Source: Pegea sp. RAD2-039
Taxonomy: Eukaryota > Chordata > Thaliacea > Salpida > Salpidae
Direction: 5' to 3'
Length of the DNA stretch: 64,000 bases
Assembly: GCA_034620365.1 (NCBI GenBank)
Contig: JAQGEQ010000079.1
Span: 372,001-436,000, forward strand
Part shown: piece after piece, positions 1 through 64,000 of the stretch
Layout of the letters: the number at the start of each line of letters is the position of its first letter
How positions within the stretch are numbered: position 1 is the stretch's first letter
Position numbers and translations under genes: made by a program
Notes under the pieces: generated by a model
What the model saw: the letters and a program-made list of their open reading frames with translations, nothing else
The model's database searches: none
What the model was told of the DNA's origin: nothing

Positions 1-3000
1 AACCCTACTTAAAAAATGATTACGTCATGAAATTTTAAAATGATTAATTATATTTTCAATATAATTATGAATAATTACTTCCTAATTATGATTCAAACAA
101 ATAGATTATTCAAAAAATACGAAGAAATTTTTGTGGTTAGCTATTATCAATATTTTTGTAGGTTTTCTTTTGTATAAAGGCACCGAAGTATACTTTGATT
201 TACAAGTATGTAGGATATTAACATAGTTTCAAATTAAGTTTCAAATTTACACTTGATCTTCAAACCAAATGATATTATTTTCTTCATAAAACTATCTTCA
301 TAGAAATCAAATGATTTCTTAAAACAAATTTACATTTCTAAGCTAAAGTATTTCATAATTTTGTTCCAATTCAAAAAAATCAAACTTAAGTATTTTGCGA
401 TTATAAATCTTATCAATCTAAAACAAAAGCTATTCTCACATTTATCGTTTTGTTCTTTAAATCTATTTAAAGTAAAAATCTAAATGTCAAATATGACACA
501 CCTTAATAAAAAAGCTCGCAATTGTAAGTTTACCAAGAAAAAATTCACCGCCAGACTTACTTGAGAAGTAAGATGAAAAGCTATTTTATAAACTATGAAA
601 AAAGTAGATTTATCTTTAATATAATTAATCTTTTACAAGTCATTGAATTAAATTAACTTATTTTGCTAATTTCATCTCGCAGACAGTAGAGAACCTCAAG
701 CTCTATTCGTTTTGAAATATTCTGAAATGTATTTGGAGGTATTCAATTCTAAAGTAATTACTAAAACATTTCAAACTGAAAATCTATTGATGATGTAAAG
801 ATAAACTGTAAAAACAGCCATAAAATAAAGTTAATTTGATCATGAATTTTTCGTTTACACCAAAAATGTATATAAAAAAATCATATTTTAGTATAATTGG
901 ACTTAAAAGCAAACAGAAGAAAAATAATTAATTTCTGAAACAGCTTCTATTCAATATCTTAGTCTCGCTGCGGATATTGCAACAAAAGCTAAAATGTCAA
1001 CTGATGGACTTCTTGAAATACAAAGTCATTAGCTATTGATAATTACTATTTGTATTGATTTTACCCATGACCACATTTCTATATAAACGTTTGAAACAAA
1101 TTTGGACAGATATTATTTTGAGAATGTGACGACATTTTAACTTAGACAATTATTGCACTCAGACAAAATCTGTTTTAGTATTTATTCAAAACTTTGACAA
1201 AAAACTATTTATTATGAATTTTGTGCTTTCAACATATTATTGTAGTATCTATTTGGCAGACATGCACCATGACATTGTAATTGTAAATTCTTTCATGAAT
1301 TATTTATTTCATTGAACTTAGCTGTGATTTTTTTATTATTGTATGATTGAAAGACTTTAAAGTTCTATTGTACAAGGTGCCTGACTTATCTTCATAATCA
1401 AAAAAAAGATTATAGCATAATATTTTTCTGATTGCAGAAGCAAAGCTTTTTAAAAGTGATAAAACTTTATATAAGTTAAGAAATTTACCAAAGAAAACAA
1501 TTACCTTTTTCCTTTGTCCTTATTTATAACCAATTTGCAAAAGTGGAGAATTAGTAAAATTGGTTTGCTAATCTGTTAGATAAACAAGATATTATAAGAC
1601 TGATTAACACTAGAGTTTATTTCTACAACTTTCATGAGAAAATGAAAATATTGACTTGATCTTGTTGAAGTTGTCTTAAAACTTGGTTTAATGTAAAACC
1701 GCTAGCTTCACTGAGAATTTGATAAAATATGTTTCCTCTACTAACTCTTTGAAGCATAAAATGTTTACAAAAAATATTTATTAAAAAATTTGTTGTTGTA
1801 TAGAGTAGTAGTCGATGGAAAATTTTTAGTATTTAAAAATAATTCTGACTTCTCTTATTTTTCTAACAGATTATCTAGGCTATGAAAATTAAAATGGGCG
1901 TTACTATAAACTTGTTCATCCTTCAACCCACAACAGCTTATGAGACTTTTTAAACTATGTCAGTTTAAAATTTCGATAAACGATTTAGTCGAAGTTATCT
2001 TCATCAAAAATTTCTCACAAAATTTTTCAGAACTCTCTTGCTTTATTAATTACTATTTAATTTATATCGTAAAATATAATAAAAATAAATGAAACACATC
2101 AGTGAAACCTAAATATTATTTCCACCTATGATCATCTTCAACAGCTTAGAGTTTTTGAGAGACCTGAGAATGTAAAATGATGCGTCATCATTTATAATAT
2201 TTGGTTGCCAGGTATCAAATTTAGAAGGAGAATCTTTAAAATAACCATACACCAAATAGAGTTTACACTAAACATTCAAAATGATTTTGAAAGATGAAGA
2301 TTTGATACCTTTATAAATTCTGCATCTATTTTACAGTTTAATTTGTTAGAGTTGGCTAAAAAAGTTTCAAAAATCTACATACACTGAATACAATTATACC
2401 ATCTCTCAACTTTAAAAGTTCAAATTTCATTCCACTTTCTGGAAGTATATTTGTCTAATTCGAGGTAAAAATGACTTAGACTTATAACAGTGTGTTAAAG
2501 CTACAACTTGAAAGCATTCTTATAACAAAATTACTTGTTTTGATGAGCTTTTATTAAAATCATAGTTTGAGTTAAAGATAACATTGATACCGGGTAAATT
2601 AGCAATAATGAGATATTAAATCGTTAGTATGGTGCAAAAATATAATCAAAGGTAATTAACTTTCCCTAATTTCTAATTTAACTTTTTTCTTAACTCAAAG
2701 ATATCTTTTTTCTATAAATCAACTCCATTATGACTGTATCTTAAAAGACATAAAAAAGCTAGTACAAATTATACTTACGTTCAGGCAGTATTAGGTTAAA
2801 AAACAAGTTTTTTTGCTAAAGTATAAAGATCATCTTTGTTTATCGCCTCAACAAATCAAACAGCGTATTTTAGACTAAAAAGTCATTTTCCCGTACATAA
2901 CTGTCCTGAATAAACTTTTCATTAAAATCGAGAAAGTAAAAATTGTTGTTAACTACAAAATAAAAGTCATCTAGATGAAAAATATTTTTTTATCAGGAAA

Positions 3001-3748
3001 AGTAAATAATCGAATTTTTTGTTGCTCCAATTTTGATGATGTTTAAGATAAATATTTTTGAAATTTTAGATAAGGTTACAATTAATTTGTCAGTTCATAA
3101 CAAAAGCTCATATAAAAATAAATCTAAAGATAATGCTTAATGATGTATAAAGCTAGATAATTTTTACAGTTCAAATGATTATCTATTATAGCAGTCAAAA
3201 TAAATCAAGTATAAATTTGAATTTATTTGCCAGAGTGAAAATAAAAACACTCTAGAGAACTGTAGGCACAAAAATGAATTGATAGAAACTGATAAAGAAA
3301 TAAGGAAACAGTGTGACGTATGGTAAGTCTTCATTGTGCTACTTAGAAGAAGTTATCAATAAAAATAGCAAGTTAACGTTTGAAATTGTTATTAGTCAGA
3401 CAAATAGGAATTAGGCCTAAATAACCAAATACAAAGAAAGATGTTTTTATAATTCTTATACAGTGCTATCGAACACAATACGACAATGATAGGTTCATAT
3501 AAAAGTTTGACTAACTTTTTTTTGTCAAGATCTTGTATTTTACTTTAAAGATCAACCCTTTAGATTCTGTATGATTTTACAGGAAAATTATTTAGAAATT
3601 TAGTAACATTCGATAATAGATAAATAAATTTGTGGAAAATTATATTCTGTATTTAGAACAAAATAATTTCCTCAGACTTTACTCAAAAAGATTTTTTAAG
3701 TTTCTTGCTGCAAGTAGCAATGAGGTATGAAAGAGAATCACAATCATG
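1..3748. other. AT-rich region without a recognised gene
   Basis: No open frame of useful length or recognisable protein similarity on either strand. The sequence is uniformly AT-rich with many short A and T runs. It could be intergenic DNA or a long intron; nothing in it decides between these. Confidence 0.6.
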
Positions 3749-6700
3749 TCATCTTTTTACAATACTTTGTAAAATCTTGCTCCTTGATACGATCCTTCTC
3801 CATTCTTTTCTCAGCATATCAGCGGTCTCATCAGCAAAAAATGTTGAATAATCACCAGGAGTCGCGACAGCAGGAGCAGCTCTTACTGATCTGTAATCTG
3901 CCCCTAATTTCTGTCTAAGAATACCAGTAACCCACACAGCATCTAAATGTGACAATTTTGTGTTGATGGCCACATCAGTCAGTAATTTGGTTGTTGTCAC
4001 TGAAGTGGTATAAAAACCTCCTTGACAATGACCTGGAAGCACATCTGGGGGGTACTGTTCTTTATCTATAGACCAGGGATTGTCCTCTTCCCGTGGGACA
4101 GGGTCTGCTTCCCGGAAGCTGTAGACGCACAGAACTGGAAAGATATCAGGCAGCTTACAAGTCCTAGCCAGAAGTGTCCTAGACTGTTGGACTGCTTTAG
4201 TAAGGGCTTGAGTAATCAGATCAATGTTGGCCATCATGTTATCATCGCATGATGAGTAGAGAGCAGTGGCTTCGATGTTGTCTACCACCCATCTCATACC
4301 AGCTACTGTCCTTTCAGTGAAGAGTCTACAAGTAAGATCAGTCAAAATTTCACCACTAGATGGAGTAATTTCTTACTCGACTTTTTCGGGAACATCTACT
4401 TGAAGTATGTCTCCATACTTCTTGCTTTCTTCATCCACAAGGGCTTGTTGTTCAGGATTAGAAGATCTTGAAAGGAGGAAAGCAGTTTCTAATTGCACTT
4501 CATCAATATACTTGACTGAAGCCCAAGTCTCGCGTATAGCATTTCGATTTTCTGTATTTATTATCCAAGATTTTACTAATGTTATCATCTTCCATTTCGT
4601 CTTTGGTTCTGCAAAAATTTTTGAGGGAACATTGATAAACGATGTAAAAGTCATTGAGCCGTATCATATCACAAGCAGACATTGTTATGATAAGTTATAA
4701 AAAATTTCAGCACTTTCAAAAATTGTTGTAACAACTAATTAAGCTACAATAACTAAACTTAGGTAATTACTAATCGAAGTTTGTGTTCAAATCATGATGA
4801 AAACTTTAAAATTTGATCCTAACCAATTAAAAAATAGAAAAAAATGAAAATGAAAGGAGTAACTTAAGAAGAAAAATGAGAATTTGTTTACAGTAGACAT
4901 AGAATATAGATCTACTGAGATTTTTCCTTGTAGGGTAAAAGAAAAGTGGAGCATTGAAACGATACAACTAGATGAATACAGTTTCATTTGAAAACCATGG
5001 CGCTATTTTGTAACTGAACCGTTAAAAAAAGGTTTGCTTATTGAACTGCCTTTATTTGATACCGGCTTTGAGTAAATCAATGAATGTTGTGATAAATAAC
5101 CTCACCATACACAACAGTTGTATAAAAGTGTTAAGCAGAGTAAGGTACCCATGTACATTGATTCGTACTTCAAGACCAAGACTTGTTTGGACCAAAATAA
5201 TACACATTTGGCAAATCGATCCAATTAGCTTTTACCTCATTTGCAATATTGGAAATAACTTCGTTGAAACAGAGACTACAACAACCTTAAAACGCCATAT
5301 AGTAATATAAACCTTCCAAAAATTACATAGAATATTTTGATAACAATTCGTTTTTGCTACAATGTTCAAGTAAAAAGTTAAAGTCGTTTATACTTAAAAT
5401 CGATATAAAAATGAAGAAATTGTGGTTACAAACATCTTTATTTTTGTAATGCTAAAAATAGATAAAAATAAAGTTTGTTAAAATATGTAAGTGAAAATTG
5501 GTGTTTTTCATTTCTGAAAAAGTTTCAAAATTATTTTTACAAAAATCATAGACGTTTTTTTTTAACTTCTAATTGGCGCACGTTCTTTTGTCCATCCCCA
5601 AAACCAAAGGTATTTTAATATTACTTGTTAATACGATCATTTAGTTGATCTATTGCTACTTACGTAAGTTTGAAGTTACTTGTAATTTGCCAACAGGTGC
5701 TAATTTTTAAATTTTGCTACTTAATTTGCAAATTAAGTTTAAAACAAAAATGATTGATAGTTATTAGATTAGACTTTGGGTTTAACCTATATCACGCTAT
5801 AAGCAGCTTTCTCAATATGTTCGGTTAATTTACTTCAGTACATTTCATATATAAATAGTATCTCATTTCAAATTACTCAGAAAAATTCATTTCATATGAA
5901 ACAGTCATTTGAAGAAAATTGTAGCTTTAAATTTAGTCCTACGAAAGAAGAGGTTTCAATTTTATTATTCTGTGAACCTTGATCAAAACTTTACGGATGA
6001 GTAAACTTTGAAAGCAAAGTGGAAGGTTGTTTAAACCAAAAAGACACACCTTAAGAGGCTAGCTTTTTACAACTCTATGAAGCAAATCTTATTTTCAAGA
6101 GTTTGTTCGTCATAAAAAGTCATTTTTTGATAAACACAAAATATAATCACCAATATTCAAACACTAATTATCTAAAACTATTTATCATTATCATGTTAAC
6201 TTGGTTCTCTTCTTCATTTAGTTTTAAATACTGTATGCAAATTGATTGAGAGCTCTTTAAGATAATTTGATCTAATCTATTGTTTCAGTAGTTTTCACAA
6301 ACCACAATTGTTTTCATGTAACGAATATTAACTTATAAGAAACACAAAAAACTTCCAATTTAAAATCACATTCAAATTTTGATTTATAATTTTAGGAAGA
6401 ATGAAACTTCTAATCAAGAATATCAGATAATCAGTTTCACCTTTTGGTCTGTAGCAACCGTCGTTCACTGGATTCACTGTTCCAATTCGTTCTAAAACGT
6501 CAGTAGGAGAAATTAAAATATCTGCAATTCTCCAGGACTTTGCGAGATCAGCAACGAAAATAGGAGCATTAGAAGTTGGAAAACCGATGGTTTTTTGACG
6601 GAAATCTGGGCCATTGATAGGAGCGGGAATCCCACCTAATCCCCTGCTCTCAGATAAGACCCGTGTGTCCGGCTCATTCATGTTCCCGATGTCGATTCCT

Positions 6701-7054
6701 TCCTTTTTGTAAAGCTTTAAAAGTAATTCTCCGTCTTCGATTCCTTTAAAAATTTGTCGAATTTGAGTCGCAATCTTTTCTTCTTTATTTTTGTCAGGAT
6801 CAGGTTCGTTATTTCTGTGGAAATATATTTTTTTATCATCAAATACAATAAAGACTTGAAAAGTGTAATCTGATTTAAAAGTGTTTAAACGTCAAAACAA
6901 AGATTACAACAATTCTTTTCTATACTCACAGTTTCACTTGACGAGGTACATACTGATGTCTTTGTAAAGAAGTAATGTAGTACATATGAGCCGAAAAAAA
7001 ACAGATTATTATAAACGTCAAGAAAACCATTGACTTATTTTTACAGTTCCTCAT
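3749..7054 (-). CDS. GT31 beta-1,3-galactosyltransferase-like type II membrane protein, 4 exons
   Basis: Predicted Golgi glycosyltransferase that transfers a hexose in beta-1,3 linkage from a UDP-sugar. I place exons at 7054-6930, 6814-6441, 4608-4377 and 4325-3749. Their phases join exactly and give 435 aa. Exon 1 starts with a short basic tail (MRNCKNKS), then one hydrophobic anchor, the usual type II layout. Exon 2 is the stem and ends in NPVND-like sequence. Exon 3 has the family motif KMITLVKS and NRNAIRETW. Exon 4 has AGMRWVVDN, a CDDN motif where the family has DDD, CQGGFYTTS and AVWVTGIL. The last intron is 51 nt (4376-4326) with GTAAGA/TTGTAG; read through, it would put a stop in frame. 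The start at 7054 is 5 nt after a TGTAG acceptor-like site. Acceptor substrate unknown. The altered DxD region leaves activity open. Confidence 0.82.
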
Positions 7055-10000
7055 TTTTCTACACTTAAACTGGTAACATAAATGAAAGTATTCTGTAAAA
7101 AAAATAGTTGTAATTAGAACTACAAACATGTCTTCAACAGCCGAAATAATTAGAAAGTTGTTCAATTAACAATTAGTAAGTCAATTTGAAAAAAACTAAA
7201 AGCCACTTTTTTGTTTTGTTTTTAATCTGATCTGCGAGTAAACAGTTTTTCAAATAAAAAACTTCTCAATTAAAGTAATATTTGATTACAGCTAACTCAA
7301 AGAAAAGAAATCTAGATAAAAAACAATTATACTCATTTTATCCATTGTCAATATCTTTTTGGTTCTTATTACATTTTAGGCATCAATTATTGAGAATAAA
7401 ATAAGTAGGCTTTAGTCAGTTATTAATCTAAACTTAAGTAGAGCTAAATAAGTATACGAAATTTCCCAAAGAAGTTTTTTTTATAAATACTACCAAACCC
7501 AATTCTTATAAATGATTACAAATGTAGTGAAGCATGAAAAAGATTGTCCACTGAAAAAATTTTCATTCCGAACTAATCTTCATCACTTAACTGATACTAA
7601 CACACTCACTTTAATTCTTGACAAAGTCAACAGTTAAATAAAGACTTGTAACAAGCAAACTTGAAGAAATGATATCGCATCTAAACTAGAATCGGTAAGA
7701 CATCAATTTTACTTCGTTGACATTTAGAAACTATCTTATTAGCTCTGGAATGAAGCGATTGTTAGCGACAGCTAGCGGTCAGATTAAAAATATTTTTATC
7801 TGTAGGCTTTGATAATAAAAAATCATTTTAGAGTATTTATTGATGATTTAGTAAAAGTATTACTACAAATTAGTTTGTAGATAAAAAATGAATAATTTAT
7901 AAGAAATATATACACAATAATTTTGAAAAGTTTTTAGACAAATCTTTGGGGTTAAAGCTGTATTTTTACTAAGTAGAAATAACATAAAGTATTAAAAAAA
8001 AATAATTTTTAGTTTTAAATTGACAACTTAACGTTGAAAATAGGAGAGAAAAATTACTGTCAACAGAAGACCAAACTTTTGACAGACAAAAGATTAAATT
8101 CCTTGAAAATATCTTACAGTAACTAATCAACAAATGAAAACGGAATAATATATAACTTTATCATAAATTTGCGATTGTCGAAAAAAAAATTCAATTAACC
8201 AGTTCATTAATTCTCAAAATAAAAATAAAGATTAAAGTTCATAGATTTCTTAAGATTGAAAATAACCACAAACTCAAAATCTGAAGTTTGGATATGAATA
8301 GAGAAGTTTTGAAATAAATTCTCCATCGCATGGCAAATCATTTAAAGAATTCAAAACAATAGCAAGACAGTTGGTATAGAAAAATACAAAAAGAGAGATT
8401 AGTCGTGAATGATCTCTAACCCTTCAATGTAACCTGATAGTCTTAAAGAACTTCCTTTTTTAAGATTTGTTACATCTTCACAAAAGCTTTATATTTTTTT
8501 AAAGAGATGACTACCAAAAGGTTTTTTTGATGCTTTTCTTCGAAATTTTGCATAAATTTGTAATTTATTTTTCTTACGGAATTTTTCCACTAATTTTTTT
8601 ATAAAATTTTGAAATTCAGCACGATATCACATTTGAAAAAAATAAGTATGATTATCAATATATACATCATTAACACTAATTGATCTTAATTTGTGTTATT
8701 TCAAGGTAATTAAAAAAAGATCTATTTTTGTAATTATCAATAAGATGCTTGTTTACTAACTTTATTTTCTTAATAACTAATATTTAAAAACAATTTAGGA
8801 AACCTTATGTTCTGTTTTTGAACAGCTTCAAAGTTATATTTGAAACTTACATAAGACCTTATTGTCTTTCAATTTTCATTCTTATTTGAAAATTATTTTT
8901 TACATTCAAGCATTTTTATTTAATCTGGCTTATACTAAAATATGCAAGTTTAATCTCTGCTTCTTACTATAAGGTACGTGGTATTTTAAAAACTAGTAAA
9001 CTAGTTTTATATATTACCTGCATCAAAAAGTCTATCAAAAATCAATCTGCTATCAAAAAGTCGTAAACTGTAAAAGTAAATCTTTCAAACTAATATAGGT
9101 TTTGATGAATAAATTAATAAATTCCATTTTCGTATTTTAAATCATTTTAGAATTGTTCTGTTAAAGTTTCCTCATAGGCTTGTATGTCTTAAGATTGATA
9201 AAAAGCTGGAGTCATGTAGAGTGTCATACTTTTATCAAAACATCGTTTTTCAAGATCTATATATGTGTTATCCATATAAGGTGTTTTTTATTTTCAAACT
9301 AAATTTCCTTTTTCAAGGTAATAATGTTTTTATAAAAAGTCTTAATTAAAGTTTGCTGTATGCTTAGTCAAAAGATGATTAAAAAACAAAAGCATGAAGC
9401 TGGGTTACTTAAATACTAATTTCTATATTTAAAACTAATATTACTTCTTGTATTTTAAGTGAAGTACAAAATAAAATTATTTAAGATGTTCGACTTGTTT
9501 TTTAAGTTTTTATGAGATAAATATCTGCTGATAGTATGACACCAAAGGTCTTGATACACTTGCAGCTTGAAAAATTTAGTCTGTTGAAGATATTTAGAAA
9601 TAAATAAACTTTGTTTTTTATATTAAATATTATTAAAAATTAGTTCAGTTTAAACATCTTTTTGGAAAACAAATTTTTGAAATCTTTTTTTGTTTTGTTC
9701 TTTTTGGTTTATTCTTAAAGTTACATTTGAACATTTTATATTTATACTTATTAATTAACAAAGCAAAACGTCAAACAGCGTGACGAAGCTTTTAACTATT
9801 TTTAGATTTATCATTATACAATTGATTTCATTCAGCTAACAATGAACAAAAGTAAGAAAACAACGCATAAAACTGGATATTATTAAACCTTAAATTTTAC
9901 AATTATATATCATATGCTCGTTTAATTAACTACTGAGTTTCAAGGTTTAAACATTTAACTTTATCCTGGAATAACTTAATCAATTAATCGATAAGGCTTT

Positions 10001-12066
10001 TAGTTATTTTAGTGCTAAATTTAATCAATAATCCAATTTTTAATTGGCTAACTGAGTTTTTCAGTCTGAATATAATCCTAAAATGTTTTATGATAACCTG
10101 ATAGATTTTAAAAGCTTGTTTGCTTATTATGTAGAGTTTGAAATCGTAGTATGTAAATGTTATAAGTTGAGAATACTTGGTCAATGATATACTACTGACA
10201 GATTAACATTGTATTTTGTAATAAAGTGCTAAAAGTAGAAAGGAAACAACTAAAAAGATGGAGTAAAAGTTCATTTATATAAGTATATATATGTTTTGCC
10301 ATATAAAATTTAAAAATAAAAACTATTTTCGACTATTCTTCTAAAACGGGAGCTTGAATAGAAATTAATTGAAATCTAAAAATAAATTCCAAATTCTTGA
10401 ATGCTAAACACATTGTGTAAAAATCATTTATAACTGTAAGTAGATATATGTAGATTTCCAACGAGCATTCCAAATAACAATGTTTCGTGAAATGAAAATA
10501 GATTTAAACGTGAAAGCATGTTTGGTGGTTTATTTTTAGCTAACTTATTTTCCTCTAAAAACTAGTAAGAAATTTCAAAGAATGTAAAAAGCATTTACAT
10601 CTAAATCTTCAGAATGTAAATTGTGGAATAAATCATGAGAATGTAAATTGTGGAATGAATCATGAGAATGTAAATCGATATTCAAAGTTTAACAATTTAA
10701 TTATTATTTTAAAATGTTTTAAAACCCGTAAAAAAAATGCATGTTGAAAGGTTGCTTAATTTCGTTAAACTTTAATTTTCTAATTTGTTAATTTTATTAA
10801 TATTTTAAAGAAATTTTACTTTAATTTTGTTGTATAGAAGCATAGTTTATTCTTCAAGCTTTTATAAATTATATAAAACTAATAAAAGATAATAAATTAT
10901 CTTCAAAAAAGTTCAAATAAAATTCAGATGAACTTTTATATAATAATTTACCAGAATTTTATTGAGCTTCTGAGCCTTGTAAGTTATTTACTTTAAATAT
11001 AATAAAAGGTTTGATTTGTAAATAAAAGAAAAATAGTTTCAAATTTATAAAGTTTTTCTTTAACCTGGCATGAGTACAAAAGAAGTGAACAAAACTTTCA
11101 GAAGTTATTCAAATTGACAGTTCAAACTTCGTATCCGTTTTGGCATTCAGTTTAACTCTTAATTTTTTTAACTGATATAAGTGAAAAATATGTAATTTTT
11201 CTAATTGAAATTATTTCTTTTCAAGATCCTTTAGTTAGTAATTTAGTTAGTATAAGACAAAAGACTATAAGATATCTATCTTCGAAAGCAAACCACTTTT
11301 GTTTTTAGCTTATTACTCAGAACTGCTAAAACTTTAAAATGTTAAATTAAAAAACGTAGACAGTATTAAAGTACATTAAGTTTTAAAGAAATCAATAACC
11401 AGGCTGACAATTTTACTCTAAATTGAATTTTCACAAATTACATAAAGGAAAATAAACAGTACAGCCAAGAAGGTTGTAAAATAAAAGTAGATTAAAGGTA
11501 AAGTTTCAAGAGATTCAAAAAGATCAAGAAGATGAAGACAGATAGTGTAACGAGTCTTACATCTTGTCAAGAATAAATCTTTTGAACATTATAGGAATCA
11601 ATTCTTGTTTATTTAAAATATTACTCAAATATATCCACAAAAATTAATATTCACAAATTAGAAGTTCATGAAAGTTCAAAACAAACTGATGAAGCATCTA
11701 ACAAACAAAAACAACTTTACTTTATGACTTTGTATTAGAAGTAAAACGACCACGCTAACAAAACTTTCAAAGTCAAAAGCAATAATAGGAACAGTTTATT
11801 GTAAACACTACTTTATATGACAGAAACTCTTTGTGGTTAGCTATTAGATGTATATACAAACCTAGAATTAGTTTCAATAACTTTAATCAAGTTGAATTAT
11901 AAAACCATCAGTGATATAAATTGAAGTTAAAAGAGATAAGACTTAAAATACAAATTAACTACATCAGAATCAATCTCAAACCTAAAAGAAACTCTTGCTA
12001 AAGATTTGTTACAAAACGTTTAGTTATAACTCAGGTTAATGAAGAAAAACATATGATGTAAAAGAA
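7055..12066. other. AT-rich region without a recognised gene
   Basis: No convincing coding sequence on either strand. Only short chance frames occur. A 27-bp direct repeat at 10611-10676 is the only local structure I saw. Probably intergenic. Confidence 0.55.
10611..10676. repeat. 27-bp direct tandem repeat, about 2.4 copies
   Basis: Two full units (10611-10637 and 10638-10664) differ at one base (aataaat against aatgaat). A partial third unit follows. AT-rich, non-coding surroundings. Confidence 0.8.
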
Positions 12067-13131
12067 TTAATCAAGTTCATAACTAAGACATAGAAAAGGC
12101 GTTGAAGATGTGATATTGTATTCATTTTTTCCGGTGATTTCATTAATAACTTGAAAGCCCATAAATTGAAAAGCTTTAACTGTACTGGTGTAGTTTTGTT
12201 GCTTTTTTGCAATACAAGCAACTACCTCAGATAAACCAAGACATTCTTCTGCATATTCAAGTAATGCAATAAAGCTTTCCTTGCTGGCATTTAAAGGTAT
12301 TTCAATGTACAGCTTGTCATTCACTTGGCTCTGAAATTTTGTTAATCGAATTTCAGTTGTTTTATTACCAGCTAGGCATTTCGGTTTTTCAAATATAAAA
12401 GACTAGTTGAAAAACTATAAAAATTATCAGATACAACTTATGTAGAAGCTTGTATTGTAATCAAATTATCATAAGGTCAAAATAATGCTAAAACATAATG
12501 ATTAATGAAATATTTTGAAGTTAAACATGAAATTACCGTATTCCACGAAACAACTGACTTCTCAGCTATCTGGTGAATAAAAACCCGAAGCACAACATCA
12601 CCTTCTTCGACATATTTAACAAACAGATCTTTATAAAACTTGCTGCAACCTGCTATTTCATTTTCACATGTATCGAGACTACAAAAATAATAAAACTATT
12701 ACAGTAAGATGACGAATTAACGAATATTATAACAAGTTTTGTAGATAGTCCTACAAACACCACCAGATAGTAGTAAACAAATACTATAAAAAGATTGTCT
12801 ACAACATCAATGTTTAATTAAACTTACAATAGCAATTACTATAAGATACATTTCAAAATTAAATCTATTAAATGGTAAAAACATTTATTATTTAAACATC
12901 TCATTAAACACTTATTTATATAGACTCACTGAAGTTGGTCTGTTTTCATTACTAAAATTGCTTTAATGAATCAAGTACCTGCAAGCGTCGTCAGGAACAC
13001 TGAGGTTGTTTCGAATCTCTTGTGGCGCAAAATTGCACGATTCTAAACTCTGATTCAGTGAATACACCATAACATTCTTTTTTCTCTTTTTCTTCATGAT
13101 TAGTTGCTTTAGTCGTAGTATCAGGTAGCAT
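12067..13131 (-). CDS. OAZ: Ornithine decarboxylase antizyme, 3 exons, programmed +1 frameshift
   Basis: Antizyme binds ornithine decarboxylase, blocks its dimerisation, targets it to the 26S proteasome and lowers polyamine uptake. Exons: 13131-12979, 12678-12537 and 12330-12067. ORF1 starts at ATG 13131 (MLPDTTTK) and runs 46 codons to TGT TCC TGA at 12991. The conserved body lies in the +1 frame, reached by skipping the T of TGA, which gives S-DDACS and then exons 2 and 3 in phase. Exon 2 ends in KSVVSWNT, like the family's conserved tryptophan segment. Exon 3 has the signature LYIEIP, SKESFIALLEYAEE, FQFMGFQVI and a C-terminal FLCLSYELD. Total about 186 aa, slightly short for the family. 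Translation is expected to depend on polyamine-stimulated frameshifting. Ortholog type (OAZ1/2/3) cannot be assigned. Confidence 0.88.
12991..12996 (-). promoter_or_regulatory. Antizyme +1 ribosomal frameshift site TCC TGA
   Basis: Read on the minus strand, TCC (12996-12994) is followed by the ORF1 stop TGA (12993-12991) and then C. Moving one base forward gives GAC GAC GCT and enters the conserved antizyme frame. TCC-TGA is the commonest metazoan antizyme shift site; the base after it is usually T, here C. The exon ends 12 nt downstream, so any 3' stimulator would be partly built by splicing. Confidence 0.82.
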
Positions 13132-16100
13132 GTCACGTATTACTTTAAATGATATTTGCTTTGATTAACGCAAAGAAGTATCAAAAAGATGACCTTTAGA
13201 CCTAATTGCAAACAAAATTTGATTAAAAAGTAGTCATAAGTCAATAAGCATATCATAATAACAGAAAAACAAATACATTTTAGCATTTTGAAATGGATTA
13301 ATTTAAATCTTTGAACAAAGTTGAAAGCACTGGGTAAAAAAAACAGAGTTGAAGTTAAGGTTAATCAAAAAAATAAAATTTTAATGAATAATAAGTTAAA
13401 AATAACTATTTAAAAAGTCAGAATAACCAGCAGAGTGGTTTTTATCTACCTATACATTTGATTATGTAATCAATCCATTTAACATTAACCATTATAATAT
13501 ATTTTGTTACTGGTTAATGATTTATGAAAGTAATTGAAAATTTATATACTTATTAATTGTATATCTATACAGTTCATAACTTACATAAAGTAAATTAACT
13601 TCTTATAAGAACAAATTATAAATTTATTGGAAGACAAATAAAAGTATTTGTTATAAGAAGAACAAAATTATATGAAAATCAACTTCAATAAATTTATTAA
13701 GCTATATATATTCAAAGAACAAATTTAAAGGTTTTGTAATTTATAAAAATAGAAACAAATTTCTCAGAACAAAAACACATAAATTAAACTTTTAAAATAC
13801 TTAAATTACTAATAAAATTTGATAACTTTTTATAAAAATAATTTATAATATCAGAGTTTACTATACGGCTTATTCTATAAAATTTATAAGTCTTAATTAA
13901 AAGCAGCTAATATAAATTCTAATTATAATAAATTAAAGTTAAATAATTGATTAACATTATAAGCTGCTAAAATAAACAATACTTTCTATTTCAAATACAT
14001 AAAGGTATATCTACTGATGACCAGATAATATTAAAGAATATAACAATCATAAGTTTTATAACCATGACAAAAAATTTTTAATTATATAAGCAAAGTAAAA
14101 TGGTTTAAAAATAAGTTTTAAATATATCAGAAATTTCAGGGATACACAAACATAACAAATAGAATATATAAAAAACATACATATTAAATAAATACAATTT
14201 TCAAGAATAAGAATAACATACTAGCCAAATTAAATGTTTATAGAATGAACAAATTATCTCAAAAATAAGTTAATATATTAAATTACTTAAAACGTTGTTT
14301 TAAAAACCAAAATAATATTATAAAAATGGTAACATTTTAATATTTATATGTATGGTATTATCAACTTAGTTTGAAAAGCTAAAGAATAAAATATTTTATA
14401 AAAAATAAAAAATTACAGTATAAGACCAACAAAGACTTATATTTTCTTACAAGCACAAACCTTTTATCTATGAAAGATTACATAAAGAGCAATTTGTTTA
14501 CTACCTAAAAATAAAATAGTGTAGGTACACAAATTAAGGTGAAACCCTGTAAATGATAACGTCAAAACTTTCAGGGCTGTAAATGGGCGAATTAAATAGA
14601 AAAATAAAATTTATAAAAGCGTCAACAAAACTATAAGATTAGTTAAACTATAACAGAAACAAACAATTTTAATAAAAAAATAATAAAATACGAATAATAA
14701 AAGCACTATAGTATCACTAACTTTATCACACAATATACTAATAAAAAATATAATGCAATCTTCTAATGAAAACAAAAGTTAAAACGTATGATAAAAGTAA
14801 TTCAAAAGAAGGTAAGGTCGAATTTAAGTTTTGTTAAGTTTTCAAAGAATATACTTGAACAAAAATTAATAAAGTTCGTAATAGTATTTATATTTTCTAG
14901 GTTACAGGGTTCGGAGACAGAGGAAGTGTTAGAGATATCCGTGATTTTCATAAAACAGTAGTTCTAGTAACTATGCATTCAAAGTTTTAAACAATTTCTT
15001 ATGCATAATAACAAAATAATCATATAAATTAATATAAAACTACAATATAATCATATTTTTCCAACCTTTTTGTACTTTGTACAATTACCTTATCAAAGAG
15101 AACAAACAATGTTTGAAAATCACTTAAAAATTTAAATAATTTACTGACAGACTGCTCCAAGGCTTCAACTTTGGCTGAAAATTCGTTGTTTTGTTTAGTT
15201 TAATAAAGTTCAAAATAAAGTAGTATTTCAATCAACTCATTATAAATGATCGATAATCATACGTATTTTCAATTTTCTGTTCTAGTTGTATATCGCCTTT
15301 TCAAGGCTGGCAGTGAGTGTAAAGCTCAAAAGATGATGCCTCTCATAACAAACCTGATAATTAAAATACTAATTTAATTAATTCATCATAAATGATAGAT
15401 AATCTAGTATAATTGAATCTTTCGTAGTTCTTTATCCTTTTAGAAAAGTATCTGCAGATAATACCGTACTATTCACTATTTACATTAAATTTTAAAGAAT
15501 TTTATTATTATAACTCAATAGATGTCAGATTTTCAAGTTTGATATATCACATTATATCGAGTGTAATAAAAAGTAATTGGGCTCATTAAATAAACGATTA
15601 TTTATCTTTAAAAATAATAAAAAGTAATTTAACAACTTTTATCTTTTGTCATTGATTTTTTCTTAAAAACGAAAGCTAGGTCTGATTCAAGTTTTAGTTT
15701 ACATACACAGATAAGTCTTTCACGATTTTACGATATCTCTTATGAATTGACAACAAGATACTATTCATTATTTTGAATATTTTACTTTTTATGATTTACT
15801 TTTAGGTGATATTTTACTACTTTTCCATCTTTAACTTTAACTTTCTCTTTAATTTTGTTATTTCTTATCTACATCATATCTTCGACAAATGCAAAAGTAT
15901 CAACATTTTGATCAAATCAACCTTATTTTAAAACTATTGTGTAGGTAGAGTTAATGTTTTGATATAAGACCTCTAAAGTTTAACTCTTTATAAGTTTGTA
16001 AATGAAATTTAATAAATTTGCTGTATTAAGACAAAAACGAAAACTTTGAAATAATTTAGATATCATCGGACAAAATATTTTTATATCAACAGAATGAGAA

Positions 16101-16655
16101 GTTATAAGAAAGAAAGAATAACTGTTATGTTGTCCAGATATTTTGATAAGTTTCCGATCTGGTTTTTGACGATGAAATAAATATTAAAATATATTTTTAA
16201 ACATTTAAGTACTGAATGTTACAGTTTAAAGGTAAGATTTTGTACAAACCGTATAAACAGCAAAAAGTAAATTTAAGATTAATATCAATTGCACAAACTT
16301 TTATTCATTTCAAAGTACATCTGTAATTTGAATTATTTAAATAAGTATCCAATAAAAACAATTGAATCAAAACTAAAATTTTACTTTTGTATCAAATTAT
16401 ACTTTGAATAGAATTATTTACAACTTGCTACGAAAATCCCATGCAATTTTCAAGACATATTCAATTGTTAGGTAACAATTGGTAGTATTCGTGACGTAAT
16501 AATAACATTTACAACATTTGATTAGTTGAAACATTTTTCATTAATTTTTTCTACAGTTTTCTCATTTATTTGAATAAATCTTCGGTATTGATTAATTTTG
16601 ATAAAAACTTTATTTGATAGTTATTCTTATTATCAAATTATTTTTACAAATAACT
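13132..16655. other. AT-rich region, no firm gene
   Basis: Very AT-rich. Apart from a doubtful minus-strand exon cluster at about 14.8-15.4 kb (listed separately) I see no coding signal. The part next to 13131 should hold the antizyme promoter and 5' UTR, but no motif is clear. Confidence 0.5.
14810..15355 (-). other. Possible small minus-strand gene (exon-like segments)
   Basis: A segment at about 15174-15090 reads as a coiled-coil-like peptide (KVEALEQSVSKLFKFLSDF) and is bounded by an AATTTTCAG acceptor and an AAG/GTAATT donor. An open stretch lies 5' of it at about 15345-15290 (VCYERHHLLSF), and another 3' of it at about 14960-14810 reads to a stop. The three were not joined with confidence and no family is recognised. 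May be chance. Confidence 0.2.
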
Positions 16656-17057
16656 ATGCTGAGTAAATCAGTACAAGCTCTTAGAACTTGGGTTTCAGTC
16701 TTTTTTATGGCTGCTCCTATTTCTTACTTTTATAGTTTCGATGACGCAGTAAGCAGCATAAACAGTTTGTTGTTCTCTACTCAGCCTGAAGTTGTGGAAG
16801 AACCCACAAATTGGCAATTATTGAAACCAATAAGCAATTATGTTTCTGAAAAAGAACCAGAAAAAAGCTGGATTGAATTAGTACAAAATTTAGAAATGGA
16901 AAAGCTAATTGAAATGCTTGGCAGTAAAATTGATGAGTTTATAGAAAACTTTGAGTTTAAACAACTTCAAGAAAAGGAATTGATAATACAAATACTGTTC
17001 GCAGCTGTGGTGGTTGGGTTGACCATCAACTTTCTAATTCGTTTCCTCAAATTGTAA
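16656..17057 (+). CDS. Unknown 133-aa protein with N- and C-terminal membrane segments (copy 1)
   Basis: I do not recognise the family. The frame runs from MLSKSVQALRTW to a stop after FLIRFLKL. A hydrophobic N-terminal segment (about residues 9-27, WVSVFFMAAPISYF) is followed by an acidic middle rich in E and K (EEPTNWQLLKP, EKEPEKSWIEL). A strong C-terminal hydrophobic stretch (about 107-127, IIQILFAAVVVGLTINFL) ends in a basic tail, as in tail-anchored proteins. An in-frame ATG lies 14 codons upstream (16614), but similarity to the other copy begins at 16656, so I use that. The N-terminal FFMAAP vaguely recalls mitochondrial inner-membrane peptidases, but no catalytic region follows. Near-identity with copy 2 on the opposite strand shows both frames are kept intact. 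Confidence 0.6.
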   Translation: MLSKSVQALRTWVSVFFMAAPISYFYSFDDAVSSINSLLFSTQPEVVEEPTNWQLLKPISNYVSEKEPEKSWIELVQNLEMEKLIEMLGSKIDEFIENFEFKQLQEKELIIQILFAAVVVGLTINFLIRFLKL

Positions 17058-17549
17058 TTAACATTTCTATTTCAGTTTTTATTTATATCTATTAAAATTT
17101 GGAATTACTTACTAACTTTTTTATTCAGTTTTATGTTTTTTGTTCAAATTATTTCTCTAAATCAAATGCAATATAACTGAATATTCTTGCCAGTATGTAT
17201 TAATACTAAAATTATGATAAGTTTTATTTTTGCAAAATATTTTGGTACAAATACTTTTTGAAATCTAAATTAACAAATTAATTATTGATTACAGGGTGAT
17301 AAAAATAATTTGGAAGATATCTACAATTTGTTTGATTAAAACTCTTCGATATATTAAAGCTTGCTGTGATTATAAACAAAATGAAGTAAGTTTTTTAACT
17401 GTCCTAACTAACAAATATAAGTCCTTATAATTTGGTTACTTATAATGTTATATGAATAATTAAATTAATATTTTAATTTTTTGTTTTCTTTGTGATTATT
17501 CAACATTTAATTTTTCTAGAAAAACAAAAAATGTCTTGAAATACTGAAA

Positions 17550-17816
17550 ATGGTTGAAGGCAAAATTTTAGAATGTCAAGAACAAGTAAAAATGTGTGAA
17601 GATATGGTTAATAAAAACGATTATCTTAAAAATCCAGTGAGTATCTACATTTCATGAAATTTTCAAATTATAAAAGTTTGTTTATAGAATGAAGGAGCTT
17701 TGGTTAAGAAAATGTTAGATGATCAGTTTGCAAAATTTACCACTAGTCTTGATCAGATGAAGAGCATGGAGTCATTAATTGCTCCTATATTGAAAGCAAG
17801 TGGCTTCAAATTTTGA
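17550..17816 (+). CDS. Unknown small coiled-coil-like protein, at least 2 coding exons
   Basis: Exons 17520-17636 and 17688-17816 join in phase 0 across a 51-nt intron (GTGAGT/TTATAG) and end at TGA 17816. From the first in-frame ATG (17550) the product is 71 aa: MVEGKILECQEQVKM at the start, LKASGFKF at the end. An earlier exon-like segment at 17295-17385 is open in the joining frame (ends CCDYKQNE, donor GTAAGT, acceptor ATTACAG) and may add N-terminal residues. I could not splice it to the 133-aa frame upstream in a matching phase, so I treat this as a separate transcription unit or an operon partner. The charged, helical composition suggests a small scaffold subunit; no family recognised. 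Confidence 0.5.
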
Positions 17817-18123
17817 TAACATCACATTTTTGCCGCAGATAAAATAATGAATAATGTTTTATTTTTCAGAATTGATAAACAAAACTGTAAACTGTAAAAC
17901 TCTGATGTTTCTGGAGAACTATCGAATCTAAACAACGACTTTAGTTTGTAAAAGTATCAGAATAAAAACTCTTTTATAAAAGGAGAAAAACAACAGCTCA
18001 ATATTTCGGAGTCATCCACCACCAGCATCAAATTTTTATAGTTTAAAATATCAAACACTTTTTCTATTGTGTTTTGGGTTATATATGCGTGTTTTTCGTG
18101 TTTAATAAAATCTAATAACAATA

Positions 18124-20510
18124 ACTTTTTATAGCGCTCTCATTGAACTGTAGTTTTGTTTTAATTTTAATAAATTCCTTTTAAATTCTAACAACTCTAC
18201 GCTTTTATTTCTTTATTAGTTCAGCTTAACCTAAATTGATATATAAGAAAATTAGTAACTTTTCAATTGTATCAATCAGAAACACTTCTTCCTATTGAGT
18301 TTTTGCGCCTAGGAAGCCTTCAGCTTAGTTTGAAAGCTTCTAGTTGAAAGTCAATTATATAATTTTTATGACATGAACAATCGAAACAACCAGTAAAAAT
18401 TTATCTGCAGTTTTTCATTAATTTTTTCCGTTTAATTGTCTACTTATCAAATTATTTTGAAGTTTTATAATCCTACGAAAACTGATAACGCTTCTAAAGA
18501 CCCAAAAATATTATGATGATGTTAAGACCATTTGTTTCGAAATATAAATTTTGCAACGTTTATAAAAATAACTTTAATTCTGAATTTCAGGGTCTTTAAC
18601 AAAATGTAGTAAATTACTCAAGTAAACATCAGTGATATTTTGTGTATTTCTGCAAATATCATATTTAAGGTGAATTTTGTCTTAAAAACCAGCTTATAAA
18701 GTTTCTTATACATGAAAGTTGACATGAAAATCATAACTTTCGCTACTATTACAAACGAGATAATTTGTAAAAGTTATTTTGAAAGACTCATCAATAAACC
18801 ATTTTATTTAATGAAATATACATTTTATTCTTTAAATGAAATGTTTTTAGGGATAGAAATTAATATAATATATATAAAGAAAAATATATAAAATATATAA
18901 TAACTAAAATTTAAGAAAAATTTTATGTCAATAATATGAAAAAAAAATTATTCCAAAGCAAAAAACTTTTCAATTCGTCCGTAAGTAAAAACTTCAACTT
19001 TTAAAAATCAACATTTTACAACTCATTACGAAAGTAATACTCCATGTGACATCCTTCATTTTGCTAAAGCTTTTGATTCTGTTCCACACAACAAGCTCAT
19101 TACTGTATTGAAAAACATAAAAATCAGCAACTCTATCTTAAAATGGATTGAAGATTTCTTATCAGGTAGAACCCAACGAACCAGTGTAGAAAGATCTTTA
19201 TCTACTCTTAGTAAAGTCACCAGCGGCGTTCCCCAAGGTTCCGTCCTGGGTCCACTTCTCTTTTTGATTTTCATTGAAGACCTCATCAGAAGACTAATAA
19301 CAGTAGACAATGTCAGTGTGTTTGTGTATACAGACGACATCAAGCTATTATCTGGTTCTCACTCAAAACTCCAAACTGCACTAAGTATTGTAGAAAACTG
19401 GTCTGCAAATTGGTAACTTAAAATCCAGCCAACAAAGTCTGAAGTTATAACATTCTCCCGTAAGCCAGCTGCCAACTTCAGCAACCAATACTACATCAAT
19501 GGATCTATTCTTGAACGAGTATCCTCAGTCATAGACCTCGGCATTACTCTGACATCTGACTTCAAATGGCACAGTTATGTTTCCAGAATCTTTGGAAAAT
19601 CTATCAAGCTTGTCCACCTCATCATAAAGACTTTTAATTCTAAAGATCCATGGTTTTACGTCAACCTTTTCAAACTGTACATACACCCTATTCTTGAATA
19701 CAATGTCAGTGCATGGATGCCATATCAAGTTGGTGATATCAGAAAAATCGAATCTGTTCAGGCAACATTTACGAGATTAGTTTGCAGGAAACTTAATATC
19801 AAATACGAGAGTTATAAGCATCGTCTCAGCTTCTTCAATCTAGATACTTTGGAAATTTGACGGATTAAATACGACCTTATTCTGATTTTTAAAATTATTC
19901 ACAACCTAATTGATCTTCAGTTTGATGACTTTTTCTCCATTAGTCCCTCCCTCAAGTTATATCAACTTAGAAGACATAAATTACATCTTAATAAGCCCAC
20001 TCCACCAGCTACGTTAACCAGATTAAGTTTTTTCTCATACCGCACAATCAGTACATGGAACAATCTGCCATCAGAGATTGTCATGTCAAAATCACTTATG
20101 CTGTTCAAGAAAAAGCTGAATTGTTATAATATCGCCAACATTGCCATTTCTAAACTGTGAATTTTTCTCTTTTACAATACTATGATTCTGTGCAATTCTT
20201 CATTGTCATATGCTTTTTCGTTTACACGTCAAATAGATCTAATTTGTAGAATGTGTGTTAGCGAGAGGTGCTCTCTTTAGGCACCCTCCTTCACATTTAT
20301 TGTAATAAATAAAATAAATAAATAAATTTTCATCAAGTTGTACATAAATCAATTTATATAACTTTAAAGATGGAATAGAAGCAGTTAGATGATTTCTACT
20401 AATTAATGAAATAGTTTTTAGTCAGATACGTTTACAAACTAAAAAAGTTTTTTTTTCAAACATTTTCAAATAGCTGTTTGTCATAATATTCAAGATTTGA
20501 AAGTGTTATG
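18124..20510. other. Spacer of the inverted duplication
   Basis: Unique DNA between the arms. It holds a 5'-truncated LINE at about 19041-20328. The remainder (18124-19040 and 20329-20510) is AT-rich with nothing recognisable. Confidence 0.8.
19041..20328 (+). mobile_element. 5'-truncated non-LTR retrotransposon (jockey/CR1-like), copy 1
   Basis: Reverse-transcriptase motifs in order: AKAFDSVPHNKL (motif A), SGVPQGSVLGPLLF (motif B) and a motif C reading YTDD where YADD is usual. The C-terminal thumb region continues with HPILEYNVSAWM and FSYRTISTWNNLPSEI to a stop at about 20159. The frame is broken by TAA after SANW (about 19414) and TGA at about 19857, so the copy is dead. The 3' end carries a conserved GCGAGAGGTGCTCTC hairpin-like segment and a tail of TAAA-type repeats. 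Endonuclease and 5' portion are missing. Confidence 0.88.
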
Positions 20511-20817
20511 TATTGTAATTAGATTTTATTAAACACGAAAAACACGCATATATAACCCAAGACACAATAGAAAAAGTGTTTGATATTTTAAACTATAAAA
20601 ATTTGATGCTGGTGGTGGATGACTCCGAAATATTGAGCTGTTGTTTTTCTCCTTTTATAAAAGAGTTTTTATTCTGATACTTTTACAAACTGAAGTCGTT
20701 GTTTAGATTCGATAGTTCTCCAGAAACATCAGAGTTTTATAGTTTACAGTTTTGTTTATCAATTCTGAAAAATAAAACATTATTCATTATTTTATCTGCG
20801 GCAAAAATGTGATGTTA

Positions 20818-21306
20818 TCAAAATTTGAAGCCACTTGCTTTCAATATAGGAGAAATTAACGACTCCATGCTCTTCATCTGATCAAGATTACAGTTAAATT
20901 TTGCAAGTTGATCATCTAACATTTTCTTAACCAAAGCTCCTTCATTCTATAAACAAACAAACTTTTATAATTTGATTATTTCATGAAATGTAGATACTCA
21001 CTGGATTTTTAAGATAATCGTTTTTATTAACCATATCTTCACACATTTTTACTTGTACATTCTAAAATAACCATTTTCAGTAATAGAAAAATTAAATGTT
21101 GAATAATCAAAAGAAAACAAAAAATTAAAATATTAATTTAATTATTCATATAACATTAAAAGTAACCAAACTATAAGGACTTATGTTTTTTAGTTAGGAC
21201 AGTTATAAAACTTACTTCATTTTGTTTATAATCACAGCAAGCTTTAATATATCGAAGAGTTTTAATCAAACAAATTGTAGATATCTTCCAAATTATTTTT
21301 ATCACC
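20818..21306 (-). pseudogene. Decaying copy of the small coiled-coil-like gene
   Basis: Matches 17295-17816 of the left arm. The last exon (20946-20818) is intact to the stop with a few substitutions (KFTTSLDQ against KFNCNLDQ). The middle exon has lost its acceptor and first codons, has a 9-nt deletion and a 5-nt deletion that shifts the frame. The first exon-like segment (21306-21216) and its donor remain. Rescue by another acceptor (TTTTAG just downstream) is possible but would remove most of the exon. Confidence 0.6.
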
Positions 21307-21543
21307 CTGTAATCAATAATTAATTTGTTAATTTAGATTTCAAAAAGTATTTGTACCAAAATTTTTTGCAAATATAAAACTTATCATAATTTTAGTATTA
21401 ATACATACTGGCAAGAATATTCAGTTATATTGCATTTGATTTAGAGAAATAATTTGAACAAAAAACATAAAACTGAATAAAAAAGTTAGTAAGTAATTCC
21501 AAATTTTAATAGATATAAATAAAAACTGAAATAGAAATGTTAA

Positions 21544-21945
21544 TTACAATTTGAGGAAACGAATTATAAAGTTGATGGTCAACCCAACCACCACAGCTGC
21601 GAACAGTATTTGTATTATCAATTCCTTTTCTTGAAGTTGTTTAAACTCAAAGTTTTCTATAAACTCATCAATTTTACTGCTAAGCATTTCAATTAGCTTT
21701 TCCATTTCTAAATTTTGTACTAATTCAATCCAGCTTTTTTCTGGTTCTTTTTCAGAAACATAATTGCTTATTGGTTTCAATAATTGCCAATTTGTGGGTT
21801 CTTCCACAACTTCAGGCTGAGTAGAGAACAACAAACTGTTTATGCTGCTTACTGCGTCATCGAAACTATAAAAGTAAGAAATAGGAGCAGCCATAAAAAA
21901 GACTGAAACCCAAGTTCTAAGAGCTTGTACTGATTTACTCAGCAT
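21544..21945 (-). CDS. Unknown 133-aa protein with N- and C-terminal membrane segments (copy 2)
   Basis: Second copy of the 16656-17057 gene on the opposite strand, also fully open. The differences I see include G to S before KIDEF and L to I in the last membrane segment. The ATG lies 6 nt after a TTTTGTACAG acceptor-like site that copy 1 lacks at the same place, so the two copies use different 5' sequences. An in-frame upstream ATG exists at 22035 but lies outside the shared region. Confidence 0.6.
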   Translation of the reverse strand: MLSKSVQALRTWVSVFFMAAPISYFYSFDDAVSSINSLLFSTQPEVVEEPTNWQLLKPISNYVSEKEPEKSWIELVQNLEMEKLIEMLSSKIDEFIENFEFKQLQEKELIIQILFAAVVVGLTINFIIRFLKL

Positions 21946-23194
21946 TTTACTCTGTACAAAATAGTTCAGAAGAATAGAAATAATTTGCAAATAAAGTTGT
22001 CTATTTATGTTAACTGAAATCGAAGAGTTATCCAAATAAGTCAGTTTTATATAATAAAATGCCGAAAGTTTTTTAATTTGTTCAATTATTATAATTGTGA
22101 TTATTACGTCATTAATAGCTTGCTCTAATTCTTAGCCTTCACAGAAAACTTGATATGACTTTTTCTAGATATTTGTGAAAACTGATCAACTTATGATTTG
22201 GTTTCTTAAATTAAATCTATATTTATAAAATGTTTAAATTGGAAGAATTTTTGTTAATTGAATCAATTCTTTTTAAACTCAAAATGTTAAATTCAAACCT
22301 AAAATTAAAAGTCCAAATTTAAATAAATGACAAAAGCTTGAAAGGTTTCATAAACACTTATTTAGGAAATATTTTATTATATAAAGTTCAAACAGTAAAG
22401 ATATCAAGTAAAAATGAATTTTATATTTAATTCTTTAAGCCCTATATGTTTTCATCGTAAATCGAATAATTTAGATTAAAATTTTGTATCCAAAGTTTTT
22501 TTCGTTTTGTAAAGTAAATTGCAGTCATCAGATCTTGTAATTATAAAAACAGATTTCTTTTTAAGTTAGTTTTGCTCTTAAAAATATCTTGAACTTTTTG
22601 TGTGAATGAAGTTACTCAAAATTATTATACAATTTGGGAAGCCAAATTTTGTACAGGTTTCTTTTTGGTTTCTTGATCAAATTTTTTATACATTTAAAAA
22701 TGTTCACTACTTCTCAAATTGACGCTAAAAATGTTTTAACAAATTTAAAATTCTGCTTTAAAATAATCGTATGTAAAATATCAGTGAAATAACTGCAGTT
22801 ACTTCGATAGTTTTGAAATGTTTGATAGAAGAGTTTTTAGCGCATACGTAAATGTCATTTGTTAGAGACATGCACCTTTTGTATAGAATCTGTTGTGTAA
22901 TCTGTTGTAGTATTTGTAGTGCTGGTTAAGCGTGTTAAGCGTATTTTATAAGAGAGTAAGGCTTTTCCAAAGAATTCTAACCATTGTACTTGCTAGATAA
23001 AGAAATCTTTACAAATTTAACAATTTTTTTTCATTTTTTGCTTTAATTCTTTAAAAGTATTTACAATAAACACTTGTCTCAAGTGAATGGTTTACAGCTA
23101 GGATTTTTATAATACAAAAACAGTTTTTAAATTACCATGATAATTAATTCTTATATTTGACTAGGAGTGTTTTTTTATAATCATAATCATATAA
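21946..23194. other. AT-rich region without a recognised gene
   Basis: No protein similarity seen on either strand. The part next to 21945 should include the 5' region of the copy 2 gene. Confidence 0.5.
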
Positions 23195-23600
23195 GAATCC
23201 AACAAACTCGTGTTGAGAAATTCTTTATCTACTTCTAGTCAAATCACTAGTGGTGTTCCTCAGGGTTCCGTTCTGGGTCCCTTTCTCTTTTTAATTTTCA
23301 TTGAAGACCTCATCAGAAGACTAGTAGCAGTAGATGACGTCAGAGTGTTTGTGTATGCAGATGATATCAACCTATTATCTTCTAATCTTTCAAAACTTCT
23401 AACTGCACTACACACTGGAGAAAACTGGTCTATGAGCTGGCAGCTCAGAATCCAGCCCACAAAGTCTGAAGTGGATTGTACGTACGTCCAATTCTTGAAT
23501 ACAACGTCAGTGCATGGTCAGTACAATGTGTGTTAGCGAGAAGTGCTCTCTTCAGGAACCCTTTTTCGCGTTTATTGTAATAGATAAGTAAATAAATTTA
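23195..23600 (+). mobile_element. Internally deleted LINE, copy 2 of the same family
   Basis: Starts at the segment corresponding to TQRTSVE of copy 1 and has SGVPQGSVLGPFLF and an intact YADD. It reads through WQLRIQPTKSEV where copy 1 has a stop. It then jumps directly to the VQFLNTTSVHG segment and to the 3' end (GTGTGTTAGCGAGAAGTGCTCTC, AAATAAATT), so most of the C-terminal half is deleted. Same strand as copy 1, about 4 kb away. Confidence 0.85.
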
Positions 23601-24309
23601 TGACTGCAGAAGGATAATGAAATAGTCTTTTTATCTATCACAGTTTAACATAATTAGTTGAAGTTACAAATAAGTACTTCTACATAAATGAAATAAGCTT
23701 TCAAAGTACACTTATGAGGTTGCAGTTAACAAATCAATCTGTGGTCATCATTTCCATCTGATATAAACTTGTCTCAGAGAAATAGTCAATTCCTCTATAC
23801 AATTCTGCTAACAACAAATTTCTAGATTTTACAAATTCCCTGTTTTCATGATAGGTAGTCATATCTTTGATCTTTTTCCAGGACTTAACAGAGTTTTATC
23901 TTGTTCTCTCTTCTCTTTCAGCGGCGACCATTTTGGTATTTCGTTAATAATTCAATTTAATCTATATGCAGACGTCTCTAATGGTGACGTGGCTTATTCG
24001 TACTTCTAAACTATCTACTCTTTCCTAACTGGAAATATAATCTCGACGATGAGCTCGACGATTTCTAACTTTTTTAAAGATCTTATTTTTTAAATTTAGA
24101 AGTAATCTTGACTTAAACTGAAATCAAAAAAATCCAACTAAAAATATTCTATAATTTATTCTAAGTTTCTTCAAAAAATAAACTTAAATAAAACAGTTTT
24201 ATAGACAGCAAGAAGCTGTAAGACAGAATAACTAAATCAAACTAAAATTTAAAAAACTTTTGCTACAAAATGAATCGAGTCTTTAGACTACAAATATTAG
24301 TTTCTACAA
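23601..24309. other. Region between the LINE remnant and the dynein gene 3' end
   Basis: No gene seen. It should contain the 3' UTR and poly(A) site of the minus-strand dynein gene just below 24310; no poly(A) signal could be chosen confidently. Confidence 0.45.
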
Positions 24310-24875
24310 TTAATATGGTCGAATAGTTGCTTTGACTCCTCGCAAACTCCACTTTGAAGGTGATACATTTTCTTTTGTTATTTGGAGAAAGAACAAAGGA
24401 GAAGATGAAGATGTATCCAAATAAACGGGAAGACCAGATGTAGATCTGAGATGTCAAAACTGATCAACTGTTTGAAGATTTAAAACTTCACCTGTTTGCT
24501 TGATTGTTCATTTGCTTCTTTTCGCTGAGAAAATTGATACGGATAATTGGAAGAGCAACAGATGGTGATCTTGCTGCTTGATCTATCAACTCCAAGTTGG
24601 ATTTATCCCAATCTGCGCCCCACAGATAAACTCCTGATATAAAGAAGCCATCCGAAGGTGGATCTCTCAACTGTATGGAAGATCATAGCAAGAGTGAGGT
24701 CTTTAAGATCAACACTAACATGATCTTTTTCACGAAGAGTAACTTCAGCATGTAATATTATTCTTTCAGAAGCACCCGAAGGACTCTTTAGTGCCTCTTG
24801 ATGGAGGAGCGATAAAAGAGCTTGAGGTCGAGTGAATGCTCCCAGCCAAAAGACTGCAGCTGCTTGCCTCTTACC
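24310..24875 (-). other. Dynein C-terminal domain, last three resolved exons
   Basis: Exon 24875-24720 carries the conserved FWLxxFxxPQAxL segment. Exon 24670-24492 carries DGFFISGVYLWGADWD and ALPIIRINFL. Exon 24445-24310 carries LPVYLDTS and the terminal W-x-L-R-G-V. Phases agree at both junctions. The ending is shorter than in most axonemal heavy chains. Confidence 0.8.
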
Positions 24876-27800
24876 CTGAAGGATGAATAAGTCCTAAGAC
24901 ACTGTAGAAGATCAAAAGCATTACCTGAAGTTGCAATATTTTATCGAGATGTTGATGACGTAATGCTAACTGGGTAAGCCATTGCAATGGCGTGTGCAGT
25001 GAGGCAGAACGGTCGTTTGCGGCCCATTGGTCAGGAGTTTTCATATCAATAAGTTGAGTTGCTACGATGACGTCATGAGGACTGAGAAATGCACCGAAAC
25101 GTTCAAATGTATCGAGCGATTGTTGAATGTTGGAAAGACATCTAAGAAGAGAAAGGTGTTCTTAAATTGTCAGCGCGATATATCGTCATCACCGCTTAAT
25201 TTCGAGAAGCAGAGAGTTAAGTTGACGGACTTCAAAACGCATAAATTCGGTGAAATGGATTCCACTGCTCGATAGCATTTTATTCAATTTATCTTCAATG
25301 TGATTCTAGAAAGAGTTGATAATTAAATCAAATTTACTCATCAATAAACGAAACCTTATTCCATAGTCTCGGAAGTTTTGAATGAAGCTGATGTATCTGA
25401 AGACACAACTGACTTCTCGATTTTTGATTTTGAATGATATTGGCAGAATGAGTTGTAAAAACTCCTCTAAAGACACAAGATAGATACTTTTTGGATTTAA
25501 TCAAGACATTTACCTGTTGATAATCGAAGGATCAGATGATTGGTTAGTGATGGTTGTGACTGGTTGCTGATTGGTTGGTGTTGGTGGGCGAGGGAAAAGT
25601 TTATGAGATAAAGTGGAAAGTTGAAAATCAAATATTAAATTCAATCTGAAGATAAAGTTGTAAAAATTACAAGATTCGAATCTTTCAATCAAACCTCGTG
25701 AAGATGTACTGTTCATCTCCTAGCACTAAATCTTGTGAATTATGTAAATTACAAAGCTCTACTGTTTGCAACTGTTTTTCATTGAGGGATTCCAGCTGGT
25801 TTAGAATCGTTTGTTGTTTTACATTTGGTAGGAAGAACACGTTTGGGATTCGATAAGTATCTAAAAATTAATTAAATTTTAATTAAACTTATTTCTGTTG
25901 TTAGTAAAAATATTAACTATTTCTGAATATTACTAAAATCATAAATTTTGATCTATTATTAACTTATTTATTAATATTTATTATTTGTAATTATCAAGTG
26001 ATTTATCTCACACAACCTTTAACTAATTCGTAATCTTTTTTTGTGCAATTTATTGAAATGAATTGCTCAATGATAGAGTTAAGAGTCTTCAAATCTTCTT
26101 CATTTGATGTAAATCTTCCATAGACATTTTGACATAATTGAAACCTACAAATGAATCATTTCAAAAATGGAGTTTATTTGAATGAGATTCAAACCTGATG
26201 GAATTAAAAGAAAAATTTTTTGAAACGGAATCACTACATGAATCAACTTTAAGTATTTCTCTTCTGAGTACCTCAAATGATTCCTGTTAAACAGAAATTG
26301 ATTAGAAAGGGAAGTTTCAAAGATCTTGAAGAAGATGTAGACTCCTTGGAATTCCTTTAATCTTGATTTCAATTTACTACTTGGCAACTTCGATTGTAAT
26401 TAAATTATTTTTTTATAATAAAGATTAAATGATTCAAGTCCCACAATTTTACTTTTCAGTTTCATAAATGAACGAAATAAGTTTATGAAACTTTCAAGTA
26501 ATCTTAACTCTTGAAAAGTCAAGATCAGTCTAGATGGTGATTGAATCTTCTTCAAAAAAGAAGATCTCTTATCTGACTAAGAGTAAAAAACCTTCAGTTG
26601 TTCAGATGAGATGTTTTCTTCCAAGACTTTTCCATCTTTCCAACCATTTTTAAATTTGCATCTTAGCAAAATGACTCCATGCATCATACTGACGTTGTGT
26701 AACAATGGCAACCATTCATTTCGTGACGTCATATTAATGACGTCATTGGTCAGGTAGTTGGCAGTAAAGTTGAGTATTGTTGACTTGATAGTCTGTTTGA
26801 ATCGAGAATTAGTGACGTCATCAGTAATATTGTGATGTCTCACCTCAGGAGGATGTAATATGACTTTATAGAATTGATGAAGGAGTCTTGTTGAGATCTG
26901 TTCATCTTTTTCACATATAAGGAATAAACGGAAGTTAGGAGAAATTTTATGATTAAAAGATTTTATTTCTTGCATCAGTAATTGGAAAAGATGAAGATTT
27001 GAATTAAAATCAGAAATTAAAATCCAACAATTCTGAAAATTTCACTTTTATTTTATTTGATTATCAAATATTGACAACCACTTACACTTGTCATTAATTT
27101 CTGAAATTCTTTTCGAATTTTATTTTTATCTTCATTTTTCAACAGTAACGAGATCACGTGACTTCGAATATCCAACTTTCGTGATGTTTCTTGAAATTTT
27201 TTAATAAAATTTTCACTTTCACCTGAGAGAAGTTATCACTTTTAAATAACAAATTTTTGATTAAAGACTTTTTTTTCACCATTTTCAGAAATTATCAAAA
27301 TTTGTTGAAAATTTTTTACAATTTTTATAAAATTTATTTCTTCAAATTTCAAAATTTTTTTGCCCAAAATTTTCAGCACAAATTCATTTGTAGCTTCCAA
27401 TAATCGATCACTTCGAAGAGCTCTGCAAACCAATATATATGACGTCATCAAATTAACACGAAAATGACGTAATCACCTGACAACAAGTAGTCGTTGTAAC
27501 AACGTCAACTGTTCGTCAGTTTTATCAGGTAATTTGAATTTAGAGGAATTTTCCGGGTAATCCCCTTCACAAAGAAACCGCCATTGCACCTCACGTCCGT
27601 CACGACTCATTTTATCAAATAAATCATGAAACCATTCATAAGAAGTTGCAAGAATCTATTTATTTAATCTAATTAATTGACAACATCAATAAACTGATAA
27701 ATTACTTTTAAATTAGCAAACTGCTCATCGTTCATCCATTCATATTGTTTCGTCGATTTAGCGCGCGTTTCTGACGTCATAATATGCTCACATGACGTCA

Positions 27801-30800
27801 TTACTGCGTGACCAAACTCAGGTGAGATCAAATATTCACGTTCTCCAACACCCACGTGACCTGAATAAGCCAGCTACAGATGACGTCATCACTAACGTCA
27901 GTTTACCGTTTGAATTTTCAATTTGAAGAGAAAGAAGTATTTCAAAGATGATTTGATCGCGTTCAAACAACAATTCGCGCGTTGTGACGAAAGCAAATCG
28001 CGTCATCTCATTACAGATCGTTTTCAAAGACGAACGCTCCGAGTCACGAATGCTGACGTCATACAAGCTACAAGACAATTGATGACGTCATCAGCTTATG
28101 AATTCTGCTACTAACTTCGTTAAATGGTTCCAACTCAGCTGATACATTGGATTCAACAGCTTTAATGACGTCATAACTTCGAATAAAAGAGCTCCTCTAG
28201 TGGCTATTTGATCGAAACTGGATTTACTTTGAAGGATTGAAGAGTGATGAAGAAGAATTTTATTAAAACTGAAAAAATATTAAAAGATGAAAAAATCGCA
28301 AAAATCTTCGGGAGCTTCGAGAAAAATCCCGAAGATCTTTAGGTAACTAAGACAACCATGCATCTTTGTAACTACCTCTCAGTAGTCTCATTCAATCGAC
28401 TCATTGTTTCATTCAACTTCTTCATCAGATTTAAATCATTCATCAATCTTTGTTCACCAATCATCATTTGTTTCATCTCTTCTTCTTCTAATTCCATCTT
28501 CTTCATCAGCTTCATCTTCTCAACTTCACAACTCTTCCAGTCTTCATTCAGTTTCAACTTCTCTTTCCTCACAAACCTACAAAACAATCAGTTCCTTGAT
28601 GACGTCACAAGTGATGACGTCACAAGTGATGACGTCACCTGTCCAAGAGTTCTTGATGAAGAGATTCATTTGATCGTTGAAAATTGATAACTGATGTGTA
28701 AGCTGCAACTTCCGGCGGGATCATTTGAGGAGCGGAAGTTGTATGAAGGAACAACCGGAAGTTGCTGTCACATTCAACTTCCTCTTTTCCAACCTGGACA
28801 CAAAACTTGAAGATCTTTTTTCAATTTCCGAATCTTCTTCACCAGAATTTTGAACTTTGAAACTTTGGCGTCGATGAAGCGTGAAGTAGATTTGAACACG
28901 TGATCGAATCGTACGTCATCAACAAGCTTTTGTACGTCACAATACGTCACTAGTAGAATATTTCCTTCACTCAAACAAGTCTCAAACTGATTACGTAGAA
29001 TCTGAATGACGTCATCACGCTTTTATTTGCATAAAACTAGATATAAGATTATTACATCATAATCGATAATTTGAATATTGTTGCCATGGAGATTTTTGAG
29101 CCAATCAATTACACTTCCTTCTACATCACAAATAAGCGGCCATGACGTAGTAGATGACGTCATCACACATACTTGATTAAGTGAAGAAGGGTCGGTTGGT
29201 ATATTTAAAATATTTAAGTTCTGAATTTCAATTGGCGATTTAAGAAATTCTGATAAACTAAAAAAAAATTAATTTGTAAAAAAATCCAGAAAAGTCTCCG
29301 GAAGTAACCTGTAGTTGTTGAAGATCAGTTTACTTGGAGTTGGTAAGTTGTAGTGACGACAAACATGTGAATAAAAAGACATCATTCTTTCATGACCTTC
29401 TGAAGTCATTGACGAGCAATAAGTGAGGTAAGCGGCTGCTAGGATACAGTTAGTGACCAGTTGTTCCTTGGTAACCAACTCAGTGAATTGTTCATTCCAT
29501 TTTCTTTCAATTTGTTTCAAACTAAAAATTTCGATTTAAAATTTACAGTTGTGAGCATTGTGACGTCATCGTACTTTTGTAGCGTCGTCAATGATGACGT
29601 CAAACGTTCTCGACAGTTTTCAAGTTCAACTTTTAATTTAAACTTTTTTACAATCACTTCATCATATCTGCAACAAAATAAATCTTCATCATCTAAATGT
29701 TCCCTGATGACGTCATCATACTTGGCCTGTAATTGGTCAATTGAAGATTGAATTACACAAATGTCATCTTCTCCTAATCCTTCAATTGACGTCATCGAAT
29801 CAGGAATGACGTCATCACTCATATCAGCAATTTGATTGGCTTCTTCATCAAGAGCATTTTTCTGCTTGAAGAAAAGCTTGTAGATTTGAGAAGATAGTTT
29901 TAAACTTTGTACTCTTTCTTCTTCCTGCATCTTCTTCATCTCTTCTTCCAAATGATCAAGATGATGAATAGCGGTTTGAAGAGGCGAACATCTTTTCGTG
30001 TATTCCAAAATTGAAATAACAAACTCGACTAACACCGCAGCATCTTCACTACTATAACGAGCAGATGCGATTGTGATTCCATCACCTTGACAACAAATAC
30101 ATCATGATGACGTCATCACTTCATTTGTCAACCACCTTGTTGTTGTTTTGGTTTTGGCATTGACTTGTTACTAAGCAACGATCCTTCACCAGTGATACCT
30201 TCATCTTCATCGCTTCTTTTCATCAAATAACTTTCAACTTCTTCCATCACTCCCGCTTCCAATCCATTCTGCCACTTCACACTGTAATCATCGTTCTAAT
30301 CATCTTAATCTTCAGAAGACATCATCACCTGTGTATCATCTCCACAAATTTCGGAGTATCATTCATAAAATTTTGCATAAATTTCCATTTATTCAAATCG
30401 ACAACTTTCTTTTTCGCTGAAATTCGACAATTGAATTTTTGGGGCACCTAGGTGCTGCTTTTTTACCTATTTTCTTTTGTCGTGACTTTTTTGTGATATG
30501 AGGACTCCATGTTGTAGATGAAGACATCCTGGAAGATACATCTGATCTTCTCGTAAACTTATCAGTTGATTGTTCACCACCTAATGACGTCATCCATGGT
30601 CGGGCACCAACTAACACCATCACCATTTCTAAAACCTAAATGATGACGTGAAGTTTGGGGTCTGACCACGTGACCACAATTGACCTGGGCAACCAGTAGT
30701 GGCGGATTTTTAAAAGCTTTTAATCGTTCAATACAATTGCGATCGACTTTATTTCTCCAATATTCGACTTGAGTCTTCGCCAACGTCAAACTCAACCTGC

Positions 30801-33800
30801 CAACCAATAAACCAATCACGAAACGCATCACCTGATGACGTCATCACCTCGCGTCATCTACTTGTAATCTTGCCGCTTTCATGTCGCCATCGATTCGATT
30901 TTTTTTCGAGTTTAGTTTAATTTCTTTCATTTCATCAAATCTGACGTCATATTCATCATGTTCTGCGCAGACTAACTCGTCGATGACGTCATCATCAACT
31001 ACGTTGTCAACCTCTAATTCCATCTGTTACATCACGAAGCTATATAAAACAGTGATGACGTCATCATCAGTACCTGCATGAAAACTTGAAGAGTAGATGG
31101 TTCTGAGCTGAAAGTGACTTTCAACTTTTCCATTTTTGTCATTTCATTTTTTAATTCCAAAAACAATTTAGTTGAATTCCTCTGACATTCATCCAAATTA
31201 TCTTCAAGCGCCTAAAAAAATTGAGAAAAAAAAAGTAATATTCGTTGAAAAATATCAGATAAGAAATAAATAAAAATATCTTATTAAAAGAGAAAAAATT
31301 TTCAAAAATAAACATCTTAAGATCAAAATAAGATCATGAAAATGAGATGAAGATCAAATACAAAGAAGATTGATAAAAATTAACAAATAAATAAAATTTA
31401 AAAAAATAATATAAAAATGTTGTGACGTCATTACTTCGATTATATCTTCCATAGTTTTAACATCACTTCGAGTTTCATCTAATATCTCTAAAGATCTTCG
31501 TAATTTTCTAGTTTCTAAATCCAATTTTTCACTTTGCATTTTATACAATTCATGTAAACACATCATAAAACTCCGAAAAGTTGAAGGGCCAATAAAGAGC
31601 TCCGCAGCCGACTTTTGATCACATCCTACCCGCTGTTGAATCTTTATTTGCTCCTCAACAATTTGTTTCGTGTATGGCAAGTTATCAACTTCCAGCCGCT
31701 GATTACGTATCACTTCTTTGTCATTAATGACGTCACAGGTGGTTTCTACTATAGAGATGGTTGGTGTGACGTCACCAGCCCATGGGGCCGGCTTGCAGTC
31801 CCGTAAAGTCAGACTATAAAACATCAGTTAGTGTGACGTCAGAGTTTTCTCGGGGACTTCACCTGTGTATGTTTGCGATTGCCATTGTTAAAGCTTCGCG
31901 CGTTTTATGTAAAATGTCATGCGCCACCTGGTGGTAGTTTATAAAGAATTCTGCTTCTTGAATAAGTACTTCTTGTGACCAGTCACTGATCCAAATCACC
32001 TGTATTAGCGTTGATGACGTCATACAATAACGTGACTTGGCACTCACCTGACACCTAGTGACAACAGCTGGAAAACAGCACAGCGCATCACGAATTAAAT
32101 CATGAGCGGGAGGAAGAGTAAGGATTATATGCAAATTAGTTCGCACTCTTCGTGTAAAGGAACGTTTTAGATCTTCACAAAGATTTCCACCGGAATTTTT
32201 TCGCATTTTTGGTTCTAGAACCTGACACAGATTGTTACAACATCAATTTGATGGATGCTGAGACTTACTTGAAGAAAACCTTCCATTTCATCATTTGAGA
32301 ACAGATGTGGGTAATCCCCTGAACTGAGGAGACTATTCACTGCATCCAGAAAGACTTTTTCCGATTTCAAATTGCGGCCAGTCAGTAAAATGGCAGCTTG
32401 TCCACCTTCGATACCAGCGAGGCGGACAACTGTTCGAAGACTGTTTAGGAAAGTAGGAAGTGATGTAGTGTCGATATGAAGAAGTTGAATCCCTGTGAGA
32501 TGAAGAGTCAATCTGACAAGTTGAGAAAGATGACTCCCAATTTGACCGATCATCAAAATATTTCCGCTGAAAAAAACGCGATTAGCAAACTTCTTGCGTA
32601 ATGACGTCATCACACCTTTGTTCATATGACAATACTCGATGAAGACGAATCACGTGACAAATGACGTGTTCAGTGAGGATGACGTCATTGAGACTTTTAT
32701 GACGCGATTGTTGATTTTCATTGAAATTTGAAAGATGACTTTGTAAACAATTTAATAATTTTTTGGGACTTTCAATTGTTCTTAAAACTTTCTTCATTTT
32801 TAACTTCTTCTTTCGCTCATCATTCATTTTCGCATCAGCTGATTAAATTTATGACGTCATCACTACGCGACAAATATGATGTCATCACTAACTTGGAAAA
32901 GTTACGAAATATTTGGTGAGATTTAGAGCGCCATCTTCAGACCATTGATGGAAAGTTTCAGAAAGAAGTTTTTCAACATTTTTATCAAACCACGTGACGT
33001 CAGCAACTCGTGACAAACTGTCGCGAATCACGTGTTCTAATTCATGTTTCCATAGTGATATCACAAAAATTTCATCGTTGTCATGGTTACATCGCATACA
33101 GCGAGCAATTTGTGAAATTTGATGCAATGAAAACGCGTACAGCTCGCGGCCTGGCATCGCACTGTAATGATGACGTCATCGAAACGAGAATTCAGTGATG
33201 ACGTCATAGCTTACCAGGGTTTCAGCGTCTTTCTAATCAAATTGTAAATTTTACAAGTTGTTGTTGAAATTGCTTCTAAAAGATCATTTGAAATTGAATT
33301 AATATTTGTTTCAAAAATTGAATAAATGACGTCATAAAGATCATCATTTGACGCTGTCTCCAATCGAATAACAGCGAAATGACGTAAGAAGCGTGGATCA
33401 AAGTTAAGATCAGAATTGGAGTTAGTTGCCATGGTTGCAATGATCTGAAAATCAAATAATGATTAAAAGAAAATTAGATGAAGATGAGAAAGTAAAAATT
33501 ACTTGATAATCTTCAATAGTTCTCCATTCAAAAGAATCTTTCAATTTATAGATGACATCATCATCTACTAAAGTACGCAAGAGCTCGTTGCACGGTTGAA
33601 TACACTTTTGATTGACAGCTGGCAAGTTGATGTCATCAATTAACAGCTGAAACAAGTGATTGATGTTTTATTCCAACATTCAACTATCAGTTTATCACCT
33701 GAAAAGTTTTCTTATTTTTTGCTCCGTATACGAATCCGTGTCGATGACGTAATTGACTCTCGATGAAGTTGTGAAGTTGTGTAGCTGATGAAGCGTGACT

Positions 33801-36800
33801 AAAAACTAATTTGCATAAATTCGTGGATTGAGGTGCTGTATTAAACATTAGCATCAGTAAAAGGTTGAATGAGTAATTGAATCAAATACGAGTTGAGTTG
33901 AGGATGTTGTCAAGGAGACAGCTCTTCCCACTTCCTCTTTCTCCAACTAACATCACGTGACTTCCTGATGACATCATCAGTTCAATCAACTTTCGAGATT
34001 TTATAGTTTTGGAAGTTTCGACAAAAGTCTGTAAGAAATCAATGTAATCCACAAATCCAGTTTTATTTCAAAGATCTTACGTCATCACCGATGACGTCAC
34101 TAGTATTGTAAGTGGTCTCAGGCAGCAGGGCTAACCACGTGTCCCATTCACCTGATTCGTCGACGTAATAATCGAAAAGTGAAGCATCATTGTCGTAATC
34201 TGGAAGACTACATCATCAGTTAGTTGAAGAAGTCTCTATTTCATCGAGACTTACGAATTTGAAAGATTTTTAAGAAGTTGACTGAACTTAAGAGCAACTG
34301 ATGTTTCCAAAAGTGACCCAAATGACCAAATCAAAGAAAAAAGGGCCAAACGCTCGATATGTAGGTCAACTTTCATTTGCTGGACATCTAACAGCTCAGT
34401 GAGAAATGCAAGACAGGTTTGAAAAAGTCCAATTTCACAAACAGCCAAAATAGTTTCACTGTTGAAGTGAAGACATTAAATAGATGTGGATTGAGAGCAA
34501 GTCTTTACTTGGGATGTTGCTTGAAGATCAAATTGCAAATTGCTGGAAGAATTTTACAAAAGCATTTTTCAAGGACTTGTTGTTCTTGTTCTGATCTTCC
34601 CGAACTCCACGATTTGAAAATATCCTTCCAACCAATGACGTCACAATCAACAAACACGGTACCCTGCAAGGTATGTGATCCGTTTGTCACGTGGGCCACA
34701 AGTCACGTGGGCCACAAGTCACGTGTAACTCACCATTTTACTACAAATAGAAGGTGGACTGTCCTGTAGATGAGAACATTCGAAAATAATTTGAAGATTA
34801 TTCTTCAAATCTAAACTTTCTCCATTTTTTAGATTTAATTTCTTTTTATCGATTGCGCTGATGACGTAATCCATCCAATCACCAGCTGGTGTTGAATCAA
34901 AGCATATCCATGTTACACTACGATTCTGTAAAATCAGACTTTCATGCAAGATGATGAAGATGAAGAAGTTTTTACTCGAATAGCTTTGCGCCACACAAAA
35001 CTGATCAAACCATCATTCCAATCATTTAGATGATTTGAAGATCCGAATATCAGATTAGAATCCTCAGTTATCAGAGGATTCAGACGAACTAGTTTGTGTC
35101 CAGCTACAAAAAGATGTTTTGTTATAGAACCACTACAGGTGAAGTCCCCTCAAGACCTAATCTTCATCTGATCCACATCACATTTTACTAACTAGAGTCA
35201 TTAAGGAGTCAATTAAATGAGTCTGTAAACGTGATTGGTTGATCAGCGATTGTTATTAGCATATGAGAAGGAATCAATGGTTTATAATAATCGATTTTGA
35301 ATATAATGATTGAGTCCCATTAATTTGATGATCGAAGATTTGAATATTTAGTTTCTGAACCTTTTTCATTTGTTAAATGTTGAAGAGATGAAGTTAAAAC
35401 AGATAAGATTGAAGTCTTTCCTTTTCCAACAGATCCTACAATTATTACTCCTTGTTGTAAGCTTGTTACTAGATGTAGCTGAAGTACTTTAGCAACAAAG
35501 TTGTCGTTGGCAACCAAACCTCGTTGCTTAGCAACCTAGAATCGCAAGTGTCATCTCTCAATTTATTTTTTATGAAAAACGGAAATACTTTTTTTATAGC
35601 CTCCTTCAAATTGTAGCTGTCAGATACACCTGATGACGTCATCGGCAGTATCGTAGAAGGCCACGTGACGCCTTCAAAAACATCACGAACAATACTGATA
35701 AATAAAGCTTTCTGATTGGTTGAAAATGAAGGTGAGATAGTTTCAATTAGAGCCTGAAAAATTGATGAAGTCACTTCTATATAGACATGGCAATACCACC
35801 ATGGTTACCTGGGCAACCAGTCCATGATCCATTTTTGCTTGATTAGTCATTAACTGAGAAGTTGATGACGTCACGCAGCTTTTCCGCGCTCTTTCTACAG
35901 CTGAGCTTCTTATAGTCATTGAAGTAGTTCTGAAACAACAGCGTTACATCATAATGACGTCATCATGATGACGTCATATGCTGACAAAACTAACTTGACA
36001 GTTGGTGATTGGCTACTAGATCTTACACTTCGTTGTGACTCAATTCGAGTTTCTTGCTGCATAACTACTTGTTAGTGACGTCATCAATGATGATATATTA
36101 CCTTGTTTAGTATTCCTTTTTGATCAGCAGCGACCCTTAGTGACGTCATCACCATTGAAACTGTGACGTCAACATCGAGTTGATCACGTATCATTTGACG
36201 TGACGTCATCAAACAATCAGCAAGAATCTTTATCGATTTAAAACCAAGAGAACTGCAGCGTGATCTGATGATGACGTCATCATCTACATTAGCCAACCAC
36301 ATGGTTCGGAATTGAGCTCTGAAGTCAGCTGATTAATAGGAGGAGGGAAAATGGAAAACCGACTCTACCTGAGTTTTGGTGCCAATTTTGGCTTTTGACC
36401 AAAAGTCGCTAAAATCAGAATTTCTTTTTCTAATTTTACTTCAAATCCCGAAATGTTAATTGTCTTTAACTACAACAAACCCTTGTATTGATGACGTCAT
36501 CAGTCACGTGTAACGACATCACTAACCTTAAGTTTGAGAGCTGTAAACAGTCGACACATGAAATCAAGAATTACGTCAACAGTGATGCTGTCAGCAAAAT
36601 CCAGTTTTTCCAAACTCGCCCAACAACCGTCCATCGTCAAGCCCTGAAATATGATGACGTCACTACCACAAAACTGGTCACGTGATGATGAAACATACTC
36701 GAAGTAGTTTAGAAAGCGTTGTTACATTGAGTGCGTTGCTATGACGACAGTTTATAACAAGTAGAAATTGAGCTGCTAGCGTTGCTAGGCAACTAATAGT

Positions 36801-39800
36801 TTCTTCACCTTGACCTATCACCGCAAATCCCTGAAGAATACATTTAAGTGACGTCATGAGGTTTATGACGTCATAATCACCTTGTGGTCACGGAGAGCAT
36901 TACACATCACCAAAAAGGCTTTTTCACAAGTTGGTGCAAGAGCAATCGATGATGATGACGTCATCAGTTCATAACCATACGCCACCTGGTGGTCGAAAAT
37001 GGTCAGCTTCTGATTGGCTGATTGTTCTTCAAGTGATGGGTAGCAACGAATTGTGCGTCGCCACTCAAAATCATCTTCATGACAACAGTTACGTCATTAA
37101 TCAATTACAAGTGATGACGTCATACTTAGATCTCGAATCTTCTTAGAGGCAAGAGAATCAAAAGAGTCACGAAGTGGAATTGCAAACGAAACGAAACTTT
37201 CAAGTCGACGCTTTATGACGTCATCATCGCCATCATGACGACGCGAGAATCGACTTAACAGCAACGCGACCCTTTGTAGGTAAGTGTGGTTATGGTGATT
37301 ACATCATCACCTTGGTTACCTGGCAACAGAAGCAGAAAATTTTCTGGTTTCATTTTGAATGGATTTTCGATCAGATTTTTGTGAAGAAATTGCAAATTCT
37401 GAATTCTTTGTCCATAAATGTAACAAAACCAGACGACCTATCTGTCCACTGTACCTGTGACGTCATCAGCGTTAATTCCTTGTTGAGATGATGATGAAAT
37501 TACTTGAGAACAATCTCTTCGAGTGGAAAAAGGGATTTGACGTCATGAAAGGCATCCAGAAGATTTTTATGAATTGAAGATCGAACTTGAAGCTGAAGAA
37601 GATTCAACCAAAATTCATCTTTCAGAAAAATCTTCAAAGAAATTGGAAGAATCGGATTAGTTGTGAAAGATCAAAAATTTGAGATTGAAAAAAGTCTTTG
37701 GATGAAGAGAAAACTTTTTTTTACATTTTCATTCAAATCCAGAACTTCTTCATCTTCTCCAACCACGGCAGTCACGTGACTCGCTTCTCTGACGTCATAG
37801 ATGCTTTCAACACATTGTAAAGGTTCCCCTGATCGTAATCCCTGAATAATTTACATGAAAGATGGCGACATCAAAAGTCTTAAGAGTTTGTTGCTCACTG
37901 ATTTCAGTTTAGAATGAATTGAAGGTGATGACTGATCAAAATGAAGATCAGAAGACGCAAGAAGTGAAGATTTGAGTGAGGTGGGAGTTTCAATTCGGTT
38001 CTTCTCAATCTTCAACTTCCTGATGCTTGTGAAGATTGATTTGAAAACATTTTCAAAGTTGCTGACGTCATCAGGTCGAGAAAGAAACGATAATAACTCT
38101 GCGTTTGTGACGTAGAAGAAACGTGGAAAATGAACTCGTTTGTCGTCAAGGTAACTGTCCAAGCAATGTAGTGACGTCATCAGCTCATCACGCATGTGTT
38201 TGAGGATGAGTGCTTCCCCATCACCATGACAACATTGAAGCAAATTTTTGGTGTAATGCATTTTTTTCATTAATTTCACAAAATTCTTGTCAACAGCCAA
38301 AAATCTTTTTGCTTCCTAAATAAAAAGAGAAATTTGTTGTCAACTCTGACAACCTGTTACATCTGTTAACAATCAATTCAGAACGTAAAATTATAAGGAA
38401 GATTCAGAAGACATTTTTAAAGAGCATCTGAATAAGATTTTGATCCTAAACTCAATATTGATGAAGATTTATTTGAGTAATTTTGGAGGTTCTAATTACT
38501 TGAGCTAGTTGTTTTATAGTGATAGTGTCTGAGAAAACTGATTCAAGATGAAACCAAAGTTGTTGAAGTTCCAACCAAACCTCCAAAACTTCTGCAACTT
38601 CCTTCAACTTTTCGGACCAAGATAAAGCTTCACTTCTTACAGGTCCTGGAAGAACAATCTTTGAAATCTTTGAAAATCTTCTCAGACTTTTACCTGTATA
38701 TTTTGATGTCAGCATCTTTACAAGCTCTATTTGTACATTTTCTAAATCTTCAAGAAGTCTTTCAGTATGCTCTTTATCAAGGAGCACATATCCTCGTGTC
38801 CGATGTTTTTGGAAGAGTAGTACTTGTTCTGACCATTCTTCATCAATAGTTTTCACATTTAATTCTAGTTTCAACTCCAAACCAGCAGTTTGAGATATTT
38901 CCAAGATTTCTTTCTCATGTCTTTAAAATATAAAGAAGATTAAAGACTCAAAATGTTTATGATCAGGATGATCCTTGAGATGAGGATTGGGTATTTATAA
39001 AACTTGAAAGTTGCTAATATCAGAATAGTTTATTTTTACTTTTAAATCGTAAATTGTTTTATAAAAAAAGATTTGATGTAAAACTGTTGGTCATTTTCTC
39101 ATTTTTTCATATTTAAAAAAAATATAAAAAAGAAACCAACGACTTTAAGCTATCAGGTAAATGTTTTTCAAAACAGGGTTACCAATTATAATTATGAAAA
39201 AGATTGAAACGATAGTGAGTTGTTATCAATTTCACAATAATATGATTTCAAATATTACTTTAGAAGCCCTGTGTCGAGTAAATCTCCAATTTTGAACAAA
39301 TTAGTTTCTAATTGAAATGAACTATTTGTAACTGACATCAATTTCAACCAATGACGGTTTCGTATTTTCTAGAAAAAACCAAGACTTTGTTAGTTTTTCC
39401 TGTTGGATAAAAGCTTTCTTCTATTTTGAGTTAACATAGTAAAGATATCTTCAAATTTAGCTCACCGAGATTTTTTGATCCTTAAAAGATACCTGAAAAA
39501 ATTTCATTATAATTTTGGTCTGATGTAAAATTCAAGAATTTTTTCAAATTTTTGTTGAAATTTTGAAGACTTTTTTCATTTTTTATACAAGAAGAAGAAA
39601 ATCAGGGAACCTGTTCAGATAACTTCTGTAGGATCGGAAAGACATCTAAATAAAACTGAATGGAATCTTTCATCTCCACAAAAGCTCCACTTTTTCTTAC
39701 ATCTTCTGGAAGCTCTTCACATTGCTTCCAATATGAAGACACTTCTTCATTACAAACATCAAGATGAACAGAGCGCCATAAAGTTGATCGAAACCTCTTT

Positions 39801-42800
39801 TCAAAATCCAAAAACTTCTCGAAAAGTCCATAAAGAGCTCGGAGCAATTCCAGCTCTTTTCCAGTTCGTTTCAATTCATCAAATAATTTGGGGTTTTCAG
39901 ACCCCAAGAATAACTGAGTCTGATTTAAAGTCTTCTGCTTTGTCTCCAACACTTCAAATCGTTTCCCAAAATCCTCCAACCTCCGAAGAGCTTCAGCTGG
40001 TCGGATTCCAGCAACTGCGGGACCTTGAGCATCGAAACAATTTCGTAATCTAATCACATCAATCACAAACATCTTCAATTGTTTATCTAATTCTTGAACA
40101 AAAAAACTTCTTCTTTCTCTGATCAGGGATTTCTCCTGATCTTCAGATAACTTCACTAATTCTGACCAACGCATGCGTAATGACGTCACCTGTCAGGACA
40201 GAAGATGTTGATAGTGGTCAGCAACTGATGTTGAAATCACCTGATCAAGCTCAGTTTTTGGTAATCGGAGTTGATATGATATCAGTTTGTCATATGAGAT
40301 TTCTATTGGACGATAAATTGAATCAATTTTGTTTTCAAGTTCTTGAATTTCATTCACGAGGCTTACTGTCTCATTTAATTCCTCTAAAGTGTTTACCTTT
40401 TAAAAATTTTAAAAATAAATAGTCTAGAATGACTTGAATCAAAAACCAATTTTAAATTGTTTAAAATAAATTCATAAAATATTTAACTGATTCAAAACCA
40501 ACTTCAAATATTTCCAAACCATTTACTATTTAGTTTTAATCAAAGGTAAACATTAAAAGTCAATTAAATTTAATAAAAACTCAGTTTGAAACACTTTCAA
40601 ATGAAACATCAAATACCGGCGAAAGAATTTTGTTGAGTAAATCACTTCGATATTCAACAACTGAATTCAAATCATTCCGAGATTTCTGATGAAGGATCTG
40701 AAGACATTAAATCAGTTAATCAAAGATCACATGAGCACTTCATCATTGTTTACTTTTACAAACTTGTTCTTCCACAATCCAACGAATCCTTTCAAAGAGT
40801 CTTTAATCTTCATCATCCAAATCTCAATAATTTCAATCTCTTGTTTTTCTTCAATATCAAAAATTTCTTCTTCAACTTTTTTCAATCTTTCAACCTGAAT
40901 ATAAAAATTTAGAAAAATAATTTGGAAACACTTTTTATCAAACCTCGATACGGATTTGATCAAGTGATGGATCACGTGACATGAATGTGGAATGAAATTT
41001 ATATAAATTTTCTTTAAACAAAAAATTGAATTGTGAAATTTTCGTCACTTCAACATCAACTCGACTTTTTAAATCTACAAAAGAAGAACAGATCAATTTA
41101 CAAAAGTGATGACGTCATTAATCACTAACTCTGTGTGACGTCATTAAGATGTTGAAGTAAGCTTGAGATTTGAGATGAATCGTGAACTGTGAGGAAGAAG
41201 GATTGATCTTCATTTCCACTCCACCAAAAGATGTCTGAAGTTTGAAGTTTGAAATATTTCAAGAAATCATTTTGTAACCTTTCGTGACATCAACAAATCC
41301 AGTGATCACGTGATCAATGCTTCGTTGAACGTCTTTCAAATCAGGTTCTAGAACGATTTGCGGGATGTTGAATCTAAAATAAATATACGAATCAGCAAAA
41401 GAATCCTAAAATCATAATCTTTCACTTCATCTCCAAAATAAATTTGATCGTTTTTTCATCTTTAGACTTTCGATAATTTTCTTGAAATCTTTAAAAAAGT
41501 TAATTTAGATATTTTTGTCACGTGATCTCAGACTGACTTATCATTGGACAATTGACATCCGAGAGAAAATGCAAATGACGTAAGCGTTTGATGCAATGAT
41601 ATCATCGTGACGTCATATACACGATTGCAATAGTGATCTATAAAATAAATAAATGACGTCATCATCACTACGTCAGATGTAGATCATTGCCTAGCAACTG
41701 TTGTGATGCTTGTTTATCAACTATTTGCTGCTTGTTTTGATTGGCTGATTCTGATGATGACGTCACAAGCGAATGACCTTTCAGCAATTTTCGTTTCGCA
41801 AAATTTTTTCGCAAAATTTCAGCATCTAAAAAAAAGCAAAAATAATTTCCTGAAAAAATCTTCCCTGATTCAATCACTTGGTTCTGCACTGTTGATTCTT
41901 GATGACGTAACAGCTTCGATGACGTCATTTAGGTTTTCTTTAATCTCCAAAATGGTCTTTTTCAACTCTTTCGCTTTTTTCTCGATCTCAATTTTCATCA
42001 TCTAAACAAATCAAGATTTAATCATGACGTCACTAAGAATAGAGATGAGGACTTCGACAAAGTGAAGAGGATGCCAACTTGAGGAAGACATCAAATCTTC
42101 ATCAAATAAAATTAAATTTTTTATCTTCAAAATATTTTCTTCAATTTTTTTCCAAATTTTTTCAGATTTTTCAACAATTTTCTTCAATTTTTCAACAACT
42201 AATCTGAAATAGTATCACAAACAGCATGACATGACGTCATTAATACAGTATGACGTCATCAAACCTAACGCGATTAAGAAATCCGTCAATGTTGACTGTA
42301 TTCCAAGTGATCAAGATTAAACCAGATTTTAAAACTTCAATCACTGCATCGACATGTGGCTGGAAGTGTGACGTCATCAGCGCGGGAATCGATTGTTGCA
42401 CCTTTTAATTAATTGCTGTGACGTCATCGTCGATAAATGACGTCATACTCACCTGCTGAAATTGATCTAGTTGGTATTGAAGAAGATCACGAAAGCTTTT
42501 AAATTGTTCCTCAGATTTAAGGATCTTTGTAGCAGATTCAGGGATTTTTAATCCAATTTTTGTCATCTTTTTTGCCTCCAGGAGCAACTGATGGATGCTG
42601 GGATTGTGGTTGAGGGTCAATTGACCAGAGTCGATTCGAAAAACCGGAAACTGAAAGATGTTATTTGTGACTTTTGTTTGAAAACACTTTTTTGTACTTT
42701 TAAATGAATGGCCGAGGGATTTATCGATTTCAGCCATTTTTGGTACCATAGAGTTTCATATGTCATCAATACTGTCGCTAATTTGTTAAAAAATTTCACA

Positions 42801-45800
42801 TTTCTTGAATTTTCTAATTTTCTTCCAAAACATTCTTCAATTTCCTGATAAAATTTTGAGTTTTCAAAATTAAAAATTAAAAATTTAATGTTGGGAAACC
42901 TTTATCGGTTGTTGAATGTAACGCATTAGTTGACGTGACCACTGAATAGCACCAACTACAGGTGGATGGTCACGTGGTGTGATTGGTAAGTTTTTATCAG
43001 TTTCATAAAGCTATAAAAAAATAAATTAGACAAATTGTTGTGAAAAAAAATTTCTACTTTTTCAATTTGAACCAATCGATCAAAATATTCATTTGATGAT
43101 GACGTCATTAAATCGTAGATTACGTCACTAACACGTGGCCGTTGATAGACGGATTTAAATCTGAGAAGAAAAAGGATTTGAAAAGAGAGAAAGTTTTTAG
43201 ATTTTTACTTTGAAATTGAAGGTAAAAAAGTCAAAATTCTTTTCGATGAAATTGGAAACGTGAGTCGTAGATACGCGACGATGACGTCATCAAAATCACT
43301 TGCTAGATTCTCAAAATATGCAAATGCATCAATAAATCTACAAAATAACTACTGATGACGTCATCATTCTATTACTGGCTAATCTTTTCACTTTTCTTTG
43401 CTGCTCTTCTGATGAAGATCTAATAGTGATGATGACGTCATCTCTGTCTTGATGAGGTCGATAATATTTTTAAGATGCAAAGAAAACAATTTTGAGATTT
43501 CTTCATCTTTCCATCTTTCACTTCTCGAGTTTTGTGACGTCATCACCATAGGATCACTTGTATCTGTGGAAGATGAGGTCAGATTGATGTTGATAGTTTA
43601 TTTTATTACCAGATAAAGAAGTTGAAGAGTTGAGAGCCTTTTCTATTTTAGACGAAGACATCATCTCATTATTCTGTAAAAAAAATTCATTTTTTTTACT
43701 TTTCTACAAAAAGATTTTTTCATTTTTTAGTTCAAATAAATTTCAAGAATTTTTTAATAAAAAACAAAATCAATTAATGAAGTGAATATTTTATGAAATT
43801 TATTCTTATTTCTTTTTTAAAAAAAACTTTAAGTTTCAAATATTTTAAAAAAATTCAAAATAACTCGAAGATAAATCTTCAATTATTGATAGTTTTAAAT
43901 TTATTTAAATATTTAATTCTTTTCAATTTCAAGTTTTAAATTTTTCACCAAATTTTTTCTGACTGAATTTTCTTCATCTGACGAATAAATGGAAGCAGAA
44001 GTCGATGACGAAACACTGACGTCATCACTTGCACAAGACTTCAATCGTCGAAGCGTATCAACATTAACACGTGGCAAACCAACTGAATCAGTAGCTGAAG
44101 ACATATCAGATGAGTAGCTGGTATTTCAGCTTGGTTTATATAATTTACCTAAGCGTTTAAAATCTTGCAAAATTAATATCACTTCCACCAAAACTTTCAT
44201 TTTTCCACAAATCAAGTCAAAAGATGACGTCATTGCTGTGACGTCATTTGCTGGCGTGTAACCATCATCTACACAATCTGATAACAAATGACGTCATTAT
44301 TGTTTCATTACGTCATCAATACTAACCTGGAATCAGTGACTTTCTGCCTCGTTTTGGTTTTTTACTCATTGATGAGTCGAATGACGTCATTGATTGATTG
44401 ACGTTAGATGACGTCATCGGTGCACACGAATCATGAAGAGTTTGAAGAAATTGAGAAAAGTGAGAATAAAGAAGAAGACAAAATTGAAGTCTGTGAAAAA
44501 AATCGATGAAAAATGAGGAAATTAAGATAAATACGACACCTAGTGAGCAAGTTTCCACTTTTCTCCATCACTAACTCCTTCTTCTTAACTCCCTTGTTCT
44601 TACTGATCTTATAAACTGGAGGTTTTACCTCCTTTGAACTCAGCTGATCACTAATCAACTTCCACATTACGTCATCACCAATGACGTCATCAACAAAACG
44701 ACGGCATAATTGAGCCAATCGGTTGGCAATCTGGAAGTATTTGAGATGAGTGAAGAGGAAGAGATTAAGAAGAAGATCACCTTAGAACAGATCACAACAA
44801 GATATCCGTTCCGGTAGTAAAACTTTGAAGCTGAATCAACTCCGCGAATTGTTGTTAGAAGACGAGGAAGAGTTTTGTTGATCACTTCCGCCGGATGTTG
44901 ATCTTCATCAAGCTCTTCAAAGACTTTTCGTAAGCTCTCCAAATATTTCATCTTCATTTTTGTCTCTCCTAGAACATTGAAAATCCTGTGACGTCATACA
45001 AGTGTTAAGTCTATGATGTCATCGAAGTGTTGTCTTGGTAACCGACATTGATTCACAATTCTTCCACATACGCAACATCTTTGATCTTGATGACGTCACG
45101 ATTGCAATGATCTCTTTACATTCTCGGCTCTTTAATTGAATGTTGATCTTTGAAAGCTTTTGAAATCTTCGATTCCATTTTTCGAGCTCTGAATGAAGTC
45201 CTGAATGAAGATCTGAAGACCTGAAGAAGAAGAAGATCATCTTTTAATTTAAGGATTAGCTTAGGTAGTCATGAATGATTTATAAATATCAAAAAGATAC
45301 TTTTGTTCCAAATTACAAAATATCTATTTAATCATATAAATTTAAATTGAAAAGATGTTTGTGAAATTTTCATTAAAAATTCTATTCTTATCTTTGTTAT
45401 TTTGGTAAACTTTCGTTTCAGTTTGTTTGTCAGTAGTTTGTTTGTCAGTAGTTTGTTTGTCAGTAGTTTGTTTGTCAGTAGTTTGTTTGTCAGTAGTTTG
45501 TTTGTCAGTAGTTTGTTTGTCAGTAGCTTATTTGTCAGTAGTTTGTTTGTCAGTAGTTTGTTTGTCAGTAGTTTGTTTGTCAGTAGTTTGTTTGTCAGTA
45601 GTTTGTTTGTCAGTAGTTTGTTTGTCAGTAGTTTGTTTGTCAGTAGTTTGTTTGTCAGTAGCTTGTTTGTCAGTAGCTTATTTGTCAGTAGTTTGTTTGT
45701 CAGTAGTTTGTTTGTCAGTAGTTTGTTTGTCAGTAGTTTGTTTGTCAGTAGTTTGTTTGTCAGTAGCTTGTTTGTCAGTAGCTTATTTGTCAGTAGTTTG

Positions 45801-48800
45801 TTTGTCAGTAGTTTGTTTGTCAGTAGTTTGTTTGTCAGTAGTTTGTTTGTCAGTAGTTTGTTTGTCAGTAGTTTGTTTGTCAGTAGTTTGTTTGTCAGTA
45901 GTTTGTTTGTCAGTAGTTTGTTTGTCAGTAGCTTGTTTGTCAGTAGCTTATTTGTCAGTAGTTTGTTTGTCTGTAGTTTGTTTGTCAGTAGCTTGTTTGT
46001 CAGTAGCTTATTTGTCAGTAGTTTGTTTGTCAGTAGTTTGTTTGTCAGTAGTTTGTTTGTCAGTAGTTTGTTTGTCAGTAGTTTGTTTGTCAGTAGTTTG
46101 TTTGTCAGTAGTTTGTTTGTCAGTAGTTTGTTTGTCAGTAGTTTGTTTGTCAGTAGCTTGTTTGTCAGTAGCTTATTTGTCAGTAGTTTGTTTGTCAGTA
46201 GTTTGTTTGTCAGTAGTTTGTTTGTCAGTAGTTTTGTTTGTCAGTAGTTTGTTTGTCTGTAGTTTGTTTGTCAGTAGTTTGTTTGTCAGTAGTTTGTTTG
46301 TCAGTAGTTTGTTTGTCAGTAGTTTATTTGTCAGTAGTTTGTTTGTCAGTAGTTTGTTTGTCAGTAGTTTGTTTGTCAGTAGTTTGTTTGTCAGTAGTTT
46401 GTTTGTCAGTAGTTTGTTTGTCAGTAGTTTGTTTGTCAGTAGCTTATTTGTCAGTAGTTTGTTTGTCAGTAGTTTGTTTGTCAGTAGTTTGTTTGTCAGT
46501 AGTTTGTTTGTCAGTAGTTTGTTTGTCAGTAGTTTGTTTGTCAGTAGTTTGTTTGTCAGTAGTTTGTTTGTCAGTAGCTTGTTTGTCAGTAGCTTATTTG
46601 TCAGTAGTTTGTTTGTCAGTAGTTTGTTTGTCAGTAGTTTGTTTGTCAGTAGTTTGTTTGTCAGTAGTTTGTTTGTCAGTAGCTTGTTTGTCAGTAGCTT
46701 ATTTGTCAGTAGTTTGTTTGTCAGTAGTTTGTTTGTCAGTAGTTTGTTTGTCAGTAGTTTGTTTGTCAGTAGTTTGTTTGTCAGTAGTTTGTTTGTCAGT
46801 AGTTTGTTTGTCAGTAGTTTGTTTGTCAGTAGTTTGTTTGTCAGTAGCTTGTTTGTCAGTAGCTTATTTGTCAGTAGTTTGTTTGTCTGTAGTTTGTTTG
46901 TCAGTAGCTTGTTTGTCAGTAGCTTATTTGTCAGTAGTTTGTTTGTCAGTAGTTTGTTTGTCAGTAGTTTGTTTGTCAGTAGTTTGTTTGTCAGTAGTTT
47001 GTTTGTCAGTAGTTTGTTTGTCAGTAGTTTGTTTGTCAGTAGTTTGTTTGTCAGTAGTTTGTTTGTCAGTAGCTTGTTTGTCAGTAGCTTATTTGTCAGT
47101 AGTTTGTTTGTCAGTAGTTTGTTTGTCAGTAGTTTGTTTGTCAGTAGTTTTGTTTGTCAGTAGTTTGTTTGTCTGTAGTTTGTTTGTCAGTAGTTTGTTT
47201 GTCAGTAGTTTGTTTGTCAGTAGTTTGTTTGTCAGTAGTTTATTTGTCAGTAGTTTGTTTGTCAGTAGTTTGTTTGTCAGTAGCTTGTTTGTCAGTAGCT
47301 TGTTTGTCAGTAGTTTGTTTGTCAGTAGTTTGTTTGTCAGTAGTTTGTTTGTCAGTAGTTTTGTTTGTCAGTAGTTTGTTTGTCTGTAGTTTGTTTGTCA
47401 GTAGTTTGTTTGTCAGTAGTTTGTTTGTCAGTAGTTTGTTTGTCAGTAGTTTATTTGTCAGTAGTTTGTTTGTCAGTAGTTTGTTTGTCAGTAGCTTGTT
47501 TGTCAGTAGCTTGTTTGTCAGTAGTTTGTTTGTCAGTAGTTTGTTTGTCAGTAGTTTGTTTGTCAGTAGCTTGTTTGTCAGTAGTTTGTTTGTCAGTAGC
47601 TTGTTTGTCAGTAGCTTGTTTGTCAGTAGTTTGTTTGTCAGTAGTTTGTTTGTCAGTAGTTTGTTTGTCTGTAGTTTGTTTGTCAGTAGTTTATTTGTCA
47701 GTAGTTTGTTTGTCAGTAGTTTGTTTGTCAGTAGCTTGTTTGTCAGTAGCTTGTTTGTCAGTAGTTTGTTTGTCAGTAGTTTGTTTGTCAGTAGTTTGTT
47801 TGTCAGTAGTTTGTTTGTCAGTAGTTTGTTTGTCAGTAGTTTGTTTGTCAGTAGCTTGTTTGTCAGTAGCTTGTTTGTCAGTAGCTTGTTTGTCAGTAGT
47901 TTGTTTGTCAGTAATTTGTTTGTCAGTAGTTTGTTTGTCAGTAGCTTGTTTGTCAGTAGCTTGTTTGTCAGTAGTTTGTTTGTCAGTAATTTGTTTGTCT
48001 GTAGTTTGTTTGTCAGTAGTTTGTCTGTCTGTAGTTTTGTTTGTCAGTAGTTTGTTTGTCAGCAGTTTGTTTGTCAGTAGTTTGTTTGTCAGTAGTTTGT
48101 TTGTCAGCAGTTTGTTTGTCAGTAGTTTGTTTGTCTGTAGTTTTGTTTGTCAGTAGTTTGTTTGTCAGCAGTTTGTTTGTCAGTAGTTTGTTTGTCAGTA
48201 GTTTGTTTGTCAGTAGTTTGTTTGTCTGTAGTTTGTTTGTCAGTAGTTTGTCTGTCTGTAGTTTTGTTTGTCAGTAGTTTGTTTGTCAGCAGTTTGTTTG
48301 TCAGTAGCTTGTTTGTCAGTAGCTTGTTTGTCAGTAGTTTGTTTGTCAGTAGTTTGTTTGTCAGTAGTTTGTTTGTCTGTAGTTTGTTTGTCAGTAGTTT
48401 GTCTGTCTGTAGTTTTGTTTGTCAGTAGTTTGTTTGTCAGTAGTTTGTTTGTCAGCAGTTTGTTTGTCAGTAGTTTGTTTGTCAGTAGTTTGTTTGTCAG
48501 TAGTTTGTTTGTCTGTAGTTTTGTTTGTCAGTAGTTTGTTTGTCAGCAGTTTGTTTGTCAGTAGTTTGTTTGTCAGTAGTTTGTTTGTCAGCAGTTTGTT
48601 TGTCAGTAGTTTGTTTGTCAGTAGTTTGTTTGTCAGTAGTTTGTTTGTCTGTAGTTTTGTTTGTCAGTAGCTTATTTGTCAGTAGTTTGTTTGTCAGTAG
48701 TTTGTTTGTCAGTAGTTTGTTTGTCAGTAGTTTGTTTGTCAGTAGTTTGTTTGTCAGTAGTTTGTTTGTCAGTAGTTTGTTTGTCAGTAGTTTGTTTGTC

Positions 48801-51800
48801 AGTAGCTTGTTTGTCAGTAGCTTATTTGTCAGTAGTTTGTTTGTCAGTAGTTTGTTTGTCAGTAGTTTGTTTGTCAGTAGTTTATTTGTCAGTAGTTTGT
48901 TTGTCAGTAGTTTGTTTGTCAGTAGCTTGTTTGTCAGTAGCTTGTTTGTCAGTAGTTTGTTTGTCAGTAGTTTGTTTGTCAGTAGTTTGTTTGTCAGTAG
49001 TTTTGTTTGTCAGTAGTTTGTTTGTCTGTAGTTTGTTTGTCAGTAGTTTGTTTGTCAGTAGTTTGTTTGTCAGTAGTTTGTTTGTCAGTAGTTTATTTGT
49101 CAGTAGTTTGTTTGTCAGTAGTTTGTTTGTCAGTAGCTTGTTTGTCAGTAGCTTGTTTGTCAGTAGTTTGTTTGTCAGTAGTTTGTTTGTCAGTAGTTTG
49201 TTTGTCAGTAGCTTGTTTGTCAGTAGTTTGTTTGTCAGTAGCTTGTTTGTCAGTAGCTTGTTTGTCAGTAGTTTGTTTGTCAGTAGTTTGTTTGTCAGTA
49301 GTTTGTTTGTCTGTAGTTTGTTTGTCAGTAGTTTATTTGTCAGTAGTTTGTTTGTCAGTAGTTTGTTTGTCAGTAGCTTGTTTGTCAGTAGCTTGTTTGT
49401 CAGTAGTTTGTTTGTCAGTAGTTTGTTTGTCAGTAGTTTGTTTGTCAGTAGTTTGTTTGTCAGTAGTTTGTTTGTCAGTAGTTTGTTTGTCAGTAGCTTG
49501 TTTGTCAGTAGCTTGTTTGTCAGTAGTTTGTTTGTCAGTAGTTTGTTTGTCAGTAATTTGTTTGTCAGTAGTTTGTTTGTCAGTAGCTTGTTTGTCAGTA
49601 GCTTGTTTGTCAGTAGTTTGTTTGTCAGTAATTTGTTTGTCTGTAGTTTGTTTGTCAGTAGTTTGTCTGTCTGTAGTTTTGTTTGTCAGTAGTTTGTTTG
49701 TCAGCAGTTTGTTTGTCAGTAGTTTGTTTGTCAGTAGTTTGTTTGTCAGCAGTTTGTTTGTCAGTAGTTTGTTTGTCTGTAGTTTTGTTTGTCAGTAGTT
49801 TGTTTGTCAGCAGTTTGTTTGTCAGTAGTTTGTTTGTCAGTAGTTTGTTTGTCAGTAGTTTGTTTGTCTGTAGTTTGTTTGTCAGTAGTTTGTCTGTCTG
49901 TAGTTTTGTTTGTCAGTAGTTTGTTTGTCAGCAGTTTGTTTGTCAGTAGCTTGTTTGTCAGTAGCTTGTTTGTCAGTAGTTTGTTTGTCAGTAGTTTGTT
50001 TGTCAGTAGTTTGTTTGTCTGTAGTTTGTTTGTCAGTAGTTTGTCTGTCTGTAGTTTTGTTTGTCAGTAGTTTGTTTGTCAGTAGTTTGTTTGTCAGCAG
50101 TTTGTTTGTCAGTAGTTTGTTTGTCAGTAGTTTGTTTGTCAGTAGTTTGTTTGTCTGTAGTTTTGTTTGTCAGTAGTTTGTTTGTCAGCAGTTTGTTTGT
50201 CAGTAGTTTGTTTGTCAGTAGTTTGTTTGTCAGCAGTTTGTTTGTCAGTAGTTTGTTTGTCAGTAGTTTGTTTGTCAGTAGTTTGTTTGTCTGTAGTTTT
50301 GTTTGTCAGTAGTTTGTTTGTCTGTAGTTTTGTTTGTCAGTAGTTTGTTTGTCAGCAGTTTGTTTGTCAGTAGTTTGTTTGTCAGTAGTTTGTTTGTCAG
50401 TAGTTTGTTTGTCTGTAGTTTGTTTGTCAGTAGTTTGTCTGTCTGTAGTTTTGTTTGTCAGTAGTTTGTTTGTCAGCAGTTTGTTTGTCAGTAGTTTGTT
50501 TGTCAGTAGTTTGTTTGTCAGCAGTTTGTTTGTCAGTAGTTTGTTTGTCTGTAGTTTGTTTGTCTGTAGCTTGTTTGTCAGTAGTTTGTTTGTCAGTAAT
50601 TTGTTTGTCAGTAGTTTGTTTGTCAGTAAAAAGTTTAAAAGTTAATCATACTCACCATAAAAACTATTTACAAATATCTAAGATTGATCATCTGTTTTCT
50701 ATTTTAATTTTTCTATGTGAGATGATTAAGAAGTTTTTACAAACTTGTTATCTTTCTCTTTTATTTCTTTGATGAGACCTTCAACAATTTCAATCCATTC
50801 AATAAAAACATCCTCGCATCTTCTCATCAAGTCTTCATCATTCAAAATTTGATTTTTTTCTAATTTTACAATGAAAATTGGAAGTCTTAAAATCTGTTCA
50901 AATTGACAACTTTTCAATTGGAAACACTTTTCCGCTTTTTCAACTAACTTCATTTGATAAACTTTCATTCTCGCCTAATCCATTCATCAATGACGTCACC
51001 AAACGATCAATACTGTCCAACGTGTGATCGATGACGTCATCATCACGTGATTTCTGTTGTACTTGTTTCACAGTCGGTATAATTATCTACAAACAGCACT
51101 GATGATGTCATCTATCTTTATGACGTCATCACTCACTTTTGATGTCAACATAGCGAGATGACGTAATGGATTATTCTTCAACTCGGACACACAAATCTGA
51201 TCGTGGATGTTCATCTGATCCACTTCTACTTGTATGTTGATCCTCATCAGATAAACACAAACAAAATCTTCGGGTTTTATACGCTGAATGACATCATAAT
51301 TGAATACTAGAGATTTTCTAATCATATTACTTACTTTGATATTTATCAAGTGTGAAGTCATAATAAGATCCTGTTGTTGCCATGGTTGGTTACTAGGGGG
51401 ATGGTGACCATATATAAAAAGTTTAGAAGTTCCACCACAACTGAGAAATTGATTTAAAAGTTGGAAGTTTTGAGATTCAAGAAAAAAACTTTCTAAAGCT
51501 GTTGGACTGAAAAAATGTGAGAATAAGAAAATATATTTCAGATTATTTTCATTTAAAAATATTGAATAGAATTTAAAAAGTTTTGTGAGCTAATAACAAT
51601 TAACAAATATAAGTTTTTCTTATTTTGGGTTTTTTCTCTCAATTACCCAAGAAGCAATTATAAATAATTCTAATTTAATTCAAATAAGTTTTGCTTTAAT
51701 TTATTTGTAATGAGATATAACTTCTAGAAAATAATTTTATTTAGCTGTTTAAAATAGATAATTTTTGTTTTCTACAAGAAATAAAGCTAAATTATTTATG

Positions 51801-51890
51801 AAAAACATCTTTGAAGTCAAACCTTTCAGTTGATCCAACTTTAAAAGTTTCTTGAATCTTTGTAGCTAACCACCAATGTCTCTCGTCCAT
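24310..51890 (-). CDS. Non-canonical dynein heavy chain (DNHD1-like?), many exons
   Basis: Starts at ATG 51890 (MDERHWWLATKIQETF) and ends at TAA 24310 (WSLRGVKATIRPY). Landmarks follow normal dynein order: tail exons at about 51.5-44.7 kb, linker 40.2-37.9 kb, AAA1 about 37.3-36.5, AAA2 about 35.5-34.7, AAA3 about 34.0-33.4, AAA4 about 32.6-32.2, stalk 31.8-29.5, AAA5-AAA6 29.5-26.6, C-terminal domain to 24310. The last exons I resolved are 24875-24720 (FWLGAFTRPQALLS), 24670-24492 (DGFFISGVYLWGADWD) and 24445-24310, with introns of 49 and 46 nt. Walker A and B are lost in AAA1 and AAA4 but Walker A is kept in AAA2 and AAA3. Canonical dyneins need AAA1 hydrolysis to move, so this is probably not a standard motor. 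Degenerate family members such as DNHD1 are the nearest idea, an inference only. I did not resolve every exon. TGACGTCA palindromes run through the gene. Confidence 0.85.
26577..26975 (-). other. Dynein AAA6-region exon
   Basis: Reads HKISPNFRLFLICEKDE, then EWLPLLHNVSMMHGVILLRCKF. These match the conserved heavy-chain segments HPNFRLWLTSE and the hydrophobic helix before the C-terminal domain. The exon contains three TGACGTCA palindromes: two in the stretch NDVINMTSR, one read as NDV and one as MTS, and one read as DDVT. Confidence 0.75.
28597..28641. repeat. Three tandem 15-bp units, each with TGACGTCA
   Basis: Units at 28597-28611, 28612-28626 and 28627-28641, the last with two changed bases. 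Shows local amplification of the palindrome inside the dynein gene. Confidence 0.9.
29269..31824 (-). other. Dynein stalk (coiled coils and probable microtubule-binding region)
   Basis: About 31824-31430: first stalk helix, rich in E, K, Q and L (RKLRRSLEILDE, DVKTMEDIIE). About 30780-30700: IERLKAFKNPPLLVAQ, matching the conserved lead-in to the microtubule-binding domain (xSYKNPPxxV). 30035-29530: returning coiled coil (HLEEEMKKMQEEERVQ, VELENCRERLTSSL). 29520-29269: start of AAA5 (KWNEQF, NCILAAAYLTYCSSM). Whether the tip still binds tubulin cannot be told from sequence alone. Confidence 0.65.
32215..32625 (-). other. Dynein AAA4 module with broken nucleotide site
   Basis: GNILMIGQIGSHLSQL (about 32565-32518) aligns with the AAA4 P-loop GNVLLVGVGGSGRQSL. 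The GSG-R/K-S core is replaced by GSHLS, so the Walker A basic residue is gone. Further on, ILLTGRNL replaces the Walker B FLFTDTQI, with the aspartate changed to glycine. The following AVNSLLSSGDYPHLFSNDE is the conserved NNxLNSGEVPNLFPxDE segment, which fixes the alignment. Confidence 0.75.
33452..33970 (-). other. Dynein AAA3 module with intact P-loop
   Basis: LVGERGSGKSCLL (P-loop 33947-33921) keeps the full GxxxxGKS motif. LLIDDINLPA (about 33646-33620) is the Walker B with both acidic residues, followed by QPCNELLRTLVDDD, as in normal heavy chains. AAA3 is probably still able to bind ATP. Confidence 0.8.
34686..34725. repeat. 16-bp tandem repeat with CACGTG, 2.5 units
   Basis: gtcacgtgggccacaa at 34686-34701 and 34702-34717, then a partial third unit to 34725. 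Each unit has the palindrome CACGTG. Lies within the AAA2/AAA3 part of the dynein gene. Confidence 0.9.
34719..35517 (-). other. Dynein AAA2 module with intact P-loop
   Basis: GVIIVGSVGKGKTSIL (P-loop 35439-35413) keeps GxxxxGKT. The later exon has WICFDSTPAGDW (about 34910), the AAA2 Walker B segment (WIVFDGPVDxxW), and LNLKNGESLDL. The conserved SRCGMVY that follows in other heavy chains reads SICSKMV here, so the arginine finger region is altered. Confidence 0.78.
36527..36965 (-). other. Dynein AAA1 module with Walker A and B lost
   Basis: Exon 36830-36699 reads GFAVIGQGEETISCLATL and then LLVINCRH, where canonical AAA1 has GPAGTGKTETVKDLA and VVFNCSD. The lysine and threonine of Walker A are gone. 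Exon 36643-36527 reads GLTMDGCWASLEKLDFAD where the family has GLASAGAWSCFDEFNRID, so the Walker B DE is EK. Both exons are in phase 0 and flanked by good splice sites, so the loss is not a mis-spliced reading. This is the main motor site of every active dynein. Confidence 0.78.
37851..40189 (-). other. Dynein linker exons
   Basis: 40189-39602 reads GPAVAGIRPAEALRRLEDF, ELELLRALYGLFEKF, then CEELPEDVR, the classic start of the linker. 38904-38452 has RTRGYVLLDKE, VLEVWLELQQLWFHLESVF. 38300-37851 has VDKNFVKLMKKM, LDSYLDDKRVHFPRFFYVTNAELLSFL. These blocks are well conserved, in contrast to the AAA1 site. Confidence 0.85.
45427..47153. repeat. Higher-order repeat inside the minisatellite, period 916 bp
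   Basis: The pattern of variant units recurs with an offset of 916 bp. For example the TCTGTAG variant at 45971 recurs at 46887, and the 16-bp unit near 46230 recurs near 47146. Points to tandem duplication of a block of about 61 units. Confidence 0.85.
47365..50300. repeat. Higher-order repeat inside the minisatellite, period 1642 bp
   Basis: The unit pattern of 47365 to about 48655 recurs at 49007 to about 50297 with offset 1642 bp. The series of 16-bp units keeps identical spacing and I saw one variant-unit difference. A smaller offset of 211 bp links 47154 and 47365. Confidence 0.85.
50726..51890 (-). other. Dynein N-terminal tail exons
   Basis: Start ATG 51890 encodes MDERHWWLATKIQETFKV, ending with a donor near 51830. 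Next comes an exon with FFLESQNFQLLNQFL and HHPPSNQPW (about 51506-51350). Then RIKPEDFVCVYLMRINIQVE (about 51270) and an exon to about 50745 with EDVFIEWIEIVEGLIKEI. That last segment resembles the heavy-chain tail E-x-x-I-x-x-W-x-x-Q-I-x-x-x-L block. Confidence 0.65.
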
Positions 51891-53734
51891 AATTGCATTA
51901 TTGAATTTTCGATTTTTAGCGTCAACTTGTCGTCATAACGACTATGTTTATAAGTTTCATTTAAAATCGGCGTTTTTAATTTATGGTTTAAGTTAGAAAG
52001 CTTAGAAATAAAAAATAAATAATTTTCAAATTTTTTGAAAAACAAAAAGTATTGTAAAGACTTCTTTTAAAATTTATTATATTTTATTTTGTAAAAAACT
52101 GACTAATTTACTTACCTATTTATTTTTTGACTGTCTAATGATACCTAATTGTTCGTATATACAGATTTACCATTTCAGTCTACAAAAATCATTTATTTAT
52201 TTGTTAATCGAATTAAATAGTTTTGATTAACAATTTATTTGAAATAATTATGTATTTTTACTTTTTAATTTAAGTTTTTTACTTAACCACTAAAAAGCAA
52301 CTTAAGTTATTCTGAAAAAACACTCTTTATTTATTCTAAGTACCTTTTAACCGAGTAATTCTTATTTTTTCATATATGGTTGTATTTTGGAAAAAACTTT
52401 TTGGCAAATCAACTTTTGCTTTAAGTAAATTCTTTTAAAAATATGATTTTCTGTTTATCAAACAAATTGAAGATAGGGTAAATACAAATCTGTTTTGTAA
52501 TTTCTGTTACAACGTTTGGTTCTTTTGTATGGTCTGTAAACCCAAGAGGCTATTGAAGCAAAGGATCAAATTTTCCGACTTTGACGATCGATTTAAAAAT
52601 GGTGGAAGTCTCCTTTCTTTAACCTATCTTGTTTGATCTTTTGTTCAGAATCTTTTAATTGAATGATTTTTTTTTAATTTTCTAGAAATTAACTTTTGAT
52701 ACAAATTCAGTCATTACGTGCAAGCTTAATACTAAAAGCAAAAACACTTTTTTTGGTATCATCAATTATATTAGCAAATGAAAACAAATCTACGCAATTG
52801 TGCAAGAATTGGGTTTCCTCAATTTGAAAATTTGTGTATTCAAAAGAGAAGTAGTTTAAATTAGAAAATCATTGATTGATACTCTATCAAAAGTAAAGTT
52901 TGTTTCAAAAAATTAAACAAAAAAGCATTTAACCAATTTTTTATTTAAATTTTACAATGTATAATTCAAAAGATAAATATTTAAGTAAATTGAATTTCTA
53001 AAATATGATATCAGAGACATCATAAAGTTATAACTTAAAACTCTTTAAATATAACTAAATGTATCAAAACACTAAACAGTATAAACTAAGTTTTAAACCA
53101 TCACTAATACTACACATCGAACATGTAACTCCATTAAAAACTATTCAAATAGAACATGTGGGTGATAAGACTACTTAAAACTTTCTCATTCTAGCGTTCT
53201 CAATAGAAATATGATACATTGTATTTCAGTTTTCAGTAAAATCGTTTGCGTAATAATAATTTGAAAATACAAACTACTGCTTTTAATTAAAACATAGTTA
53301 CCATATTAAGGAAGCCATTTTTTTACTTCACCAGAAACTTTTGAATAAGCTGTTGTAGAACCTCTTAATTTCATGATCTTCCTGTAGATAACAGTTTTTC
53401 AGTTTTAAACGTTCCTAATTAAAGCTTAATTGTAACTATTTTTTAATTAAATTAGTTCCAAAAACTTTAAAAACAAATTTGAATCCTAAAAACATTAAAT
53501 TTACAGAAAACAGCAGAGACATTTAGAAGTTTAGACTTCGAAAAGCTAGTATCAATCGAATAATAATATTTTATACACGATGTAGCATCTTTATCATTAA
53601 TGAAATAAGAATAAACAAAAGTTATAAAAATAAGTAACATTTTTAGATGCTCAAGTGATTTATCCAAGTTTGACTTGATGTCAAAGTGTTGGGTCAAGAA
53701 GATTACTCCTATTACAAAGTAGATTGACATCTGA
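51891..53734. other. AT-rich region upstream of the dynein gene
   Basis: No gene seen. The part next to 51890 should hold the dynein promoter and 5' UTR. I saw no TGACGTCA and no CACGTG here, in contrast to the gene body. Confidence 0.5.
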
Positions 53735-54703
53735 TACTGGGCAAGTCCCGCTCAAGCCTGATCTTCTAGTCGATCCAAAACTCAATTTCAAACCAGGAGC
53801 AAATTGTAAATCTAAGGATGAGTCTCAAAGAATCGTTCTAGGAGACTGCTATCACAACACCCTGATCTTCAATTAAGCCATTCACAAATGATTTAGCAGT
53901 ACCTAACCTTACAACAAAAAGATTACACGGTACGGCCAGGTGGGATTTCCCGCGCTTAGTCAAATCAAGCATCAGGTCCCACTTCTGACACTTAGTGAAG
54001 AGCAAGGACGAAGAACCGATAAGATGACGCGTCAAGGTCGGTTGAACAAACAAGATGACTAGTCTCAAAATTCAGCTATAAGCTTCTCAACCCCAACAAC
54101 TTAAATATACACTTTGTTGGAATTAATACGGCTGCCGGCACTAGAACCAGTGGATGCTGCTATGGCCCTCCAATATATATTTGTTTTATGTATTCTAATT
54201 ACAGGACCTCATTTTAGGCCTGTAGTATTATCTTCGTCACTACCTTCCCGTATCGCGATGGATAATTTGCGCGCCTGCTGCCTTCTTTGGATGTAGTTTT
54301 TCCGTTTCTGAGGCTCTTTTTCTGGAATCCAATTCTGATTTTCCGTCACCTATTACAGCCTCGGTAGGCGGGTACCCTACTGACGATAGTTGATAGGGTA
54401 GTTGTTTTAAAGAGATGTTACTGGTGTAAGACCGTGTGGTTCACAAAGTTTCGGTTAACCTGTAAGATAGGCTGAAGCCTAGTCGTTTATGGTCTAGTAA
54501 ATGTGGTCTTTGAAAAGACGGCATATTGTGTGTGTATTAGCTCTAGATTTGCAACAGTTATCCATGTATTAAAGCGTAAGATCAAATGAAGCATAACTGA
54601 TTTAATATTCATTATTTGTAGTTTAACTAAACGATAGTTCGTAATTACACTTAGATGGATTAGTCGTTGAGACAACTATATATCTACTGACAAGATTAAC
54701 CAG
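53735..54703 (-). pseudogene. Decayed and internally deleted 18S rRNA gene
   Basis: The minus strand begins CTGGTTAATCTTGTCAGTAG at 54703, close to the universal 18S 5' end CTGGTTGATCCTGCCAGTAG. Plus-strand stretches then match the reverse complement of 18S in order: TATTAGCTCTAGATTTGC and CAGTTATCCA (about 54540), GATAGTTGATAGGGTAG (about 54387), AATTTGCGCGCCTGCTGCC (about 54266), the 530 region ATACGGCTGCCGGCAC (about 54126) and TTAAATATACACTTTG (about 54100). The next match is the 915 region TTTCCCGCGCTTAGTCAAAT (about 53947). About 430 nt of the central domain between the last two is missing. Matches below 53930 are weak. Many changes are C to T or G to A. It cannot be a working SSU rRNA in this form. 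Confidence 0.8.
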
Positions 54704-56713
54704 ATTTTCTCCAAGGAAATTATCGCCCTGATTTTCCGTCACATTCGCTCTATTATACGACCTAAACTTTGACTACGATTAGTAAAACTTTGACCGGCAC
54801 CAAGTGCCCGACCCCCGCCAAACCAAAATTTGACCCGACAGACACCGAGATATTCGATCATTTTTTATGGTAATTGGTTACAGCAAACAAGCTTACATTT
54901 AGTGAACAGATTTCTATTACAACGGCTTATAACGTATATTACTTCATCTGTACTTTTGTGTCGATCAAATTTTTTATCGAGCAACGCTTTCTCATAGTTT
55001 TTTTAGCGATGAGAACTACGCACCAACTCTTCCAAACGAATTTTTAACTTCATTAAACAAGTTTTTTCTTTGCGGTTGCATCGAAAGAAGTATAGACTAT
55101 GTGAGTAAGCTCGGTCAAAAAGTTAAAATCCGTGGACTCCAAAGTCACTTTTCCTGGTCATTGGGCTGCATGAACGAATAGTGGGCGCGAAGAGTCGGAG
55201 ATAGTTTAGTGCACGCTGCTTTTTACTTTTACCATCTCCTATGCGAAGTAAGATTGTCAACTTTCTTTCATCTACTGATTTGGCCTACAAAGCTAAGTTA
55301 AAATAAAAGTAAAATATTCTTCAATAACTGTAAAAATTAATACTTCATAATTACTTTACACTTTTTATGGAAGAAAATACAATTTCATTATCATTTCTTT
55401 CATAATATTTATAATGTTTTTGTGGCCTGCTTATTTGTTACTTCTGAAATTAATTTGATTTTTTCAAAAGCTAAATCATTTAAAAAAATTTTTATTCTAG
55501 CTATTCTTTTCTTAAGATAATTAATTAAAGATTCTTAAAACGCAAATTTTGATTTTGTGTTTCTAATTAAAACACTAAATTCTGTATAGCATGAGTTTAA
55601 AAAATTTAAGTTTAGAAACATTTTTTGAAGTGAAAATTTTATCTATTACTTAGTCGTGCTATTATTTGAATATCTAATTTACAACTTCGGCTTTCTGCCT
55701 ATTTCATCTTAAACTCGTCTCACAGTTAGATTCACATCAAACTGCAAAAACCATTCTTAAATGTATTTAAGACAGTTAGGCAAAATAGTAGTCAAGTATA
55801 TGATTTTTATATATTTCCTAGAAAATCAAGCTTTAAATTCTGAAATATTTAGAGTTATAAATATATGTTGAAAGATTTTTATTAGAAGTTTAGTTATGAC
55901 TAATATATTACTAATTTCAATTGCCTAATTTTAAGTGAATTTTATAAGACTTAATCTGAAGATATATTAAGATTTAGTAAAAATGTTTTAAACAGAATTT
56001 ATTTGTAATTTTTTCTTTTTGTGGTTGTAATAATTCAATTTAAATTTTTATATTTATTTTTAAACTCCTTTGGATAGTTCAATAAAATTTTTTCTAGGTG
56101 AATAAGATTTCAAATAAAAAATTTATAATTAAGATTATTTATTGAGAAAACTGTTTTATAAAAAAATTATTTATTTTTTAAGTAATTTAAAATAATGATG
56201 GCAGTTTTTAGTTTTGTATTTAATTTAATAATCAATTAATTTAGTTATAAAGTTGCTTTTATATTTAAAATATAAATATATATATATATACTTTGTATAT
56301 TTTATTTTCAACCTGTAAGGTTTGATGTTTATTTTTCTAAAGTTTGTTATTAGAGCTTATAATAATCAGTTCAATTAAATTTTAGTAAAATGTATATTTT
56401 TTAGTTGTATTGATAATTCATAATATAATTCTTTTTAATATATAATTTGTTGAATAAATTACATATAAAGAATAAAGCTTTTTTTTATATTATTTCTCTA
56501 AGTATATAATTTTAGTAAACAATTTCATATAGGGCTAATTTTTTTTACATTTTAAATTTGTTTTACTTTAAGCTTTAATTTGTCAAAATCAATGTAATAT
56601 ATTTTTTAATAATTTCTGAGTATAACCTTGGTATGGTAAATATATATTACTTAATAATAAGAAAAGGTTGTATAAATATGATCTAATTAAAGAAATTTTT
56701 TACAGCAAAAACA
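54704..56713. other. Region between the 18S relic and U2AF35
   Basis: 54704-55300 is less AT-rich than the surroundings (for example CCGACCCCCGCCAAACC near 54810) and repeats a CCTGATTTTCCGTCAC stretch also found inside the 18S relic. It may be a rearranged rDNA fragment. 55300-56713 is plain AT-rich DNA with a TA run near 56280; it should hold the U2AF35 promoter. Confidence 0.45.
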
Positions 56714-57346
56714 ATGGCTGAGTATTTAGCTTCCATCTTTGGGACTGAAAAAGATAAAGTAAACTGTTCATTTTACTTTAAAATAGGAGCTTGTCGTCAT
56801 GGTGATCGCTGTTCTCGGCTTCATAACAAACCTACTTTTAGCCAAACGATTGTACTACAAGGATTATACCAAAACCCTCAAATAAACAACTTGACAATGG
56901 GGGCAATTAGTAATGTTGAAATGCAAGAACATTATGACAAGTTTTTTGAAGAGGTATTTGTTGAACTAGAAGAAAAGTATGGGCCAATTGAAGAAATGAA
57001 TGTCTGTGATAATTTGGGTGATCACTTGGTTGGGAATGTTTATGTAAAGTTTCATAAGGAAGAGCATGCAGAAAAAGCTGTAACTGATTTAAATAATCGA
57101 TGGTTTAATGGGCAACCAATTATCGCTGAGTTAAGTACAGTGACTGACTTTCGAGAAGCATGCTGTCGACAGTATGAGATGGGTGAATGTACTAGAGGTG
57201 GTTTTTGCAACTTTATGCATTTGAAACCAATTTCTCGTGATCTGAGACGAAAGTTGTACGGAAGAAAAGAGAAGAAACGTAGATCAAGATCTCCACCAAC
57301 TCGAAGACGCGATCGCTCTAAAGAAAGACGTCATAGGAAGCACTAG
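56714..57346 (+). CDS. U2AF1: U2AF35, small subunit of the U2 snRNP auxiliary factor
   Basis: Nuclear splicing factor that reads the 3' splice-site AG as a heterodimer with U2AF65. Single coding exon, 210 aa (human about 240). MAEYLASIFGTEKDK opens the protein. First CCCH zinc finger: C18, C27, C33, H37, with the RNA-contacting Ser34 present. The UHM (RRM-like) domain covers about residues 65-145. The second zinc finger lies in CCRQYEMGECTRGGFCNFMH and is nearly identical to other animals. A short R/S/E tail (RRSRSPPTRRRDRSKERR) replaces the longer glycine-rich RS tail of vertebrates. The ATG is 8 nt after TTTTTTACAG, a perfect acceptor, so a 5' UTR intron or trans-splicing is likely. GPATCH1, also linked to the spliceosome, follows on the same strand 0.66 kb away. 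Confidence 0.96.
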   Translation: MAEYLASIFGTEKDKVNCSFYFKIGACRHGDRCSRLHNKPTFSQTIVLQGLYQNPQINNLTMGAISNVEMQEHYDKFFEEVFVELEEKYGPIEEMNVCDNLGDHLVGNVYVKFHKEEHAEKAVTDLNNRWFNGQPIIAELSTVTDFREACCRQYEMGECTRGGFCNFMHLKPISRDLRRKLYGRKEKKRRSRSPPTRRRDRSKERRHRKH

Positions 57347-58010
57347 AAGTCTTCATAACAACCCGGATGTATTTTGCTAAATGATTTTCTTGATGACGTT
57401 TTGCAATATACTGAAGTTGTTATACATATATGTAAAAATAGTTTGTGTGTACAACACATCAGAAGGACTTCTAATTAGATATTAATTAGAAAAATGTTAA
57501 ACTTTTGATGATTCTACATTTTCTTCATTAAAATTAGCAAGCATATTATGTGTGGTTTTTTATATATGTGTCGAAGTAAATTATTTGGTAATAAATATTC
57601 ATTGAAATTGGTTATTGTTCAGATAGTCCAAGCCGTTTGTGATTAATTTGAAGATGTAAGTTGTAAAAATTAATCAATGTTTGAATTTTTCTTAGATATT
57701 TTAGGGATATTCTAATCTGTGTTTATAAACGAGCAGGAACAAGTTATTTGTGTTTATAGGTAAGACATTTTGTATTCTACATTAAGAAAGTTGATAAAAT
57801 ATCAAAAATTTTAAATAAAGAACAATTTAATATGAATTTGAAGAGTAAAGAAGTAATCTAATATCAAATGTTAGTTAGTAAACTTTATTCTACTATTTTT
57901 ATATTAAAAACAAGTATTGAAAATGTTGGAATTTTTTAGATATATTTACTAGTTTATATAATCTTGAAAATTGATTTAAACTACTTTTTTTTAAACAGAA
58001 AAGAAATAAA
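57347..58010. other. Intergenic region between U2AF35 and GPATCH1
   Basis: Same-strand spacer of 664 nt. It contains AATAAA-type sites (for example near 57590) usable as the U2AF35 poly(A) signal. At 57988-57998 a TTTTAAACAG acceptor lies 12 nt before the GPATCH1 start. Tandem same-strand genes with an acceptor at the second start could be an operon, but 0.66 kb is long for that. Confidence 0.5.
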
Positions 58011-61000
58011 ATGAATGATTCAGACGATGAACATCCAAATGTAAAGTTTGGTATGCCATTAGAACTTTATGATGGTGAGTCTATGACCAAATTGTATGTC
58101 GATTTTAAACCAATTTGTTTGTTGATAAATATTCGATTTATTCTTTAAAAGTTCTTTTATTTTATTGAATTCCAAATATTCTTAAAAACTCTTAAAAGAT
58201 CTATTTATTTGTAAATTATGACAATCTATCAAACATTTGGTAAAGTTGTTTCAACTTCACAGAAAATAATTTACCTAGCAAACAGTCTTCTTTACCCGTA
58301 CACGAACAGATAGTTACAGACGAAGAAGGGCGGAGAAGGTATACACTTTCATCTGGTTTCTAAACCATCAAATGGTTGTTGTAGGTTCCATGGTGCTTTT
58401 ACTGGTGGTTTTTCTGCTGGTTATTACAACACAGTCGGTTCTAAAGATGGGTGGACACCATCTACTTTTATATCTTCTCGAAAAGACAAATCCAAAAAGA
58501 AGCAATATAAACCAGAAGATTATATGGATGAAGAGGTATTTGTGATCATATCATGATCTTCATCTTTTATCTTGTACTCATTAGGACATGGGTGAATATG
58601 GAATCGCTACGAAGACAGTAACAGCAAAACAAACGTTTACATCGACAAGAAAAAGAGATCTTCATGAAGAGAAGTTGGTGAAGGAACACAAGGAGAACTC
58701 AACTTTGTTTTTAGGACCAGACCTTCTTGATTCACTCGTCATCCCCACCAAGTACCTCTCTCTTCCTACCTCATTCATCTTCTTACTCTCGACCTTTCAG
58801 GACAAGTATTGGGATCAAATTATTAAAGAAGTTAGGATGGAAAGAAGGTCAGGGTATTGGGGCGCGCGTGGCTGCTAAGAAGCCACTGACCGGCAAAGTG
58901 TATGGTTGCCAACTGCCTACAAACAAAGAAGATAATCTTATTTATGAGAATGTGTCATTTGCTCCCAAAGATGTGGTCCCTATGCCTATGACGGGTAAGG
59001 ACGATGTCCATGGTATCGGGTACAGTGGTCTTGATCCTACCGCGGCTTTACGTGGCAACATCGAGCGTTCAACCGCAGTACAGCTTCACACCAAATCCGG
59101 TGTCAAGATGTCATTTAAGGGGCAGGTTTGTGGTCGCTTGTCCTCGTCCACAAGTGGCTAATTAGTGGTCCACAGGCGTTTGGCGTCGGGGCGTTCGAAG
59201 CAGACGATGACGACATTTACGCGGTCGATTGTATGGACAATTATGACATAGAAATGGGCGAAGAAAAAAACCCGGACAGTACCTATGGGTGGACCAAACC
59301 ACTTGCGGTTACTGGTCAGTAGTCAGTGATCTTAATGAGATCATTGACAAGTGACGTCATCAGGTGGATCGCGACGTGACGCCATTACAAATCGAGTTGT
59401 GAAAGAAATCCGCGGTTTTGTAGCGGCGCGAATGAAGAAGTTGCTCAATCGCGTCGTTTATCCGCCTCCCCATCTTCCTTCGGACTTCGACCCGCATCGA
59501 CGCCTTAAACTTCACGAACAAAAGATCCGAATCGATAATCTTCAACTTCAGGTTATTTCCCAATCGATGTCGATCGCGTTGATGACGTCATTTGTCCACA
59601 GTCGTCTACTACTGGGTCAGTGGTGAATGAGGTGGGCGCTAAGCAACTAGATGCGGATGCGCGTCGCGAGTTGCTAGGAGATGAGATGTCCGTGACGTCA
59701 AAATCAGTGTTTGAATTTATGTCACGTGAAGACCGGGAACGTTTGCAGCGTTTGAAGGACCCCAAAACGCCTCAACCGACTGCGCCCCAACCAATCGAGC
59801 CCAAGCAACTTGACTTCAAAGCTTCGACTGAGAAAGCTCCCACGTTGCCATCACTACCACCGGTTTGTTGCTAACCACATGATCGCTTCCTAATCGCGAT
59901 CTGCTAGGTGGATCCCCTCAAACCGATGTGTGACGTCAGCAAGTTGAGACCATTCGCCGACGATCCTGCTAAGCAACGCAGATACGAGGAATTTGAACGA
60001 GCTATTCGGCGTCGTAATAAAGGTTTGGCCGGCTTATACCGCTCCAAGTCCCGCCAACTTAATTCTATTTTCCCGATGTTTTTCAGACCCGTACCGAGGT
60101 ATCGTAAGTACATTGACGGAATGGGAAAAGAATCAGGAACGTCAGGACTTTAGTCGCGCGGCTCAAGTTTACCTGCATCTCAACAATAACTTCAATTCAA
60201 AGTTCGAAAAAGCGAAATCGAGTGAAGACGTCAGTTTGAATCATCTGCTACTCGCGTGACTTACTCGAGTTGTTTTTAGGGTCAATTGGAAGGTTTGAAG
60301 CGAAGAGAAGCGCGCGTTTTCGGTGCTTTAACACGTGAGAAGATTGAATGGCATCCAGATCCACTTTTATGTAAACGTTTCAATGTTCCGGACCCCTACC
60401 CCGAGTAAATACTCCATCTTTGCATCTTTTTCATCCCAACTAAATCCCTGACATAGTTCAGATCTTGTTGGAGTTGAACCTGTTTCCATCTTCTCGTCTC
60501 TTCGTGAAATTGAACGAGGATTCGCTAAAGATCTTCAAACACTTCGAGAAGTCAGTATGATGACGTCACTTCTGCTTTTTATCTTTTTCATCCACAGAAA
60601 GCTAAAATTAATCCTCCTGTTGCTCCTACTCCTGAACTTCCGGAAGACACATCACCAGTTGATGAAGATAATGCAAAAAAAGAAGATCAGGAGGTTAGAT
60701 GCTCAAGATTCTTTGATTTGATCTTCATCCTTTCCTCATCTAATTTTCTTCTGATATTTGTCTGATTTTTGTGATCTTAGGAAGAAGAGGAAAGACCTTC
60801 AATGGATCTCTTCAAATCGATCTTTGCTGCATCCGAAGATGAAGAAAGTTCAAGCGATGAAGAAATCGAAGAGGAAGTTGATTTACAATCCCATGAAAAA
60901 CCGCCTTCACGTAAGACCTCATCTATGACGTCATGAGTTTGTTGATGACGTCATGAGTTTGTTGCAGCTTCTACGAAACCCAAATCGGCGTATGAAGTCT

Positions 61001-61469
61001 TCAAGGGACCTCTTACGACCCCTAAAACAGGTACTAGCTAGTAGATCTTTTTATTCCTTGATTTTTAATCTGTTTTTAGATCCAGTTTCTCAGATCGATA
61101 AAGACACAAAAGTTCCCCGGGTTTTAGAAGATATTTTCCCGGAGAGCTCTGCACAAGACGCTGATCTTTATGGACCCGCAATTCCTCCTGATGTATCACA
61201 AAAACCTTCAACAAGTGAGTGAAGTTGCCAGATAGAAGGTAAGAGTGATAATTGCTTCTTCTTTAGACTTTCATTTAAAGTCGGCTTATTCCTCGTCTTC
61301 TTCATCTGAGTTAGAATTTGTAGAAAAGAAAGCCAACAAACAGAAAAAAAAGAAAAACAAACACAAAGTAAGCGGTTGTCGATTTGTTGTTGAAATTGAA
61401 ATGAATTTCTGTTTGCAGCTAAAAAAGAAGCACAAGAAACACAAGAAACATAAAAAAGCTGATGTCTAA
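58011..61469 (+). CDS. GPATCH1: GPATCH1, G-patch domain protein of the spliceosome, multi-exon
   Basis: G-patch proteins activate DEAH-box helicases; GPATCH1 joins catalytic spliceosomes. Start ATG 58011 ([21 protein letters not shown]). Later exons read [21 protein letters not shown] and [11 protein letters not shown] (N-terminal signature). The G-patch follows as [19 protein letters not shown], split by an intron ending at about 58800. Then come [89 protein letters not shown] and [19 protein letters not shown]. The tail has [21 protein letters not shown] and a lysine-rich end ([12 protein letters not shown]), stop at 61469. These blocks are in the order of the animal protein. Four introns I measured are 50, 49, 50 and 45 nt. 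Seven TGACGTCA palindromes lie in this gene, several inside these tiny introns. Confidence 0.95.
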
Positions 61470-62199
61470 AACCTTTCAGTTCTTTTTGAAGATGTTTTTT
61501 ATGCAATTTTACTCATCATGTGTCCAGATGAATCTTTCTAACTTGTAGATTGTCACAAGATTAGATAATAGAACAAGTTTATTAAAGATCTTTTGATTAC
61601 AAATTCGAATGCTTTCATCTCGGCGTCGATCTAACTAGTAGTGGTGGTGGAAGTAGAACCCAGATAGTAAATTTGTTGCGAAGGGAAATTATATAAAACT
61701 TGGATGGATGTATCTGACCAACCCTAGTAGGCAGCTGATGTAAGACCGGGAAAGCTGACTTCGATGTCACTGTCTCAGTTCACTCCATTTCATCAAATAA
61801 GGGGTCTAAAGAGTGAAGGTAGTTCAGGGCACTCCTCAAAGTCTATGCGTAGATAAGGAGGAGTTGTGGTTAGCAACTTCTTTCGATTTACTGCTTCAAC
61901 CAATGAAGCTGATCTCAACAAATTTGATTACAACTAGTACTTTTAAAAACTTGATTTTTATTAAATCTTAAAAAAGAACTCTCAATAGTTTTATAATGAA
62001 GTTGGTTTGCTTATGGGCTTACTAATCATATACTTGTGTTTAGATGTTATATATTTAATCTGCAGATAATAAATTGTTGAACTCTTAAAGCGAGTACAAC
62101 ACATAGTAACTACAGAGAGCTAAAAGTCTCAAATACATCATAATTAATATAAAAAAAATCAGAACACAGCAAAGCATATTTAAGAATTACTAAAAAATA
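61470..62199. other. Region downstream of GPATCH1, unassigned
   Basis: 61600-61900 is less AT-rich (for example GACCGGGAAAGCTGACTTCG) and may be part of a decayed repeat, but I cannot match it to a known element. The GPATCH1 poly(A) site should lie near 61470-61600. The rest is AT-rich. Confidence 0.4.
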
Positions 62200-63331
62200 A
62201 ACAAAGAAAATGTCAGTTTGCTACATGGCTGTTCAACAAAATTATTCAAACTTAATGTTAAGATAATTGATCTAATTCGCTATCGTAATAAAGTTGAGAA
62301 GATTTCAAGCTGTGGTTGTCCTATTGAACAAGGCTATACAGGAGAGCTAAGATTTAACTTGAAGCGGATGTATGCATTGTGGAGTTTTAACAGTGTCTAG
62401 ATATTCTCGGCTTCTATACTGTTGATGTAATCTTTGAGCCGAGATACACAAAAGTACCTTCTGCATCCTAAACGTTGCAATCATTGACGTGGATTGGCTG
62501 TGGAACGTTATCACTTTAGATAAGAACTGTTGTCATTTTTAGACTGATTTTCATTCCGAAGCCTGTACAGGCTAATGAAAATCAGTCTATCAGCATCTGT
62601 AGTTCTTTTGCTAAATGTAGAACATTTGCTGCGCCATCGGTAAAAAGCAGGTCAAGGATGTAGACCTTTTCTACCAAGTTCTTTGTCTTTAGACGTGATG
62701 CATTGAAAAGACTTCCGTCAGCTCGCAAAAAGCGTTGGGGTACATCCCTGTTTTACTCTATTTTTTATGGTAAATGGTTCAGAGCAGCTTTCATCATACC
62801 TTAGTGTTCTTGTGGAATGATTTCATCATATTAAAGAGGTTAGGTAGTCAGCTAAACCTTAGCAGTATTGAGAACAAACTTAATGATGAAGTCAAAAGCT
62901 TTGATTAGATATACAAAGGCCTGTTTTGTTCTTTGCATCTTTTCTGTAGTTGCGCACAAAAGTTCATGTTTATTGTAGAGAAGTTCCATTTTATTCAGCG
63001 TACAGTTCATCACGGTGTTTTGTTGGGAGTAGAGAAGTGAAAAATGCTCAATGCACCAACCTTCTCTATTGTACAAGATTTCTTCTGTAGCAGATAGCAA
63101 GAGAATTGTTAGTCCGGTTGGACTCCTAACACCATCGTAAACAGATTTGGTGTCACCCTTTGCTACTACAGCTTGGGTCTTCGCGCTTTTGCGAAACCAA
63201 AACTCATTGGGACATTTTCTTGCAGCTCTGCAAAATGTCTTCCTAACTTCACGATAATTTCTTAGAGTTGTTAGGCTAGGTTCATAGATGCACTCGATGT
63301 TTCCGCTCAGCAAGGGGAAGCAACTTACCAA
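62200..63331 (-). mobile_element. Decayed RTE-like LINE fragment
   Basis: Read on the minus strand. 63331-62852 is open with RKTFCRAARKCPNEFWFRKS, DTKSVYDGVRSPTG and WCIEHFSLLYS, matching the linker before the reverse transcriptase in RTE-type elements (EWWxxKAxEIQ, WxEHFxxLLN). About 62740-62570 reads LFNASRLKTKNLV and LLFTDGAANVLHLAKELQ, a broken form of the LFADDAA motif C. About 62470-62440 reads FVYLGSKITST, the C-terminal FxYLGSxISS motif. Most of the catalytic core between these is missing, and stops interrupt the 3' part. Opposite strand to, and different family from, the LINE copies at 19 and 23 kb. Confidence 0.75.
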
Positions 63332-64000
63332 TGTTTACTGCTACGAGTCTTCTTACTTTCACTTCACTACCGTAGAAATTAACCTATATTTTAGACCAAG
63401 TCAAAGAAGTACTGGTGTCTGTTGATGATGTTGACGTGGCCATTAAAGTTAAGAATTGTAAAACTTGTTTCAGTACGCGCATAGCGATAGTTTCTAAGCG
63501 TGGTTTACGATGTTGTTTGTAAACTAATACAGGTTGTCAAATAGAATAGATACAGATCTTGACTAAATAACGATTTTTTAAGTATCTTTCTCAATATTTT
63601 AACCAAAGGATTCCCTTCTCGATTCCATCACTACATCAAAATCAATCTCATCTTTTAACTTTTTTTTAAAACAAGATCTAAGTAGTCTCTTCAACAACTG
63701 CTGGGCAACACTGCCATTTTTCTCACCTTCTTCTACTTCTTACATATAGGAATTTTTTATTTATAATTTACGTTTTATCTCTACAGTGTTTCTACTCTTT
63801 CTGTATTAATCTTCAATTGTGATACCTAAGACCTTCCAATCACCTCTTTGCTTGTAATATTTGGTTTTTGTCAGCTATAAGAGCTGTTGAATTTGCAACT
63901 CGCAGCCACGCGTTAAATTTGTTGACGGAAATGAAATCAAAGATAAGATTCATTTTCTTATCTTTGAGAATTACATTTGTCAAATTGTTGTCGTTGGAAG
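63332..64000. other. AT-rich end of the window, no gene recognised
   Basis: No protein similarity seen. The part next to 63331 may contain further decayed LINE sequence. Confidence 0.45.

Follow-up and report, generated by a model that had tools for sequence, protein, structure and literature searches.

A CREB/ATF-site palindrome is massively overrepresented in a tunicate genome and fills gene bodies including exons

The locus studied here raises the question of why one 8-bp palindrome, TGACGTCA (hereafter "the word"), should be repeated through the whole body of an animal gene. The window, i.e., the entire 64-kb stretch of DNA that we analyzed, contains 100 exact copies, 52 of them in the form ATGACGTCAT, where base composition predicts 0.53 per 64 kb. 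Ninety-two of these copies lie in a single gene, seven at 59,352-60,946, and one at 23,335, and in the window the words respect the limits of gene bodies. The main features are as follows:

23335..23342: lone TGACGTCA in a LINE-like reverse-transcriptase fragment
24313..51409, minus strand: axonemal dynein heavy chain gene of the DNAH5/DNAH8 kind, filled with the word (spliced model)
25068..51128: 92 exact TGACGTCA; model exons hold 49 and introns 30, 4 span borders, and 9 lie outside model exons and introns
27154..51050: nine TCACGTGA (E-box palindrome) inside the dynein gene; a tenth at 59,722
45420..50628: 15-bp minisatellite of 346 units without TGACGTCA, in a dynein intron of the model
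56687..57343, plus strand: U2AF35 gene, a single open frame and neighbor without TGACGTCA (CpG o/e 0.79)
59352..60953, plus strand: seven TGACGTCA in a G-patch-domain gene stretch (open frames at about 58.6-61.2 kb)

The palindrome in a dynein gene and across the genome

The initial annotation had described a highly iterated palindrome in an animal that has a central CpG, matches the CREB/ATF site letter for letter, and is concentrated in a single gene here, with about 92 copies at 25.0-51.2 kb around a word-free minisatellite of more than 5 kb. All of this holds for the window, with exactly 92 copies (25,068-51,121) and the minisatellite at 45.4-50.6 kb; the word-free zones that it listed stand as well, except that the supposedly empty first 25 kb contain the copy at 23,335, at which two related LINE copies have CAATGTCA and TAATGTCA instead, without gaps. 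The dynein gene model is home-made with 34 introns, most of ca. 50 bp. Its best match in the PDB is DNAH5, a DNAH8-like protein is by far the best match among Phallusia proteins (exons located with tblastn), and Pfam finds DHC_N2 as well as a weak Dynein_C below its cut-off. In the G-patch-domain stretch, several words lie in the open frame and encode DDV and VTS. A single rRNA was matched in Rfam at gathering threshold, and an ARAGORN scan found no tRNA.

Across the genome (105.7 Mb), TGACGTCA occurs 27,792 times vs. 969 for the reversed word and 695 for TGTCGACA, a control of identical letters that is also CpG-centered, and the extended form TGATGACGTCATCA has 1,972 copies vs. none for its reverse. 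The excess is a genome-wide effect that exceeds ordinary regulatory-site behavior by far. The copies are clustered on C1, where 38 of 99 gaps are shorter than 1 kb vs. 6.2 expected (among the TGACGTCA copies listed). Solitary copies make up 33 of the first 100 on C1. It had been considered that genome-wide density might turn out near expectation, which these counts contradict, or that the copies might be part of one longer dispersed repeat. The latter fails for nearly all of them: the flanks carry a signal at only three positions per side, a symmetric TGA-word-TCA, and neither shared flanks nor target-site duplications were seen outside of tandem arrays and the LINE word, which were also the only places in the sampled sequence where relatives of TGACGTCA copies were found. 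Likewise, a 3.5-kb piece of the dynein gene with 21 words has no second location in the genome (in a search that ignores simple repeats), and when we sought a haplotype copy of this gene for dating gains and losses, the sole match was the gene itself. Some short tandem arrays contain the word, and those in L012, L014, and at 60.9 kb of the window are similar to each other. The idea that the word is hypermutable within such arrays was dropped because in one of them it varies to a similar degree as its flanks, with 13/128 word letters changed vs. 15/176 flank letters (16 units, counted by hand).

Exons of the dynein model contain the word nearly as densely as introns (3.75/kb vs. 4.21/kb). Exonic copies encode Met-Thr-Ser or Asp-Val at weakly conserved and mostly ungapped positions, and 116 of 147 word codons align with Phallusia dynein without gaps, so most copies look substituted rather than inserted. 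Local enrichment amounts to 166 in exons and 362 in introns. If copy number reflects a balance of mutation and fixation, these values would correspond to scaled biases of ~5.1 and ~5.9, respectively (natural logs), and each single word would thus be nearly neutral.

Related words, CpG content, and gene classes

CREB/ATF sites tolerate TTACGTCA and disfavor the AP-1 site. In a word-rich set of 68 kb, whose enrichments are not unbiased because it was trimmed to word-bearing parts and L010, L011, L012, and L014 were chosen for words already seen there, the CRE occurs 240 times vs. 1.0 expected, together with TTACGTCA (28 vs. 1.9), TGATGTCA (34 vs. 5.2), and YCACGTGA (36 vs. 2.5), and neither the AP-1 site (4 vs. 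13.5) nor the half-swapped TGACGTGA is enriched. The consensus, its tolerated variants TTACGTCA and TGATGTCA, and the disfavored AP-1 site in word-rich regions match what is expected of CREB/ATF sites; a location in promoters or enhancers, which is likewise expected of them, does not seem to apply, with 92 of the 100 window copies running through one gene body. The ATF4-like TGATGCAA (10 vs. 3.7) and the ETS-like CCGGAAR (19 vs. 6.3) are slightly raised, so the profile is not purely that of CREB. An apparent enrichment of the X-box (RFX) word in word-rich DNA was due to one 15-bp minisatellite in L012. The genome has 12 bZIP_1 matches without striking expansion. In a study of mammalian proximal promoters (PMC2267717), CRE, E-box, and CRE-T are listed as promoter words, CREB is reported to bind both CRE and CRE-T, and methylation is cited as inhibitory for CRE and E-box sites. 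The enrichment of the same words here, i.e., CRE, YCACGTGA (E-box), and TGATGTCA (CRE-T), supports a CREB/ATF reading, although the tunicate word, unlike the identical promoter CRE, fills gene bodies including exons, with ~4 copies per kb of the dynein gene.

Word-poor DNA contains 17 words vs. 0.8 expected and 10 YCACGTGA vs. 1.5; TGATGTCA, the deamination product of the word, is near expectation there (9 vs. 6.8), and word-poor genes therefore do not resemble former word genes. E-boxes tend to lie close to words (12/41 are no more than 500 bp away, where random placement gives 4.5%), but this proximity may partly reflect composition since TGACGTGA is also close above chance despite its unenriched number (4/19); for TGTCGACA, the count is 0/12.

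The presence of words is linked to CpG content in our sample. With a CpG o/e cut of 0.80 that was picked post hoc and with some loci chosen for words, seven of nine ORFs at or above the cut carry words (41 in total, excluding the window minisatellite) vs. 1 of 27 below it (a single copy); the two wordless exceptions have CpG o/e values of 0.85 and 1.02. Across 16 loci at round coordinates, divided into 80 bins of 2 kb, words and CpG o/e show a Spearman correlation of 0.50 that leans on L022, which holds 43 of the 66 words in these 160 kb and whose choice may not be blind given that sites near it were already visible in an earlier list. Nineteen proteasome loci (some overlapping) contain one word in total. 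A contrast of gene classes by Pfam is suggestive only: among nine ORFs of word-rich stretches, seven are unmatched and two have weak matches below cut-off, and two sets of ten ORFs from mostly word-poor loci include MGAT2, Nop53, ubiquitin hydrolase, integrin, methionyl-tRNA ligase, SH3, and SAND alongside several unmatched ones.

Possible causes of the excess

Our preferred reading, which we regard as about evenly poised between right and wrong, is that TGACGTCA is a CREB/ATF-type site sensitive to methylation and that a weak bias in fixation preserves it in gene bodies that are unmethylated. A bZIP protein of the CREB/ATF class would recognize the word and its fuller form TGATGACGTCATCA as its dyad site, and this site would be maintained very densely along the bodies of a class of genes that, judging by CpG content, may be unmethylated in the germ line. 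We infer that this protein would bind double-stranded DNA in exons and introns alike, solely with the central CpG unmethylated. A single site would be worth little, so to speak, and tens of thousands may be maintained by a steady bias favoring fixation, be it selection or drive. The likely role of these sites would be to hold the gene body in an unmethylated, poised chromatin state. The DNMT1-like genes present in this genome are in keeping with the reading. Against it stand the two wordless ORFs of normal CpG content, the words and YCACGTGA copies of word-poor DNA, the solitary copies on C1, the array in which the word varies like its flanks, and the lack of a striking bZIP expansion. A site kept by a DNA-binding protein and a repair bias were both among the causes suggested by the initial annotation, and both are still plausible.

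A possible but on balance doubtful alternative is drive without function, in which germ-line biased gene conversion or mismatch repair favors the word at bZIP-bound sites or sites of methylation-linked repair and leaves the copies behind as a side effect, an idea that has been put forward for certain cyanobacterial HIPs. Copies are strewn across whole genes, and the similar density in exons and introns despite an amino-acid cost suits drive and counts against selected regulatory sites. On the other hand, conversion at break hotspots is expected to remove rather than add them, one-letter neighbors of the word are not depleted (8 of 12 classes exceed expectation in word-rich DNA), and a single sequence-specific repair bias would not predict that a second palindrome, TCACGTGA, tends to adjoin words. 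In favor of drive, a repair-ratchet model of HIPs holds that the exceptional HIP sequences need not be functional to be overrepresented (PMC4390886), and meiotic recombination hotspots of fission yeast are CRE-like ATGACGT sites bound by Atf1-Pcr1 (PMC9775316), one of which, M26, is also active in budding yeast (PMC3534124). M26 shares the ATF/CREB-type word and depends on binding, but it was created by point mutation, a full CRE within ade6 is neither bound nor hot, and genome-wide accumulation is not described in the passages seen (PMC9775316).

It is improbable that the self-complementary word acts at the RNA level, i.e., in pre-mRNA splicing or RNA-RNA pairing. Its respect for gene-body limits and several ~50-bp model introns that start at or near GTGATGACGTCA would fit, but exons contain words as well, the flanks are symmetric around the dyad, and each of the two commonest near-words is present on either strand of the dynein gene (8 and 6; 5 and 6), with rarer ones at 2 and 1 as well as 0 and 4. 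Very little speaks for passive survival, i.e., CpG words merely persisting in unmethylated genes and decaying elsewhere: words do follow CpG o/e, but in word-rich DNA TGACGTCA and TCACGTGA exceed base composition 324-fold and 34-fold, respectively, vs. 5.4-fold for the next CpG palindrome with at least 4 copies (CATCGATG, 4 copies), and the genome shows no abundance of TGTCGACA, so that this is refuted as sole cause. The micro-mobile word that the initial annotation had proposed, or fragments of a dispersed repeat, is highly unlikely in light of the ungapped codons, flank sharing that stops at three letters, and the lack of relatives outside of arrays and the LINE in the sampled sequence, even though word codons face Phallusia gaps more commonly than others (31/147 vs. 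350/3,473) and the word is present in the mutually similar tandem arrays.

Known systems and significance

Cyanobacterial HIP1 (GCGATCGC) is likewise an exact 8-bp palindrome that is hugely overrepresented genome-wide, including coding sequence as for the tunicate word. HIPs are spread through genomes without a tie to one gene class, and their core is expected to be recognized by an orphan DNA methyltransferase. The initial comparison with HIP1 is apt for overrepresentation but not for distribution: the tunicate word has an animal host, is a known transcription factor-class site, and forms gene-by-gene clusters tied to CpG content that are nearly missing from CpG-depleted open frames in our sample. 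It is HIP-like, yet no HIP of the cyanobacterial type. PATCs in germline genes of C. elegans are also short words scattered along gene bodies of a single class, but they are intronic, A/T-rich, and of other sequence. None of the papers that our literature searches listed describes a transcription-factor palindrome that is kept in gene bodies including exons and numbers tens of thousands of copies.

Sperm and muscle of Ciona share one division of genes into body-methylated and unmethylated sets, and the methylation state of the gene body seems not to be set by the promoter (PMC3827831). A bolder version of our preferred reading, which we put forward as speculation with the chances well against it, is that arrays of CRE and E-box form a cis code sorting genes into the unmethylated class, in which methylation-sensitive bZIP and bHLH-Zip proteins, bound over the full gene length in germ-line cells, would keep DNMT1 off, and that this code is strong enough to rewrite protein sequence. 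Such a code of words in gene bodies could be tested directly as a candidate for what sets Ciona-type gene-body methylation states. If drive were the true cause instead, a single 8-mer would be reshaping the proteins of an animal.

Abundance and distribution of the palindrome

The 8-bp palindrome TGACGTCA, i.e., the CREB/ATF (CRE) site with its central CpG, occurs 100 times in the window, 52 times in the form ATGACGTCAT, while base composition predicts 0.53 copies. Exact-word counting found 92 copies at 25,068-51,121, just as the initial annotation had estimated (about 92 at 25.0-51.2 kb), and its claim that 1-25 kb is empty nearly held, with one exception. The copies elsewhere in the window are:

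23,335: single TGACGTCA (exact-word count)
59,352-60,946: seven TGACGTCA (exact-word count)

The gene that hosts the main group encodes an axonemal dynein heavy chain: dynein heavy chain family profiles match minus-strand open frames over 24.3-51.4 kb, a search with one exon gave axonemal dynein heavy chain 5 as its best match among solved structures, and among proteins a DNAH8-like dynein from the sea squirt Phallusia scores far above all others (854 bits; runner-up 513). Tunicates are also the best named relatives for the U2AF35 gene at 56.7 kb, whose protein is identical to one in a JGI metagenome contig, and for an MGAT2 gene of the same genome outside the window. A 15-bp minisatellite at 45420-50628 (346 units, 95% match) lies within a dynein intron of our model and is open on both strands over long stretches. 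Elsewhere in the window, an 18S rRNA match at 53917-54706 (-), whose 790 nt span the whole eukaryotic model (1,831 positions), is a strongly shortened rRNA copy and probably a pseudogene, and two near-identical open frames at 16605-17054 (+; no Pfam family matched) and 21547-22131 (-) are inverted about a LINE-like fragment.

A genome-wide count bore out the suggestion of a highly iterated palindrome, with 27,792 copies of TGACGTCA; its reversal occurs 969 times, and TGTCGACA, another palindrome built from these letters around a CpG, 695 times. Enrichment over the reversal extends to the E-box palindrome TCACGTGA (4,614 vs 237), to the CRE-T word TGATGTCA that is one C-to-T change away (5,503 + 5,567 vs 1,373 + 1,300), and to the 14-bp dyad TGATGACGTCATCA (1,972 vs 0); the half-swapped TGACGTGA shows none in the genome (796 + 777 vs 1,158 + 1,103). 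The first 100 copies on contig C1 are spread over 1.54 Mb and are clustered, with 38 of 99 gaps below 1 kb (6.2 expected), 38 copies in clusters of at least four, and 33 solitary. Within 500 bp of TGACGTCA on this contig lie 12 of 41 TCACGTGA sites (vs 4.5% of random points) and none of 12 TGTCGACA sites. The closeness of TCACGTGA may be partly a matter of composition, since the unenriched TGACGTGA is found nearby as well (4/19). Three of the 41 E-box sites (C1:23084, 555837, and 1212792) form overlapping composites in which the two palindromes start 5 bp apart and share three letters.

The alternative that the copies are part of one longer dispersed repeat failed in the sampled sequence: when 258 words, each with 80 bp per side, were searched against it, only words in tandem arrays and the LINE word at 23,335 had relatives. 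Two relatives of the latter carry CAATGTCA and TAATGTCA in its place, gap-free, and a 3.5-kb piece of the dynein gene with 21 words matches only itself in the genome. The word-bearing short tandem arrays (unit ~20 bp) of sampled loci L012 (about 900-980) and L014 (about 340-420) and of the window (60926-60964) resemble one another despite their distant locations.

Copies in dynein exons and introns

Our spliced dynein model, guided by Phallusia and Biomphalaria proteins, has 34 introns, mostly near 50 bp. Exons hold 49 of the 92 copies (13.07 kb, 3.75 per kb) and introns 30 (7.12 kb without the minisatellite, 4.21 per kb), while four cross an exon-intron border and nine fall outside the model's exons and introns. 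Its best-supported part (24.3-38.3 kb) has 41 copies per 10.98 kb of exon and nine per 1.33 kb of intron.

Exonic copies use only two reading frames, both avoiding a TGA stop (26 and 23 copies), and encode MTS-type or DV-type peptides. The model protein contains 22 MTS (0.6 expected) and 13 DDV (0.9 expected), or 5.05 and 2.98 per 1,000 aa compared to means of 0.10 and 0.19 in 118 other dyneins, whose maxima are 3 MTS and 4 DDV. The Phallusia dynein (P0121) itself has 3 MTS and 4 DDV (0.4 and 0.7 expected), a weak hint of the word in the coding sequence of another tunicate, as single dyneins among the 118 match these maxima.

Word codons are more rarely identical to the Phallusia dynein than other codons (36/147 vs 1,354/3,473) and more commonly opposite a gap (31/147 vs 350/3,473), the corresponding counts for Biomphalaria being given in parentheses (identity 20/97 vs 977/2,883; gaps 23/97 vs 345/2,883). 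For most copies, these counts point to a probable origin by substitution where constraint is weak; a smaller share may stem from small insertions or from errors in the model.

CpG content and gene class

We tabulated 36 open frames of at least 200 aa from the window without its minisatellite, the sampled loci L009-L028, and the proteasome loci. With a CpG o/e cut of 0.80 that was chosen after the table had been seen, and with part of the loci fetched for their words, nine frames at or above the cut hold 41 words (seven of them word-bearing) and 27 frames below it hold one, in a minisatellite frame. In the 16 loci picked at round coordinates, divided into 80 2-kb bins, word number is correlated with a CpG o/e that excludes the words themselves (Spearman 0.50, p 2e-6), though L022 alone contributes 43 of their 66 words. 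The 19 proteasome loci, some overlapping, have one word in all, and CpG o/e is 0.38-0.62 in 16 of them.

In invertebrates, CpG o/e is an established mark of germ-line methylation, and DNMT1-like genes are present in this genome. Seven C5-methyltransferase matches with long open frames (832-873 aa) lie on contigs C57, C249, C32, and C52 (loci L049 and L050). The C57 copy looks DNMT1-like, with the usual catalytic loop, and the C32 copy has an open frame but neither the catalytic cysteine loop nor certain further motifs. The family is expanded, and at least one member is apparently inactive.

Several conserved genes (MGAT2, Nop53, ubiquitin hydrolase, and integrin alpha; among L018, L019, and L023) are long single open frames, unlike the word-rich dynein gene with its many short introns, a hint that broadly expressed genes may have lost introns. 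For Ciona, one study describes that gene body methylation accompanies broad expression, that methylated and unmethylated gene sets are identical in sperm and muscle, and that the promoter is seemingly not their determinant (PMC3827831).

Related sites and possible forces

Among 222 of the 258 words (the other 36 lay in arrays or too close to an end), clear flank signal is limited to three positions on each side, symmetrically T, then C, then A. Because the word is symmetric and lies in either orientation within the gene, in exons as in introns, it looks to be read as double-stranded DNA.

In 68 kb chosen as word-rich, TGACGTCA (240 observed, 1.0 expected) is accompanied by TTACGTCA (28, 1.9), YCACGTGA (36, 2.5), TGATGTCA (34, 5.2), ETS-like CCGGAAR (19, 6.3), and ATF4-like TGATGCAA (10, 3.7). 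AP-1 sites number four (13.5 expected), and BoxA, NRF-1, and SP1 words are absent from these 68 kb, where about one or none is expected. The 173 kb of word-poor DNA contain 17 TGACGTCA (0.8 expected) and 10 YCACGTGA (1.5 expected). A study of mammalian promoters lists TGACGTCA as CRE, YCACGTGA as E-box, and TGATGTCA as CRE-T, with good CREB binding to CRE and CRE-T (PMC2267717). The site profile could be the trace of a CREB/ATF protein plus an E-box protein, which is not proof of binding. CRE sites share their letters with our word, but their promoter placement was not found here.

The likeness to HIP1 that had been proposed holds for number and exactness but not for even spread, given the clustering on C1 and the link to CpG class. 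No methyltransferase is known for TGACGTCA.

Exons are locally enriched 166-fold and introns 362-fold, which under mutation-fixation balance would correspond to a scaled bias of about 5.1 for the former and 5.9 for the latter, i.e., a force close to neutrality whose coding cost is small. Its source may be selection for binding or drive, both conceivable by analogy with what is described of the repair-ratchet model for HIPs (PMC4390886) and of the CRE hotspot in fission yeast (PMC9775316). Passive survival as a sufficient cause is ruled out because TGACGTCA and TCACGTGA, 324-fold and 34-fold over base composition in word-rich DNA, far exceed the next CpG palindrome with at least four copies (5.4-fold, 4 copies), and word-poor DNA contains roughly the expected number of the word's deamination product (9 vs 6.8). 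Drive instead of selection appears rather unlikely to us. That the word is selected as a bound chromatin site of gene bodies has, in our judgment, about an even chance of being correct. The link of the word to CpG-normal genes fits a protein whose binding requires the site to be unmethylated.
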